The notes beneath the pieces are model-generated. The model worked only from the letters and a program-made list of their open reading frames with translations. It did not search any database and had not been told where the DNA came from. Positions 1 to 45,116 of a stretch of DNA of 45,116 nucleotides are shown here, one piece after another (positions within the stretch are counted from its first letter, which is position 1; every line of letters begins with the position of its first letter). The position numbers were made by a program, and so were the translations under genes. The DNA is from a virus. The stretch covers positions 1-45,116 of the IMG/VR virus record IMGVR_UViG_3300044970_002690; one strand, given 5' to 3'.

Positions 1-684
1 TGTCTCCGCCGCATACCTGGCGCGCAATTCCTCGCAGCCTGCAAACCAGCAGGGTGTGTCGTCTGAGAAAAACAGAGTCATCTTTTTATACTCATCGGTG
101 ATGGAAGTTGGGTCGATGGTCGTGCCGCTGTCGGTCTTGATCATCCGCAATCCATAAGCCTGCTGGTATTGGGCGAGCCGGGCAGACGGCTTTTCCTCGA
201 TGTGCAATTCAGGCGCGGGCGGCTCAATTTCCTTTTCCGCCATTTCCGCCATTTGCGGCGGAGCTGCCGCAGCAACTTGATTGGGGGTGGGGGATTCCGG
301 TTGCGACGTTGCACGATACAACCAGAGCCCCAGCCCGAGGCTGAGGCATGCCGCGGGCAGCAGTGGCAGCAATGGAATCCCCATCACCGCAAAAATGACC
401 GCAGTCGGCAGGTAGAGCAGTGCGGTCCACCACGGCGATTGGCAAATGTGGCATAGCGCCCATTCTGAAAACCAGGCCGGCGCGTAAGCCAGCAGCCAGA
501 ATTGCCAATCCTTTCGGGTCTGGGTGTGCCGCACACCATACATGTGCGAGTCGGTGATAGCAGCGGCGGCTTTGCACAGCCGCAGCGGCATGGTGGTGTG
601 ATTCCACACGGTCAGGATGTAAAAGAGCAGGCAACCGAGACTGGACGCCAGCACCGCAATCAGCAGGAAGGTTTCAATATGCAT
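1..684 (-). CDS. Membrane protein of unknown function, 3' end beyond the window
   Basis: An open frame of 228 codons starts with ATG at 684 and runs off the left edge without a stop. Residues about 5-27 form one hydrophobic helix. Residues about 86-124 are a long hydrophobic stretch broken by prolines, probably two further helices. A Pro/Ala-rich linker (about 126-160) leads to a soluble, charged C-terminal part. The segment between the first and second membrane regions is basic and Trp-rich. It is the last gene seen in the tail operon, 85 bases after the preceding gene. No family was recognised. A membrane protein at this place could act in lysis or at the cell surface, but nothing in the sequence proves that. 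No Shine-Dalgarno motif precedes the start. Confidence 0.7.
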   Translation of the reverse strand, partial: MHIETFLLIAVLASSLGCLLFYILTVWNHTTMPLRLCKAAAAITDSHMYGVRHTQTRKDWQFWLLAYAPAWFSEWALCHICQSPWWTALLYLPTAVIFAVMGIPLLPLLPAACLSLGLGLWLYRATSQPESPTPNQVAAAAPPQMAEMAEKEIEPPAPELHIEEKPSARLAQYQQAYGLRMIKTDSGTTIDPTSITDEYKKMTLFFSDDTPCWFAGCEELRARYAAET

Positions 685-761
685 GGAAGTTTTTTACCGC
701 ACGGCGCGCAATTGGCAACTCCGGATTCTAAATTCCCAATCCTGATGGCAGGAGAACATGG

Positions 762-780
762 CTCTCGTGTTACACGAGAG
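762..780 (-). other. Perfect hairpin whose loop is the stop codon
   Basis: An 8-bp perfect stem (CTCTCGTG/CACGAGAG) with a 3-base loop. The loop is the TAA stop codon of the gene ending at 770. No T-tract follows on the minus strand, so it is a poor intrinsic terminator. It may protect an mRNA end or slow transcription. Confidence 0.4.
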
Positions 781-1345
781 TGAAGTTTCCATCAGAGTCA
801 ATCGTGATGGTGCCAACGTGGGTCACGATCATTGAAACAGGGCCGATAACGAAATCACCAAGCACTGTTATTGCACTAGGGTTGATTATTAGTGTCCGAG
901 TTACGCCGTTGTAAGCCGCCGTTATCGTCAGCGAGTCTCCAGCTAGTCCGTTAGGAGAGTAGGGCGGAAAATTCCCAGACCACCAATCCGCTTTGAGATC
1001 TATTGTTGCGGTTGCTGCCCCCCACGCTCCATCTTCGTATGATTTTTCTACATCGACGGTGCATTTCTCATACCCGCCTGAATACGCTGTCTCGTAGGGA
1101 TTCCAAGTTAAGTAACCAGCACTGTTTCCGTAAGCATACCAACCCAAGGAAGTGCCCAAGAACGTGGTTTCTGTAAATAAATCCGCACCGTGACCGGGAC
1201 TGCCGGGACTGCCGGGACTGCCGGCGGAACCAGTCCATGTGTAGCGAATCTCCATCTTCGGGCAGTTCTTTAGCAGAGAGTTGCCTGAGCAATTCGTCAA
1301 AAGGGATGTCCCGGCACAATTCGTCAGTAGCTTTGCTAGGGGCAT
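770..1345 (-). CDS. Small beta-rich tail appendage-like protein with collagen-like triplets
   Basis: A 191-residue protein starting with ATG 3 bases after the stop of the 996-residue repeat protein, so the two are probably co-translated. The N-terminus (1-30) holds a loose repeat of the type L-L-x-N-C. Residues about 41-50 are Gly-Ser-Pro triplets, like a very short collagen segment. The rest is rich in Gly, Thr, Trp and aromatic residues, with alternating hydrophobic positions typical of beta strands, and ends in a strand-like segment. Its place at the distal end of the tail operon suggests a tail tip or appendage protein. An ATG at residue 31 is an alternative start that would drop the Cys-rich part. 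No family recognised. Confidence 0.65.
   Translation of the reverse strand: MPLAKLLTNCAGTSLLTNCSGNSLLKNCPKMEIRYTWTGSAGSPGSPGSPGHGADLFTETTFLGTSLGWYAYGNSAGYLTWNPYETAYSGGYEKCTVDVEKSYEDGAWGAATATIDLKADWWSGNFPPYSPNGLAGDSLTITAAYNGVTRTLIINPSAITVLGDFVIGPVSMIVTHVGTITIDSDGNFTLV
1194..1224 (-). repeat. 9-bp tandem repeat encoding Gly-Ser-Pro triplets
   Basis: Three full copies of ccgggactg (plus-strand reading) followed by a partial fourth. In the coding frame of the 191-residue protein they give consecutive Gly-Ser-Pro triplets. In another minus-strand frame they give Arg-Gln-Ser repeats. Confidence 0.85.
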
Positions 1346-1348
1346 GTC

Positions 1349-4339
1349 TTATGGGCATGTTGCGGGAGAGCTGGTCATCGTCGTGACCATATCTCTCCAT
1401 TCGGGCGAGGCAGCCACCGAAGCGGCCACAGTCACCGTTTTGTATTTCCCCTGCAGCTTTCCGCCCGACAACCGCAAATCCACGAGCACATCCACGGTGA
1501 CATCCGCTTCACAGCTGGTGTTGGCCAAGAGAAAATCCGAGGCCAGCGTGTCGGCCTCCGCTACAGTGTCGGCCTTGAAGGTGCCGGCGGGAATTTTGGT
1601 CAATCCGACACGGTGGCTATTTGAGAATACACCGTAGCCGAGGTAGATCGGGGTGCAGGCAGCGGGCGACTGCTCCGTATTGCCTGCGCTGGCGGCATTC
1701 GCTTCGCAGATGGTGTTGGCCTCGATGAAGTCGGTGGCCATTTTATCGGCGGCGGTTTTCGTAGAGGCCTTGAAGGTGTTCTTGGGGACGTTCATCATCC
1801 CGACACTGTGACGACCTTCCCCGCAATCGCCGGCTACATATTCATCATTACCCACCAATCCCAAATCAAACTCATTCCCGAAATTAAAACAATCCGGTAT
1901 CCCATAGGCCACGGCGTAGGCTGTGGATGATGCGGCCTTGATTGATATATCGCTGATGAAAGCACCTGCGGGCACATGTCCGATGGCCGATATTCCCAGC
2001 CCGACGGAGATGGGAGCGCCCAGTGCATTGCCTGGCACCCACGGCATTTGCGCGGGGGCGCCGCAAGTCACGCGCACGTCCACGTTCGACCAAAAACAAT
2101 TCAAGGAATTCAGACCCAGCGTAAGCGCCGCCTGATCCGCGTCACGCTGGCTGTGCCAGTCCAGGATCGTATCCGCTTCCACCTGCACAGGATTTCCCAC
2201 AGCGCCCATAGACTGCGCATCCACGGCGACCTTTGGTGAGCTGCCGTCTTTCGGGGTCATGGACCCGGTGCCGTATGTGATTGCGATCCGATCACCTGTG
2301 TCGCTGTATCCCCCGCCACGGAATTCATCGGCGGGAGAGTCCCCACAGAGAACCGTCATCCGTCGGTTCATGTAAAAGCACAGCAATTGGGACATGCCGT
2401 AAGCCTGAGTCTCGGCGTCGACCTCGGCTTGGGAGTTCAGGGAGGTAAACTGCCCCGCTGGAATTACCAAGGGGGCGGAATCCAAACCAAGCGAGTTCGG
2501 ATGCACGTGGGGCATCCCCTTGTCCTGCGAGCAGGTAAATGAGCGTGCTGCGTTCTGGAAGCTGCAAGCCAGGGTGGAAATACCGAACGCCGCGGCCTGC
2601 GCATTCGCAAAGGCCTTTTCCCTATCCGTCTCCCCAGGTCGGAACGTGGGCGGCACATCCGCCACGGACACGACAAAAGTACCGACGGGAACGATGAACA
2701 CGCCCGACAAATCCTCCGCCCCTGCGGCAACCATCCCGGATGGGCAGTGCAGGGTCTGTGCATCGTTGCCGTATTTGCAGTCGTTGGTGGGAATTGCAGC
2801 AGGCACCACCAGAGCGCTTCCGGCCGTCATCTCCACCACCGAGGCGTCCGTGTCGCAGTAGGTGTTGGCCGCCAGGCCCAGCGTGGCATCTGAGGACCAG
2901 GCCGAGGTGACCATCGCCGCGGGGATGGGCAATGGGATGACACCCTCCCGCACCTGCTGGGCAATTCCCTCCGGCACGCAGGTCGGAGCGATGTCCTGGT
3001 TGCAGTACATGCAGTTCAATTGCGCCAGCGCAGCATCCATGGCCTGCTGGTCTGCGTCCACCTGGGACACCTCGGAGTAGTAAGATCCGGCCGCCATTTG
3101 AAACTGGATGCCTGGCGATTTGTCCGAGGGATCCAAAAGCACGGTGGCTCCTGGATTACGCGGATCCGGCACGGATTGAACGGGGCACTGTACGACAATC
3201 TCGGAATTGGTCCATCGGCATTGGAGCAGGGACATGGCCAACGCATGGGCCAATGCATTTGCGTCCGCGGTGGAAGTCGTGGAGGTCAGGTATCCTTGCG
3301 GAACCTCAACGGAATTGCCGGGGATTCCCAAAGTCAAATCGCTGACAATGGTGTCGTCTGTGCCTGGCTTTCCGCTCGCGCTGCAGCTCACCTTGACGAA
3401 CTCATTGATGGCGAAACAGGAAAGCTGCGAGAGACCCAGCGCGCGGGCTTGCTGATCAGCGTCTGCGGCGGAATCCGAGGACAGGACCCGACCAGCCGGC
3501 ACGGTGATTATCCCAACTCGCATCTGGTCGAGTGCAGGCCACGGCGTAGCATCCACCGGAACTTCCTCCCCAAACCCAGCATCCAGACACGTGACGGTCT
3601 GCTCCGTGTTCGGATACACGCACACCATGGCAGAAAAAGCGGCAGCCAAGGCCTGCGCATTTGCCGTGTTCTGACTCTGCGTGGAGAACGAGGAGCCTGC
3701 GGAAATGACGGAGGGATTGATGGCAACGTGGTCGGGATCTTCCGGCGTGCGATAGGCGCCCGCGGCACAATTGGTCTCCTGCCGTTCATTGACCCATCCG
3801 CAAGTCAGGGTTGCGACCGCAATGGCGCGGGCCTGTGCATTGGCAGCGGCAAGGGCTGTCAGGGCTGCCGTCCGCGCAATGACCGCCTGCTCCAAGGCCA
3901 GGCGGAACGCGCCGGCGACGGCCTCCGCCGTGGATTGCGTGAGAATTGTGGTAACGTCCAGCGGATTGAGCGTGGCGATGAATGCCAGTTGCGACGCTGA
4001 GATTCCCGCAAATGAATGCCAGGAAATATCCCTGGCGATCTGCCCGGCATTTATCGTGACGGACTCACCCACCGGACCGGCCCCCTCCACATCGGAGCAA
4101 TTGACCGTGACGGCCGCGCTGGTGATATGAATCAGCGGGATGTCAGTGGAGATGTCTGTTGCGGTGACCGTGGCTCCGGGGGTGTCGAAAGCATCCGCGG
4201 CAATGGCAGGAGGTACGTCGCAATTCGATACGGGCCGCGTGGGTGGTGTGATGGCGGTCGCCGGAACTGCAGCCGGAACTGCGCACCCAGGATTCAGGTT
4301 GCGGCGCTTGGCCCTTTCGATGTCGCGTGGATCAGTCAT
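1349..4339 (-). CDS. Large Cys-paired repeat protein, probable tail appendage or adhesin
   Basis: A 996-residue protein starting 2 bases after the preceding stop. Residues about 160-760 contain nine degenerate repeats of some 60-95 residues. Each has a Pro-Ala-Gly turn, a Ser-rich strand, an Ala/Asp-rich helix and then a pair of cysteines exactly 11 residues apart, with an aromatic near the first Cys and an Asn at +4. Cys pairs: 180/191, 240/251, 308/319, 374/385, 443/454, 521/532, 592/603, 654/665, 748/759. Two or three weaker units follow up to about 945. The pattern recalls DUF5977-type repeats, from memory only. Constant spacing suggests a disulfide-closed beta hairpin per unit. Position at the end of the tail operon fits an external baseplate or receptor-contact protein. 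Function is inferred. Confidence 0.75.
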   Translation of the reverse strand: MTDPRDIERAKRRNLNPGCAVPAAVPATAITPPTRPVSNCDVPPAIAADAFDTPGATVTATDISTDIPLIHITSAAVTVNCSDVEGAGPVGESVTINAGQIARDISWHSFAGISASQLAFIATLNPLDVTTILTQSTAEAVAGAFRLALEQAVIARTAALTALAAANAQARAIAVATLTCGWVNERQETNCAAGAYRTPEDPDHVAINPSVISAGSSFSTQSQNTANAQALAAAFSAMVCVYPNTEQTVTCLDAGFGEEVPVDATPWPALDQMRVGIITVPAGRVLSSDSAADADQQARALGLSQLSCFAINEFVKVSCSASGKPGTDDTIVSDLTLGIPGNSVEVPQGYLTSTTSTADANALAHALAMSLLQCRWTNSEIVVQCPVQSVPDPRNPGATVLLDPSDKSPGIQFQMAAGSYYSEVSQVDADQQAMDAALAQLNCMYCNQDIAPTCVPEGIAQQVREGVIPLPIPAAMVTSAWSSDATLGLAANTYCDTDASVVEMTAGSALVVPAAIPTNDCKYGNDAQTLHCPSGMVAAGAEDLSGVFIVPVGTFVVSVADVPPTFRPGETDREKAFANAQAAAFGISTLACSFQNAARSFTCSQDKGMPHVHPNSLGLDSAPLVIPAGQFTSLNSQAEVDAETQAYGMSQLLCFYMNRRMTVLCGDSPADEFRGGGYSDTGDRIAITYGTGSMTPKDGSSPKVAVDAQSMGAVGNPVQVEADTILDWHSQRDADQAALTLGLNSLNCFWSNVDVRVTCGAPAQMPWVPGNALGAPISVGLGISAIGHVPAGAFISDISIKAASSTAYAVAYGIPDCFNFGNEFDLGLVGNDEYVAGDCGEGRHSVGMMNVPKNTFKASTKTAADKMATDFIEANTICEANAASAGNTEQSPAACTPIYLGYGVFSNSHRVGLTKIPAGTFKADTVAEADTLASDFLLANTSCEADVTVDVLVDLRLSGGKLQGKYKTVTVAASVAASPEWRDMVTTMTSSPATCP
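2060..3862 (-). repeat. Nine protein repeats with C-x-aromatic-x-N-x6-C hairpins
   Basis: This is the repeat domain of the 996-residue protein. All nine units keep a C-to-C distance of 11 residues and an Asn at position +4; eight of nine have an aromatic at +2 and the ninth has Phe at +1. Unit length varies while the hairpin does not, so the repeats are old and divergent rather than recent duplications. Confidence 0.85.
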
Positions 4340-4341
4340 GG

Positions 4342-5859
4342 CTATTCTTTGGCGATCTCCGGTGGCTTCGGCAATGCATTAAATGGAGCGCCCTTGTTGG
4401 GCAGCACGAACCCCTCACATTCCACATGCGTGAACACGAGGCTGGTGGTGGCGTCGCCGGTTGCGGATTTCTCGCTGTCCTCACCCACCACCACGGAATG
4501 CGCGATGTGTGCCAGGAAGCCAGTAAACATCTTCTTCTTGTTGCGGTCGGTCACAGCATATCGGTATCCGAGCTGCGCCCTAAAATCCAACGGAATGTCC
4601 AGGCTCAGCGTATCCCGTCCCAAGGCTATGTCCAAATACGCAAGCCGAGCCCACCACGCCAGGATGCTCCTCTGCGCCGTCTGCTGCTTATCCATGCTGT
4701 CTTTGCGCGGCTTGTGTTTTGTGCGCATGTATTCATTCGCATCCAACCCCATCGCGTTGGCCTCCTTGACCGCGTCATCCATATCCAACGGACCGTAAAT
4801 GGCAGGCAACCAGACGGGCAATGGGATTTGCTCGAATCGCCCGTTTGATTTTTCCGGCAGCGGATTCGGCCACGTAGCATACACCGGGGCCGTTGGCATT
4901 CCTTTATCCGACCCGGACTCCTTCACATTCTCCGTGCCCTGCCCGACGACCACCACGGCAGCCAGGGGCACCACATCGTAGGCCCCAAGCCTGGATGTGA
5001 AATGGGTCGCAGAAATAATACCGGGCGCAGTCTCTCCCATCACCGCGTCCTTTGAGATTAAACGCCCATAGGGTGCGTCTGTTCCCCCGACGTCGGGAAT
5101 ATAGAGCAGGTTAAACATTTCGCAGAGCGTCAGGATCTGCTGAAAGAAATCCCGTCCCTGCGTCAGAAACACCTGTCGGATGGTATCCTGAATCTTCTCA
5201 TTTATGTCCTGCGTCATGTCCGGCATAAACGGCAGCTTGGTGGTTGCCGTGCTGTCGCTGAACAGACGCTGCCATTTGGTCTTGTGCTGCTCGTTGATTG
5301 CATGCATCTGATCCATAATCTTCGCGTCCAGCTTTGCCATTGTGACAGTCCGCGCGTTCGCCTTCTCAATCCATTTTTTGATCAGCCGGTCGAGCACCAG
5401 GCTGAACATCTCCGCCATGCTGGTCGCATGCAGCAGCTCATCGTCGTCCTTTGCCTCGTTGCCCTCCGTCCGGTAAATGTGGGTGCGCAGAGCCTGCAAA
5501 TAGGCCGCATTCGTCGCCAGTGCCAGATGCACCTCAAATGAGCTTTTTGACGCTTCGTAAGCGGACGTCGTGAGCAGCCCGGCGGTAGTCAGATAATTCC
5601 GGGATCCAGAATCCTGATACACATTGACGGTGGTCAGGTCCGTGAACTTCTGGGTCTGATTCTGGGCGAGCCATTTGGTAATGTCGGGAGAACTCAGGTC
5701 CACCAGGTCGCCTGATCTGACTCCCTGCGGATGCACAGAAAGTGCCAACGACGGCATCTCATTGATCGTCATCGTCGTCTGCGCTCCGGATATGCGCAGC
5801 TTGATTCCGCCCACATCCCCGCTGACCTTTGGCTCCCTGAATGAGATATTACTGCTCAT
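4342..5859 (-). CDS. Probable baseplate hub-like protein
   Basis: A 505-residue protein starting with ATG, overlapping the upstream gene by 11 bases. The C-terminal part reads like the end of tail hub proteins of the gp27/late-control-D type: a basic Asn-Arg-Asn-Lys stretch, then a Phe-Thr-Gly-Phe strand, a His-containing strand, a loop with several Ser/Thr, and a final strand before a short Pro-rich tail. The middle (about 140-250) is mostly helical and the N-terminus beta-rich. It follows the tape measure by two genes, which is the usual region for hub and baseplate genes. Assignment rests on position and weak pattern similarity. It could instead be another baseplate component. Confidence 0.5.
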   Translation of the reverse strand: MSSNISFREPKVSGDVGGIKLRISGAQTTMTINEMPSLALSVHPQGVRSGDLVDLSSPDITKWLAQNQTQKFTDLTTVNVYQDSGSRNYLTTAGLLTTSAYEASKSSFEVHLALATNAAYLQALRTHIYRTEGNEAKDDDELLHATSMAEMFSLVLDRLIKKWIEKANARTVTMAKLDAKIMDQMHAINEQHKTKWQRLFSDSTATTKLPFMPDMTQDINEKIQDTIRQVFLTQGRDFFQQILTLCEMFNLLYIPDVGGTDAPYGRLISKDAVMGETAPGIISATHFTSRLGAYDVVPLAAVVVVGQGTENVKESGSDKGMPTAPVYATWPNPLPEKSNGRFEQIPLPVWLPAIYGPLDMDDAVKEANAMGLDANEYMRTKHKPRKDSMDKQQTAQRSILAWWARLAYLDIALGRDTLSLDIPLDFRAQLGYRYAVTDRNKKKMFTGFLAHIAHSVVVGEDSEKSATGDATTSLVFTHVECEGFVLPNKGAPFNALPKPPEIAKE

Positions 5860-6586
5860 ATGGAATACGCATGCGGGTGTCCCGAATCAAAGCCAGCGCG
5901 ACCAGGGCCATCCGCTCTGTCACATCCACACCGGCACCCATGTAATGCTGAAGCAGGTTCTGTTTCTCAAGAAGCGTCAGCCACGCGGTGGTCTTTTGCA
6001 GGGCCGCCAATGCCGCCCTCGTCGGATAATTGGCAGGGATGTTTTTGAACGCAATGACGTAGGAGGGAGTCCAGTGCTTAACGCCGTCCAGGAACCGCAA
6101 TGCCCCTTTGAGTCCAACCCAGGAAGGCCATTCCACAAACAGGTCCTCATTGGTAAAGAACGCATGCACTTGCTCCGATCGGCCGCCGCAGGAAATACGC
6201 GCGGCCTTCGGCTCGACGCATAGCAATTGAAAATCTACAGACACAGGCCAGTCGGACACCTGCCTGTTTGCTTCCGGTGCGCCGTTCCTGTCGGGCATCA
6301 ATGTGATGGTCTGCGGAAGCTGCAGTCGCGGATTGCGGTAGAGCTGCCACGCCATTGACGTAGCAGACTCAATTCCGAATTCATGCAGCAATGTCGGAGT
6401 GCCTACCAGACACCGCAGCACGCTCATTGCAAAATAGTCCGAGGTGGCGTCGGTGATCTTCAGGAGGTCCCGAACCGCCGTCGCCTCCTCGGAGGCAGTC
6501 ACAGGGTCAAATGGGGTGACTGGCGTAAACCACGGACTCGCGGGAACATCACCATTGACCAGCAATTGAAGTAGTTCGCATCTCAT
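5849..6586 (-). CDS. Baseplate-region protein of unknown function
   Basis: A 245-residue protein with an ATG start 13 bases after the preceding stop. The N-terminal half is helical and begins with a Cys-containing strand. The middle (about 110-160) is beta-rich with two Cys. The last 60 residues form two predicted helices rich in Ala, Leu and Gln. There is no signal peptide or membrane segment. It lies between the small tube-like protein and the hub-like protein, so it is probably a baseplate or tail-completion component. No family recognised. Confidence 0.65.
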   Translation of the reverse strand: MRCELLQLLVNGDVPASPWFTPVTPFDPVTASEEATAVRDLLKITDATSDYFAMSVLRCLVGTPTLLHEFGIESATSMAWQLYRNPRLQLPQTITLMPDRNGAPEANRQVSDWPVSVDFQLLCVEPKAARISCGGRSEQVHAFFTNEDLFVEWPSWVGLKGALRFLDGVKHWTPSYVIAFKNIPANYPTRAALAALQKTTAWLTLLEKQNLLQHYMGAGVDVTERMALVALALIRDTRMRIPYEQ

Positions 6587-6599
6587 GGTTTTTAAGAGT

Positions 6600-7130
6600 T
6601 TAGGACAAGGACGAGGTGGTCAGGCTTCCGGTGGTCAGGCCGGTGAAGCCATCCTTGCGTCCGGCTGCGGGGCCGGAAGAAGTCTCCGCGACAATACCAC
6701 CCAAGACAAACTGTTGCGTGTGAAATTTGGGGTCAATCTGCCCGACTACGAGCCCCGAAATGTACACATTGTAGGCCACCTTGCCGGGAAGGGAGAGCTG
6801 CACTGGTTTCTTCAAATTTGATGCCCGGTTCTTCTGGAACCATTTCACCACCTCCGCAAAACTTTTGCCGCCGGACTTCTCATTTCCCAGCAGGGCAACG
6901 CCCATGATGTTCACCGAACCGAAGCCGGCACCGAAGCTGTAAAGCACATGGAAATTATCAAGGGTGTTCTTGGGGACCAGCACGTCCGGGTCCTGCAGGC
7001 TGGCCCCCATGATGAGCACCGGTGCTGCGTTGCTGCTGGTGATGGGAGGATTCAGGGCATAGAAGCCCACGGAATTGCCCTGCTGCTGGAATGCGTAGAT
7101 GCATCCGCGGGATGGGAAAATGTTGGTCAT
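6600..7130 (-). CDS. Small beta-rich baseplate or tube-like protein
   Basis: A 176-residue protein. Its ATG overlaps the tape-measure stop by 4 bases (ATGA), so it is translationally coupled. The core (1-155) alternates short strands with one helix around residues 88-100 that contains Trp and an Asn-Arg pair. The last 20 residues are low-complexity Ser/Thr/Gly. Pattern and size resemble small tail-tube-fold proteins that sit at the tube-baseplate interface directly after the tape measure in many myoviruses. That role is inferred from order and predicted fold, not from a recognised family. Confidence 0.6.
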   Translation of the reverse strand: MTNIFPSRGCIYAFQQQGNSVGFYALNPPITSSNAAPVLIMGASLQDPDVLVPKNTLDNFHVLYSFGAGFGSVNIMGVALLGNEKSGGKSFAEVVKWFQKNRASNLKKPVQLSLPGKVAYNVYISGLVVGQIDPKFHTQQFVLGGIVAETSSGPAAGRKDGFTGLTTGSLTTSSLS

Positions 7131-9754
7131 GTTAAGTTTAAGCGGAGCAGATCCAGAATCTTCTTTGTATTGTCCGCGGTTTTTTGATCGGGTGTGGCTT
7201 TTGCCTCTTTCATCTTGTCCTCAAGGGCGGCCAAATTCTTGCGGGCGGCTGCATGTGCTCCTTTGGTTTCTGCGCTGTCCCCTGTCTTGTCTGCGAGATC
7301 TTCCTTCGCCTTTTTCAAATCCTTTTCAAATCCTTTTGGATCTGCAAGCGACCGCTTCATCACCATGTCGAATGCCGTATTTCCATCGCCTTCCTTCAGT
7401 GCATTCGCCATCCAACCTCCGGTGCCTTCCAGCGCTCCGGTCCACAGCGCGCTGCTGGCATCCATCCGTTCTTTCATGATCTCCGCGCGGTTATTATCGT
7501 TAATTGCGCGTTCGTTGTAGGTTTTGTTCTTGGCATCCGCCTCCTTCTTATTTGCCAGCGCTTCTATTTCCGCAGCGCCAGCCGCCCCACCCACACCTTT
7601 CAGTGACAATTCTTGTGCTGCTTCAGAAAGAAACTGGTCGTGGTCCAAAATGCTCTTTTTTTTCCCCGCATTGACTGCGGTCCCGGTCTTTTTTGCAATA
7701 TCCACAGAAAAAGCCACTCCCTTGTTCTCCAAGTAGCGCCGCATGATGTCATTTTTTTCTACAACGCTTTTTCCTCTTATCGCATCTGAAAATTCCGTCC
7801 CTGGCTTGCCGTCTTTTCCTGGCGCTCCGTAGGTATTCAGCAAAGCCTCCAAATTCGGTGCAATTACCGGCATTTTGGTTTCCGGGTCAATTGCGAATGT
7901 CTCGACATCGGCGCCTGCCTGCATCAGGACAGTTTGATTGTCCGTCTTCACGCCATTCACCAGCCCCTGGTAGAACTGCTCCCCCATGTCCGGCTTGCTG
8001 CGGTCGTCCGCATCGCCCACCACGTTTTCTGCGTAAAATCTCATCGCTGCGGCTTCTTTGGCCTCCCTGACTAATCTCGGATGTACAATCCCCTGCAGGC
8101 GCGGATCCCCGGCGAGGATGCTGCGACCTTTGTTCAGAAATGCACCCGAATCCGCCCCGCCGGCCAGAATCTTACCGAGCCCCGATATGGCTTCCTTCGA
8201 AATACCACCCACTTGCAAATCCTTGGACGCAGCAGTCAGCGCCTCCTGCGCTCCGACAGTGTTGCCGGCATGCAGCTTGTCTATAATATCCTGCTGCTCG
8301 TCGGGAGCCAGGCTCATGAAAGCATGCATCGAACCCCCCATCTGCTTAGCGCCCAGCCCGCCAACTGCCCCCGACCCGAAATTGTTATTCTCGGCCATCT
8401 GCTTTGCGATGACGTTCTTGTTCATCGACTGGTCCATGCCGCTCAGTGCATTGTGCAGGTTTTCTTGCTGTTCAGGGCCGATGGTATTGAGCATACGCTG
8501 CGTGCTGTATTGCCTGCTGTAAGTGCCTGTGGTGACGCCCGATGTCTGTTCAAATACTTTGCGCAGATTGGCGCTGGCAGCAATGCGCTCCTCGCGGCTG
8601 GACACCTTGGAGAAAGCACCAATCGCGGCATTCAGCTTACTCTTGTTGTCGTCGGTCATGTTCTGGGCCGCAAATGATGCTTCGAGCAATTGCGGATTCT
8701 CGCTCATCATCTGAAGCTGGCTTTGCATGCCCTGCGCTGCTATTTCGCCCGTCGAAAAATTGGCGATGTGTTCGCCTCGGGCAGCCGCCGCTCCAACCAT
8801 TTGAGTCCGCCCCATGCTGGCAATGCCGGAGGTCTCACCAGCGCGCAGGGCCATCACAGAGGCCATTGGACGTCCCACCAATGGGGCTACCATCCCCATG
8901 AGCTGCTCGTGCGCCCCCATATAGGACTCCACATCCAGATTCAGCATTGATGCATTGTTGCGCACACGATTGAGACGCTCGCCCAGCTTCGCCGGATTGG
9001 CATTGCGCAGAGACAGACCGGTCAGACTCTCCGCGGCGCGAGCCAGTTCAGTGACGTGCCGATCTCCCACCAAGTCCCGGACGTTTGCCAGCATCTTGCT
9101 CACGCCTTCGAATTGCTGCAGCACGCGGTTCATGGATCCCTTGTCCTCAAGAAACGACAGCTTACCATTCGCCATTTCAAATCCCCCCATCTTCATCCCG
9201 CTCATCATTCCCCGTTGGCCCATCAATTTGAATATGTCCCCCATCTGGTCCTTGTTGAATCCGTTCGTGACGTTCAGGTTGGCAGCCCCCGTAGAGGTAA
9301 ATGCATGATTCTGAAACGCAGAATACATCTGCTTGGTAATCATGTCCGCCATCATGCCGCCGCCGGCTAACGCGGACATCCCACCACCGGGCCCGCCCAC
9401 CCGGAATTGATTCATCCCATTTGCGGAGGCCATGCCTGCTATGAGCGCCACTGGATTGCCACCACCTAGCGCGCCATGCGAGGCCGCAAGGCCGATCAAG
9501 TCACGGCTGACTCGTCCGGTGTCTGATCTCGCCCACGCCTCAGTAGTCTGACTACCCCCTTTGAATGCCCCCGCCATCGTCGAATTGACCATGTTGACGC
9601 GGCGGTCCGTGGCGAGCGCGTAGCGCTGCAAGTCGTAATACCGCTCCGTCGCCTTGAAACGACGCATCGCCTCGCCAGGGCTGGGGCTATTGCCGCCACT
9701 CTGGTAAGGTGCGATGTCTTCGGGAGTGATGTATCCGCCGTCAGTGAAGGCCAT
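7127..9754 (-). CDS. Tail tape-measure protein
   Basis: An 875-residue protein, the largest in the tail block after the sheath and the 996-residue repeat protein. It is mostly helical, with a Gly/Met/Ala-rich stretch near residues 100-190 and long charged helices at the C-terminus rich in Lys, Ala, Glu and Asp. Such proteins set tail length and occupy the tail lumen. At the usual 1.5 angstrom per helical residue it would give a tail of roughly 130 nm. It directly follows the two overlapping chaperone frames, the classic arrangement. A good ribosome binding site, GGAGG at 9765-9769 and 10 bases from the ATG, supports this start. Most neighbouring genes lack one. No muralytic domain was seen. 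Confidence 0.8.
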   Translation of the reverse strand: MAFTDGGYITPEDIAPYQSGGNSPSPGEAMRRFKATERYYDLQRYALATDRRVNMVNSTMAGAFKGGSQTTEAWARSDTGRVSRDLIGLAASHGALGGGNPVALIAGMASANGMNQFRVGGPGGGMSALAGGGMMADMITKQMYSAFQNHAFTSTGAANLNVTNGFNKDQMGDIFKLMGQRGMMSGMKMGGFEMANGKLSFLEDKGSMNRVLQQFEGVSKMLANVRDLVGDRHVTELARAAESLTGLSLRNANPAKLGERLNRVRNNASMLNLDVESYMGAHEQLMGMVAPLVGRPMASVMALRAGETSGIASMGRTQMVGAAAARGEHIANFSTGEIAAQGMQSQLQMMSENPQLLEASFAAQNMTDDNKSKLNAAIGAFSKVSSREERIAASANLRKVFEQTSGVTTGTYSRQYSTQRMLNTIGPEQQENLHNALSGMDQSMNKNVIAKQMAENNNFGSGAVGGLGAKQMGGSMHAFMSLAPDEQQDIIDKLHAGNTVGAQEALTAASKDLQVGGISKEAISGLGKILAGGADSGAFLNKGRSILAGDPRLQGIVHPRLVREAKEAAAMRFYAENVVGDADDRSKPDMGEQFYQGLVNGVKTDNQTVLMQAGADVETFAIDPETKMPVIAPNLEALLNTYGAPGKDGKPGTEFSDAIRGKSVVEKNDIMRRYLENKGVAFSVDIAKKTGTAVNAGKKKSILDHDQFLSEAAQELSLKGVGGAAGAAEIEALANKKEADAKNKTYNERAINDNNRAEIMKERMDASSALWTGALEGTGGWMANALKEGDGNTAFDMVMKRSLADPKGFEKDLKKAKEDLADKTGDSAETKGAHAAARKNLAALEDKMKEAKATPDQKTADNTKKILDLLRLNLT

Positions 9755-9760
9755 ATCGAA

Positions 9761-10162
9761 TTACCCTCCAGTGTCGCCGGAATCAGCCTCCGAGTCGATG
9801 GCGTCTTGCAATACCCCGCCTTTTTCCAGTGCCTCGTAAAGTTTGATCAGGCTCTCGGCGCCGATGTTGTCGGGCGCCTTGGCATAGAGATCAAATGCCT
9901 TCAATTGGGCAAGCCAGCGCCCACGGGCCATTTTCCGACGCATGACGTCGGCGGCCTTTTGCGGGTCGAGCAATGAGGCGAATTGTGTCTCAATTAACAG
10001 CAGCTCGATTTGCGTCGCGGCGGCCGCGGATTTACCCACCGCCTCCAGCAAAAGCGATTCACGGATGACACTCCGCATCGCGTGCGGGTAATCGGGCCTG
10101 ACGATTTCTGGACGCCCCCCAAGGTATGCAGTCAGCATTAAACGGAACCTTGGGGACGCCAA
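9761..10162 (-). CDS. Tail assembly chaperone, downstream frame (GT-type extension)
   Basis: A frame of 133 sense codons, in -1 register to the upstream chaperone gene and open from TTG at 10162. That is the exact codon entered after a -1 slip on GGGTTTT at 10162-10168. The fusion would be 248 + 133 = 381 residues. An independent start is also possible: an ATG at 10138 overlaps the upstream stop as TAATG, giving a 125-residue protein. The product is helical and charged, with a Gly/Asp-rich tail. In siphoviruses and myoviruses the frameshifted chaperone coats the tape measure during tail assembly. The frame relation, slippery site, stem and position before the tape measure all fit. Confidence 0.75.
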   Translation of the reverse strand: MASPRFRLMLTAYLGGRPEIVRPDYPHAMRSVIRESLLLEAVGKSAAAATQIELLLIETQFASLLDPQKAADVMRRKMARGRWLAQLKAFDLYAKAPDNIGAESLIKLYEALEKGGVLQDAIDSEADSGDTGG

Positions 10163-10168
10163 AAACCC
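10117..10168 (-). promoter_or_regulatory. Programmed -1 ribosomal frameshift signal
   Basis: On the minus strand a canonical slippery heptamer GGGTTTT (10168-10162) is read in frame as GGT TTT. A 6-base spacer follows. Then comes a perfect 8-bp stem, CCCCAAGG (10155-10148) with CCTTGGGG (10124-10117), closing a loop of 23 bases that contains the zero-frame stop and the TAATG. Slip to -1 enters the downstream open frame at 10162. Spacing and layout match known G/GT tail-chaperone signals. Confidence 0.85.
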
Positions 10169-10905
10169 TGGTTGTCCTCCCGATTCACGATGTTCTCATT
10201 GCACAGCTTTTGTTTGATTTCGAAAATGCAGACGGCCTTGATGAGCATGTTCAGCCGGGCGGCGCTCATGCTTCCGATGTGGGTCTGGACTGATGCGCGG
10301 ATGGCGTCCCGCAGCGCCTCCACCGATTGCGGGGGCGTGGTGACTTCAACACGCGGGGCGAACAGAGCGTTGCCGACGGACTGCACCTGCAGCACCAGGC
10401 AATACTGCTGCATCGCGGACCACATGGACGCGGTGCCCTGGACCAGCTTCTCCTCCTCATCCTTGGCGATGGCTGCGGAAATGGCCCGCTCCATCAGGAT
10501 GGTCAGGTTGTTCACGCGAACCTTCGGCTTCAGGCTGCCCACCTGGAATTCAATATCGAAGCAAAGGTTTGAGTCATGAAGGAATGCCTTCTCGTAAATG
10601 GCCTTCTCCTGCGCGGTGACCTCAATCTTCCCGACGGACTCCTGCTTGAAGGCCCAATCAAGCATCGTGCTCGTGGTGTCCACATCGGACTGCCATTGAT
10701 CCGGGATGGGCAAATGCGTCTTTGGTGTGGGCTCTTTCTTTTCCGCATTGAGGGCCGCCCGGACTTCTGCGGTGGTGTCGTCATCCAGCTCAATGGCCTT
10801 TGGGGTTGTATCCTCGGCAGCCAGCAATTCCTGTATGGCGGCCTGGTCGATGGCGTCGTCGGGCTTTGGTTCGTGCGCGGGATCGGGTGTGTTGATGTCG
10901 GTCAT
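10138..10905 (-). CDS. Tail assembly chaperone, upstream frame (G-type)
   Basis: A 255-residue protein whose ATG overlaps the spike gene stop by 4 bases. The N-terminus (1-80) is acidic and disordered-looking, with many Asp, Glu, Pro and Thr. Residues about 85-250 are helical, with a beta segment around 115-130. The frame ends at 10138, eight codons after the slippery GGGTTTT heptamer. Most ribosomes would therefore make this short form and a minority the 381-residue fusion. It sits just before the tape measure, as chaperones of this type do. Sequence alone does not identify the family, so the call rests on gene order plus the frameshift signal. Confidence 0.75.
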   Translation of the reverse strand: MTDINTPDPAHEPKPDDAIDQAAIQELLAAEDTTPKAIELDDDTTAEVRAALNAEKKEPTPKTHLPIPDQWQSDVDTTSTMLDWAFKQESVGKIEVTAQEKAIYEKAFLHDSNLCFDIEFQVGSLKPKVRVNNLTILMERAISAAIAKDEEEKLVQGTASMWSAMQQYCLVLQVQSVGNALFAPRVEVTTPPQSVEALRDAIRASVQTHIGSMSAARLNMLIKAVCIFEIKQKLCNENIVNREDNQGFWRPQGSV

Positions 10906-13283
10906 GGTGTGAGGTATTTGGCTCCGGTTTTGAGAAATGTAAATGTGAATGGCACCGTAACCAGGTCGGTGGTCTTGTTCAAGTCCGCTCCGGATTTGGC
11001 AGACGGCTTGTGCAGGCTCTCGCCACCATTGTGCTGGCGGAATTGCGCGCCTGATCCAGGAAACGCGGAAGTGCTGCTGTCCACATTGTCGGCCGGCTTG
11101 AGTCTCTCAGATTGGTTTTCGATTTCCGTATAGGAACCCGCCCAATTCAATGCCGTCTTCCCCGGCATATCCAACCGCAGAAATTGCTGGGCCGGGCTTT
11201 CCATGAAGGTATATGGATCGGGGATGTATTCTTCCTTTTTCGAGAATGCGAATTTCAATTTGCCCTCGGCGGTGCTCTCCCAATCAACCGGCTCGGATTC
11301 CAATTCCAATGGCTCCGGTCTCCAATCGGGCTCGTCGCCCATCAGCTTGAGGATGTGGTTGTGATGCGGCTTTCCCCCTGGGCTCGGACCAGGAATCTTT
11401 GGGCCCTTGATGGCTCCGTGCGAGATCACCTGCGCGGTGTTCACCTGTGAGACCTTTAGGCCGGTGACGCCAAGCTCCGCGTATTTGCCCACTTGGAACT
11501 TCTGCCCGGCGAGCAGCATGTTGGGGCCTTTGAACAGGAAGCCCTTTCCGCGTGCGGTCGCATGGAACAGTTTCTGTGTGGTGAATTGGATGTCCTTCTT
11601 TGCATCCACGATGAATCCTCCGCTCTCCGTCTTTACCGAGAAGGAGGGATCCGGCTCCTCGGGACATTTGCCGATATCCACAAAGACGGTGCCTTTGCTG
11701 GCAACCTTCACTCCGCCTTTTGTGGTCTCAAATACAATGGCCGCCGGCCCCACAATCGGCGCCGGATCTTCCTCGGTGTTCTCGGCCTTCTCCGGCTTGG
11801 CGGTATTGGCGTCGCTCTTGAACCACATGGTCCCCCATTCACACAAGGCCTGCCATGCTGCCCTGGCTTTCAGTTTCATCCAGCCGGTCGTTGCGGAAAT
11901 CTCCACGTTCTTCCGGGCCTTCATGTAGAGGCTGCCCCCTGCAATGATTCTCACGTCCCCGGCGGCTTCCAGCGTCAGGTGTCGGGTGGCCGCCACATGC
12001 ACGTCTCCGTGCGACATCACCACGCAACTACCCGTGCCGTCCCAATGAATGATGGACCCGTCACGCATGATACGCATGCAGGCGTAGGTGTCGTAAGATG
12101 TCGAATTATCATAGCCATTGGCTTCCTCAGTGTCGGTCTGTTTGCCCCGCCAGTCCGGTGCCGGGGTCTCCTCTTCGGAAGGGACGTGATACTCCCCCTT
12201 GGTCGCCATTTGGTGGAATCTGGACAGCCCCTGGAATTGATCCAGGAATCGCGAGTATTCCCGCAGTTGGTAGGTCGTCTCAAATATCTTCCGCGGATCC
12301 TTGGGATATTTCCACAGCTTCAGGAACTCCTTGTTCAATTGGGCGTAGCCATCGACCAACACCCCGGTGGGATCCTCCGGGTGCTTCAGTTGAATTGGGA
12401 CTACGATGCGCACCTTGCGTTCGAGCACAATGTCCCCAACCGATCCAATCAGTAACGATCCATCCATATCCACATGGGCGCTGAACTTGCCAGATCGCAA
12501 AGCTGTCTTGCTCATCTCCCCGAGCACGGAAGTCGGGTCTGTCACGAATACGTGGATGAAATTGCCGAGGAAACCGATGTACTGCGAGAACCTGTTTCGG
12601 CTGGCGCTGGTCAGGTCATCCGTCAGGCTGTCGAAGTCCACACCATTGTTGTCGGCCGGGAACTTCTTGTCGGTGGGATTTACCAGACCAGCAGCCTCAT
12701 GTGGGTAGCTGGTGCCATTCCAAATCACATTCAACCGTCCGTCATTGGTGATTTGGAAATCCCCAAAGGATGAATGATGGCGGTAGCAGTCGCTCACGAT
12801 GCGCACCATGTCATTGAGGACATGGCATTCCACCTTGGCCAGCTCACCGGCGGAGAGCTTTGCGAAATGAGTCATGATCTGGATGCCCACGCTGAACGCA
12901 TTCTGCATCACAAGCTCGCCCGGTAATTGATCGCTCAGTGGATCGCATTCATCGTAGATTTGCCGTCCGGTGGCATTCTGAGAAGACAGGCCGGTGAGTG
13001 TGGTATTAAGCCCGAAGGCACCCGTGGCAGCCTGGCGGTCCCTGGTTGCGGGATCTCCGTATGGGCCTGGGACAACACCAAGAATCAAACCTGGGGAGCT
13101 ACCCATCACGACCACGCGCGCCGCCACGGGAAGGGTGTATTTGAGATGCACTCCGCTCATTGCGGCCAATGCGCCACCCACCCAGATACAGTCCTGCAGG
13201 AGCGTGCGGTCGTCCAGCGCTACGGCGTAAGTGCCGGTGTGGCGGTATTCGACGATACGCCCGAATGAGTAGGCATCACTCAT
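10902..13283 (-). CDS. Baseplate spike / needle protein (gp5- or VgrG-like)
   Basis: A 793-residue protein. Residues about 1-75 look like the OB-fold domain of gp5/gpV-type spikes: short strands, a conserved-looking Gly-rich turn and a hydrophobic strand before Val-Pro-Gly. A middle domain (about 100-400) contains mixed helices and strands. From about 400 to 480, and again from about 520 to 640, short strands with Gly/Asp/Ala turns alternate regularly, as in triple-stranded beta-helix needles. The C-terminal 130 residues are Pro- and Glu-rich. Such trimers form the puncturing tip under the tail tube. No lysozyme domain is evident. The gene lies before the chaperones and tape measure rather than after them, which is unusual. 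Confidence 0.7.
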   Translation of the reverse strand: MSDAYSFGRIVEYRHTGTYAVALDDRTLLQDCIWVGGALAAMSGVHLKYTLPVAARVVVMGSSPGLILGVVPGPYGDPATRDRQAATGAFGLNTTLTGLSSQNATGRQIYDECDPLSDQLPGELVMQNAFSVGIQIMTHFAKLSAGELAKVECHVLNDMVRIVSDCYRHHSSFGDFQITNDGRLNVIWNGTSYPHEAAGLVNPTDKKFPADNNGVDFDSLTDDLTSASRNRFSQYIGFLGNFIHVFVTDPTSVLGEMSKTALRSGKFSAHVDMDGSLLIGSVGDIVLERKVRIVVPIQLKHPEDPTGVLVDGYAQLNKEFLKLWKYPKDPRKIFETTYQLREYSRFLDQFQGLSRFHQMATKGEYHVPSEEETPAPDWRGKQTDTEEANGYDNSTSYDTYACMRIMRDGSIIHWDGTGSCVVMSHGDVHVAATRHLTLEAAGDVRIIAGGSLYMKARKNVEISATTGWMKLKARAAWQALCEWGTMWFKSDANTAKPEKAENTEEDPAPIVGPAAIVFETTKGGVKVASKGTVFVDIGKCPEEPDPSFSVKTESGGFIVDAKKDIQFTTQKLFHATARGKGFLFKGPNMLLAGQKFQVGKYAELGVTGLKVSQVNTAQVISHGAIKGPKIPGPSPGGKPHHNHILKLMGDEPDWRPEPLELESEPVDWESTAEGKLKFAFSKKEEYIPDPYTFMESPAQQFLRLDMPGKTALNWAGSYTEIENQSERLKPADNVDSSTSAFPGSGAQFRQHNGGESLHKPSAKSGADLNKTTDLVTVPFTFTFLKTGAKYLTP

Positions 13284-13467
13284 TTCCGGAATGCCACGAC
13301 AAATGCTGACGCTGATGTTCGACCCATCGGGCTGAATTCAATTCCTTCCGCAACTTCCGATACACGGCGTAGGCGGCGTCTTGTTCCTCGGGAATGCTCT
13401 GCGTCCAACGCTCGCGTGCAAGTCGCATTTCTTCGGCCATTTGTTCGAGGTCAGGTGCGGCGGGCAT
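13276..13467 (-). CDS. Small charged helical protein, unknown function
   Basis: A 63-residue protein, nearly all helix, with many Glu, Arg and Gln and three Trp. It begins 49 bases downstream of the terminator that follows the tube gene and overlaps the spike gene start by 8 bases, which implies coupling to spike translation. No membrane segment or Cys. It may help spike folding or be a small baseplate part, but nothing identifies it. Confidence 0.6.
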   Translation of the reverse strand: MPAAPDLEQMAEEMRLARERWTQSIPEEQDAAYAVYRKLRKELNSARWVEHQRQHLSWHSGNE

Positions 13468-13515
13468 ATTTGGTATGAGAAATTCCAGCTATTGTGGCGA
13501 TAGTCAGACCCTTGG

Positions 13516-13555
13516 AAAGAAGAAAGCGTGGGTCGGTATGCACTCCGACCCACGC
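13516..13555 (-). terminator. Intrinsic terminator after the tail tube gene
   Basis: A perfect 11-bp stem (GCGTGGGTCGG/CCGACCCACGC, 13526-13555) with an 8-base loop is followed on the minus strand by TTTCTTCTTT. It separates sheath and tube, needed in many copies, from spike and later genes needed in few. Confidence 0.85.
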
Positions 13556-13598
13556 CTCTAGGAACCCCGCGCCAACAAACGCGGTAACCAAACGAAAA

Positions 13599-14048
13599 TC
13601 AGCGGATATTCATCGAGCCGACGCGGATCTGCGCACCCTCGGTGACTGCCATCGGGCCGGCCTGGTAGGCGATATTGAATCCCTCAGCCAGCCCACCCGA
13701 GAAGGTGATGCCGCCGCTTCCACCCACGGCGCATTTGCTTCCGGAAAGAATGTCGATGGACAGCTTGTTGATGGCGCCGCACGACTGCGCAATGTCGCGG
13801 AAGTTTTTGAAAAAGCCGCTCTTGCCGACCGCACCGTTGATCGTTATCTGCCCCTCGCTGTTGCCGTTGAGGTAATAGAGGGTGCTGGATCCCGCCTCGA
13901 ACATCGAGATGATCTGACGGTTGTAGGAGGCATTGACCGACTGCACGAGAGCCATTGCGCCATTGGCGCTGATGCTCGCGAAATTGCCGGTGATGATTTG
14001 TCCGTCGGTTTTGACGGTCTTGTCGAAGCCAAAGAAGTCGGTCGCCAT
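13599..14048 (-). CDS. Tail tube protein
   Basis: A 149-residue protein directly after the sheath gene, the usual place and size for a contractile-tail tube subunit. Its composition is beta-rich with many Gly, Ser, Ile and Asn, one helix around residues 78-93, and no charged low-complexity tails. The subunit would stack in hexameric rings inside the sheath and form the DNA channel. A strong terminator follows 44 bases downstream, consistent with a highly expressed transcript end. There is no Shine-Dalgarno motif. The leader is C/A-rich and looks unstructured. Confidence 0.8.
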   Translation of the reverse strand: MATDFFGFDKTVKTDGQIITGNFASISANGAMALVQSVNASYNRQIISMFEAGSSTLYYLNGNSEGQITINGAVGKSGFFKNFRDIAQSCGAINKLSIDILSGSKCAVGGSGGITFSGGLAEGFNIAYQAGPMAVTEGAQIRVGSMNIR

Positions 14049-14078
14049 GTTAGTGTGGGTAGTTGAGTTGGGTTAGAA

Positions 14079-16943
14079 TTAGGCGACGATGACCGTGGTG
14101 AGTGTGCGGTCCTGGTCAAAGTTGATGATGGTCTCCGCAATGTTGAACGGCAGAGCGACAACCGCGGTGAAGGTGATTTTGACGCGATCCTTGATGATGG
14201 GATTCGGGGTAATCTTCAGACTGTTGAAGCTGACCAGCAGCGGGCCGGCCTGCACCCCGTAATCGGACTGCGTATTGGCGTTCAACTCATCTTGCAGCGC
14301 ATTGCGCAGATCCACGAGTGTGGCGTTGGTGACGTTACGTTTGCCGATGTAGGCGTCGACGATGGCGTCAATTCGGAAGGACAGATAATCCGCGACCACG
14401 CCAATGGAATCCTCGTAAGCCAGCGCCCCGTTGGCGCTGTCTGTGGTGAGCTGATGACGGATGTAAATCGCGCCGCTCTCCGCATCCTGCGTGATGATCA
14501 TGGTGCCATCGGCTGCCACGGCATCCAGCGTGTCGTCGTCGTAGCGCAGGCTCATGGCCGGGGCCGCGTCGAAGGTGCTGACTTCCGTGCGGGTCAGGCC
14601 CTGCTGCGGAAGCATGGCGCAGCGTAGGCCGGCGATGTGGGCCGCCGCGTAGCGATTGGGGATGATGACGCCATTTGCGGTGCCATTCTCCGTCCAGACA
14701 TTTACGGCCCGGCGATTGCCAATGAGCTTCGAGTGGTTGCGGACGTAAAGGGCCTGACTGGCTGGCGTGTCAGCATACCAGATCTCAATGACGACCGCGG
14801 CACCCACCGGGCTTCCGGGACCGGATTGAAGGACGAGTTCGGTGGCGCTGATGACGGAATCCACCAGGTAGGACGTACCGGCGACGATGAGTTTGACGAT
14901 ATCCCCGCTGGCGAGTCCGAGCAGCGTAAAATCCACGCCGGCAGTGGCGGTGGTCACCAGCAAGTTGCCGCCACCATTGTAAGCACTGACCGTCGCCGTG
15001 ACATTGCCGGAGGTTCCGGTCCTGAGCGCGACGTAAGAGCCGGGGCTGTCCGTGCCGACGTAGCAGCGACGGAAGCGTTTCTTGGTCGGGCCGGATGTGG
15101 TGGTGCAATGAGTGGCGACGGCCTGCTGGATGGTCACATCCGTGGTCATCGGCGCAATGGCGTAAACCAGCTTGGTCGTCTGAATCTTTGCAAGCGCCGT
15201 ATTGTAATCGGCGAGCGTGGTGCCGCCGGTGCGCAGGACGTAGCCCGAGACAGCGCCAAGAGTGCCGTTGAGCATTTCATTCGCACCCATGGCCAAATCG
15301 TTATCCACGTCCACAGTGCCAAGCAGCGTCGTGATGTCGTCGGTGCTCGCAATTGCAATACGACCTTCGCCGTATGCGGGCGGCTGGAGGGAACGCTGCC
15401 AGACCGACAGGGTGCCGACGTCGTCCACAAACGGAACCCACTCATAACCCGTGGATCGGGTGCTGAGGTAATGGGACAACCCGGAGTCAATGGTCACCCC
15501 ATCTTCGAGGTCCGCAACCCATGCGACATCATCGGCCGCCGCGGTGGAAAGAATCTCACCGGTGACGGGGAGGCGGAATTCCACCTCCACGTGCGTCGCG
15601 TAATTGGTGAACACCGTGGCGTCCACAGCCGGACCATCGAGCACCACCTTGTCGAAGACTGTGGTCGAGGGCGCCTCCGCGACGCAATTGACGTAATAGA
15701 CATCACCCACGCGCATGCCGCCCTGCGGGCACACGCCGAGCGAGAGATCGAATTTCATCTGCAGACCGGAGGTGCCGAGATCGAACAGCGTGTTGTCCGT
15801 CAATGTGACCGAAGCCGGGGCATCAAGGCCCGCGGTGTCGCTGATGCGGACCACCGCACCGGTGGCGACGGGAGCGCCGGAATTGTAGGTGCCGGTCGTG
15901 ACTTCGATGAGGTAGGTGGTGTCCGCCGTGCCGGTGTAGGTTCCGGTCACGGGAGCCGTGGCAGTACTGACGCGGGTGTATTGGCTGGTGACGGTGAAGG
16001 TGTAAACCCAACCCAAAGTAAGGGAGCTAGTCGTCTCGGTGTGATCCAGCTTCACGGTGAGCCCGGCCATGATGTTGCTGGACCCGCTGTTGGTGAATGT
16101 ATGGAAACCCGCGTTTGCGCTGGTGGATGTGAGGGTGCCGCCGTAGCGTCCGCTGGCTGATGTCACCGTCACGACTGCGGTCGTGTTGTTGCCGCCGGTG
16201 GTGACCGTCAGCGTGAATGTCTCGCCGTAGGCTCCATTGAGAAGCGCGCCCTGGAGGGTGCCTTGGAAATCATCCGGGTTGGTGACGATCAGCGCCACGC
16301 CGTTGTCCTCAGTGCCAACATCCTGACTGCCGGGAGCAGTGAGGCAGGTGTAGTGCGAGGCTGCGGCCGTCGCCGGATTGTAGGTGCTGCCGCTCATGTA
16401 ACCATTATCGTTGTCCGGCGTATTGACGCCGAAGGTGGCGGCGGTCGTCTTGCCAAGCAAGCCGGTGACTGTGCGCTTGATCGTACCGTAGGCGGAGGTG
16501 ACGTAGGCGATGTCGCCGACGGCCACGGGGCGGTCTTTCAGCTTGGCGCACAGAGTGCCGCCGCTGACATCCGCTGCCGTCATCTTCAGTGTCTGGGTAT
16601 TGGAGGCATCGAGAACCTGGAAATACTCGGAGTCGCCGGTGAGGATCGTCGCGAGCGAAGCTTCGAGGCCGTTGCCGAAAAGCCGGGTGTAGGCCAAATC
16701 AGGAATCTCCGTGCCGGGTAGATTGGTGGTGACGCCCGCCGCATTGCTGTATTGCCACGGAATGACCTGGGCGCCGGAGGCCGCCGCGTACGTGTATGCG
16801 GGCACCGTCTCCTTGCCAAATCGGCTGAGGCGGTATTGCGGGCCAATGACCAGCGGATTGAGAATGGCGGTCGCCGGCGAACTGACATTGGTCAGGAACT
16901 GCTTCAGCGTGGATTGTGGGTGGACGTAGTTGGCGATCGACAT
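14079..16943 (-). CDS. Tail sheath protein
   Basis: A 954-residue contractile tail sheath subunit. The C-terminal 150 residues carry the conserved sheath features: a segment with Leu-Thr-Arg-Thr-Glu, an Ile-Arg-His strand, a Leu-Ser-Phe-Arg-Ile helix with a short Asp-Ala-Tyr-Ile-Gly motif, a helix ending in an Asn-rich loop, and a final pair of strands that interlinks neighbouring subunits. The N-terminal and middle parts (about 170-600) are Thr/Gly/Val-rich beta domains, making the protein clearly longer than T4 gp18 (659 residues). Extra domains probably decorate the outside of the tail. The tube gene follows after 30 bases. The leader lacks a Shine-Dalgarno motif. Confidence 0.9.
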   Translation of the reverse strand: MSIANYVHPQSTLKQFLTNVSSPATAILNPLVIGPQYRLSRFGKETVPAYTYAAASGAQVIPWQYSNAAGVTTNLPGTEIPDLAYTRLFGNGLEASLATILTGDSEYFQVLDASNTQTLKMTAADVSGGTLCAKLKDRPVAVGDIAYVTSAYGTIKRTVTGLLGKTTAATFGVNTPDNDNGYMSGSTYNPATAAASHYTCLTAPGSQDVGTEDNGVALIVTNPDDFQGTLQGALLNGAYGETFTLTVTTGGNNTTAVVTVTSASGRYGGTLTSTSANAGFHTFTNSGSSNIMAGLTVKLDHTETTSSLTLGWVYTFTVTSQYTRVSTATAPVTGTYTGTADTTYLIEVTTGTYNSGAPVATGAVVRISDTAGLDAPASVTLTDNTLFDLGTSGLQMKFDLSLGVCPQGGMRVGDVYYVNCVAEAPSTTVFDKVVLDGPAVDATVFTNYATHVEVEFRLPVTGEILSTAAADDVAWVADLEDGVTIDSGLSHYLSTRSTGYEWVPFVDDVGTLSVWQRSLQPPAYGEGRIAIASTDDITTLLGTVDVDNDLAMGANEMLNGTLGAVSGYVLRTGGTTLADYNTALAKIQTTKLVYAIAPMTTDVTIQQAVATHCTTTSGPTKKRFRRCYVGTDSPGSYVALRTGTSGNVTATVSAYNGGGNLLVTTATAGVDFTLLGLASGDIVKLIVAGTSYLVDSVISATELVLQSGPGSPVGAAVVIEIWYADTPASQALYVRNHSKLIGNRRAVNVWTENGTANGVIIPNRYAAAHIAGLRCAMLPQQGLTRTEVSTFDAAPAMSLRYDDDTLDAVAADGTMIITQDAESGAIYIRHQLTTDSANGALAYEDSIGVVADYLSFRIDAIVDAYIGKRNVTNATLVDLRNALQDELNANTQSDYGVQAGPLLVSFNSLKITPNPIIKDRVKITFTAVVALPFNIAETIINFDQDRTLTTVIVA

Positions 16944-16961
16944 TGGAGTGGAGTGATAATG

Positions 16962-17621
16962 CTAGGTTGCGGACGAAAGGTCAATACCGTCGGCTTCGAT
17001 GGTGGCAGATTGATCCACCTTCTTGAGTCGGTGGCTGTGGGTGAGAACGGTCATCGCATGACTGTAAATGATCGTCCCCTTCAAGTCCACGCGATAGAAC
17101 ATTTGTCCGCCTTCCACTTTTTCCAAATGGGGCTCGGCCAAATCCGCGATGTGGAAGAATTGCAATTGCAGACGGTGCATCAGCATAGAGCGGATGCCGG
17201 TGAAAAATGAAAGCGTGGTCTCGGCGAGATTGGCGGCCAAATCCGCGGTACGTGCGCAATGGGCCCAAATCAAAGGGGCACTGGCGGTGCAAATGGAATT
17301 CTCGCCCGAGTAGTCCTCGTTGAAGCCGGCATGGTCGTTCACCACCGTCTGCTGAAAATCCGTGCTGCCCAGTCCGTAGTGGATTGCCGGCAATTTACCG
17401 GCGACATCCTTCGGGTCGTAATTAAAATGCAGACCGATATGCAGTTTGCGATCATCGGCCTTGGGAGCCCAAAGGCAGTCCTTCAAATCCTCTTCCAGCA
17501 ATCCGAAGTTGGCCGGGTGGGAATAATGCAGCTGCGTGAGGAGCAGGAACATGCGCCTCAGATTTACCGCGGTCAACGGCTGTCCGGCGAGCACTTCCCA
17601 TTCTTCGAGTTCGGTAAGCAT
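16962..17621 (-). CDS. Neck / tail-terminator-like protein
   Basis: A 219-residue protein starting 3 bases after the upstream stop and ending 18 bases before the sheath ATG. The layout is a helical N-terminus, a strand with Asp-Asp-Arg-Lys-Leu, a Pro-Ala-Ile strand followed by a Gly-rich turn, a long Ala-rich helix, and two C-terminal strands with many aromatic and His residues. That pattern fits tail-terminator or neck proteins that cap the tube and sheath. Position between the connector proteins and the sheath agrees. The family was not firmly recognised. Confidence 0.55.
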   Translation of the reverse strand: MLTELEEWEVLAGQPLTAVNLRRMFLLLTQLHYSHPANFGLLEEDLKDCLWAPKADDRKLHIGLHFNYDPKDVAGKLPAIHYGLGSTDFQQTVVNDHAGFNEDYSGENSICTASAPLIWAHCARTADLAANLAETTLSFFTGIRSMLMHRLQLQFFHIADLAEPHLEKVEGGQMFYRVDLKGTIIYSHAMTVLTHSHRLKKVDQSATIEADGIDLSSAT

Positions 17622-17624
17622 AGG

Positions 17625-18452
17625 TCAGAGCGGTTGATACATCCTCGGCGGCATCTCGGGCAGCGGGACCAGGTAGCGATCATCGTTTTTCTGGATGGGG
17701 TTCAATGTGACCTCGTAGCCAATTGGGAGGATGCTGCGAAACAGGAATGGTTGAATGACTTCACCAATTACAAAACGCTCATCCATCCGCGGGAATACGA
17801 CCATGTAGTTTGGCATCGGTCGCGGAAAGGCGAGCATCCTGCCGTTTACCTGCTGCGTGTCCGAGGTGCCGCCGCCGTCCGGATCTTTGACGAAACCCGT
17901 GACCATGCTGCCCATGCGCATCACCCAGGTGACGGCCGGTGCGCCGAAGCCGCCCACAAAGGCCTCTCCGTAGCTTTCCTTTCCTGGCACCTGCATGCCG
18001 GTGCTGCGCATCTGGTAGGTCTCGAAATCAAATCCAGGGGCAGGCAGGCCATGCGTCAGCGGAGCAAAGATGAATACTGGTTCGCCGTTACCTCCGCGCA
18101 TATTTCGCAATTCCGCCATCATGATGTCGCGGACAATGATTTGCTCCTTTGGGGTGATGGTTATATTTAGGCTGATGATGGGTGAATCAAATTGCTGACC
18201 ATCCGCCAATTCCAGCAGCAGCCGGTAATGAATGGCTCCCAGATTCGTATTGAGGATGAACTCCCCGCGATCCACATAATATCCCACGGAAGCCGGCGTT
18301 CCCGCGTCACGAATCAATTGCCACGGAGGCAGGCCCGAGATGGACCGGTAGATGTACACCTGCCCGCGCTGAGCCGCCGCCGGGACATTCCAGGTGATGG
18401 CGCAGGTGTGGCGTCCGTAACCGGGTTGGATGCTGACGGCATTGAACTGCAT
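17625..18452 (-). CDS. Neck protein with fibronectin-like N-terminal domain
   Basis: A 275-residue protein. Residues 1-105 look like a fibronectin type III or similar beta sandwich: a Trp-containing strand, a Tyr-Ile-Tyr-Arg strand, an Asp-Arg-Gly turn and a Tyr-Arg-Leu strand. The C-terminal part (about 130-275) has Gly-rich loops, Met-Arg-Met, a Pro-rich turn and a Phe-Pro-Arg-Met segment. It ends in strands rich in Pro and charged residues. It lies between two other neck-region genes. The start is preceded by TAATTCACC, also seen before the gene starting at 26021, and not by a Shine-Dalgarno motif. Role as head-tail connector is inferred. Confidence 0.55.
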   Translation of the reverse strand: MQFNAVSIQPGYGRHTCAITWNVPAAAQRGQVYIYRSISGLPPWQLIRDAGTPASVGYYVDRGEFILNTNLGAIHYRLLLELADGQQFDSPIISLNITITPKEQIIVRDIMMAELRNMRGGNGEPVFIFAPLTHGLPAPGFDFETYQMRSTGMQVPGKESYGEAFVGGFGAPAVTWVMRMGSMVTGFVKDPDGGGTSDTQQVNGRMLAFPRPMPNYMVVFPRMDERFVIGEVIQPFLFRSILPIGYEVTLNPIQKNDDRYLVPLPEMPPRMYQPL

Positions 18453-18458
18453 GGTGAA

Positions 18459-19187
18459 TTACCCAACCCGCCCGGACATCAGTGTGTAATTGGCAAGGCG
18501 CTTGTGCTGTTTTGCGACACCGAAAAAGCGCTCGTTGAACATTTTGATGGCTCCCTCGTAATGCGCAATCCGCCGGGCTGCGATATCCACTTCAACGCTG
18601 CCGGCCTTGTAAGGCACATCATGCCGCTTTTCGTGCTGCAGCGCGCGCAGGTAGAGGAAATAGGCAATGCCGTCGAAGAACAGGTTGGAATTCTTTGGCA
18701 GCGCAGTGGGGCGCACATTGCTGATCCGCGGAGGGAGTCCGTTGTATTCGCGGGCGCATGCCTGCATGGCGGAGAGGATGGCCTTGGGTGCGAAGTCGTA
18801 GTCCACCTTCCCGAGCATGCCCTGCTCGGTGTCGTAATCCTCCACGTATTCGCGCACCTCCTGCTCGGTGATGTAGCAGGAGGAGCAGGAGACCGCCTCT
18901 GGCGTGCTGGTCGTTACCGATGGCGTCGCCGGTAGATCGACTGGTCCTTCGGCCTCATACGCCAGCTTGTAATTGGCAGTGTCGGGAGGCGCGCTGAGTT
19001 GATACGTGAACCCGCTCAGTGTGATCCCTGTGATGAGGCAGAACAGGATCAGCTTCGGATTATCAGCCGATGTGTTTTGTATGCTGGGCGAATCAATTAC
19101 CGGCAGCGCCACAAACGACAGCGGGAAAGTCACGGACCCGGTGGTCTCCGCGATGGCAAGGCTGACGGTGCCGGTTTGCGAGGCCAT
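18459..19187 (-). CDS. Head-tail connector-like protein
   Basis: A 242-residue protein in two parts. Residues 1-100 are beta-rich and Thr/Ser/Pro-rich. After a Cys-Ser-Ser-Cys at about 100 comes a helical domain with a Glu-Tyr-Val-Glu-Asp-Tyr-Asp segment, a Phe-Ala-Pro-Lys-Ala-Ile helix containing Met and Cys, a loop with Leu-Pro-Pro, and a long helix with His-Glu-Lys-Arg-His. The helical part resembles adaptor or neck proteins seen downstream of capsid genes in large phages. It lies between a small unknown gene and the other neck genes. Assignment is tentative. Confidence 0.5.
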   Translation of the reverse strand: MASQTGTVSLAIAETTGSVTFPLSFVALPVIDSPSIQNTSADNPKLILFCLITGITLSGFTYQLSAPPDTANYKLAYEAEGPVDLPATPSVTTSTPEAVSCSSCYITEQEVREYVEDYDTEQGMLGKVDYDFAPKAILSAMQACAREYNGLPPRISNVRPTALPKNSNLFFDGIAYFLYLRALQHEKRHDVPYKAGSVEVDIAARRIAHYEGAIKMFNERFFGVAKQHKRLANYTLMSGRVG

Positions 19188-19192
19188 GTGAC

Positions 19193-19519
19193 TTAGGCAG
19201 CGGACGGAAACTGCAATTGCGCCAACATGGAAGCGGCGGAATCAATCTCCCTTCGGTTGTTGGATTCCGTGTGGGAAAACAGACGGTCCATAAATTTGAC
19301 CGCGGAAGTCTTCGTTGTCGTCGGCACCTTGAAACTGACACCACCGTTCATCGCCGATTTGAATCCATCCCGATAAGCAGGAGATTCCGCAAACAGCTCC
19401 TCCCGCTGCCTGGTTTGCAGCAGTGTCGCGGAGGCGTCGGCGTCGAGATTCAAATCAGCGCAGGTTTTGATGAAGCCTTCCATGTAGGCATTTGAGCAGG
19501 TCACTGGGAATTGATTCAT
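19193..19519 (-). CDS. Small protein of unknown function in the neck region
   Basis: A 108-residue soluble protein with an ATG 41 bases downstream of the terminator that follows the capsid gene. The N-terminal 50 residues have two Cys and a helix with many Ala and Gln. The second half contains a Thr-rich stretch and a Lys-Phe-Met-Asp-Arg-Leu-Phe helix, ending in an Ala/Gln-rich helix. No family recognised. Confidence 0.6.
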   Translation of the reverse strand: MNQFPVTCSNAYMEGFIKTCADLNLDADASATLLQTRQREELFAESPAYRDGFKSAMNGGVSFKVPTTTKTSAVKFMDRLFSHTESNNRREIDSAASMLAQLQFPSAA

Positions 19520-19560
19520 GGGGTGAGTGTAATTGGTTCGGGAGAAAAGACAATGCTGGG

Positions 19561-19602
19561 CAAAAACAAAACCGCCGGCTCCCTTTCGAGAACCGGCGGT
19601 TT
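19561..19602 (-). terminator. Intrinsic terminator after the major capsid gene
   Basis: A 10-bp stem (AAACCGCCGG/CCGGCGGTTT) is followed on the minus strand by TTTTGTTTTTG. It lies 24 bases after the capsid stop codon and would end the highly expressed head transcript. Confidence 0.9.
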
Positions 19603-19625
19603 GTGAATTATTTTCTGCGCTTCTG

Positions 19626-20576
19626 CTACAGAACGTGAGTGGACTTGCTCACGCCCTTCACGTTTGCGATCGTAAGGCCGATGACCTCCATCGCTTGCAT
19701 CGTGAGGATGTGCTTCTCCTTCTTCACGTAGGTCGTGATATCCTGCAGACGATATGCACGGCCCAGGTAGCCCGGCTCGGCGAACTTGTACACCACGTAG
19801 TCGGGAACGATCGTGCTCTTGATCGTCGCGATGTGCGGGATGTTCCAAATGCTGTACTCTTCGAGCGCTTCGAGGCCCTTGAGGACAAACTTCTCCGAGA
19901 GGTCACCACCGGCTTCGTCACGACGCCATTTCAGGAATTGTCTGGACGAAAATCTATTGGTGACCCAACAGCCATTATTGAGCGACATATTCTCCAATTC
20001 GGAGATGTTGTCCACGTAGAGTTCGCGGCTGATACGGCCGAGACGCTCGAAGTTCTGCTGGAGACCCGACGCGCCGACGCCCGAGGGGCTGCCGACGATC
20101 TGGTCCACAGTGCCGAAGAACTTGCTGTCTTCCTTCGTGTGGATCTCCTTCAGCGCATTGGCCGTGGTGATCTCACGAATGTCAGTCTTGTAGTTCATCA
20201 GCTCGAACGTGTTCTTTTGGAACTCGTTGGTCTGGACGACGTAGAAGATGACAGCGAATTTTTCCCCGCGGAAGAATTCAGTATCACCGGTGTCGTCGAA
20301 GTTCACCGCGGACGAGCCGAGGATGTCACCTTCCATCTCTTCGATGATCCAGGGCTTGCTGTCCGCGTAGAGGCTGTCGCTCAGATTGCTCTGATTGACG
20401 TCCTCGAACGGAAGCACGCGGCGCTGGATTCCGTTTTCACGGAGCTTGCGGCGGATGAGGCGCGAAGAAAGGTCGGACGCCGTCTTGAGCTGCCCTTCGG
20501 GCGCGCGGACGATGGCATCGACGAGTTCCTCGTTGAGAACTTCGGGTTCCTGAATCTGGTCTTGATTGATATTCAT
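19626..20576 (-). CDS. Major capsid protein (HK97-fold), probably proteolytically processed
   Basis: A 316-residue protein placed after protease, scaffold-like and decoration-like genes and before a strong terminator, as major capsid genes are. The composition fits a HK97-fold shell protein: an acidic helical N-arm, a long alpha segment with Glu/Gln/Asn/Phe around 135-165, a Gly-rich loop near 190, and a C-terminal segment with a Leu-Gln-Asp-Ile helix and final strands. Residues 31-34 are K-T-A-S, the same motif found near the N-terminus of the internal proteins. Cleavage after Ala33 would remove an acidic N-terminal arm, like the delta domain of other phages. AAGGA lies about 13 bases before the ATG. 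Confidence 0.8.
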   Translation of the reverse strand: MNINQDQIQEPEVLNEELVDAIVRAPEGQLKTASDLSSRLIRRKLRENGIQRRVLPFEDVNQSNLSDSLYADSKPWIIEEMEGDILGSSAVNFDDTGDTEFFRGEKFAVIFYVVQTNEFQKNTFELMNYKTDIREITTANALKEIHTKEDSKFFGTVDQIVGSPSGVGASGLQQNFERLGRISRELYVDNISELENMSLNNGCWVTNRFSSRQFLKWRRDEAGGDLSEKFVLKGLEALEEYSIWNIPHIATIKSTIVPDYVVYKFAEPGYLGRAYRLQDITTYVKKEKHILTMQAMEVIGLTIANVKGVSKSTHVL

Positions 20577-20600
20577 TGTGATATGTTTTCCTTAAAAAGA

Positions 20601-21155
20601 CTAGGCGGAGGCCCCGTTGGTTTCGAAGTTGGTGGCGATGGTCAGCACGAGGACCTGGCCGCTTCCATCCGGCGTGACGCCAGGATTGGAGGCTGCGATG
20701 TCCACAGGGCCGGTGCCGCGGGAAAGATACCCGAGGGTGGCGCGATCCGTGGTGAGGGCCGTGGTGACGTCTCCCGTGGTGCCGTCGGCCTTGAGGCGCA
20801 CTCCGTGGGAGTAGGCGACCGTGTCGGGGCTGGCTTTGAAGAACGCGGTCTGCAGTTCGTTCTGATCGAGCGTGGAGACGCCGGTCAGACCACCAGATGC
20901 GACGACATCGAAATCGTCAGAATCCTGATAGGCGAAGAAGGGGATCTGGGTCGAGGACGAGACCCCGATCTGCCAGACTTCTGCGCTGCTCACGATATTG
21001 ACGCTGATCACCTGACCAGACGCGATGGTTAGCCCATTGGTGGGAAGCGATTTGTTGCGGTTGAGGCCCGGATTGAGCGGGTTCCAACCACGCAGCATCT
21101 TCATGTGCGGTTTCGCGCTCTGAACGATGCCATAGGCGGGTACTGTTTGGCCCAT
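20601..21155 (-). CDS. Capsid decoration-like protein
   Basis: A 184-residue protein directly before the capsid gene, with 24 bases between them. It is beta-rich with Thr, Gly, Val and Ser, has no Cys and few charged residues after residue 45. The N-terminus has a short basic part with two Met and a Trp. Size, composition and location match head-stabilising or decoration proteins. The leader is A-rich (repeated CAAAAC-like elements) and lacks a Shine-Dalgarno motif. No direct family recognition. Confidence 0.5.
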   Translation of the reverse strand: MGQTVPAYGIVQSAKPHMKMLRGWNPLNPGLNRNKSLPTNGLTIASGQVISVNIVSSAEVWQIGVSSSTQIPFFAYQDSDDFDVVASGGLTGVSTLDQNELQTAFFKASPDTVAYSHGVRLKADGTTGDVTTALTTDRATLGYLSRGTGPVDIAASNPGVTPDGSGQVLVLTIATNFETNGASA

Positions 21156-21195
21156 AATGTTTTGTGCTTCTTGTTTTAGGTTTTGTGTTTACTGC

Positions 21196-21717
21196 TCACG
21201 CACCTTTGCGGACCATCTCAGACCAGTCCTCTTTGTCGGAGGCCTGGGCATTGACGGGCAGCGCGGATGCGCGTTTCACCGAACGTCCCGCTGTCGGGGC
21301 ATTCGTCGAAAGATTTGCCGAGAGGTGCTGGAGCACATCGAGGGCGTAAGAGGGATCGGAACGGAGGCTGCCTGCCATCTTCACGGCGAAGTCGGGCGAG
21401 CAGAGATTGGCGGATTGCAATGCCGCCACGGTTTCGATGATGGCATTCTCCGAGAAGACATTCCGCGGCGCATTGTTTGCGCTGGCGATCTTCTCCAGCC
21501 GCACCTTCTCCAATTCAATGACGCGACCATTGGCTTCCGCCAGCTTGGCGCGGACGCCGGACAATTCATTGCGCACGCCAGTCAATTCCTGGTCCTGTGC
21601 GGCAATGCGGGCCTCGGCGGCTTTCACCATACCAAGCACCTCGGCAACCTGCCCGAGGGATTCATCCACGATGTTGCGGACTTCCTCGTCTGGTAGTTGG
21701 GTATTCGGGTCGGACAT
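21196..21717 (-). CDS. Coiled-coil protein, possible scaffold or core component
   Basis: A 173-residue protein. Residues about 10-85 form a long heptad-like helix rich in Glu, Ala, Leu and Arg, a strong coiled-coil candidate. A short helical domain follows (about 88-135, with one Cys) and a flexible, Ala/Ser-rich C-terminus with K-R-A-S. It sits between a scaffold-like gene and a decoration-like gene. Coiled-coil proteins there often belong to the internal scaffold or core. It could also be a structural protein of the mature head. Confidence 0.5.
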   Translation of the reverse strand: MSDPNTQLPDEEVRNIVDESLGQVAEVLGMVKAAEARIAAQDQELTGVRNELSGVRAKLAEANGRVIELEKVRLEKIASANNAPRNVFSENAIIETVAALQSANLCSPDFAVKMAGSLRSDPSYALDVLQHLSANLSTNAPTAGRSVKRASALPVNAQASDKEDWSEMVRKGA

Positions 21718-21738
21718 GGTGATTGTGAATGGAAAGGA

Positions 21739-22926
21739 TTAGCGTTTGATTCCGAGGAGGGCTGCGGCCTTTTTGGCGATCTCTTCGCCTTCGGGTTCCA
21801 TGGCCTCTTCAGCGTCGCCTTCGGTCGGAGGAGGACCACCAGCGCCTGCGCCGGCATCCAGCGGAGGCGTGCCGCCTTCACCGCCACCAGCACCGCCCAT
21901 GAGGGCCTCGACGACCTGCTGCGCCTCTTCCAGCGGAATCTTGCCTTCCTGGACGAGCTGTTCGAGGACGGCGATGATCTCCTCAGGAGATGCCTGCGCC
22001 TCGGGCTCCGCTGCGCCGGGGAATTCCTCGGTCGGGATTGCCTCGGGGCCTGCCGCTTCCGGCGGCATACCAGCTTCCGGCGGCATACCGGCGGCCGATT
22101 TGGTCGTGCGGCTGAGAATGAAATCCGCATCGAGGATGCCCTGGTTGTAGGCGTCGTTCAATTCGGGATTGAGACCATTGCGCGCCGCCTCATGGGCATT
22201 GGCGAATTTGATGGCCTGCTTCTGGTCGGCGGGCGAGAGCTGGTCAAATGCCTGCTTGATCATTGCATTCTCGTAAGCGGCCTGCTTTTCCCACTGGTCC
22301 TGCTGACCGGCAGCTTCGATGAATTGCGCATGGGCGACGTAGGCGTTCTTGATAGCGCCGAGGGCCTCATCCGCGCCGAGCTTGCGCTCCATGGCTTCCT
22401 GCACACCGGCGAGCACTTCCTCATTCTCCAGCACGAAGCTGGCGAGCTTGAAATGGAATTGCGGGTCGCGGGGATTGATGAGGTTGTCCACGGAACTGCC
22501 GGCGACCTTGGCGGCCGGAGCGGCGGCTGCGGAGGCCGCTGCGGTTTTGTTCATGAGGGCCGCTGCACGCTTTGCGAGTTCCGCGGCTTTGCCGGCGAGC
22601 TTCTTCGTATTGAAATCGGGGTTCGGGTCAATTGCGGGCTGTGTGGTTGTCGAAGGCACGTTCTCGCCAACCGACGAAGGCTTGGTGTCTTTGGTCGCAA
22701 TGTCCGTCGGCGCTTTGCCCTGCTCGCCATCCCTCGGGAGCATCAGCTTCTTTTTGTCATCGCCGTCCTGCTTGGGGGCCGATGCGCTGCCTTCCGAGAA
22801 AATGGCATCAGTCGGACCCGAGTCCGGATTGGTGCCACCACCCATTGGGGAGCTGGCGGATTTGGGCTGCAAAAGCGCAGAAGCGTTTTTGACGAGGTCG
22901 GCGTAGGATTTAATGGCGGTGCTCAT
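21739..22926 (-). CDS. Scaffold-like acidic head protein
   Basis: A 395-residue protein. I chose ATG at 22926 because the longer frame would run into the protease gene and reads like non-coding sequence. The N-terminus has L-V-K-N-A-S at residues 11-16. A Ser/Pro/Asp-rich region follows, then an Ala/Lys helix with several K-x-A motifs (about 170-200), a helical core, and an acidic Pro/Gly/Glu-rich region (about 275-375) ending in a basic helix. A Gly-Met-Pro-Pro-Glu-Ala unit is repeated twice by an 18-bp DNA repeat near 22060-22095. Acidic middle and basic C-terminal helix are typical of scaffolds. Between protease and capsid is the usual scaffold position. Confidence 0.6.
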   Translation of the reverse strand: MSTAIKSYADLVKNASALLQPKSASSPMGGGTNPDSGPTDAIFSEGSASAPKQDGDDKKKLMLPRDGEQGKAPTDIATKDTKPSSVGENVPSTTTQPAIDPNPDFNTKKLAGKAAELAKRAAALMNKTAAASAAAAPAAKVAGSSVDNLINPRDPQFHFKLASFVLENEEVLAGVQEAMERKLGADEALGAIKNAYVAHAQFIEAAGQQDQWEKQAAYENAMIKQAFDQLSPADQKQAIKFANAHEAARNGLNPELNDAYNQGILDADFILSRTTKSAAGMPPEAGMPPEAAGPEAIPTEEFPGAAEPEAQASPEEIIAVLEQLVQEGKIPLEEAQQVVEALMGGAGGGEGGTPPLDAGAGAGGPPPTEGDAEEAMEPEGEEIAKKAAALLGIKR

Positions 22927-22978
22927 TGGATTGATTGGATTGGATGTTGAGTGATTTGGGATTTGATTGCAAGAAGGA

Positions 22979-24481
22979 TTACTGTGCGCAGAAATTATTG
23001 TGGGCGGCAACTGCCAATTCCTGCTTCGCATCAATTCCCTTGGGGTGGTTGGTGCGGATGGCGGAGAGGGCGGCGAGCTTGTAGAGACCGTAGAGACCTG
23101 CCATGCGTTCAGCGGCGGACTTCAATTCAGTTGGCACCGCGGCGAGCAATTGCAGCTGAGGCAATTCGCTGGCGGATTTGATGATCGTGATTTTCAGGAT
23201 GCGCCGGCGGGCCGGGGCTTCCTCAATTGAAAATTTCTTTTCGGCGGAATCCAGCAGGCCTTCCACCGGGTCGGTCACTCCACCATCCACCCCGGTCACT
23301 CCGGGCGTGCTGCCCTCAAATAGATCAGGGCTGATTCCACCGCAGCCGCAGCCATCGCTGAGCAGGCGGTTGAACACATCTGGCAGCAATGAGCAGGCGG
23401 ATTTGACGACGGGGTCATTGCTGACCTCGACAATTGAACGGTTGGTGGTGTAGGCCAGGAAACTGCGGAAGGGAAGGATGGACGCGCGCTTCGCCAATTC
23501 ACCGAAGAACGTGCCGGGGCGCAGGGTGCGGACGGTGGTCAGCTCGGCATCGCTCAATTCACCATCGAGCAGTTTGGATCCCATCTCGTAGGCGTAGGCC
23601 AGCTTGGGATTGCCGGAGAGGGTACGCAGGTCTGTGTGTTTGAAGGCATCATTGAGCCAGGTCTCGTGCTCTGCCATGCGCTGCAATTGCGCCTGCTTCT
23701 CAAATCCCAATTGCAGGCCGCCAGTGTTTTCATTGAGTCCATAGAACGCAGCCCAATCCGTGCCGGTGATGATTTGGGGCTTTGCGCTGGCGGCTTTCTT
23801 CATGCCCTCGTCGCCGTGGAACATGTATTGCAGGTAATGCGCTGTGCGGTCCGCCGGGTATTTGACGTCGCTGATGTCGAAGAAGGTCGGGTGGTCGTTC
23901 CAGACGAAGGCGTACTTGTTGAACTCAGGCATCCACTGGTTCATGTGATTCTTGGCGTGATCGCAATACTCAGTCGGACTGGGGGCGAGATTACCACAGC
24001 AGTTGCAGCGATCATTGGGAACGCGCGCAGACATTGAATCGCTGCGGGCACTGCCCTTCTTTATGCTCTCGTAGATATCCTCGCATTTGGAAATCTCCCC
24101 ATGAACGATCAACTCGATGCGGGACATCGTCGGATTGTAGCGGGCGCATTTGACGGAGCCGATGGCCAGCCGGCGATTGGCGTGGTTGTGCTCCCGGAAA
24201 TAGGCGCCATGCGAAACGAACGTCGGATGGTATTTGGTGTTGGCGTCCTTGGACCAACCGTCAGCATTGCGGTTCTGCCCGTAGATCTCGGTGTCACCCA
24301 TTGCCACCAAATGCTGTGCGAAGAATCCCTTCGGCGGTCGGTATTGTTCCAGCAGGCTGCGCGGCATCACCTCCGAGGCGGCGGACTTCACCCTGGCGTC
24401 GAAATCCAGAAAGCGGGACATCACGCCTCCGCAGGCTTTGAAGAGGGCGTCCTGATCGTCTTGGTGGTGGGTCTTGATCAT
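22979..24481 (-). CDS. Prohead maturation protease
   Basis: A 500-residue protein. Residues about 55-155 match the phage prohead protease pattern: an Asn-x-Asn-x-Asp-Gly-Trp segment, a Tyr-His-x-Thr-Phe-Val strand, a His-Asn-His pair of candidate catalytic histidines (98/100), an Ile-Gly-Ser-Val strand, a Met-Ser-Arg-Ile-Glu strand, and a Ser-rich Met-Ser-Ala-Arg segment with candidate nucleophiles Ser149/Ser151. A cluster of Cys159, Cys161, Cys162, Cys173, His175 and His179 follows and may bind zinc. The C-terminal 300 residues are extra. K-S-A-A occurs at 32-35 and several K-x-A motifs occur later, suggesting self-cleavage. ATG at residue 21 is an alternative start. Confidence 0.75.
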   Translation of the reverse strand: MIKTHHQDDQDALFKACGGVMSRFLDFDARVKSAASEVMPRSLLEQYRPPKGFFAQHLVAMGDTEIYGQNRNADGWSKDANTKYHPTFVSHGAYFREHNHANRRLAIGSVKCARYNPTMSRIELIVHGEISKCEDIYESIKKGSARSDSMSARVPNDRCNCCGNLAPSPTEYCDHAKNHMNQWMPEFNKYAFVWNDHPTFFDISDVKYPADRTAHYLQYMFHGDEGMKKAASAKPQIITGTDWAAFYGLNENTGGLQLGFEKQAQLQRMAEHETWLNDAFKHTDLRTLSGNPKLAYAYEMGSKLLDGELSDAELTTVRTLRPGTFFGELAKRASILPFRSFLAYTTNRSIVEVSNDPVVKSACSLLPDVFNRLLSDGCGCGGISPDLFEGSTPGVTGVDGGVTDPVEGLLDSAEKKFSIEEAPARRRILKITIIKSASELPQLQLLAAVPTELKSAAERMAGLYGLYKLAALSAIRTNHPKGIDAKQELAVAAHNNFCAQ

Positions 24482-24487
24482 TTGAAA

Positions 24488-25639
24488 TTACGGGGCGACG
24501 TGCGTGGGAAGACCACCGAAGGTTTTGTCCAATATGTCCGGAAGATAATAGCCCACGCCAGCGGCTGCCAGGCCTTTGGTCAGGCGGCCTTTGGCCAGGC
24601 GTTCAAATCCGCCGCGCGCTCCAACGCGGGCGCGTTCGGTGGCTGCGCTGAGTGCATCACGTAGTGATGGGGCAGATGCACCGATGACCCCAGCACCCCC
24701 ACTAGCTCCGCTCATTCCGGAGATGTCAGGCATGCGCCCGAACAAAGATTTGCTCCAGTCTTTCAATGGGCCGAAGTCCGTCTTTCCGTAATTGATTCCA
24801 GCACCACGCAGTTTGCCGAGCAGCCCGCGGGTTTCATCATGCCCCAATGCCCCACCTGCGAGATTCTGCATTTCGCTTTTCGCGAATACACGACCCTTGC
24901 CGGTTAATTTGTCTTTCAAATTGTCCAAGATGCTTTGCTTGGCTTCCACGAAGACTTGCGGGTTAGCTGTTGCACCTCCCTGAGTCAGCCCATTGGCACC
25001 AGGGCGAATGCCGGGGAGCTTTTCCGAGATGTGCACGATATCCCTTAATGGGTCTTTCATGAATGGGGTCTTGCGTGTCGTCCACCCATAGCCTCCGAGT
25101 CCGAACAATGCTCTAATTTGCGGACTATGAAAGAGTGTCGATCCTGGGGATTTGTCATTCTTGGGCAGCGCATTCATGATTTTGTCTACCCCGTGGCTCA
25201 GCGCTGCGGCAGAGCCTCCGCCAAGCAATCCTGCGAGCAGCGCATTGCGTCCGACACGCATCGTCTTGCCTCCAAATCCCTCACCAGGGCGGCGATCGGT
25301 CATCATGGTGCCGATGCCGCCGGCAGCCGCAGAGCCCAGCCCGGCGAGCACTGCGGGGTCTTCGTAGGTCTTCGAGTCCATGACCTTGTTTCCCACCTGC
25401 GTGGCTTTATCCTTCACCCAACCTGCACCATCGGAGAGATTCTTTTTGAGGGAGTCCATCCACCCAGCATGTTTGACGCCGACGGAAATGAGGCGGTGCC
25501 GTTCGGCAATTGAATCCGCAAAGGGAAGCTCACGCGCTTCACCGACTTTTACGCCGTGCTCCGCAGCCGCTGCAGTGCAATGGGCAAGGACGGCGCTGGC
25601 GGCTTTGATGAACAGGGAATTGATTTCAGTTGGTGCCAT
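24488..25639 (-). CDS. Glycine-rich internal virion protein, possible ejection protein
   Basis: A 383-residue protein. The N-terminus carries I-K-A-A-S at residues 11-15, like its head-region neighbours. Residues about 95-160 contain two Gly/Ala-rich hydrophobic stretches of the glycine-zipper type, separated by a basic loop. A second Gly/Ser-rich region lies around 300-330, and the C-terminus has another Gly-rich hydrophobic stretch. Such proteins can insert into membranes, as the ejection proteins of podoviruses do. Position next to the protease supports a virion role. No family recognised and the function is inferred. Confidence 0.55.
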   Translation of the reverse strand: MAPTEINSLFIKAASAVLAHCTAAAAEHGVKVGEARELPFADSIAERHRLISVGVKHAGWMDSLKKNLSDGAGWVKDKATQVGNKVMDSKTYEDPAVLAGLGSAAAGGIGTMMTDRRPGEGFGGKTMRVGRNALLAGLLGGGSAAALSHGVDKIMNALPKNDKSPGSTLFHSPQIRALFGLGGYGWTTRKTPFMKDPLRDIVHISEKLPGIRPGANGLTQGGATANPQVFVEAKQSILDNLKDKLTGKGRVFAKSEMQNLAGGALGHDETRGLLGKLRGAGINYGKTDFGPLKDWSKSLFGRMPDISGMSGASGGAGVIGASAPSLRDALSAATERARVGARGGFERLAKGRLTKGLAAAGVGYYLPDILDKTFGGLPTHVAP

Positions 25640-25649
25640 TGGAAAAATG

Positions 25650-26021
25650 TTAATCGGTGGCGATGGTGGTGGAATTACGGCCGGTAGTGCCAGCAGAAAG
25701 ACCGCGCTTGCCTGCCACTCCGGCGGTAATGCGCGTGGTCAGTGTGGAATTGAACAGCAACGCATAGTCATTGGCCTGCTCATCGTCGGCAATTGAAAAC
25801 GTGTGCTTCACCGGGAATTGAGAGGGGAAGCGAAGGTCATTGGCCGCAAGCGTAAAAGTGGTGCCACCCGAACCGAACACTCCCCCACATGCGATGGTGG
25901 GCTCTCCGAATTGTTCGAGGGCTTCCTTTTCGGCGGTGCTCAATGCGTCGTCCGCGGGATTGAGTCCGATCTGCGCGTGGTAGGTCCCTTTTTCCAGCGT
26001 TACTTTGGTGTCGAGGATCAT
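25650..26021 (-). CDS. Small beta-rich virion-region protein
   Basis: A 123-residue protein with one helix near residues 25-40 and otherwise strands with Thr, Gly, Phe and Ala. There is one Cys and no membrane segment. It lies between two proteins bearing the N-terminal K-x-A motif but does not carry that motif itself, which argues for a different fate such as a surface or decoration role. The ATG is preceded by TAATTCACC rather than a Shine-Dalgarno sequence. No family recognised. Confidence 0.55.
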   Translation of the reverse strand: MILDTKVTLEKGTYHAQIGLNPADDALSTAEKEALEQFGEPTIACGGVFGSGGTTFTLAANDLRFPSQFPVKHTFSIADDEQANDYALLFNSTLTTRITAGVAGKRGLSAGTTGRNSTTIATD

Positions 26022-26027
26022 GGTGAA

Positions 26028-27533
26028 TTAGGCGTAGCGAGCGTCTTCAGTTCTGGCTCGGGTCTCTTCGGCCTGCGAATGGGATTTGTCGATATCGGCG
26101 AGCGTCTTATGTGTCTGGATGGGCACACCGCCGTATTGCAGCGCCTCACGCAGGGCGAAGCGTAGCTGATTGGGATTGTGCGCAATGCGCGGGTCGCCCT
26201 TCTGCAAATCATTGGCGAGGTCCACGAGATGCTGCGGATCGGCCTCCCCGAGAATCGGGTCGGTCATGATCAGGCGCTGCAGGTTGGACACGAAGCTCAC
26301 ATCCCGGACGGCATGGTCAATTCCCTTCTGGCGAAACTTGGGTGCATATTTGCTGTCGCCGGTGGCCTTCATCTTGTCGAGGATGCCGGGCATTGCACCG
26401 ACCGTCTTGCCAACGCTCCCCTTGGGGATGAAGTCATTGATGGCGTCGATGATTTGGCTGGCCGTGTCCTTCTTCGCCGACCCTCTAGGGGTGGGCGCAT
26501 CGCGCTCGGGCTGTCGGCTGTTTCTAGGGGTGGGCGCATCGCGCTCGGGCTGTCGGGTGTTCTGCTGTCGGGTGCGCTGGGCTTGCTGCTGCATGGTTTC
26601 CACGCGACCACCTATCGAAGCAGCAGGACTCTGTTCCGTCTGGGTCCAGTCCGCGGCAGGTGCTGCATCGTCCCGCTCTCCCGTATCATCCACATCTGGG
26701 ACCTGCGGCTCTCTGGTAAATGCCAGCTTCTCAAACTCCTCCGTCTCCTGCTTGGCGAGCAGCGCATAGGCATTGTGCAATTGTAGGGCATCGGCGGCCG
26801 TCTTGATGAGCGGCAGGACATTGGTGCGATCGTGGAGCAGGCTGCGCTTGGTAGCCACCTTCGTCCAGGGCGTCAATTGCACCGAGACATGCGCTGTGGC
26901 CTGCTTGACTGCCGCTTTGAAAATCATCTGCCCCTCGGCGTCTGCCAATTGCGAGACGTCCTCTTCCATTTGGGCGAAGAAGGGCTTGTTGGCGCCGATG
27001 TATTTGGCGAGCTTGGTCACCGCAGTGCGATACAGTGCGCTCTGGTCCTCCTGCAAATCACCCAGCCGGGCGACATTGATTTCCGTGACGCGGCGGGCAG
27101 CAATGAGGGCGGCGGCCTTTTCGCCGGGAGTCGGGGGCTTTGCTGCGGGCTCCGCAAATGCCATCTTCTCAACCGGATTGTTTAGGGGCTTCTTGCCGGT
27201 CGCGCCGGACATGAAACGGGGAATTGGTTTGTGCTCCGCCGGCTTGGTGTCGGGCTTCTTGTCCTTGGCCGCCGCCGGAGCCTTGTAGGTGCCGTAGTCC
27301 GAGGCCAGCTTCACGGTATCGATGAGGGGAATTGAAGCGCCGCGCTGATCGGGGTTGTTGTCCATCCAGGCCACGGAGCGCGCCGTATTCAAAGTCATCG
27401 CCATCTTCGTGAGCTGCTCAGGGGCGAGATTGTTCTCCCGTGCGTAATTGATGAGGATGTCCTCGGCGCTGGCAGATTTCTGAATCTGAGGCAGGAGGCT
27501 TTCAATGACTTCGAGCACGCGACTTGGTGACAT
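26028..27533 (-). CDS. Large internal virion protein with K-x-A motifs
   Basis: A 501-residue protein. The N-terminus has Q-K-S-A-S at 18-22, then a helical segment with an Asn-Leu-Ala-Pro-Glu-Gln-Leu motif and an Asn-Thr-Ala-Arg helix, then Arg-Gly-Ala-Ser and a Leu-Ala-Ser-Asp-Tyr-Gly strand. That layout feels familiar from structural proteins of other large phages, from memory only. Six or more further K-x-A sites follow. A Lys/Pro linker lies near 90-140, helical domains around 140-270, and a Gln/Arg/Pro linker with a 13-residue direct repeat at about 325-355. The C-terminal 130 residues are helical. It is probably packaged in the head and processed there, by analogy. Confidence 0.6.
   Translation of the reverse strand: MSPSRVLEVIESLLPQIQKSASAEDILINYARENNLAPEQLTKMAMTLNTARSVAWMDNNPDQRGASIPLIDTVKLASDYGTYKAPAAAKDKKPDTKPAEHKPIPRFMSGATGKKPLNNPVEKMAFAEPAAKPPTPGEKAAALIAARRVTEINVARLGDLQEDQSALYRTAVTKLAKYIGANKPFFAQMEEDVSQLADAEGQMIFKAAVKQATAHVSVQLTPWTKVATKRSLLHDRTNVLPLIKTAADALQLHNAYALLAKQETEEFEKLAFTREPQVPDVDDTGERDDAAPAADWTQTEQSPAASIGGRVETMQQQAQRTRQQNTRQPERDAPTPRNSRQPERDAPTPRGSAKKDTASQIIDAINDFIPKGSVGKTVGAMPGILDKMKATGDSKYAPKFRQKGIDHAVRDVSFVSNLQRLIMTDPILGEADPQHLVDLANDLQKGDPRIAHNPNQLRFALREALQYGGVPIQTHKTLADIDKSHSQAEETRARTEDARYA
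26484..26556 (-). repeat. 34-bp direct repeat, 39-bp period
   Basis: Two identical 34-base copies (26484-26517 and 26523-26556) with a period of 39 bases, encoding a tandem 13-residue unit R-Q-P-E-R-D-A-P-T-P-R-x-S in the linker of the 501-residue protein. The identity shows a recent duplication. Confidence 0.9.
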
Positions 27534-27583
27534 ATGGGAATGCTGAACGATTTGTGCGGCGGTCGCAAGCCTGCGTTGCGAAA

Positions 27584-28837
27584 TCAGCGCTTTGCCAACC
27601 GACGGGCCAGTTCCCGCAATGAGGCAGTCTTGTTGATCTCCTGTCCGTTCTGCACAATGCCCGGAACCACAGTGCGCTGCCAGTTACGGATGTTGTCGTA
27701 GATTTCCGGGCTGCGCTGATTTGTTTTGCGCATCTGCCGGAACATGCGCTGGGCATCCAGTGGGTATTGCTGAATCCCCTTCTCGAATTGCGACTCATCG
27801 GGTTGCGTGGGATTTACTCCCTGTAAAAACTTGTCGTAATCCTGCGGGCTTTCAAATCGCTTCCCGGTGTTCTGGTATTGATGCTCCTGCAATTGCGACA
27901 TGTAATCCCGCATCTCGGCAGAGTGCACATCATGATGCAGGTTGCCATACACAGGCAATTTGTTCTGTTGCTTCAGCGTCTCGCGGAAATGCACCGGACG
28001 TTCTCCAGAAGGACGCCTCGACCAATGCAGCCCACTTCCCATGCGCGGCTGATCAGGATATGGGGTCGCATACGTGGGGACATATTTGTCTGGATGCTCC
28101 AGGCGTAAAGCTGCAGTGTCGTAAGCATCCACCCCGGTACCCGGCGGACTTGCAAGCGCTCCGTGATACGCCTCATGCTTCAGCGAATCCTCATCATCCA
28201 TTAACGATTTAGCCGCCTGCCTGGCTGTCATGTTCGAATCTCGTAGACCCTCTGGATCCTTGAGGACGCTGTCTGTAAACTTCCGTCTCTCGTCCGAACC
28301 CCACATGTGGACGCTGTCAGCGAGCGGGTCGTAATGTGGCCCGAAAACTGCGGCATCCGCATCATTGCGCAACACCGGCACCGGCTGCGTCCATTTATTT
28401 TGATCTCCTGGCAAACCGGATGCTGTATTGTAGGCATGCGCCTTTTCCATTTCGCTTTGCAGGTTATTTCCGTAATACGGTTGCTTGTAATATGCTGGGG
28501 TCACGGAGGACAGCGTAGGCCCGGCAAATGCGGAGGGAATTGGCTTCACAGCGGGGGCGCCTGTTGCTTGCGGCGCGACGCCTGCCCTAAAACCACCGCC
28601 TACCACCTGACTTGTTGGCGGTGGTGGGGTGGGTGTGGGAGGCTGTGGTAATTGACTTGGTCCCGTAAGGAATGAGGGTGGTGGAGTCTTACCTGTCACG
28701 CGGTCCCATACGTCACCGATTGATTTTGGCCATTTGAATGCGGACCGTCCTGCTGGTGGTGAAGAGACAGAAGGCAGAGCCGGAGCAGCCAGCTTCACCA
28801 TGCTCATCCGTGCTCCCAATATGCCGGGCGTCATCAT
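27584..28837 (-). CDS. Virion protein with Pro-rich linker and HExxH motif
   Basis: A 417-residue protein. The first residues, best read from the second ATG (28834), match the shared tag: M-T-P-G-I-L-G-A-R-M-S-M-V-K-L-A against M-N-P-R-L-F-G-A-Y-L-S-T-V-K-S-A in the next two tagged genes. A Pro-rich linker covers about 50-105. The domain from about 120 contains His221-Glu-Ala-Tyr-His225, an HExxH zinc-protease motif preceded by an acidic helix, and further His residues near 290-315. The C-terminus has K-T-A-S and a basic end. A zinc peptidase acting on the cell envelope or on head proteins is possible. The HExxH may also be chance. Confidence 0.55.
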   Translation of the reverse strand: MMTPGILGARMSMVKLAAPALPSVSSPPAGRSAFKWPKSIGDVWDRVTGKTPPPSFLTGPSQLPQPPTPTPPPPTSQVVGGGFRAGVAPQATGAPAVKPIPSAFAGPTLSSVTPAYYKQPYYGNNLQSEMEKAHAYNTASGLPGDQNKWTQPVPVLRNDADAAVFGPHYDPLADSVHMWGSDERRKFTDSVLKDPEGLRDSNMTARQAAKSLMDDEDSLKHEAYHGALASPPGTGVDAYDTAALRLEHPDKYVPTYATPYPDQPRMGSGLHWSRRPSGERPVHFRETLKQQNKLPVYGNLHHDVHSAEMRDYMSQLQEHQYQNTGKRFESPQDYDKFLQGVNPTQPDESQFEKGIQQYPLDAQRMFRQMRKTNQRSPEIYDNIRNWQRTVVPGIVQNGQEINKTASLRELARRLAKR

Positions 28838-28852
28838 TGCTGGTATTTCAAA

Positions 28853-29365
28853 TCAGAGCTGCGCGATCAATGCGCCGAAGATGCGGGGGTTGATGGATGC
28901 CACTTTCTTGAGCTTCGCGCGCCGCGCCTTTTCCTCATCCTGTTTAATTGCATGCCCGGAGGAAATACCTTGATGAGCCGATTTGACAGTGGAAAGGTAG
29001 GCGCCGAAAAGACGCGGGCTGATGGACGCCTTCTTTTTACTTTCCTGCTCTTCGCGTAAATCCTGCATCACCTGCTTTGGGAGGATCAAACCATGCAAAC
29101 CCGACAGTCCCGCACCTGTCACGGAACCAATCCCTGCCCCGGCGACCGGCAGCGCCAGAAGATGCAACAGGATTTCTTTTGTATCCATATTTGCGTAACC
29201 CTTGCGCGCAATACGGTTGAGGCCCACACCCAGACCCACAGCAGCGCCGCCCAAGGCATTTCCTCCCGCATGTCGCGCGATATTGGACCCGGCGGCTTCG
29301 AGTCTCGAAGACATATCAGCTGATTTGACTGTGGAGAGATACGCACCAAAAAGACGAGGATTCAT
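28853..29365 (-). CDS. Small glycine-zipper protein with three copies of the head tag
   Basis: A 170-residue protein. It starts with the tag M-N-P-R-L-F-G-A-Y-L-S-T-V-K-S-A. A near-perfect second copy occurs internally after K-K-K-A-S, and a shortened third (I-N-P-R-I-F-G-A-L) forms the C-terminus after K-K-V-A-S. Between first and second copies lie two Gly/Ala-rich hydrophobic stretches (about 35-50 and 70-95) that could span membranes. A charged Lys/Glu helix separates the later copies. Cutting after each K-x-A would release the central glycine-zipper part. It looks like a small ejection or membrane-active internal protein. No family recognised. Confidence 0.65.
   Translation of the reverse strand: MNPRLFGAYLSTVKSADMSSRLEAAGSNIARHAGGNALGGAAVGLGVGLNRIARKGYANMDTKEILLHLLALPVAGAGIGSVTGAGLSGLHGLILPKQVMQDLREEQESKKKASISPRLFGAYLSTVKSAHQGISSGHAIKQDEEKARRAKLKKVASINPRIFGALIAQL
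28977..29023 (-). repeat. 47-base head-tag repeat, internal copy
   Basis: The second copy of the tag-encoding sequence, inside the 170-residue gene. It differs from the other two by a handful of bases, mostly silent in the tag peptide. A shorter, decayed copy encodes the C-terminus near 28857-28895. Confidence 0.9.
29319..29365 (-). repeat. 47-base head-tag repeat, start of the 170-residue gene
   Basis: Encodes the first 15-16 residues of the 170-residue protein. The 18 bases nearest the start codon match the copy at 35855-35901 exactly. Confidence 0.9.
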
Positions 29366-29409
29366 ACTCCCGTCAGTCTAAACGAGAGAGAGAGCAAGTC
29401 GATTCCAAA

Positions 29410-30351
29410 TCAGTTCACCCCAGCCCCAGACACTTCCATCGTCGGCTTCCCGCGGTAGAACTCCGTGGTGCGCTTGGCGTGGGCTGCGGCTTTGACCCGC
29501 TGCATTTCCGCCATGAGCACCTGACCGCCCGAGTTCTGGAACGGAGAGGCCTTCTCATCCTGCCCGCCTGCCTTGGCGGCCGAGATAAGCCGCAGGGCTG
29601 AATTGACCCCATGCCCGGCCTCGGGCCCCTGGTTGAGCCAGCCGTTCATCGCGAGGATGAGCCCGTTGGCCATGACGAAAGATTCCAACCGCTGCACGGT
29701 ATCGGCACTGAGGTATTTGGTCACGAGCTGGGAGGAGAAGCCGGCCAGATGCAATACATGCGCCGCGCCATTGTTGAAGCCAGCCCGGAGCAATTGCACG
29801 TCGAGCCCCTCGTTGGTGGTGTAGCCATTGAAGAATTCCACCGCGCGACCGTTCGGGTAAATGATCGAACTGAGGAATAATTCGTCCGCCTTCCGATCCC
29901 AGATGTTGAAGAAGAGGATCTCGTAAGCGGAAATTACCTCCTGCTTTTTGTTCAGCACTTTGGCGATCTTGTCCAAATCCATATCGCCCGAGACCAGCAG
30001 CGCATTTGCGACGGACCGCTCCTTGGCGTAATCGGCACCCATCCATGTGATGGCTTCGGCCAATGCCTTGTCCTTGTATTTGATCGGATTGATGGCGTAG
30101 AGGTAGGCCCGCCACACCCATTCATCCCGTCCGTTCAATGGCACCTGCATGGGTCGTCGGTTGAACGCCATGGTCCTGGCGAAGTTCCAGCCGAAAGACA
30201 GATCCTTGTAGGCAGTGGCGAACCGACCAATCTCCGGGTCCGTAATGCCCACCTGCGTATCCGCGGCACGGATGCGGAAGTTGTCGCGAACGATGTCCTC
30301 TTCCGGTGCGGGCAATATCCGGCACATTTGATTGATGCGGTCGGCTTTCAT
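29410..30351 (-). CDS. Helical protein with HTH-like segment, unknown function
   Basis: A 313-residue protein. I chose ATG at 30351, which overlaps the upstream stop as ATGA; the frame upstream is non-coding in character. Residues about 100-170 contain two helices followed by an Ile-Ala-Lys-Val-Leu-Asn turn and a Tyr-Glu-x-Leu-Phe-Phe-Asn segment. This resembles HTH-containing phage proteins often found near packaging genes, from memory only. The rest is helical with a Gly/Asn-rich middle. It lacks the N-terminal K-x-A tag of its neighbours. It could be a DNA-binding or terminase-associated protein, but this is not shown. Confidence 0.55.
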   Translation of the reverse strand: MKADRINQMCRILPAPEEDIVRDNFRIRAADTQVGITDPEIGRFATAYKDLSFGWNFARTMAFNRRPMQVPLNGRDEWVWRAYLYAINPIKYKDKALAEAITWMGADYAKERSVANALLVSGDMDLDKIAKVLNKKQEVISAYEILFFNIWDRKADELFLSSIIYPNGRAVEFFNGYTTNEGLDVQLLRAGFNNGAAHVLHLAGFSSQLVTKYLSADTVQRLESFVMANGLILAMNGWLNQGPEAGHGVNSALRLISAAKAGGQDEKASPFQNSGGQVLMAEMQRVKAAAHAKRTTEFYRGKPTMEVSGAGVN

Positions 30352-30620
30352 AAAAGATTCGAGGCCTCTGATTTGAATTCCGACAGGGCATCCTGCATAT
30401 GGGCCGCATTGATGGCGCCTCTGCCAGCGCCGGACAATTGCTCGCTCACGCAGCCACCCACCTCGACAATGATTTCCCGCAGGGATTCCGGATGCTTCTG
30501 TGCGAACAGGAATGCCGCCCAACGCCAGAGCTGATCGCGCAGGCATTGCGTATGCATCTCGTCCATTACGCTTTCCATTTCGGTGAGGGCGTCTTCGATT
30601 GTGGGTGTGGGGGACTTCAT
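30348..30620 (-). CDS. Small helical protein, unknown function
   Basis: A 90-residue acidic protein starting with ATG at 30620, which overlaps the stop of the tiny membrane protein upstream (ATGA); its own stop overlaps the next start in the same way. Helices carry Glu, Met and Leu; Trp, Phe and two Cys lie in the middle. Three consecutive 4-base overlaps show tight translational coupling. No family recognised. Confidence 0.65.
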   Translation of the reverse strand: MKSPTPTIEDALTEMESVMDEMHTQCLRDQLWRWAAFLFAQKHPESLREIIVEVGGCVSEQLSGAGRGAINAAHMQDALSEFKSEASNLL

Positions 30621-30745
30621 TGGGCGATAGCCAATTCGACGATATACCACCCCAGCCGAAGGAAACAGCCGAAGAAAATGGCAGTGACTGCGACGACAAC
30701 AGCGTCACCGACATTTCCCTTTGTGCGTTCAGGTCTGGGTTCCAT
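30617..30745 (-). CDS. Tiny single-pass membrane protein
   Basis: A 42-residue product with ATG at 30745. A charged N-terminus (Glu, Arg, Lys) precedes a hydrophobic stretch of about 25 residues with Val, Ala, Phe and Trp. The stop overlaps the next gene start as ATGA, which supports it being real despite its size. Role unknown. Confidence 0.55.
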   Translation of the reverse strand: MEPRPERTKGNVGDAVVVAVTAIFFGCFLRLGWYIVELAIAQ

Positions 30746-30792
30746 ATGAGAACCAGCATTCAACACCCCACACCGCGCGTCCAGCGCAAATG

Positions 30793-33700
30793 TTACGCCA
30801 TCGGGGCCGAGCCCTGATCCGCGTTCGGCGATTTGCGCATCAGATTGAGCACCATGTCGCCAAAGGATTTGAAGTTGGAAATCAATTCCTGCTCGATATC
30901 AGGCGTATCGTCCTGGCCGTATGCCTTTTCAAAGTCAGCCGGCTTCCAGAAGAACAGGAACAGCGAACGCCCGATAGCATCGAGGCCCTCCTCCATCTTG
31001 GGAATGTAGCGCTCCATGCTGGCCGCGGCGTCGAACGTCTTGATGAGCGAGCCGATGAGCTTGTGCTCAAATACATTGGGCAGGTTCTGAGACTTCTGGA
31101 TGTCCGCCAATTGCATTGGGTCCTTGGTCAGCATGTCTTCCATGCCGACATGATCTTTGATTTCGTGGCGATCGGAATTCATGGAGCCGCCCATGGACGG
31201 GTCGTGCACCTCGTTGATACTGATGCTGCGAATTGGTGGCGCGTCCGTGCGGGTGCCTAGCTCGAAGCTCTGTGGCTCCTGCTCGCGCGCCATCACCTGG
31301 CTATCGTAGCCTTCCGTGAAGCGTGGACGATCAATCAGGCGCGTGACGGCCATTGCATGCTTCTCCTGCGGCTGCATGATGAACGAGACCGACTTGCCCG
31401 ATGCGACATTACCGACCAGCTCCATCGCGGCATCCGCGGCGATATGGCAGCCACCGGCGAGGAAGGCAACGGCTGCAGCCTTGGTGTGCGTGGTGGCGTA
31501 TTTCCGGCCGCCGAAATTGAGGGAGATCTTTCCGCTCTCATCGAGCATGGAGATTTGCCCCTTGAAGAGTTTCCCATACAGCAGCGAATCCCACACCACT
31601 TTTTGCGGCATGAGGGAAGGCGCGGCGACGAGGCGCTTGCAGGGGATCTCCACAGTGCCCAGCGAGGAACCTCCGCCGGCTGCCGCGCGATGATTGGCGT
31701 TCTCGGGGAGCTCCTCCAAATCCATTTCGATGAAGCGGACCTCTCTATTGAGGATGCCATGCTGCCAGTCGCATTTGGGGGCATCGGGATTCAGGAGCAA
31801 TTCCATCTCGCCGTAGCCGGAGATGTTGTAGGTATCGACGCTGTTGCAAATCAGCGTCTTGGTGCCCGACGGATTCTTGATGACTCCCGAGATGAACACT
31901 GCCGTGTCCGCGCAATTGCCGGACTTGGGATTGTAAATGACGTAGGCCTTGCCGGCGGTCGGGCTCTCCACGCCCACGCTGCTGACGCCGGCCTGTTCTT
32001 CCGGAATCACCTTGCCCACATATGCGCCGACCTCGACCCGCTTCATCGTATTCACCGGGGAGGTGAAGATGAAGGCGAGGCTTTGCGTCGACGAGCCAGG
32101 GTGGCAATTGAAGATCGAAGACCGCGTATTACCAACGCCGCACAATTCCACAGGCGTGGCCGCAATGACCTTGCCGTTCTTGCCGTCCATTGAGGGCATC
32201 TCGTAAACGCCATTGCCCGTCACCGACTCCATGGAGTGGTGGGCGTCTTCATATACAGCCGTCAATTCATCGGAGGGGCGCACATCGGTCATGGAGAAGC
32301 CATGCTTCACCGTCTGGGCGTAAAGCGCAGGGGTGACGCTGGCATTCTTCACGCCACCGAAATGCATGACGAGCTGCGGGACGTAGGCGGCTTTTTTTAC
32401 CTGCGTGATCTCCAGGGCCTCCGCGGGGAGGAATTGCTCCATGTCGCCATTGGTGGCGGTCATCAGCGCTTCAGCAAAGGCGGCCGATTTGGTCAGCGCG
32501 CCATGAATGGCGAGACACGCAGGACGCTTGCCGTCGGTGACGAGGTATTCCCTCAGGGCACCGGCGGATTTGAAAGGGTTGGTGGTGTCCACCGGAAGCA
32601 TCTCGCCCACGTAGGAGGTCCACCAGTCGGAGGCTTCCTTTTCCATGCGCGGGATGAAGCCGGCGGACAATTTGGTGACCGGTAGGCGTGATGTTTTACC
32701 ATAGGCGCGCGGACTGCGCGGACCACCGCCACCGCCACTACCGACCATAGGCCTTTGAGCCATCGGCGCTTTGGACACCGTATTCGGTGTCTTCTTGAGG
32801 CTAGCCCGGTATTGTGCCGGGGTGTAGGTGTTCATGCTATCCAGCCGGGAATGCCCCGGACCGGATCCTGCCAGCATCTTTTGCATGCTGGCCACGTCGC
32901 CGGGAGAACGGGCGTTGAATGTGGATTTGGTGGCTGCGTAAAAGCGCGCCTTGTCTGCGTCCGACACCTGGTTCGGATTGAATGGAAGCGATGGTGCATG
33001 TTCTCCGGGCTGGGGCGGCCTTGCCGAAACAGGCGACTGCTGTAGGTAGCTGGGCGTGGGTTCTTGGGGAGGGGCGGGAGCCGGATCTGCTGAGGCTTCA
33101 TTCTCCACCTCAGCGTTGACCGCTGGTTCCACCGGAAGAGAGAAGGCCCGTGCATTCGCGGCTGCAGAGTCGAGGGGTGCGAAGTCAGAGGCGGGCTGGT
33201 TATTCCCGCGCTCTTGCGTGGGGTGCCCGAACCGTCCATTGCCACCCCCGTAGAACTGAGTCGGCTCCGCCATATAATTCACCTTAGCGTCGAGGGGTGC
33301 GAAGCCAGAGGAGGACGGGGTGCTGGGTGCTGCTGGCGTGATGGGAGGCGGAGGCAACGTCGAAGCACCGGGTGCGGGTGTCGCAGGGGACTGGGGCAAA
33401 TTCGCGCTGCTGGTTGCTTGCGAGGCGGGAGTCGGAGGCAACGTCGAATCGCCAACTGCGGGAATAGGCGAGGGATCAGCGGTAACTTCCGGCACGGTGG
33501 GCGACTTGCCCAGCTGCGTTGTAAGGTCGCCAAACTTAGCTCGCTTCTCCCGCATATCCTCAAATGCCAGAGCCCGCGTAAATGCATCCTCCACGAATTG
33601 TCCGGCATCTTCGCCATGCTCTTCGCGCGCCATCTTGATGAATTCGGAATTGCCCATGCTGGAGGCAATCTTGTTGCGCATCGGCATGATGAGCGGTTTC

Positions 33701-34128
33701 AAATCCGTGCCGGTATTGAGGCGGTCGAGTCGGGTGCGGGCGATGCCCGTGCCGGGCTCGGAGATGGCCTTCTCCATCAAATAGGAAATCCATTCCTCCG
33801 TGCACGGCTTCATCTTCTTCTGCTTCACCTGGTAGAGCAGCTCCTGGCCTTTGACCTGTCCATTGAGGAAGAAGCTCGGAATGTAAATGAGATCCTTGTT
33901 GATGCGGAAGGCGAAGATGCCCACAAGGCGCGTCTTGTCCTCATTGGCGTAGATCATCTCGAAGCCGAGGAAATACGGCGGCTGCATCAGCTTTTGGGCG
34001 CGCTGGGCGCAGCGGCTGTACGCCTGATCGCCGAACGCTCTTTCGATCTCTGGAGTGGAGAGAACTGCGCTGGCATGCTTCTCCCAGTCGTATTGAACGG
34101 ACGGGTCCTGCAAAGTGGGTGTCTTCAT
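30793..34128 (-). CDS. Very large virion protein with Pro-rich linker
   Basis: A 1111-residue protein from ATG at 34128; a TTG at 34170, directly after the upstream stop, would add 14 residues. K-H-A-S occurs at 17-20. Residues about 45-130 form a mixed domain with Tyr-Phe-Leu-Gly-Phe-Glu and Phe-Phe-Leu-Asn-Gly-Gln strands, a pattern I associate with structural proteins of large phages. A linker of about 250 residues is rich in Pro, Ala, Ser and Thr and holds repeated Phe-Ala-Pro-Leu-Asp units. The C-terminal 600 residues mix beta domains and a final helical domain with Tyr-Ile-Pro-Lys-Met-Glu, Gly-Arg-Ser-Leu-Phe-Leu and Phe-Lys-Ser-Phe-Gly. K-S-A-A, K-K-A-A, K-N-A-S and K-E-A-S sites occur along it. 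Confidence 0.6.
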   Translation of the reverse strand: MKTPTLQDPSVQYDWEKHASAVLSTPEIERAFGDQAYSRCAQRAQKLMQPPYFLGFEMIYANEDKTRLVGIFAFRINKDLIYIPSFFLNGQVKGQELLYQVKQKKMKPCTEEWISYLMEKAISEPGTGIARTRLDRLNTGTDLKPLIMPMRNKIASSMGNSEFIKMAREEHGEDAGQFVEDAFTRALAFEDMREKRAKFGDLTTQLGKSPTVPEVTADPSPIPAVGDSTLPPTPASQATSSANLPQSPATPAPGASTLPPPPITPAAPSTPSSSGFAPLDAKVNYMAEPTQFYGGGNGRFGHPTQERGNNQPASDFAPLDSAAANARAFSLPVEPAVNAEVENEASADPAPAPPQEPTPSYLQQSPVSARPPQPGEHAPSLPFNPNQVSDADKARFYAATKSTFNARSPGDVASMQKMLAGSGPGHSRLDSMNTYTPAQYRASLKKTPNTVSKAPMAQRPMVGSGGGGGPRSPRAYGKTSRLPVTKLSAGFIPRMEKEASDWWTSYVGEMLPVDTTNPFKSAGALREYLVTDGKRPACLAIHGALTKSAAFAEALMTATNGDMEQFLPAEALEITQVKKAAYVPQLVMHFGGVKNASVTPALYAQTVKHGFSMTDVRPSDELTAVYEDAHHSMESVTGNGVYEMPSMDGKNGKVIAATPVELCGVGNTRSSIFNCHPGSSTQSLAFIFTSPVNTMKRVEVGAYVGKVIPEEQAGVSSVGVESPTAGKAYVIYNPKSGNCADTAVFISGVIKNPSGTKTLICNSVDTYNISGYGEMELLLNPDAPKCDWQHGILNREVRFIEMDLEELPENANHRAAAGGGSSLGTVEIPCKRLVAAPSLMPQKVVWDSLLYGKLFKGQISMLDESGKISLNFGGRKYATTHTKAAAVAFLAGGCHIAADAAMELVGNVASGKSVSFIMQPQEKHAMAVTRLIDRPRFTEGYDSQVMAREQEPQSFELGTRTDAPPIRSISINEVHDPSMGGSMNSDRHEIKDHVGMEDMLTKDPMQLADIQKSQNLPNVFEHKLIGSLIKTFDAAASMERYIPKMEEGLDAIGRSLFLFFWKPADFEKAYGQDDTPDIEQELISNFKSFGDMVLNLMRKSPNADQGSAPMA

Positions 34129-34170
34129 TTGGTATTCGTTGACTCTATTGGAATTGTGTGTCGTTGGCAA

Positions 34171-35901
34171 TCAGCGACCCATCATTTTGCTCACGAATTT
34201 CGGATCGCGCATTTCCTTTGCCGTATTGCGCAGGAACTCCGGGTCGGACATTTTGTAGGCCATGCCGATGCGGTCGATGATGGAACCATCAGCCTTTCCG
34301 GCGAGATCGTCGAGCATGTTTGAGGCATAGCCGGCGGCACCCTGCACGCCGAGCTGCGCACCGTCATACATCCCTATGCCATGACCAGCCTTCCCCGCAC
34401 CCCAGAGTGAGGTACCTGCACCTAGCATTCCGCCCAACCCTTTGCCGGTACCCGCCCCGCCCGCAAGCACATTCCCACCAAAACGCCCGACGCTACCCAG
34501 CGCTCCCAGCGTCTTCTGCCCCCATTGCGGAAGCTGGTTGAAGGCGCGCATCATTGGTGCCACGCGATTGGTCTGGAATGCAGAATTGGCTGCGTTGGTG
34601 GCGTTGGTTGCAGTGCCGCGAATTTTACGGCCCCAGTCGAACAAGCGGTTTCTCCATGTGCCTGCAGCGGCAGGAGCAGCAGCCCCCAGGCCGGCAACTT
34701 GTGGATTTTCTTTTCCGAGGAACTTCGCCGCGCTGCCAAGCATTTTAGGGATCGCGCGCACTTTATTAGCAATGGCCTTGCCGCCCCAGCTCAGTGCCGC
34801 CGGGAACGCTTTTGCCAGCAAACTGAGGGCATCCTTCTCCATCGCCGCCGACTTCTGCATATTCAAATGCCAGCCGCTATTGCCGGAATCATCCGAGTAG
34901 GCCGTCGGGTCCAGTTGATTCCAATTCTTCAAACCGCTGATGTCGACTTTGGGGGCCTTCAGGGTTTCGAATTGGGAATTGGAGGCAGTTTTCTTTTTGT
35001 CCGTTTTGGTGCGCGTCTTGTCTGCTGGATAAATCGAGTTTTCAAATATGTCCTCATTACCAAGAGGACTGTCGCCCTCTTGTTTATATCGGTCCGGATG
35101 CATGGCTGGTAGCATAAGGGAGGCCACAACTCCACGCCCCATTGGCGAAGAACCAAGTTCTCGATCTTCGGGATCCATATTACCAAGTTCATCTTTCATC
35201 CATGCCTGCAGACGATCATAATCCTTTCTCGGAGACGAGAATAACCGAGTCAGAAGTCTGGGCTCCATTGTGCGCTCGGCGTCTAATCGCACGGAGGATG
35301 CACCATCGGAGGGACCCCAGAGAGACTTAATTCCAACGGGGGTCTTCAGCTTTTTCCAGAATAGATTTGCGTTCTTCTCCTGCGCCTTTTCCTTGTCCGT
35401 TTTGGTGAGCGCCTTGCCGGCGCGGTAGCCCGCATAGGCACCGCCTCCGTAGCCGAGAATCGGCAGCAGGGAGCGCAATGCCGGGCTCTGTATGCCCGCG
35501 TGTTCCAGGGCCTCGGAGGCTTCTGCTCCCAGCATGTGGCCGAGATTGCCGCCCACCCCCGCCGTCATGCCGCGTAACGTGCCGGGCACCATTCCGGAAT
35601 TGCCGGGCAGTGCACCCCCGAGACCACCAAGGGCTGCCGGACCAAACAGCCCCACCATGGAGTTCAGTCCGGCTGCACCCACAGGCATCGGTGTTTCAGG
35701 CATTTTCTGTTTACTCACGCTGTCCATGACTTTGTCGGCCTCTGATTTACCTGGGGATCCGGACGGCTGTGACATGAAAGCTTTGGCCTTCTCCTCCAAC
35801 ATAGCCGTATCAGCGGCATCCTCCGCGGCGGTTGGTTTTGTAGTCCTAGTGACCGCAGATTTGATCGTGGAAAGGTAGGCACCAAAAAGACGAGGATTCA
35901 T
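34171..35901 (-). CDS. Large glycine-rich virion protein with head tag
   Basis: A 576-residue protein starting with the tag M-N-P-R-L-F-G-A-Y-L-S-T-I-K-S-A. Residues about 75-160 contain Gly/Ala/Leu-rich hydrophobic segments of the glycine-zipper type. A charged middle (about 165-330) follows, then K-K-K-T-A-S, Q-K-S-A-A and a long Gly/Ala-rich C-terminal half (about 375-550) with more potential membrane segments. Composition recalls internal ejection proteins that form a channel through the cell envelope. It lies next to the 1111-residue virion gene. No family recognised. Confidence 0.6.
   Translation of the reverse strand: MNPRLFGAYLSTIKSAVTRTTKPTAAEDAADTAMLEEKAKAFMSQPSGSPGKSEADKVMDSVSKQKMPETPMPVGAAGLNSMVGLFGPAALGGLGGALPGNSGMVPGTLRGMTAGVGGNLGHMLGAEASEALEHAGIQSPALRSLLPILGYGGGAYAGYRAGKALTKTDKEKAQEKNANLFWKKLKTPVGIKSLWGPSDGASSVRLDAERTMEPRLLTRLFSSPRKDYDRLQAWMKDELGNMDPEDRELGSSPMGRGVVASLMLPAMHPDRYKQEGDSPLGNEDIFENSIYPADKTRTKTDKKKTASNSQFETLKAPKVDISGLKNWNQLDPTAYSDDSGNSGWHLNMQKSAAMEKDALSLLAKAFPAALSWGGKAIANKVRAIPKMLGSAAKFLGKENPQVAGLGAAAPAAAGTWRNRLFDWGRKIRGTATNATNAANSAFQTNRVAPMMRAFNQLPQWGQKTLGALGSVGRFGGNVLAGGAGTGKGLGGMLGAGTSLWGAGKAGHGIGMYDGAQLGVQGAAGYASNMLDDLAGKADGSIIDRIGMAYKMSDPEFLRNTAKEMRDPKFVSKMMGR
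35855..35901 (-). repeat. 47-base head-tag repeat, start of the 576-residue gene
   Basis: Encodes the first 15-16 residues of the 576-residue protein and is nearly identical to copies at 29319-29365 and 28977-29023, about 6 kb away, in other genes. Confidence 0.9.
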
Positions 35902-35926
35902 GAGTGTGTGGAATGATGGCTGAGAT

Positions 35927-36088
35927 TCAAATGAATTGCAATTGCCGAAAACGACGGTTGCGTTTTACCTGTCGGATTGGCTTGGACTTCCTGCGTCGAT
36001 GGACCGGCTCATCCCGCACGCTACCAGACCCAAGCAGCCAGGACTCCCCATATTCCTCATCGTCAATAACGGGAAAAAAGCGGCGCAT
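35927..36088 (-). CDS. Small basic protein, unknown function
   Basis: A 53-residue product with ATG at 36088, placed between two genes with short gaps on both sides. The first half is mixed and acidic with Trp-Leu-Leu-Gly. The second half is strongly basic (runs of Arg and Lys), suggesting nucleic-acid binding. No ribosome binding site is visible. It fills the only space between its neighbours, which favours a real gene. Confidence 0.5.
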   Translation of the reverse strand: MRRFFPVIDDEEYGESWLLGSGSVRDEPVHRRRKSKPIRQVKRNRRFRQLQFI

Positions 36089-36100
36089 GCTGATCGCCTT

Positions 36101-36349
36101 TCATGCCTTTTTTTTCTTCCAGTCATCGCCGTCATCAGATTCTTCCTCCTCATCGCCCGCCTCCAGCTCCCCGTTGCAGAACATGCCCCCGTAGTCGCAC
36201 AGCGAAGCGGCGGCCAGACAGGATCCACTGTAGCGCACCTCGGCATCTGGCTTCTGCGGGTCCGGCTGGACCACGATGACGGCGTTGTCGAAGAACTCCC
36301 CGATGAGTTCAATTGCCCTGTCCAGTGCCGTGGTCTGCTCGGGAGTCAT
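36101..36349 (-). CDS. Small acidic protein, unknown function
   Basis: An 82-residue protein from ATG at 36349. A helix with Glu, Leu and Ile leads to a beta segment with Val, Pro and Asp. A Cys-containing part with Gly-Ser-Cys-Leu-Ala-Ala follows, and the last 22 residues are very acidic before a final Lys run. The longer upstream frame is Arg-rich and unlikely to be coding. No family recognised. Confidence 0.55.
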   Translation of the reverse strand: MTPEQTTALDRAIELIGEFFDNAVIVVQPDPQKPDAEVRYSGSCLAAASLCDYGGMFCNGELEAGDEEEESDDGDDWKKKKA

Positions 36350-36413
36350 GCGAGGATGATCCACTACGCCACGCACCCCCGTCAATCTGACAAAAGAAAC
36401 AATCGATCTGCGG

Positions 36414-36791
36414 TCAGAGCGCCTTCTGTGCCCGGCGCTGCGCAATCATCTCGGCATTCCTGGCGTAGCCACAGACGTCCACCAAGTTGTCCCGCTTGGG
36501 GGCGTGGGCTTCCCGGCTGAGCTTCTGCATCATGTTGAAAGTGCAGATGTCCTCGGCCGTCAATTGCGGCACCGCAGCCCCGTATTTGCGACGCAGCCAT
36601 ACGGTGAGCAGGTCCGCGGTGCATTGATGGTTGTCGAGGGGATGTCCGTAGGCGGCATTGCGATCGGCGGATGTGATTCGCTGCGCCTCCTCCGTGACGG
36701 TCTCCGGGTAGAGTTCGGTGGGCTTGGCAAAATCAGACACGTCCAGCGGCTGCACTGTGAAAGGGAGGGGGTGTAGTGTGCGGGGCTTCAT
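36414..36791 (-). CDS. DUF6378-like phage protein
   Basis: A 125-residue protein from ATG at 36791, which overlaps the upstream stop as ATGA. Residues about 38-118 match the pattern of this phage domain: Asp-Arg-Asn-x-x-Tyr-Gly-His-Pro, a helix with Trp-Leu, Leu-Thr-Ala-Glu-Asp, a helix with Lys-Leu-Ser-Arg, and a Lys-Arg-Asp-Asn-Leu-Val-Asp-x-x-Gly-Tyr-Ala end. The domain is found in many phages and its function is not established. An internal longer start is possible but reads poorly. Confidence 0.75.
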   Translation of the reverse strand: MKPRTLHPLPFTVQPLDVSDFAKPTELYPETVTEEAQRITSADRNAAYGHPLDNHQCTADLLTVWLRRKYGAAVPQLTAEDICTFNMMQKLSREAHAPKRDNLVDVCGYARNAEMIAQRRAQKAL

Positions 36792-36886
36792 GGGGTCGGC
36801 TTGTTGCGGTTGAGCAGGGCGAGCAAAGGCAGGATGATGCAGGCGCATATGGCGAGCACGATACGCAGGACAAGGGGGCGGTGCAT
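36788..36886 (-). CDS. Tiny single-pass membrane protein
   Basis: A 32-residue product with ATG at 36886 and a hydrophobic core of about 18 residues flanked by Arg/His and Arg/Asn/Lys. Its stop overlaps the next start as ATGA. It starts 2 bases after the stop of the two-helix protein upstream. Function unknown; a regulator of lysis or host membrane is one possibility. Confidence 0.5.
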   Translation of the reverse strand: MHRPLVLRIVLAICACIILPLLALLNRNKPTP

Positions 36887-36888
36887 GG

Positions 36889-37062
36889 TCAGCGCTTGTA
36901 TCCGAAAGTCACAGTCGCAGTGATCGCCAGTGCGGAGAGCCAGTAGCAGGCATCCGCCCATTTTCGGTGAAGGGCCCACCAGATGGCGGCCATGCAATAC
37001 AGCGCCATGATGATGAAATTGAAAAGGCGCGGCTCGCCGAAAATGGCCTGGATGATTTTCAC
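36889..37062 (-). CDS. Small two-helix membrane protein, GTG start
   Basis: A 57-residue product. The GTG at 37062 overlaps the phosphoesterase stop as GTGA, supporting coupled translation. Two hydrophobic helices (about 14-29 and 38-53) are separated by a short basic loop with Arg, Lys and Trp. Two-helix proteins of this size are common as phage holins or membrane regulators, but no specific signature is visible. Confidence 0.55.
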   Translation of the reverse strand: MKIIQAIFGEPRLFNFIIMALYCMAAIWWALHRKWADACYWLSALAITATVTFGYKR

Positions 37063-38105
37063 GCGCAGAAGACCGGCATGCGCTGCGCCACCATCCGCCT
37101 GGATGCGTCGAGCAGGAGGAATGTCTGCAGCGGCTCCTGGTAAGGGAAGCCGAAGCTCGCGGCGTACTCATCCCATCCTTTGAGCGATCCGTTCATCGTC
37201 GTCCGGGTGTTTGGCTCCGAGTACTGATGGAAGTGCCCCATGATGTTGTGATGGGCCTTCCGGGTCTGGTCTTGCTTGGCCTCCCATTTGTTGAGCGAGA
37301 TCGAGACACCACCCACGCCATCGTTGTATTTGACCTGATGCCCGTGGAAGCAGCGCAACCGCCAGTCCTTCAGCAAATCCACGTAATGCACATCTGCCTT
37401 GGGGATCTCCCATTGAATGTGATCCGCCTTGATGGAGCCGGCGAGTGCGGCATACACCATGGTCTCGTGTGAGGTTTCGAAATCGTTTTTGAATTGCATC
37501 TTTTTCGTCGTCCTTCCGTGATTGCCCCGCTGGCAGACGATGTGCAATTTCTTGATGCTCTTCTCCTGGGCCAGCATCCCGATGCATTGCGTGAGCAGTT
37601 CCACAGCGAACAACGATTCCTCCACCGGGCCCATGAAGTTCGTCTGCTCCAATTCAGGATGCAAATACCCAGTGACGAAATCCCCACCCAGCCACAGCAC
37701 CATCGTGGAGGCGTCGTAGCTCTTCACGGTATGACGCTGCAGGCGGATAATGCTCTCCATGCAATGCACTGCGCGTTTGCGGCAAATGGCCGGCGAGTAG
37801 CTGTTGAGGCCGCGCACCTTGGCCTTGTCGATTTTCTCTGCCACATGCCAGTCGCTCAGGCCGACGAGGGACACACCGCGGCGCTCCTCCTGCTGGGACG
37901 AGGACGCTAGCAGTGGCTGGATGTTCTGAGGTTCCATGATGGCCAGCGCCTCATCGTATTTCTCCTGCCACAAATCCGCCTCGGTGCGTGCCCGCGCCAC
38001 GCTTTTGCGCAAATCCGCAATTTGCACCTTGTTCCCCCGGAGCTGCTGCTCCAACCGGATTATTTCTTCTTCGTGCGGGGTTGGGGTGTGGATGCGTCTG
38101 GACAT
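37059..38105 (-). CDS. Calcineurin-like metallophosphoesterase
   Basis: A 348-residue protein with a two-metal phosphoesterase core. Motifs in order: Ser-Asp-Trp-His (D85, H87), Gly-Gly-Asp (D142), Gly-Asn-His-Gly-Arg (N195, H196), His-Gly-His (254-256) and Gly-His-Phe-His (290-293). An N-terminal segment (about 10-60) is charged and forms a likely coiled coil. The substrate is unknown. Phage enzymes of this fold include phosphatases and nucleases (for example SbcD- or Lambda phosphatase-like), and none can be chosen from these residues. The start overlaps the upstream HTH gene by 46 bases, which is long. There is no visible Shine-Dalgarno motif. Confidence 0.85.
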   Translation of the reverse strand: MSRRIHTPTPHEEEIIRLEQQLRGNKVQIADLRKSVARARTEADLWQEKYDEALAIMEPQNIQPLLASSSQQEERRGVSLVGLSDWHVAEKIDKAKVRGLNSYSPAICRKRAVHCMESIIRLQRHTVKSYDASTMVLWLGGDFVTGYLHPELEQTNFMGPVEESLFAVELLTQCIGMLAQEKSIKKLHIVCQRGNHGRTTKKMQFKNDFETSHETMVYAALAGSIKADHIQWEIPKADVHYVDLLKDWRLRCFHGHQVKYNDGVGGVSISLNKWEAKQDQTRKAHHNIMGHFHQYSEPNTRTTMNGSLKGWDEYAASFGFPYQEPLQTFLLLDASRRMVAQRMPVFCA

Positions 38106-38362
38106 GTGATTAGAATGACGGGTTTATGATATCCGGCGACACGCGCGATGCGCCTGTTCTCCTTCGGCGTGATCCGCTTCATCGTGTCATGCGAGATGCC
38201 GAGTTCCTCAGCCAGCTCCAGCAGGACGTATGACTGCCCCGGTTTGAGTTTCGCGATGAGGGCCATGAGCTTCGGCTTGGGATCCTGCAAGATTTCGTCG
38301 GCTTGATAGATGCGAGGCATGGGGACAGGCTGACCAATGTTCCACGGGGTGGCAAGGATCAT
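38060..38362 (-). CDS. Small helix-turn-helix protein
   Basis: A 100-residue protein. Residues about 45-68 form a helix-turn-helix pattern with Leu-Ala-Glu-Glu-Leu-Gly-Ile-Ser as the first helix and turn. A basic stretch (Lys-Glu-Asn-Arg-Arg) and a beta-like C-terminus follow. It could be a DNA-binding regulator or a terminase small-subunit-like protein. ATG at 38362 is 7 bases after the endonuclease gene stop; ATG at 38320 is an alternative. Its last 46 bases overlap the phosphoesterase gene. Confidence 0.65.
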   Translation of the reverse strand: MILATPWNIGQPVPMPRIYQADEILQDPKPKLMALIAKLKPGQSYVLLELAEELGISHDTMKRITPKENRRIARVAGYHKPVILITCPDASTPQPRTKKK

Positions 38363-38369
38363 TTGCAGA

Positions 38370-39524
38370 TCAAAAACGACCGGTCAGCTGTGCTTTTGCT
38401 TCGGAATTGATCTCGGGGGCAAGACGCCAGCCTTTGTACTGTTTTGAGTACCCCACACAAAGTTGCCACACCGATTGAATGTGTAATTGATGTGCTTTCG
38501 CAAACTTAGTGACACCACACACCACATGTTCGCTTCCGGTAGGGTCGATGAGAATGTATGTCGGCACCGGATTCTCCGGAAGGGTCCACCCTTTATGGAC
38601 GTTGCTGTTGCCGAGCACCACCTCATTTAATCGTCCGGGCTGCAATCCGTGATTACGTGCAAAAGCGCACACATTTGTTCCTTCATAAATGTTCCCTTCA
38701 AATAGAAGCCTGAATGGTGAATTGGGTTTTCGTCGTTGCGTCACTTTGGGACGCAGACCTCGCCCGTGTTTTTTAGGGCGTAGCGGATGTGTGACCCTGT
38801 AATCGTCCAATTCCTGTCGTTCCTTCTTGAATCGCTCCCACTCGGGAGCTTCGCCAACGCGATGCCAGCCTTTGCATGAATGCCATTGCCCGTTAAGCAC
38901 ACGCCCAAGCCCCGCACGATCGAGTCCGTGCTCGCGACAAAACTGCGTTACGTTTTTACCACTGTAAACAACGCCATCTTTTTCCAAGGCAAAATCTTTT
39001 GAGTACAATTCCTTGTATCTCAGCTTTGCAGATTCCGTGCATGGTGGTTTCGATGCCTTGATGCGCGCTTTCACATCCGATGGTAGGGCGCGTAAGACCG
39101 CGGATATCTTCGATCTGGTAGCCTCCGAGTGCACAGCCCCAAGACGAGACTGCGCTTTCGGATTAGTGTTAAATCCCACCGCACGATCGTAGGATTTGAA
39201 TTTATCCAAATACATTTGCTCCCTGGCTACTGTCTCATCCTTGCAGGTCAGCTCGATTACGTGAAAAGAAAATGCCTGAATCCCGTGTTTTACAAACGCT
39301 GCCTGCAAATAAGGGGTGTGGTGTTTCCCGAGAATCAGAGCGCTACGATGCTTACGGAAGCGATCACGCAATCCGCGCTTACCCGCTGCGCTCCCTAGAT
39401 ATAGCTTACCATTCGGTTTACAGAAAATTGCGTAAATGCCGCAGGATTCAGGCAGTGCGAGCTGCGACACCGCCGCGAGATCCATTGAGATTAACGCAGA
39501 GTCTATGAGTTCTTGTGTGTTCAA
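38370..39524 (-). CDS. GIY-YIG homing endonuclease with NUMOD-like repeats
   Basis: A 384-residue free-standing homing endonuclease. The GIY-YIG domain covers about 28-110: Gly-Ile-Tyr (29-31), Tyr-Leu-Gly-Ser (42-45, Leu for the usual Ile), a basic helix with Arg53-Arg57, and Glu102 as the probable metal ligand. A NUMOD3-like segment (His-Ser-Glu-x-Thr-Arg-x-Lys-Ile) follows at about 132-140. Three repeats with Phe-x-x-x-His-x-Leu and a terminal Lys-Gly-Trp lie at about 179-220, 273-313 and 323-366 and should bind DNA. The start is TTG overlapping the polymerase stop (TTGA), or ATG at 39485. The region looks more A/T-rich than its neighbours, a sign of transfer. Confidence 0.85.
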   Translation of the reverse strand: MNTQELIDSALISMDLAAVSQLALPESCGIYAIFCKPNGKLYLGSAAGKRGLRDRFRKHRSALILGKHHTPYLQAAFVKHGIQAFSFHVIELTCKDETVAREQMYLDKFKSYDRAVGFNTNPKAQSRLGAVHSEATRSKISAVLRALPSDVKARIKASKPPCTESAKLRYKELYSKDFALEKDGVVYSGKNVTQFCREHGLDRAGLGRVLNGQWHSCKGWHRVGEAPEWERFKKERQELDDYRVTHPLRPKKHGRGLRPKVTQRRKPNSPFRLLFEGNIYEGTNVCAFARNHGLQPGRLNEVVLGNSNVHKGWTLPENPVPTYILIDPTGSEHVVCGVTKFAKAHQLHIQSVWQLCVGYSKQYKGWRLAPEINSEAKAQLTGRF

Positions 39525-42500
39525 AATTTGCCAGTCTTCTCTACATCATTGGCAAAGTTTTTTCCTATTGCGAGTCTCGGGTATGGTGAAATATTCGAAC
39601 TAAAATCGCTGTCCTCCCCTCGCATTGCCGACTCCGCCATGTTTTTTGCGACGTAGCTGCTGGTCAGTTTCGAGGCCCAGTCCGTTGACGCACTTCCCGC
39701 CGTCCGCAGACGATCCATGTCCGGCTCAAATCCCGGCGCATCATTTGCCACCGCGACTTTGTCATACCCGCGGGAAGCCAGATGCTCCGCCATCCTCGGG
39801 GTCAATTTGGTTCCGATGGTGTAATGGAGGGCCGGGGCCTGCAAATACCGACCGACGCCCTGGCCTGGATGCACACGCTCCGAATCGGCCGGCGGCACGT
39901 AGGAGGCCGCCAGCTTGTTGTAGGAGACGGTGTCATCGGGCAGGTAGTCGCCCAGGCCTTCCGCATCCGTAATGCGCACATGGTCCAATGCTCCGCGCGC
40001 CACCATCTCGGTGTGCTTCAAATCCGTCTTGATGCCGCTGTCATCGAGCAATTGCTTGAGACGGGTGGCGTAATAGCGGCGGCCCTCGCCCAATCCCCGC
40101 AGCCGGACAATGTCCCTGGGATCGACAATGCCCTCGCTCAAGGCGTCACCGGCCTCCAGCTTGTCGCCTGGCTTTACCAGCAGACCCAGGCCCTCGGGGA
40201 TGTAGTGCTCATGGTCGCCCACGTAAGCGAACTTGCCTCCCTGCGGGGCATCCTTGATGGAATGCACGGTGCCTTCCAATTCGGACACGGGGGCTTTGTC
40301 GGGGAAGGCTTCGGGGCTTTGGACGAATGCATTGATGGCGTTCATTCCCGAGAACTCCCTCTTTTTACCGGCGACTCCTGCGGTGTTTTTCACAATCAAT
40401 CCGTTCTCCAAAACGAACAGCTCGTCCGGATGATCCACTGTGATGTCCCAGCAATGGTGGTTGCCGATCTCAGTAATTGATTCGCGCTTGGCGCGGTAAA
40501 ATAGCTCGGGATTCCGCAATTCGTAATTTGCATTCTCCAGTAGGTCTTTTGTCCTTGGGCCTTTGCACCCCGGAATTGGAGGCAGCATGCCTACCAGCTT
40601 CTGAATCTGATCTTGTCGTGTAATTGCAAATGCCCACGCATCATGTTTGTAGCTGCGAGTTCCCGCTTTTGCCGTGTTGGTGATTTCCGAAGTGTACACA
40701 CAAAGACGAAGCTCCAACAGACGTCGCAAATCCTCTAACATCCCGCGACTCGTGGAGGCGAAGCTGATGAAAACATGGCCGGCTTTGTTTTTTCCAATGC
40801 TACCGTCCGTGGCAATAAATCCTGCGAGCAAAGCAGACACAGAGGCTTTATCCCAATACAAGGCCTGCACGGGCACCCGCTTCTCGTGGGCATACTTGTT
40901 CGCAATTCCCCACTCCAGCATCTTCACCTTCATTGGGTGCCGGGTAGCGGTCTTCACCATCTGCCCAGTCGTTGCGCTGCGGTCTCCCCACCCTTGAGTC
41001 GATGTGTGGACTATTGCGTAATCATGGCTGCGCTTTCTTTTCTTCAGTGCGAGTCCGGCAGTTGCCAGCGGGGTTTGCAAATCCGCAATGAGCATTGGAT
41101 CCGCACACGAAAAGCGAATGGACGCATCCGCATGATTTTCAGAATCCCAGCGAATACCGTCGCCGAGCAGTGCTCCACACAGGACAGCCAATGGTTCGTG
41201 CGTTTCCAGTGCCGCATCAATCTTACATTCTACAGGCAGCACTGCCGCAATGTTTTTATGGGGATAACCCGCAGGAAGTTTGCAGGCTAAATAATTTTCC
41301 GGACATCCGAAGCCGTATTTTCCTGCATATTTTTTGCGCAGATACTCACCCGTCGTTTTCTTATTGCTCAGCACGATGTGCGTGTCCGTGCACTCCAAGG
41401 TCAGCCGGCGTTTTGTCTGCCCTTGCTTGTAGATATAGCGCTGAACCGGCTGAATGCCTTGATCCCATACGTATTTCACTTTCACTGGGAAAGTGGCGCC
41501 TGTGATATCAGAACCCAGGACCCATTCGCCGGCTTTGATCTCCTGAATCGGCTTCACGGACAAATCGGCCATTCGCACCATGGTGCCTTCCTTGAGGCAA
41601 TGTTTCACGTTCAGCGCAGATTGGGTAATCGGCTCGCCAATTGAGTTTGCGGCGGTGATGCCTGCCGTACGTCCAATACCATACAGGTGCCCACCATCCA
41701 TTCCGCCCACGCTTTCCGATGCGATACCCTCCGGAGAGTCATCAGTGATTGGGCTGTGGGCAATGACGTAGGGCACCTTCTTGCGGCGCAACTCCGCCAG
41801 CACCGGCGTTGTGATCATGGTGCCGGCGCTGAAGCCTCCTGCGGGCTTGGCGAGCACTCGGTATTTGAGGCTGGGATCTTCAATGTCCAGATCCACGCCA
41901 TTGTCCGAGCCGGTGCTTTTCCTGGTGGTATTGAGCGTGGAAAGCAGGGACGACAGTTGCTTGGAGAAGTCACCGCCGACGGCCGTGGCTTTTTTCGTCG
42001 AAATAACGGCACTACGCGCCCCGTAGGTGCTGGCCAGGAATTCCGCCGGACGCAATCCCTCCGCATGCGAGTGCGTCGCGTACATCTCAATTGGCGTACC
42101 ATTCCCATCCTGGAATATCCCTGGTGCCGAAATCATCGAGTTCAATTGCGGCGCCTTGCCTCGGGCTCCGCTCAATACCGAGTAGGCAATGTTGTTGCCG
42201 CGGCGCAGGCCCTCCCGCTGCGTCTCCCTGGTGACATGCTCATTGGTGTCCTGCCAGATCTTCATCCGCTTCGTGCGGAACTCGGCGTCGGTATTCGCGC
42301 CTTTCTTTGCTTGGGCAATTCGCGCCTCCATCCCTTTGAAGATGGAGTCCTTGTCGATGACAGGCTTGAGATCTTCCAGCGTCAGGGATTCGCCCTGGTC
42401 GTAGCTGGCATTGCGCCCTACGTCCGCAATCTTCCCGATGATGCTGGAATACTCCTCGGGATGCTCACGCGCAGCACGGGCCAGCAATTGGTTGAAGCCC

Positions 42501-42577
42501 TTGGCGTCGTAATTGCGGCCGTAGTCCCGCAGGCCGTGCGGGAGCTGGTGTTCGAGAAGGAGTCGAATGCCCTTCAA
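39521..42577 (-). CDS. RNA polymerase beta' subunit, C-terminal half, with intein
   Basis: A 1018-residue precursor; excision of the intein leaves 613. Residues 136-195 match the beta' bridge-helix region: Ser-Gly-Ala-Arg-Gly-x-x-x-Gln, an Ala/Gly-rich turn, Glu-Gly-Leu and Ser-Thr-x-Gly-Ala-Arg. Residues 303-326 match the trigger loop (Ala-x-Ser-Ile-Gly-Glu-Pro-x-Thr-Gln...His). After the intein come Asp-Ile-x-Arg-Leu-Arg-Gly, a Tyr-Ala-Thr-Arg segment and Lys-His-x-Glu, all typical of the beta' C-terminus. The N-terminal half with the catalytic Asp-Phe-Asp-Gly-Asp is absent and must be a separate gene elsewhere, as in jumbo phages with split subunits. The start is TTG with a perfect AAGGAGG five bases away. 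Confidence 0.85.
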   Translation of the reverse strand: MKGIRLLLEHQLPHGLRDYGRNYDAKGFNQLLARAAREHPEEYSSIIGKIADVGRNASYDQGESLTLEDLKPVIDKDSIFKGMEARIAQAKKGANTDAEFRTKRMKIWQDTNEHVTRETQREGLRRGNNIAYSVLSGARGKAPQLNSMISAPGIFQDGNGTPIEMYATHSHAEGLRPAEFLASTYGARSAVISTKKATAVGGDFSKQLSSLLSTLNTTRKSTGSDNGVDLDIEDPSLKYRVLAKPAGGFSAGTMITTPVLAELRRKKVPYVIAHSPITDDSPEGIASESVGGMDGGHLYGIGRTAGITAANSIGEPITQSALNVKHCLKEGTMVRMADLSVKPIQEIKAGEWVLGSDITGATFPVKVKYVWDQGIQPVQRYIYKQGQTKRRLTLECTDTHIVLSNKKTTGEYLRKKYAGKYGFGCPENYLACKLPAGYPHKNIAAVLPVECKIDAALETHEPLAVLCGALLGDGIRWDSENHADASIRFSCADPMLIADLQTPLATAGLALKKRKRSHDYAIVHTSTQGWGDRSATTGQMVKTATRHPMKVKMLEWGIANKYAHEKRVPVQALYWDKASVSALLAGFIATDGSIGKNKAGHVFISFASTSRGMLEDLRRLLELRLCVYTSEITNTAKAGTRSYKHDAWAFAITRQDQIQKLVGMLPPIPGCKGPRTKDLLENANYELRNPELFYRAKRESITEIGNHHCWDITVDHPDELFVLENGLIVKNTAGVAGKKREFSGMNAINAFVQSPEAFPDKAPVSELEGTVHSIKDAPQGGKFAYVGDHEHYIPEGLGLLVKPGDKLEAGDALSEGIVDPRDIVRLRGLGEGRRYYATRLKQLLDDSGIKTDLKHTEMVARGALDHVRITDAEGLGDYLPDDTVSYNKLAASYVPPADSERVHPGQGVGRYLQAPALHYTIGTKLTPRMAEHLASRGYDKVAVANDAPGFEPDMDRLRTAGSASTDWASKLTSSYVAKNMAESAMRGEDSDFSSNISPYPRLAIGKNFANDVEKTGKF
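40385..41599 (-). mobile_element. LAGLIDADG intein in the beta' trigger loop
   Basis: A 405-residue intein (precursor residues 327-731) starting with Cys327 and ending with Asn731, followed by Thr. Splicing blocks are visible: Cys-Leu-x-x-Gly-Thr at the start, Thr397-x-x-His400 in block B, and Cys-Trp-Asp-Ile-Thr-Val-Asp-His-Pro and Asn-Gly-Leu-Ile-Val-Lys-Asn at the end. The penultimate residue is Lys instead of the usual His. Two LAGLIDADG helices, Leu-Cys-Gly-Ala-Leu-Leu-Gly-Asp-Gly (466-474) and Leu-Leu-Ala-Gly-Phe-Ile-Ala-Thr-Asp-Gly (583-592), indicate a complete homing endonuclease. It sits directly after the residue aligned with the trigger-loop histidine. The DNA has more A/T-rich stretches than the flanking exteins. 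Confidence 0.9.
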
Positions 42578-42582
42578 TTGGT

Positions 42583-42589
42583 CCTCCTT
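42583..42589 (-). promoter_or_regulatory. Perfect ribosome binding site that sets a TTG start
   Basis: AAGGAGG on the minus strand, 5 bases before the TTG of the RNA polymerase gene and overlapping the stop codon of the gene before. Few genes in this window have such a motif, so it supports TTG at 42577 as the real start. Confidence 0.8.
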
Positions 42590-42935
42590 ACCGGTTCACA
42601 CCCCACCCGCTCTGAATTGCCACCGTGACCGTGCCACCGGTGGCATTATCCCGCTCGACGCGCACGTATGGGTAAAGGCCCGGGTCCAGGACGACGATGG
42701 CGCTGGTGGTGATGTCGGCTCCGATCTGTTGCCAGTTCTCGCTGGCAGAATCCAAATCCTGCAGGACGCTGACATACAGCTTCACGGTGGCTCCGGCGGT
42801 ATTGATCACCTGGAACGTATTGAGGCCGAATTGATCCCGGCGAATCACGGAGCTGTACGGGGAGGCGGCCGCTGCTGCGGTGAGCAGCATGACGATTGGG
42901 GAATTGTCGCTTTTGGGATCGAAGGTGAGTGTCAT
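42588..42935 (-). CDS. Small beta-rich protein, unknown function
   Basis: A 115-residue protein. Short hydrophobic strands alternate with Thr, Gly, Val and Ala turns; an Ala-rich stretch lies at 19-25. A Trp sits near 68 and the end contains a Trp-Gly-Val segment. There is no Cys and no clear membrane helix. It lies between a small membrane protein and the polymerase gene and could be a virion-surface or decoration protein. No family recognised. Confidence 0.6.
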   Translation of the reverse strand: MTLTFDPKSDNSPIVMLLTAAAAASPYSSVIRRDQFGLNTFQVINTAGATVKLYVSVLQDLDSASENWQQIGADITTSAIVVLDPGLYPYVRVERDNATGGTVTVAIQSGWGVNR

Positions 42936-42945
42936 GGGTCAGTGA

Positions 42946-43122
42946 TTAAAGAATGCTCAAATGGTAATTAGTGGTTGCTGGTGTGTCCATTTTGAATTGC
43001 CAGTCGCGGAGAACGTGGTCGAGGTCGGGACTTGTGATGCGTTTGGCCTGCGTGATTAGCAGGATAAACGCGCCGATTAGGGCTAGTGCTTCGGCAAGCC
43101 AGCTTGGGATTTCGTGCTTCAT
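42946..43122 (-). CDS. Small membrane protein
   Basis: A 58-residue product with ATG at 43122, overlapping the upstream stop as ATGA. An amphipathic N-terminus with Trp leads into one hydrophobic helix (about 11-25), then a charged C-terminal half with Asp, Arg and Lys. Its neighbours include another membrane protein and a coiled-coil protein. Holin-like or regulatory roles are possible; nothing decides between them. Confidence 0.6.
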   Translation of the reverse strand: MKHEIPSWLAEALALIGAFILLITQAKRITSPDLDHVLRDWQFKMDTPATTNYHLSIL

Positions 43123-43406
43123 TTCAGCGCGTCGAGCTTTGCTTTGGCCGCGTCCGCTGCCGCCTGTGCCGCTTCAAACTCAGCCTGCGCCGCGTCGCGC
43201 TCCTTCTCATCGGCAGACTTGGCAGCATCCGAGAGCATCTTGGCCTTGCCCGCGTCATCGGCTGCGAGGAAGTCCGCGATGGTCTGCGCGTGCGCGTCGC
43301 GCTCGGCGGTGATGGCGGCGATGGTCGCGTCCTTGGCGGCGAAATAAGCGGAGATGTCGAGCCAAAGCTGGCCTGATTCGGTTTGGATTTCAAACAGTGA
43401 TTTCAT
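43119..43406 (-). CDS. Coiled-coil protein
   Basis: A 95-residue protein. Residues 1-20 are mixed with Trp and Phe. The remainder is an almost unbroken Ala/Glu/Asp/Lys helix with coiled-coil character to the end. It overlaps the next gene by 4 bases. It lies directly downstream of the fibre-like gene and could be a chaperone or linker for it, but no family is recognised. Confidence 0.6.
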   Translation of the reverse strand: MKSLFEIQTESGQLWLDISAYFAAKDATIAAITAERDAHAQTIADFLAADDAGKAKMLSDAAKSADEKERDAAQAEFEAAQAAADAAKAKLDALK

Positions 43407-43424
43407 GGGTTTGTGGGTTGTGGG

Positions 43425-44630
43425 TTAGGCTAAGAGTCCGGCGTTTCGCAGCGCTCTGACTACTTGTGCAATCGTGTAGCCGTCAAACGTGTCGTCCGTT
43501 TTGATATTTGCCCCCCCCCCGCCCGTGTGAGCAAAGGTCGCACTGGCAACTGACGTTGTCGGTTGAACGATTGGCGTCGAATTCCAGAAGCTGAGTTTCT
43601 GCGTTGTTGCCGTGCCTATCTTCGTTCCGGTCGTCGTGCTGAAAGCGATGTTCTGCGCATTTCCTAGCGTGATGCCGCCGTTAGCAGTGAGAAGCCCCGT
43701 CAGCGTGCTCGCGCCGGTCACGGCTAGGGTAGCGGCAAGCGTCACCGCCTGCGTCGAGTCAATCGTGATTGCGGTCACGGCGGCATTCGCGGAAGAACCA
43801 GAGCCTCCTGCTGGCGTCGTGCGAATCAAAATTGACCCGCCTGCCGCGCTGCCCGTCGAAGCGCCGCCCTGAATGTGCAGCGCGCCACCCGCGATGTTTG
43901 TCCCTGACCCGCCGCCGCCTCTGAATGTGCCCGTGTTGGGGGTTGATGTTTTGTCTTCTGCGGCTTGAAAGACGGTTGTTGAAACAACCGTTCCGGAGAA
44001 TGTAGTGTTGCCACCCACCGGAGTAATCAGCAGGCCATTGCCAAACGACCCGTAACCGCTAAAACTTAACCCGCGAACTGAATTAGTCAGCAATGTGAGC
44101 GAGTTTGATCCAAGAAGAAATCCTGCTTGGTTTGTCGAATTTGCCGAAACCGCGCTACGGCCAATTGAGGGCGATACTGAAGTGTTATAGGCGTATGAGC
44201 CGTCCGGCACCAATACATGTCCTGCTGTTGCGTTCAGTGCGACATTGGCGGTGCCTCCGCTCGCCGTGAGCGTGAGTGCCTGATTGAGCGTGCCCGTTCC
44301 GGTCTTGGCGATCCGCACGACTTCGCCCGCCGTGCTGCTCGCGCTGGTGCTTGAGAAGTCCGCGCCCGTTCCTGTCGTGAGGCTGTTCGCCGCAACCGCG
44401 ATGCCGCTGGTCGTGGTCGTGCCGGTCGTCGTGGGCAGCGTGAAGGTGTTCGTCGTGCCGGTGTAGGTGTTGCTGCCCTCCAGCGTCACCAGTGTGTTGA
44501 AAAAATCCGGATCATTGTTAATCGCGGCAGCCAGCTCCTGCAAAGTATCCAGCGTGTCGGGTGCGCTGCCGGTCAGGGCCGCAATTATCGCGTTGAGCTT
44601 GCTTGTGGATGGTTCAGTCGTGACAGACAT
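43425..44630 (-). CDS. Tail fibre-like protein with G10 tract
   Basis: A 401-residue protein with the composition of phage fibres: Thr, Ser, Gly, Ala and Asn dominate and charged residues are rare. The N-terminus (about 1-45) is helical with a Leu-Gln-Glu-Leu-Ala-x-Ala-Ile-Asn segment common in fibre connectors. The body is a Thr/Gly beta-repeat. The C-terminus ends with Phe-Asp-Gly-Tyr-Thr-Ile-Ala-Gln-Val-Val-x-Ala-Leu-Arg and a short hydrophobic tail, a pattern seen in many fibre proteins. A run of ten G in the coding strand lies about 30 codons before the end. It is separated from the tail operon by some 26 kb. Confidence 0.7.
   Translation of the reverse strand: MSVTTEPSTSKLNAIIAALTGSAPDTLDTLQELAAAINNDPDFFNTLVTLEGSNTYTGTTNTFTLPTTTGTTTTSGIAVAANSLTTGTGADFSSTSASSTAGEVVRIAKTGTGTLNQALTLTASGGTANVALNATAGHVLVPDGSYAYNTSVSPSIGRSAVSANSTNQAGFLLGSNSLTLLTNSVRGLSFSGYGSFGNGLLITPVGGNTTFSGTVVSTTVFQAAEDKTSTPNTGTFRGGGGSGTNIAGGALHIQGGASTGSAAGGSILIRTTPAGGSGSSANAAVTAITIDSTQAVTLAATLAVTGASTLTGLLTANGGITLGNAQNIAFSTTTGTKIGTATTQKLSFWNSTPIVQPTTSVASATFAHTGGGGANIKTDDTFDGYTIAQVVRALRNAGLLA
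43511..43520 (-). repeat. Ten-base poly-G tract in the fibre-like gene
   Basis: Coding-strand G10 within Gly codons near the C-terminus. Slippage by one base would alter or truncate the last 25-30 residues. It may be a contingency tract or a sequencing trouble spot. Confidence 0.9.
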
Positions 44631-44676
44631 GTGAGTAGATTATCTGCAATTCGCGCCAATGGCAAACACAGCCTGC

Positions 44677-45027
44677 CTATTTGGGAGTCGGGGTGGCGGG
44701 CGCATGCGTAGCCGGCAACGTCATGGCATCCCGCCATTTCTTCAGCGCCTCCATGTCCAGCCAGAGCTTCCCGTAATCCGCGTCGAGCCGCACCAGCGCT
44801 GTCCGACTCTCCTTCATCAGGTTGACCATGCCGGGCTCCTTGTCAGCGCCGAGCAGCATCTCCTTGAACTGCCGGTGCTCATTCTGCCAGTCGCGCTTCG
44901 CCACGGCATTGTCGATGGTCCAATTCCACGCCTTGTATCCGATGACCACGACGGCCGCAATGGTCGAGACCACCTTGAAGGTCTTGTCCGTGACGGTGAA
45001 GCGGAATTGCGACGTCTCCTCGGGCAT
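44677..45027 (-). CDS. Single-pass membrane protein, possible lysis gene
   Basis: A 116-residue protein. A short polar N-terminus precedes one hydrophobic helix (about 18-32, with Ala, Val and Ile). A soluble charged domain with helices containing Trp, Lys, Glu and Met follows, ending in a Pro/Thr-rich tail. Topology is compatible with a holin or membrane-anchored lysis accessory, and also with a structural anchor. It begins 6 bases after the stop of the partial gene at the right edge. No family recognised. Confidence 0.6.
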   Translation of the reverse strand: MPEETSQFRFTVTDKTFKVVSTIAAVVVIGYKAWNWTIDNAVAKRDWQNEHRQFKEMLLGADKEPGMVNLMKESRTALVRLDADYGKLWLDMEALKKWRDAMTLPATHAPATPTPK

Positions 45028-45033
45028 TTGGAT

Positions 45034-45116
45034 TTACAACGGTGAGCGGTGGACGGCGGGCATGCCGACAAATCCACACGCCTCACGGATGGCGAGCAGA
45101 TGCTCCTCAAATGCCG
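45034..45116 (-). CDS. C-terminus of a gene beginning beyond the right edge
   Basis: The last 26 codons of a frame open to the window edge, ending in TAA at 45036-45034. The peptide is helical at first (Phe-Glu-Glu-His-Leu-Leu) and then Gly/Pro/His-containing. It is too short to identify. The next gene starts 6 bases later, consistent with the operon style. Confidence 0.5.
   Translation of the reverse strand, partial: AFEEHLLAIREACGFVGMPAVHRSPL

Follow-up and report, generated by a model that had tools for sequence, protein, structure and literature searches.

The proteins of the head module of a large uncultured tailed phage are crowded with a three-residue motif, K-x-A, at which the head-maturation protease encoded by the phage itself in all likelihood cuts, in a proposed maturation scheme that would include address leaders on some of the proteins. 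The DNA analysed, here called the window, is a 45 kb segment (45,116 nucleotides, IMG/VR record IMGVR_UViG_3300044970_002690) of this phage, and is identical in sequence to a circular record of ~185.6 kb with a 95-base end repeat (IMGVR_UViG_3300044715_001611, hereafter G001) that appears to be the whole genome. The head module occupies window positions 19626-35901 on the minus strand, flanked on one side by tail genes (window up to about 19500) and on the other by an RNA polymerase beta' gene with an intein. Its genes code for a capsid protein of the HK97 fold, a protein of 184 aa, a protease, proteins resembling scaffolds and several large proteins for which Pfam and PHROGs returned no matches (Table 1).

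Table 1. Head-module genes, predicted cleavage sites (↓) and leader copies, in window coordinates.
Feature	Position	Strand	Details
Major capsid protein (HK97 fold), 316 aa	19626..20576	-	leader 1-33, K31-T-A↓S34; Foldseek 8fqk
Predicted capsid cleavage site, codons K31-T32-A33	20478..20486	-	cut after A33; 34-homologue alignment
184-aa protein adjoining capsid gene	20601..21155	-	zero K-x-A
173-aa coiled-coil, scaffold-like protein	21196..21717	-	six K-x-A sites; K32-A-A-E; position as Arash gp225
395-aa scaffold/core-like protein	21739..22926	-	16 K-x-A sites vs 5.2 expected; first K13-N-A↓S
Head-maturation protease (predicted), 500 aa	22979..24481	-	disordered leader 1-40, catalytic domain about 41-215, K-x-A-rich tail
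Predicted autocleavage site, codons K32-S33-A34	24380..24388	-	directly before catalytic domain; family conservation
383-aa head-module protein	24488..25639	-	K12-A-A↓S
501-aa head-module protein	26028..27533	-	13 K-x-A sites vs 5.0 expected; first K19-S-A↓S
417-aa protein	27584..28837	-	leader MMTPGILGARMSMVKLA↓A, looser NPRLFGA-like version; K15-L-A-A
170-aa protein	28853..29365	-	three copies of the leader peptide, at both termini and in the middle; K14-S-A-D
170-aa N-terminal leader MNPRLFGAYLSTVKSA	29318..29365	-	
170-aa internal copy SISPRLFGAYLSTVKSA	28976..29026	-	K-K-A ahead
170-aa C-terminal copy SINPRIFGALIAQL	28856..28897	-	K-V-A ahead
1111-aa head-module protein	30793..34128	-	14 K-x-A sites; first K17-H-A↓S
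576-aa protein	34171..35901	-	leader MNPRLFGAYLSTIKSA at 35854-35901; internal K-x-A sites; K14-S-A-V

Gene sets picked from G001 by position rather than by motif (13 head, 21 tail and 169 other proteins) were compared with within-protein shuffles. The head proteins hold 81 K-x-A against 38.4 in the shuffles (z 7.7) and, with Ser or Ala required at the next position, 38 against 7.2 (z 12.2), whereas the tail proteins (36 against 34.5, and 6 against 6.3 for K-x-A-[SA]) and the other proteins (242 K-x-A against 240) are flat. None of the control patterns R-x-A, E-x-A, D-x-A, A-x-K, K-A and K-x-x-A is enriched in the head set, where K-x-A tops 1200 gapped residue pairs; among 1600 pairs it is again first with a z of 6.8, the maximum across 500 shuffled sets being 5.7. 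A scan of the genome in blocks of ~3500 residues likewise gives a clear K-x-A peak at the head block. The 81 sites use mixed codons and fall within 63 different 9-mers, and the excess is therefore not a DNA repeat; the shuffle tests, the mixed codons and a z above all 500 shuffled sets led us to reject chance, composition and codon artefacts.

An earlier, sequence-only reading had named nine head proteins with K-x-A near the start, usually followed by Ser or Ala, with further copies inside the proteins and none in the sheath. Each of the nine sites is present where it was reported, and Ser or Ala follows in seven, the exceptions being those of the 170-aa (Asp) and 576-aa (Val) proteins. Internal copies are indeed common, and the 954-aa sheath has none; the 173-aa protein is an addition to the nine. 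The bias of the motif towards the starts of head proteins was borne out by counting: within the first 42 residues K-x-A-[SA] occurs in 7 of 13 head proteins (0.68 expected), in 2 of 21 tail proteins (0.65) and in 5 of 169 others (6.1). K-x-A is absent altogether from the 184-aa and 90-aa head-region proteins, of which the former is predicted to be uncut and is possibly a decoration protein.

The blind gapped-pair test was calibrated on phages with known cleavage rules. For six T4 head proteins it placed I-x-E first and L-x-E fifth of 1600 pairs, recovering the known rule of the T4 protease gp21, L/I-x-E (PMC9026906). With phiKZ head proteins the known rule was missed (S-x-E rank 20, A-x-E rank 663), so the sensitivity of the test is not constant and a negative result from it means little; K-x-A enrichment was also looked for in the phiKZ head proteins, and none was found.

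The enzyme most likely to read the motif is encoded within the module itself. The 500-aa protein is predicted to be a Caudoviricetes head-maturation serine protease from profile and fold matches, its His and Ser residues and its gene context. Of the 39 family members, 25 match the 'head maturation protease' profile phrog_18299, the strongest at 4.6e-13, the window protein itself matching only phrog_2774 (function unknown), and fold searches against BFVD return many annotated prohead proteases with a probability of 1.00, and also Bacillus phage G gp19. Searches of the PDB gave no significant match to a solved structure with the sequence profile, nor any significant fold match with the full model, the latter probably owing to its low-confidence tail. 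H98 and S149 (window numbering) are invariant in the 39 protease sequences and are, by analogy, putative catalytic residues, and the gene lies beside the scaffold and capsid genes in the window as well as in Salmonella phage Arash and Vibrio phage D181. Lys is kept at position 32 in 37 of the 39 proteases and Ala at position 34 in 36, followed by A, S, G or E, and nearly all of the 59 proteases listed have a K-x-A some 31-36 residues ahead of YYGSN, a conserved motif in the catalytic domain. In the AlphaFold model (AF2) pLDDT is below 50 at residues 26-37, and the domain at about 41-215 is confident. This conserved K-x-A ahead of the domain is consistent with autocleavage of the protease. Across the proteases K-x-A is enriched in the leader (56 against 13.5 expected) and the tail (298 against 130) and depleted in the catalytic domain (32 against 45), suggesting the motif is placed where a cut would be useful and avoided where it would be damaging. 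Some K-x-A are implausible as cut sites, such as the three in the catalytic domain of the window protease (78, 111 and 189), none of which has Ser or Ala next.

A site profile built on the 2870 copies of K-x-A in a non-redundant set of 670 head-module proteins extends the motif in both directions, in the manner of a protease site, with L/M/F/I at P5, E/V/T at P4, Lys at P3, T/Q/V/E/L but not Gly or Pro at P2, Ala at P1, S/A/E at P1' and A/V at P2', giving the consensus [LMFI]-[EVT]-K-x-A↓[SA]-A. The Lys of K-x-A is 4.2 times as frequent as expected at residues 21-30, against 1.5 to 2.3 times in the rest of the protein, a rise that is not seen for R-x-A or E-x-A. K-x-A is thus very probably both the autoprocessing site and the substrate site of the adjacent protease, with Lys at P3 and Ala at P1. 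That the encoded protease cuts after K-x-A had been proposed by the sequence-only reading, and enrichment, position, conservation and protease family together argue for it as the most likely explanation. The same reading held the specificity to be unlike that of T4, and the comparison of K-x-A with L/I-x-E agrees; the Glu at P1 of the T4/phiKZ-type subgroup is not seen here, no x-E pair with a one-residue gap being among the top six of the head set.

The model of the capsid protein (pLDDT 76.5) has an HK97 fold, matching HK97 prohead I (8fqk) in Foldseek with an E value of 5.3e-9. In 34 homologues K31 and A33 are each kept in 34 of 34, although position 32 and the greater part of the leader are variable, and K-x-A is found 34 times in the capsid leaders against 7.3 expected and 20 times in the mature parts against 49. 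In the AlphaFold model of the precursor K31-A33 lies inside a predicted helix (27-48), which counts against reading it as a cut site, as the protease would need the helix to be opened. This helix would suit an alternative in which K-x-A is a docking motif for scaffold, shell or protease, retained uncut in the mature protein, and a docking motif would likewise be expected to be repeated and to lie in disordered leaders and tails. We consider docking unlikely, however, given that K-x-A is strictly placed directly ahead of the catalytic domain, tends to be followed by small residues and avoids folded domains, and given the exact parallel of the T4 gp21 sites found by the same blind test.

Recognition by the phage's protease is also what the relatives point to. 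Arash and the Vibrio phages D69, D148 and D181 encode relatives of both capsid protein and protease, the capsid proteins of Arash and D181 being 25-28% identical to that of the window in alignment. K-x-A is the top residue pair in the head proteins of Arash (48 against 23.3 expected) and D181 (51 against 22.7), and their tails have no excess (20 against 22.3, and 4 against 10.0). Scanning IMG/VR with the protease profile yielded 79 loci. In 41 of 77 related head modules, which include near-identical contigs, K-x-A heads the list of 1600 pairs; as the sets are related to one another, these counts are not independent events. On the protease tree all sampled members of the clade have more [LMFIV]-x-K-x-A than expected, and the K-x-A signal is common to about 60 diverged phages. 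A host protease of signal-peptidase or housekeeping type could in principle cut at K-x-A, leaving the phage enzyme with a different specificity, and Ala at P1 is reminiscent of host processing enzymes; this is nevertheless very improbable, as one rule holds across phages of Salmonella, Vibrio and unknown hosts, and the motif, limited to the head module beside the protease gene, also occurs in the leader of the protease itself. That Lys- and Ala-rich helices and linkers produce K-x-A by chance or helix periodicity has a negligible probability, for although Ala, Lys and helix are abundant in head proteins, the shuffles fix composition, the A-x-K, K-A, K-x-x-A, E-x-A and R-x-A controls are flat, and K-x-A is invariant in leaders across 34-39 homologues.

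The motif had originally been described as a targeting and maturation tag. Its probable role as a cut site stands, but K-x-A is not itself an address, because it recurs many times within proteins and along the protease's C-terminal tail. The peptide upstream of K-x-A is a candidate address in some proteins only. A better candidate for targeting than K-x-A, on our analysis, is the peptide MNPRLFGAYLSTxK, which starts three different proteins, one of them encoded outside the window, and recurs near C-termini. In the form MNPRLFGAYLST-[VI]-K-[SY]-A it begins the 576-aa and 170-aa proteins as well as a third protein (G001:172907), whose gene is far from the head module and whose C-terminal end is INPRIFGAMLAQLR. 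The copies differ at several synonymous sites. Their layout, a short N-terminal peptide common to different proteins and ending at a predicted cut, is that of the T4 capsid targeting sequence, which the peptide resembles in this respect and not in sequence, and we infer that the three proteins would be internal head proteins. A more specific proposal, that the proteases of this large clade of uncultured and little-studied phages read [LMFI]-[EVT]-K-x-A↓[SA] and that an NPRLFGA address at both ends of the cargo is removed by flanking K-x-A cuts, has in our estimate an even chance of being right. If true, sequence would suffice to predict the packaged proteome, down to proteins whose genes are distant from those of the head.

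In our putative maturation pathway the precursor proteins would assemble into a prohead, in which the protease may release itself by cutting after K32-S-A34, the capsid protein then being cut after K31-T-A33 and the proteins of scaffold, core and interior at single or multiple [LMFI]-[EVT]-K-x-A↓[SA] sites; leaders and core fragments would exit and the head would mature. At least two of the window proteins, another whose gene lies elsewhere and probably also that of 417 aa would lose with their leader the address NPRLFGAYLST, which would direct them into the prohead in the way that the T4 capsid targeting sequence does. This resembles the T4 system of gp21 with gp22/gp67/gp68 and IP/Alt, in which the protease gene also adjoins the scaffold and capsid genes, leaders are removed from capsid and internal proteins, and core proteins have many sites, those for gp21 being likewise multiple within the scaffold proteins that it cuts into fragments. 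T4 Alt is trimmed at both ends (PMC9026906). The T4 cut falls after L/I-x-E, in contrast to the P3 Lys and P1 Ala here. Like phiKZ gp175 and SPN3US gp245, the predicted enzyme would follow a short P3-x-P1 rule; gp245 reads P3 and P1 (A-x-E) and prefers Ser at P1' (PMC10052503), as here. In phiKZ and SPN3US, too, many internal head proteins are cut, with several sites per propeptide (PMC10052503, PMC5694885), but these enzymes cut after S/A/G-x-E or A-x-E, and the propeptides are often longer than 100 residues, whereas in the present proteins the first site mostly falls within some 12-35 residues of the start. Phage P1 (Pro/gp23) is similar in the removal of a capsid leader, in Ser at P1' and in a capsid localisation signal on DarB (PMC9024508), and different in its gp23 site, KAMLE↓SVAAEM, which has Glu at P1 (PMC9024508) in place of Ala.

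The 201phi2-1 protease rule also has Glu at P1, and the known rules of T4, phiKZ, 201phi2-1 and SPN3US, together with the phage P1 capsid site, all put Glu before the cut. In a system of an otherwise known kind, Lys-x-Ala would be a new specificity; no such rule for a phage protease was found in the literature covered, which lay mostly outside the subscription journals. A Lys-x-Ala rule in about 60 diverged phages would constitute a new specificity class in the enzyme family, would make capsid maturation and internal cargo directly predictable in phages whose head genes go almost entirely unannotated in the domain and phage-family libraries searched, and is testable in the named isolates Arash and D181. 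An address peptide with a removable cut would add a second way of bringing proteins into phage heads, and blind gapped-pair enrichment, calibrated on T4, could be used on other uncharacterised phages.

Low scores at some of the related loci (L051-L074) might have pointed to a different motif, which we reject; K-x-A is present in their capsid, protease and scaffold proteins, and the scores are low because other genes dilute the signal. Outside the clade, detectable sequence relatives of the protease occur in Bacillus phage G (gp19, which matches by fold too), mycobacteriophage cluster C (Cane17), Phrappuccino and Gordonia phage Skog, where the K-x-A excess is weak (z 2.1-2.7). In the three actinophage relatives R-x-A is about as enriched as K-x-A (z 2.6-3.2), which hints at a [KR]-x-A rule and a drift of specificity within the family.

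As for a wider use of the motif, K-x-A does not mark all virion proteins, since most Arash 'structural' proteins beyond the head block have no excess, nor is it a general tag of virion RNA polymerase, the motif being present in only 6 of 28 related beta N-termini. The beta subunits of Arash and D181 both start with MPK[SK]AS.

Proteins of the head module in the actinophages Cane17, Phrappuccino and Skog show an excess of both K-x-A and R-x-A (z 2.2–3.2), which suggests a [KR]-x-A rule for the proteases of these phages. In Bacillus phage G, the form found is chiefly hydrophobic-x-K-x-A (9 vs 3.3). The zinc-knuckle-like motif that lies within the protease domain is kept in Salmonella phage Arash and Vibrio phage D181, and is visible in the protease family consensus; by eye, it is also present in phage G and the actinophages.

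Two K-x-A-dense proteins whose genes sit well away from the head module, in the circular record that contains the window (G001), are predicted to be additional protease substrates and internal head proteins. K-x-A-S also forms the extreme N-terminus of the RNA polymerase beta subunits of Arash (L010 5094, MPKSAS) and D181 (L011 7072, MPKKAS), a start kept in only 6 of 28 relatives and absent from most.

Features inside and outside the window
Feature	Record	Position	Strand	Remark
Tail-side protein, 996 aa	window	1349-4339	-	Cys-rich repeats, by eye
Zinc-knuckle-like C-x2-C-x10-C-x-H	window	22979-24481 (protease residues 159-175)	-	within protease domain
Probable GIY-YIG homing endonuclease	window	38370-39524	-	CGIYAIFCKPNGKLYLGSAAG, by eye
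RNA polymerase beta' segment (Rpb1 domain 5)	window	39521-42577	-	split by intein
K-x-A-dense protein	G001	57543-58625		outside window; 10 K-x-A vs 2.4 expected
K-x-A-dense protein	G001	115500-116627		outside window; 8 K-x-A vs 3.5 expected
Acetyltransferase-like N-terminal part fused to long second part	G001	128237-131269		outside window; by eye

The intein of the beta' segment carries Hint and LAGLIDADG domains, and the probable homing endonuclease gene adjoins this polymerase gene; by eye, G001 appears to contain further RNA polymerase-like pieces at 131503 and 162107. The acetyltransferase-like part, which begins MFTVKKANSDS by eye, belongs to a product that might be a head-packaged enzyme. 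Repeat units of the tail-side protein, again by eye, are built around ADxxAxALGLSxLxCxxxNxxxxVxC.

Follow-up and report, generated by a model that had tools for sequence, protein, structure and literature searches.

Tagged proteins in and around the head gene module

The window analysed here, a 45,116-bp virus record taken at its full length, carries a set of head genes among which several proteins begin with almost the same peptide (Table 1). The virus is a large, uncultured bacterial virus, and nearly all of the window is contained in the 185,656-bp record IMGVR_UViG_3300044715_001611 (G001), which represents the same virus. The tag has the consensus MNPRLFGAYLST(V/I)K(S/Y)A and opens proteins of 170, 576 and 246 residues. 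An earlier note on this DNA had placed a 16-residue tag at the start of the first two, with two further copies inside and, shortened, at the end of the 170-aa protein, and all of these were recovered (gene starts at 29365 and 35901, reading downwards). A search of the full genome, which the note had proposed, yielded the 246-aa protein as a further tagged gene. This gene lies outside the window, hence beyond the view of the earlier note, and adjoins fibre-like genes rather than head genes.

Table 1. Positions and characteristics of the tagged genes, the tag copies and the head-module genes; positions refer to the window unless G001 is named.
Feature	Position	Strand	Remarks
Major capsid protein	19626..20576	-	Profile match to phage G gp27 (PDB 6wkk), E 5.6e-8
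K31-T32-A33 of major capsid protein	20478..20486	-	Invariant K-x-A near N-terminus
173-aa head-module protein	21196..21717	-	N-terminal K-x-A
Candidate scaffold protein	21739..22926	-	Densest in K-x-A, 16 vs ~5 expected; start taken at MSTAIK
Candidate prohead (head maturation) protease	22979..24481	-	Invariant H98, S149 and CxxC...CxH cluster; K-x-A near its own N-terminus
383-aa Gly-rich head-module protein	24488..25639	-	N-terminal K-x-A (SLFIKAAS)
501-aa head protein	26028..27533	-	Rich in K-x-A, 13 vs 5
417-aa protein with diverged tag	27584..28837	-	HEAYH (HExxH) motif at 28163-28177
Diverged N-terminal tag of 417-aa protein	28787..28837	-	MMTPGILGARMSMVKLA
170-aa protein, three tag copies	28853..29365	-	Predicted core (residues 17-113) Gly-rich, with one hydrophobic stretch
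Shortened C-terminal copy, residues 158-170 of 170-aa protein	28853..28894	-	INPRIFGALIAQL-stop; KKVAS before
Internal copy, residues 115-130 of 170-aa protein	28976..29023	-	ISPRLFGAYLSTVKSA; KKKAS before
N-terminal tag of 170-aa protein	29318..29365	-	MNPRLFGAYLSTVKSA
1125-aa head-module protein	30793..34170	-	K-x-A 14 vs 6.6
576-aa protein, tagged cargo	34171..35901	-	Gly-rich; GxxxG 20 vs 10 expected
N-terminal tag of 576-aa protein	35854..35901	-	MNPRLFGAYLSTIKSA
246-aa protein	G001:172907-173647		Tag MNPRLFGAYLSTVKYA at start, shortened form INPRIFGAMLAQLR at end

The four close copies scored 69-75 in the genome-wide search of G001, where the background maximum was about 33, which excludes chance. 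A diverged copy had also been proposed for the 417-aa protein; it scored 36, above every shuffled N-terminus, since none of about 9,000 reached 27. The 417-aa gene itself sits just beyond the range, 28853-35901, to which the earlier note referred.

Within the searches run, the tag sequence itself is found only in the window's virus, being absent from all other IMG/VR viruses searched and from five relatives. Four contigs (L003-L006) were 100% identical to the window's virus and therefore allow no evolutionary comparison. The bodies of the tagged cargo proteins had no homologue among the fetched relatives, and searches of Pfam and NCBIfam returned nothing significant for the tagged proteins.

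A K-x-A motif specific to head proteins

The tag ends in K-x-A (V-K-S-A), and the same motif recurs in head proteins of this virus and of relatives. Searches with the protease, sheath and capsid genes led to cultured relatives, namely Salmonella phage Arash and Vibrio phages D69, D148 and D181, which resemble the window's virus in having homologues of these three genes in a similar gene order. The two whose head proteins were tested, Arash and D69, also share its K-x-A motif. In a blind scan, K-x-A came out as the most enriched gap-1 residue pair among head proteins from each of four lineages: the window's virus (80 observed vs 37.5 expected, z = 6.9), Arash (46 vs 21, z = 5.4), D69 (50 vs 22, z = 6.0) and the distant contig L043 (57 vs 22, z = 7.4). 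No residue pair at gaps 0-3 outscored it in any of these four sets. Removing the three tagged proteins from the window set left 69 occurrences against about 28 expected, while the tail proteins of the lineages and the other proteins of the window's virus were at or below expectation. Placement followed the same division, as K-x-A occurred within the first 40 residues in 11/12, 7/9, 7/9 and 10/12 head proteins of the four lineages and in 0/14, 0/11 and 1/8 tail proteins.

Across 230 sites, the context of the motif was [LM][EV]-K-x-A↓[SA], with Leu or Met at P5, Glu or Val at P4 and Ser or Ala at P1' (z = 11 for Ser). The suggestion that KKKAS and KKVAS, which precede the two later copies in the 170-aa protein, might be cut fits the K-x-A↓S part of this context. 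As a positive control, the identical blind scan was applied to T4, using nine of its head and core proteins, and to the head proteins of phiKZ. For T4, whose prohead protease reportedly recognises L/I-x-E (PMC9026906), IxE came out first and LxE fourth; for phiKZ, with SxE as the reported specificity (PMC5694885), SxE took sixth place out of 362. A site model trained without Arash found at least two strong sites each in 7/59 Arash proteins annotated as structural and in 0/183 of its other ORFs. Five of these proteins either have a homologue among the training sequences or are encoded in the corresponding head module; this does not apply to the other two, gp242 and gp97c.

The strongest conservation was seen in the major capsid protein, where K31 and A33 were invariant in 60/60 distinct sequences with a minimum pairwise identity of 25%. 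The identification of this protein rests on its profile match to phage G gp27, and by this likeness to a solved capsid protein it would be a major capsid protein of the HK97 type. Taken together, the restriction of K-x-A to head proteins, its conservation in the capsid proteins and the outcome of the T4 control suggest that K-x-A is probably the prohead-protease cut site of this phage family. The motif is not universal among relatives of the protease, since in the phage G capsid protein the corresponding residue is not Lys (GRVALAQ). Among phage G head proteins, K-x-A was weakly the top gap-1 pair (z = 2.8); in those of Cane17 it was not the top pair.

As for the protease, 10/10 members of the candidate family matched phrog_18299, a PHROG head maturation protease (best E-value 2.6e-19), and H98 and S149, to which we assign putative catalytic roles, were invariant in the ten sequences. 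The window protease alone matched the PHROG head-maturation-protease family with an E-value of 0.012, and hhalign gave no significant match between it and T4 gp21, the alignment being limited to a short NRN...P stretch. By sequence comparison, the assignment is weak for the window's own protein and strong for its relatives. AlphaFold models had pLDDT values too low for use (39.5 for the capsid protein and 34.8 for the protease). The scaffold candidate is encoded between the protease and capsid genes, as in Arash.

Relatives carry tags of their own

Tag sharing is general in the relatives, which have different tags in place of that of the window's virus; exceptions are G006, G022 and Arash. In G005 (IMGVR_UViG_3300028374_000008), whose capsid protein is about 30% identical to that of the window, variants of SFENGYNRTMKxAGL open seven genes in two places. 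In many other relatives, M-(0-3)-NKYLEKIA opens between three and seven genes within a 20-kb locus; the pattern NKYLxKxA had up to nine matches per record against 0 for the reversed-pattern control. The relatives' tags likewise end at K-x-A, with R-x-A in two copies.

Similar N-termini upstream of K-x-A amounted to 9, 11, 15 and 34 pairs in G001, G005, G013 and G012, respectively, while the control motifs AxK, RxA, KxS, ExA and KxL gave 0-3 pairs. The highest of these counts includes RxA in G005, where the three pairs may reflect the R versions of that record's tag. Among the N-termini compared, G006, G022 and Arash had no convincing shared tag, Arash thereby differing from the window's virus at the threshold used. 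G021 had one possible tag pair, and a pattern guessed for G021-like phages gave no match. The tagged bodies span 67 to 576 residues and include Gly-rich proteins, a Pro-rich repeat protein and, in G005, an ATP-grasp-like protein whose match (E 0.0012) falls short of Pfam's cut-off.

Predicted capsid-targeting propeptides

The best reading of these observations is that the tags are T4-like capsid-targeting propeptides that would be served by a protease recognising K-x-A rather than x-x-E. We consider it likely that the tag is removed after K-x-A by the prohead protease and that the cargo is left inside the head. From the sequences we infer the following steps of binding, cutting, encapsidation and ejection. 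The body of the tag, MNPRLFGAYLST, would carry the cargo into the prohead during assembly, probably through an interaction with the scaffold or core, and the scaffold candidate is the natural guess for its partner. The V-K-S-A end would then be recognised by the phage's own protease and cut after K-x-A, so that the cargo is freed inside the head and probably ejected with the DNA. Gly-rich cargo with occasional hydrophobic stretches would fit ejected proteins. The earlier note's description of a sorting or cleavage cassette is in line with this and is the best-supported reading, as the tag ends in a head-specific motif that is also invariant in the capsid proteins.

The internal and C-terminal copies are the oddest part of the system. 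The second and third copies in the 170-aa protein are flanked by further K-x-A motifs, which would allow a core plus tag peptides to be made from one precursor. Predicted cuts after residues 16, 113, 130 and 156 would release a core of about 97 residues (17-113) and loose tag peptides. In the 246-aa protein, K-S-S rather than K-x-A stands before the C-terminal copy, which may therefore stay attached. More tentatively, the tags could form an exchangeable address system, in which every lineage would use an N-terminal tag fitted to the scaffold of that lineage, recruit fast-changing cargo with it and always release this cargo at K-x-A. In the window's virus, the extra tags would then turn the 170-aa precursor into a multivalent linker, to be broken by the protease into a core and free peptides.

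Alternatively, the tag and K-x-A could be docking peptides that stay uncut and bind the scaffold, portal or capsid, with K-x-A as part of the binding surface. Head specificity and N-terminal placement are equally expected of a binding motif, and the internal and C-terminal copies would suit multivalent docking. We nevertheless regard docking as unlikely: the scaffold candidate has the highest density of K-x-A and the protease contains it too, as expected of proteins that are cut, the P1' position is strongly Ser or Ala, as at the SPN3US cut sites, and the invariant capsid K-x-A lies close to the N-terminus, where T4 gp23 loses its propeptide.

The predicted propeptides resemble the capsid-targeting sequence of T4 in that a short N-terminal peptide is common to several otherwise unrelated proteins and is carried by cargo genes that vary between relatives. 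The T4 peptide, found on head-internal proteins, ends at the motif of the phage's own prohead protease, as the K-x-A tags probably do. In T4, both ipII and ipIII start with MKTYQEFIAEA. The K-x-A tags differ from it in having Ala at P1 instead of the Glu of L/I-x-E and no sequence similarity to MKTYQEFIAE, so we liken them to the T4 sequence in how they would work, not as homologues. In contrast to T4, the tag of the window's virus also occurs internally and at the C-terminus of proteins, and the tags of this virus and its relatives differ between lineages.

Similar in site preference are the propeptides of SPN3US and phiKZ cut by gp245 and gp175, which share the P3-x-P1 form of the motif and the preference for Ser at P1' and Val at P4 (PMC5694885, PMC10052503); the SPN3US cut motif is AxE↓S with Val at P4 (PMC10052503). 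Unlike K-x-A, these sites are AxE or SxE, and most SPN3US propeptides exceed 100 residues. The N-terminal peptide of P1 DarB is described as sufficient for directing a protein into the capsid (PMC9024508). As far as that account goes, it concerns a single protein and 30 residues, with no multi-gene tag described, unlike the tags found here.

The principle of a removable targeting propeptide has a precedent in T4; SPN3US offers hints of it, and P1 has a packaging signal. Our literature search found nothing relevant on KxA with a prohead protease, on YLEKIA or on Arash, and it turned up neither mass spectrometry nor mutant, cleavage, packaging or localisation data for phages of this family. As far as the literature searched shows, the K-x-A rule and its conservation in the capsid are new, as are lineage-specific tags shared by as many as about nine genes and tag copies placed internally and C-terminally. 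If true, K-x-A would be a prohead-protease specificity unlike those of T4, phiKZ and SPN3US, which are directed at Glu. A short N-terminal tag ending in [LM][EV]KxA↓[SA] would also provide a sequence rule that picks out unnamed proteins packed into heads, applicable to a large, mostly uncultured phage group with at least 173 matching stretches in IMG/VR. The tags point to fast-changing cargo that is likely delivered to the host.

Origin of the tag copies

The shared N-termini could also mean that the tagged proteins are paralogues whose bodies have diverged beyond recognition, the N-terminus being kept for ordinary structural reasons. A precedent exists in SPN3US gp53 and gp54, which share an identical 15-residue N-terminus and are 34% identical overall (PMC5694885), and several of the cargos here are Gly-rich. 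Those two are true paralogues, unlike the tagged genes of the window's virus, which had been called unrelated beyond the tag. Protein alignment bears this out, as similarity ends at residue 16; a larger homologous domain common to all three proteins was looked for, and none was found past this residue. The end is equally sharp, at about residue 16, in G005, with the exception of one tandem pair, and the range of body lengths and types described above argues further against common descent. Paralogy is therefore very improbable.

At the DNA level, the 47-base copies had been described as nearly identical, which does not hold. Relative to the copy that starts the 170-aa gene, the N-terminal copy of the 576-aa gene is identical at 41/48 positions (6/7 changes silent) and the internal copy at 37/48 (9/11 silent); over the three copies compared with it, 7, 10 and 11 differences per 48 positions include 6, 9 and 9 silent ones. 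Random changes would alter about 5-7 residues where 1-2 were observed (P 0.0005 or less). The predominance of silent differences indicates that selection acts on the tag peptide, and, by this codon evidence, it is such selection rather than recent copying that keeps the copies alike. That a nucleic-acid cassette for translation initiation or recombination was copied between genes, with the peptide as a by-product, is hardly credible: DNA identity does exceed the expectation for independent coding somewhat in 4/6 copy pairs (P 0.001-0.02), but silent differences predominate in all three comparisons (6/7, 9/10 and 9/11), one copy lies within a gene and another at a C-terminus, and the NKYLEKIA copies of the relatives differ freely in codons. 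The slight excess identity of some pairs, together with the silent differences, points to an origin by duplication, so that the tag copies probably arose in this way and are now maintained through selection on the peptide.

Tagged proteins and the candidate prohead protease

The 417-residue protein with the diverged tag contains an HEAYH motif, of the HExxH form found in zinc metallopeptidases. It had no family match; it could be an enzyme packaged in the head. One tagged protein of the relative IMGVR_UViG_3300028374_000008 (72861 downwards of that record; L074) is similar to R2K ATP-grasp ligases, with an E-value of 0.0012, which does not reach Pfam's cut-off. In the candidate prohead protease, an invariant CxxC...CxH cluster suggests a zinc-binding insert, which is not known to be typical of T4 gp21.

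The phage G capsid protein gp27 lacks the lysine at the K-x-A position, where it reads GRVALAQ (compared with alignment A3), whereas the phage G portal protein and gp19 have K-x-A near their N-termini.

Coordinates of the features discussed
Feature	Sequence	Position
CxxC...CxH cluster	window, gene 22979-24481 (-)	residues 159-175
HEAYH motif	window	28163-28177
GIY-YIG-like gene	window	38370-39524
RNA-polymerase-like gene	window	39521-42577
Putative intein	window	40385-41599
Phage G gp27	L056	23289-24137
MSNLNSxFDxLRGWP genes	L104, L118	7.8-9.5 kb
MSFKFKVGDLV-type genes	L090	12891-15187 (-)

Other repeated N-termini and a putative intein

Three adjacent genes in L104 and L118 have the N-terminus MSNLNSxFDxLRGWP in common, without K-x-A; this is a separate repeated N-terminal family close to the capsid gene. 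A series of small paralogous genes in L090, with N-termini resembling MSFKFKVGDLV, is probably an ordinary small-gene family.

The RNA-polymerase-like gene appears to hold an intein of ~405 residues, starting with CLKEGTMV and ending with VLENGLIVKN, followed by TAGV. Adjoining this gene is a lookalike of GIY-YIG homing endonucleases, read by eye.

Follow-up and report, generated by a model that had tools for sequence, protein, structure and literature searches.

The stretch of DNA analysed here, hereafter the window, spans 45,116 nucleotides of IMG/VR record IMGVR_UViG_3300044970_002690 and is a 45-kb fragment of a phage genome. The remainder of this genome is contained in a second record, IMGVR_UViG_3300044715_001611 (185,656 bp, hereafter G001), which is 99.99% identical to the window over the compared stretch. 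On the minus strand of the window, a gene located at positions 39521–42577 starts at a TTG codon behind a sequence that reads as a strong Shine-Dalgarno motif (AAGGAGG, 42583–42589, minus strand) and encodes a precursor of 1018 aa, of which 613 aa would remain after predicted protein splicing. The product matched Pfam RNA_pol_Rpb1_5 (E = 5e-13) and NCBIfam rpoC_TIGR (E = 9e-43), the latter from profile position 554 on, i.e., over the C-terminal half only, and a profile of 25 homologues matched solved beta' chains with E values down to 3e-90. Alignment with E. coli beta' showed that the ORF starts near residue 570 (TTVGR at 572), beyond the NADFDGD motif at 458–464, and that trigger-loop and bridge-helix residues are kept. 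The AlphaFold2 model contains a 36-residue bridge helix (residues 177–212; 41942–42049, minus strand) and a trigger-loop helix (residues 305–328), two features that characterize multisubunit (two double-psi-barrel) RNA polymerases, and the best 50 PDB matches listed for it all come from bacterial RNA polymerases, beta' chains of E. coli for the most part. Profile, alignment and model therefore agree with the preliminary description, which had read the gene as a C-terminal half of beta' with bridge-helix and trigger-loop motifs but without the catalytic Asp-Phe-Asp-Gly-Asp. The gene upstream (42588–42935) was rightly called unrelated, as it lacks polymerase similarity and both beta' profiles match only the two beta' halves across the 185.6-kb genome. 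Furthermore, four other IMG/VR records, all of them complete and near-identical contigs, contain the gene, hereafter beta' C, with 0–1 nucleotide differences, and it is therefore not an assembly artefact. A scan of genome contigs with the beta' C profile returned no bacterial relative and hence no lead to the host.

The end of beta' C is overlapped by a free-standing GIY-YIG homing endonuclease gene (38370–39524, minus strand) that was not found at the loci of relatives. A second, distant relative of this endonuclease (24% identity) is encoded elsewhere in the genome (G001:71683–72537; L021:11683–12537). An exonuclease-like gene (phrog_284; 37059–38105, minus strand) lies downstream of the polymerase gene. 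The window also encodes the major capsid protein (19626–20576, minus strand), homologous to gp226 of Salmonella phage Arash, and a homologue of the Arash structural protein gp236 (14079–16943, minus strand) that is probably the tail sheath judging by its C-terminal sequence. Another gene of the structural region contains a 39-bp unit repeated in tandem (26484–26561).

The trigger-loop intein of beta' C

A class-1-like intein with a LAGLIDADG endonuclease, overlooked in the preliminary description, accounts for 405 of the 1018 residues of the beta' C precursor. The N-extein (aa 1–326; 41600–42577, minus strand) comprises the rim/F-loop region, the bridge helix and the N-terminal arm of the trigger loop up to ...ITQSALNVKH. 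It is followed by the intein (aa 327–731; 40385–41599, minus strand), which starts with Cys and ends with Lys-Asn ahead of a Thr at +1, and by the C-extein (aa 732–1018; 39524–40384, minus strand), which resumes with the remaining trigger loop (TAGVAG...) and the beta' C-terminal region. The insertion point is in the trigger loop, directly past the residue aligned with E. coli beta' His936. This position was fixed by alignment to two intein-free relatives (L035 and L061) and to L054, which bears an intein at the same site, and the joined exteins, ITQSALNVKH-TAGVAG, match the relatives devoid of an intein there.

The intein matched LAGLIDADG_3 (PF14528, E = 6e-12; 40649–40840, minus strand) and Hint (E = 8e-7), and contains two LAGLIDADG-type helices with acidic residues (LCGALLGDG and LLAGFIATDG), as in endonucleases of this type. 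Among the class 1 hallmarks, it has Cys1, a block-B TxxH motif, the C-terminal Asn and an accepted +1 residue (Cys, Ser or Thr), in the order C...TDTH...N/T, where the slash marks the junction. The penultimate His of class 1 inteins is absent, as the intein of the window ends with Lys-Asn and those of its relatives with Ser-Asn. A phmmer search against PDB sequences returned no match for the intein, and the intein part of the AlphaFold2 model is of low confidence.

The polymerase gene set and the metal-loop intein

G001 has an exact 95-bp overlap of its ends and was therefore treated as a circular, essentially complete genome. Its polymerase consists of five ORFs, each open and ranging from 242 to 1401 codons: beta-N (102974–107179), beta-M (107176–107904), beta-C (131503–133407), beta' N (162107–165493) and beta' C (1698–4754), with beta' N located about 22 kb upstream of beta' C. 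G001 thus encodes both large subunits of a multisubunit RNA polymerase. The preliminary description had placed the N-terminal half of beta' in a separate gene, had suggested looking for beta elsewhere in the genome, and would have considered the gene a remnant had no other subunit gene existed. The N-terminal half does have its own gene, beta is present as three ORFs, and beta' C is not a lone remnant. The alpha subunit (PF01193) is absent from G001, in a search for which the positive control worked, and no second polymerase set was found among the ORFs of G001, as the beta' N and beta' C profiles and beta-C gave one match each. Two sigma-like genes were found, one with a Sigma70_r3 domain (44564–45322) that is homologous to Arash Gp10, and one with a Sigma70_r2 domain at 63790.

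Two proteins encoded in these regions carry additional domains. beta-N (G001:102974–107179; L012:2974–7179) has an extension of ~1,090 aa, present in no other fetched locus, that contains a 2H phosphoesterase with two HxT motifs and a DUF6624 domain, and that scored 27.3 bits against the anti-CBASS family Acb1 of Pfam (cut-off 27). If the extension is packaged together with the polymerase, an anti-defence activity could be delivered. The other protein, of 1031 aa and encoded just upstream of beta-C (G001:128174–131269; L013:8174–11269), begins with a GNAT acetyltransferase domain.

beta' N also contains an intein. Its precursor has 1128 aa, and the magnesium motif is interrupted by 507 aa that contain LAGLIDADG_3 and Hom_end domains (NLDFDGN/C...VVFD/TMNAHV). 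The gene in which the preliminary description expected Asp-Phe-Asp-Gly-Asp thus exists, but the motif itself reads DFDGN at the intein junction. An Asn at the position of the third Asp (codon 523, AAT) was found only in G001, a single record, whereas DxDGD is conserved in 31/31 relatives with a beta' N half, as well as in Arash, D181 and TM30. Furthermore, the metal-loop intein lacks the block-B His, the penultimate His and the C-terminal Asn, and ends with Phe-Asp. Inteins that end with Asp are able to splice by the usual route (PMC4031507). Placing the splice junctions elsewhere so as to regain DFDGD in G001 was rejected, as residue 1 would be Asn and residue +1 Asp, neither of which is a nucleophile. 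The AlphaFold2 model of beta' N has a mean pLDDT of 42, too low to be of use. One relative (G004, 52% identity in beta-C) carries an intein at the same metal-loop site (DHDGD/S...VVQD/TMNVHV), and in another (G024) the metal-loop intein is spread over two overlapping ORFs, with a Shine-Dalgarno sequence present. The second ORF of the latter pair (L131:4004–6106 and 6078–13349) has its own ribosome-binding site, and the arrangement may reflect either a natural split intein or a frameshift.

Despite DFDGN, the homology to multisubunit RNA polymerases is beyond doubt. Given this altered motif and the splicing residues missing from the metal-loop intein, catalytic activity should not be assumed. 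The same two features would be expected of a degenerating or catalytically crippled remnant that has lost the third metal-binding Asp and can no longer splice its metal-loop intein, and whose subunits persist as virion proteins or because the decay is recent. Four zinc-cluster cysteines (columns 222, 279, 286 and 289), nearly invariant in relatives, are also replaced in the beta' C protein of the window (41600–42577), but the relatives L062 and L065 lack zinc cysteines as well. Moreover, each of the five ORFs remains open, the residues of the trigger loop and bridge helix are retained, and the divergence of beta' N does not exceed that of beta' C or beta-C, which is evidence against simple decay. 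The loss of the third Asp itself comes down to one base (GAT to AAT), seen in one record from a metagenome, and could be an error or a polymorphism. We therefore regard such a remnant as unlikely. It also seems rather improbable that the DFDGN site is the functional form, i.e., that a virion polymerase has its metal loop and trigger loop on separate genes, both made by splicing, and works with an altered metal triad or with an activity set by the atypical Asp-terminated intein.

Intein sites and gene layouts in related phages

A profile scan of IMG/VR yielded 41 loci, and beta' N and beta-C are also carried by 31 of the 33 records searched. In the tree, from which mReC sequences (multimeric-RNAP-encoding Caudovirales) were left out, the window, L035 and L061 form one clade (100/100) apart from the Arash/D181 clade; E. 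coli and a Rhizobium phage are joined by long branches, and we claim no deep placement. The five intein-bearing beta' C rows require five changes on this tree, and L054, which has an intein, and L036, which has none, are close sisters. Therefore, inteins come and go in these genes.

Ten intein sites were found in beta and beta' over about 36 relatives: beta profile positions of about 405, 595, 785, 817 and 928 (the N-terminal junction at 595 being placed only approximately), the metal loop (1375), two sites in the bridge helix and two in the trigger loop. Junctions are mostly C...N/S or N/T, the metal-loop inteins being atypical. Two of the ten sites, one in the metal loop and one in the trigger loop, are occupied in this one phage. 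The count excludes the inserts near beta positions 575–590 in G016, G025 and G033, which have no intein termini. A split intein at site 785 in G032 was also rejected, as ORF1 contains the whole intein and the break that follows resembles a frameshift. The polymerase of this lineage is an intein hot spot.

Splicing could also act as a control switch, with the precursor remaining inactive until excision is triggered by conditions met during infection or packaging. Other inteins are known to splice conditionally, and both intein positions imply that the unspliced subunit must be inactive. However, the inteins are scattered and missing from close relatives (L036 vs L054), a pattern that fits mobile parasites and not a conserved switch, making this explanation very improbable.

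The layout of the polymerase genes also varies, between one beta+beta' ORF and five pieces. In L064, a single phage ORF of 1993 aa (L064:3822–9803) covers both beta and beta' and has an intact DYDGD, and in L065 beta-C is fused to beta'. These two loci lie outside the split clade (95/92), on long branches.

Sequence comparisons indicate that, among isolates, this phage is closest to Salmonella phage Arash and Vibrio phage D181 rather than to phiKZ. G001 and Arash share homologues of the polymerase, terminase, portal, capsid, protease, sheath and sigma genes, which places this phage in the Arash/D181 lineage. In Arash (OQ632216), beta' is split at the same place and beta' C (Gp216) shares 28% identity with that of the window, but beta and beta' N are fused in one gene (Gp206) with an intact ADYDGD and no inteins, whereas this phage has five polymerase ORFs and two inteins. 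Vibrio phages D181, D148 and D69 (187 kb) share 34% identity over the aligned beta' C pieces and have beta in two genes separated by a homing endonuclease gene; unlike in this phage, beta-C is fused to beta' N and no inteins were seen. The GIY-YIG gene at the end of beta' C and the D181 endonuclease gene between the beta pieces fit, without proving, the view that mobile elements break these genes.

The polymerases of phiKZ and AR9 are also devoid of alpha, with beta and beta' each in pieces (PMC7598289), but these phages have jumbo genomes with two polymerase sets and no sigma. phiKZ gp74 matched beta' C weakly (E = 2e-8) and gp80 gave no profile match, therefore the tree has no phiKZ branch. 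A phiKZ-type (Chimalliviridae) two-polymerase system, as proposed in the preliminary description, would account for a beta' split past the double-psi barrel, a split beta and the missing alpha, but is scarcely credible for a phage with a single set, two sigma-like genes, a genome of ~185.6 kb (<200 kb), similarity to gp74 alone and hallmark genes in common with Arash. The mReC phages (PMC7481178) resemble this phage in that they are tailed-phage contigs with beta and beta' distinct from the cellular ones. Their capsid family, PF07068, was not recognized here, as the capsid protein of the window has no Pfam match and that of Arash matches PF05065 weakly.

Proposed assembly of the enzyme and its significance

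Taken together, the sequence data show the gene to be the C-terminal half of beta', which probably belongs to a complete alpha-less phage polymerase and whose trigger-loop intein would have to splice out to give a working enzyme. beta' C is made as the 1018-aa precursor, as its open frame and Shine-Dalgarno sequence indicate, and class 1 splicing, predicted from the motifs (Cys1, +1 Thr, C-terminal Asn) and the site, would excise the intein to yield ...TQSALNVKH-TAGVAG.... Judging by the gene set, the 613-aa product would then pair with beta' N, itself freed of the intein in the metal-binding loop, and the two beta' halves would join the three beta pieces into a core, with a phage sigma-like protein guiding it. 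The parallel with Arash suggests that the enzyme is most likely packaged, injected and used to transcribe the early genes. The intein endonuclease would spread the intein into intein-less trigger-loop alleles of related phages, making the intein a mobile element lodged at a site where precise excision alone would leave a working enzyme.

The preliminary description had asked whether this polymerase is packaged or transcribes late genes. In Arash virions, Gp206 yielded the largest number of spectra (3516), Gp216 came fifth in the list (1210 spectra) and the sigma protein Gp10 was also present (467 spectra) (PMC10585845). The authors warn that enzymes may co-purify, and metabolic enzymes were also detected in the virion preparations (PMC10585845); therefore, packaging of the polymerase in Arash is not proven. 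The abundance of the Arash orthologues nevertheless leans the answer towards the virion, and packaging, with a role in early transcription, is the most likely case for the polymerase of this phage.

Alpha-less split phage polymerases were already known (PMC7598289, a review that does not mention inteins), as were deep-branching polymerases of tailed phages (PMC7481178, in which the word intein is absent). Inteins have been described in the archaeal RNA polymerase subunits A' and A'' (M. jannaschii, N. pharaonis) and in eukaryotic RPB2 (PMC1635734); they likewise lie at conserved positions in the two large subunits, but in cellular enzymes. In the jumbo phage MIJ3 (PMC6892783), an intein or endonuclease is also tied to a split phage polymerase gene, but the split intein is in DNA polymerase B, not in an RNA polymerase. 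Keyword searches of the open-access literature, with subscription papers mostly outside their scope, did not turn up any account of inteins in multisubunit RNA polymerases of phages. It has long been proposed that mobile elements fragmented the polymerase genes of phages (discussed in PMC7598289), and this idea becomes directly testable in this lineage, given its intein hot spot and its layouts ranging from a single 1993-aa polypeptide to five pieces. The spliced enzyme would be a natural RNA polymerase that has to assemble its active site by protein ligation.
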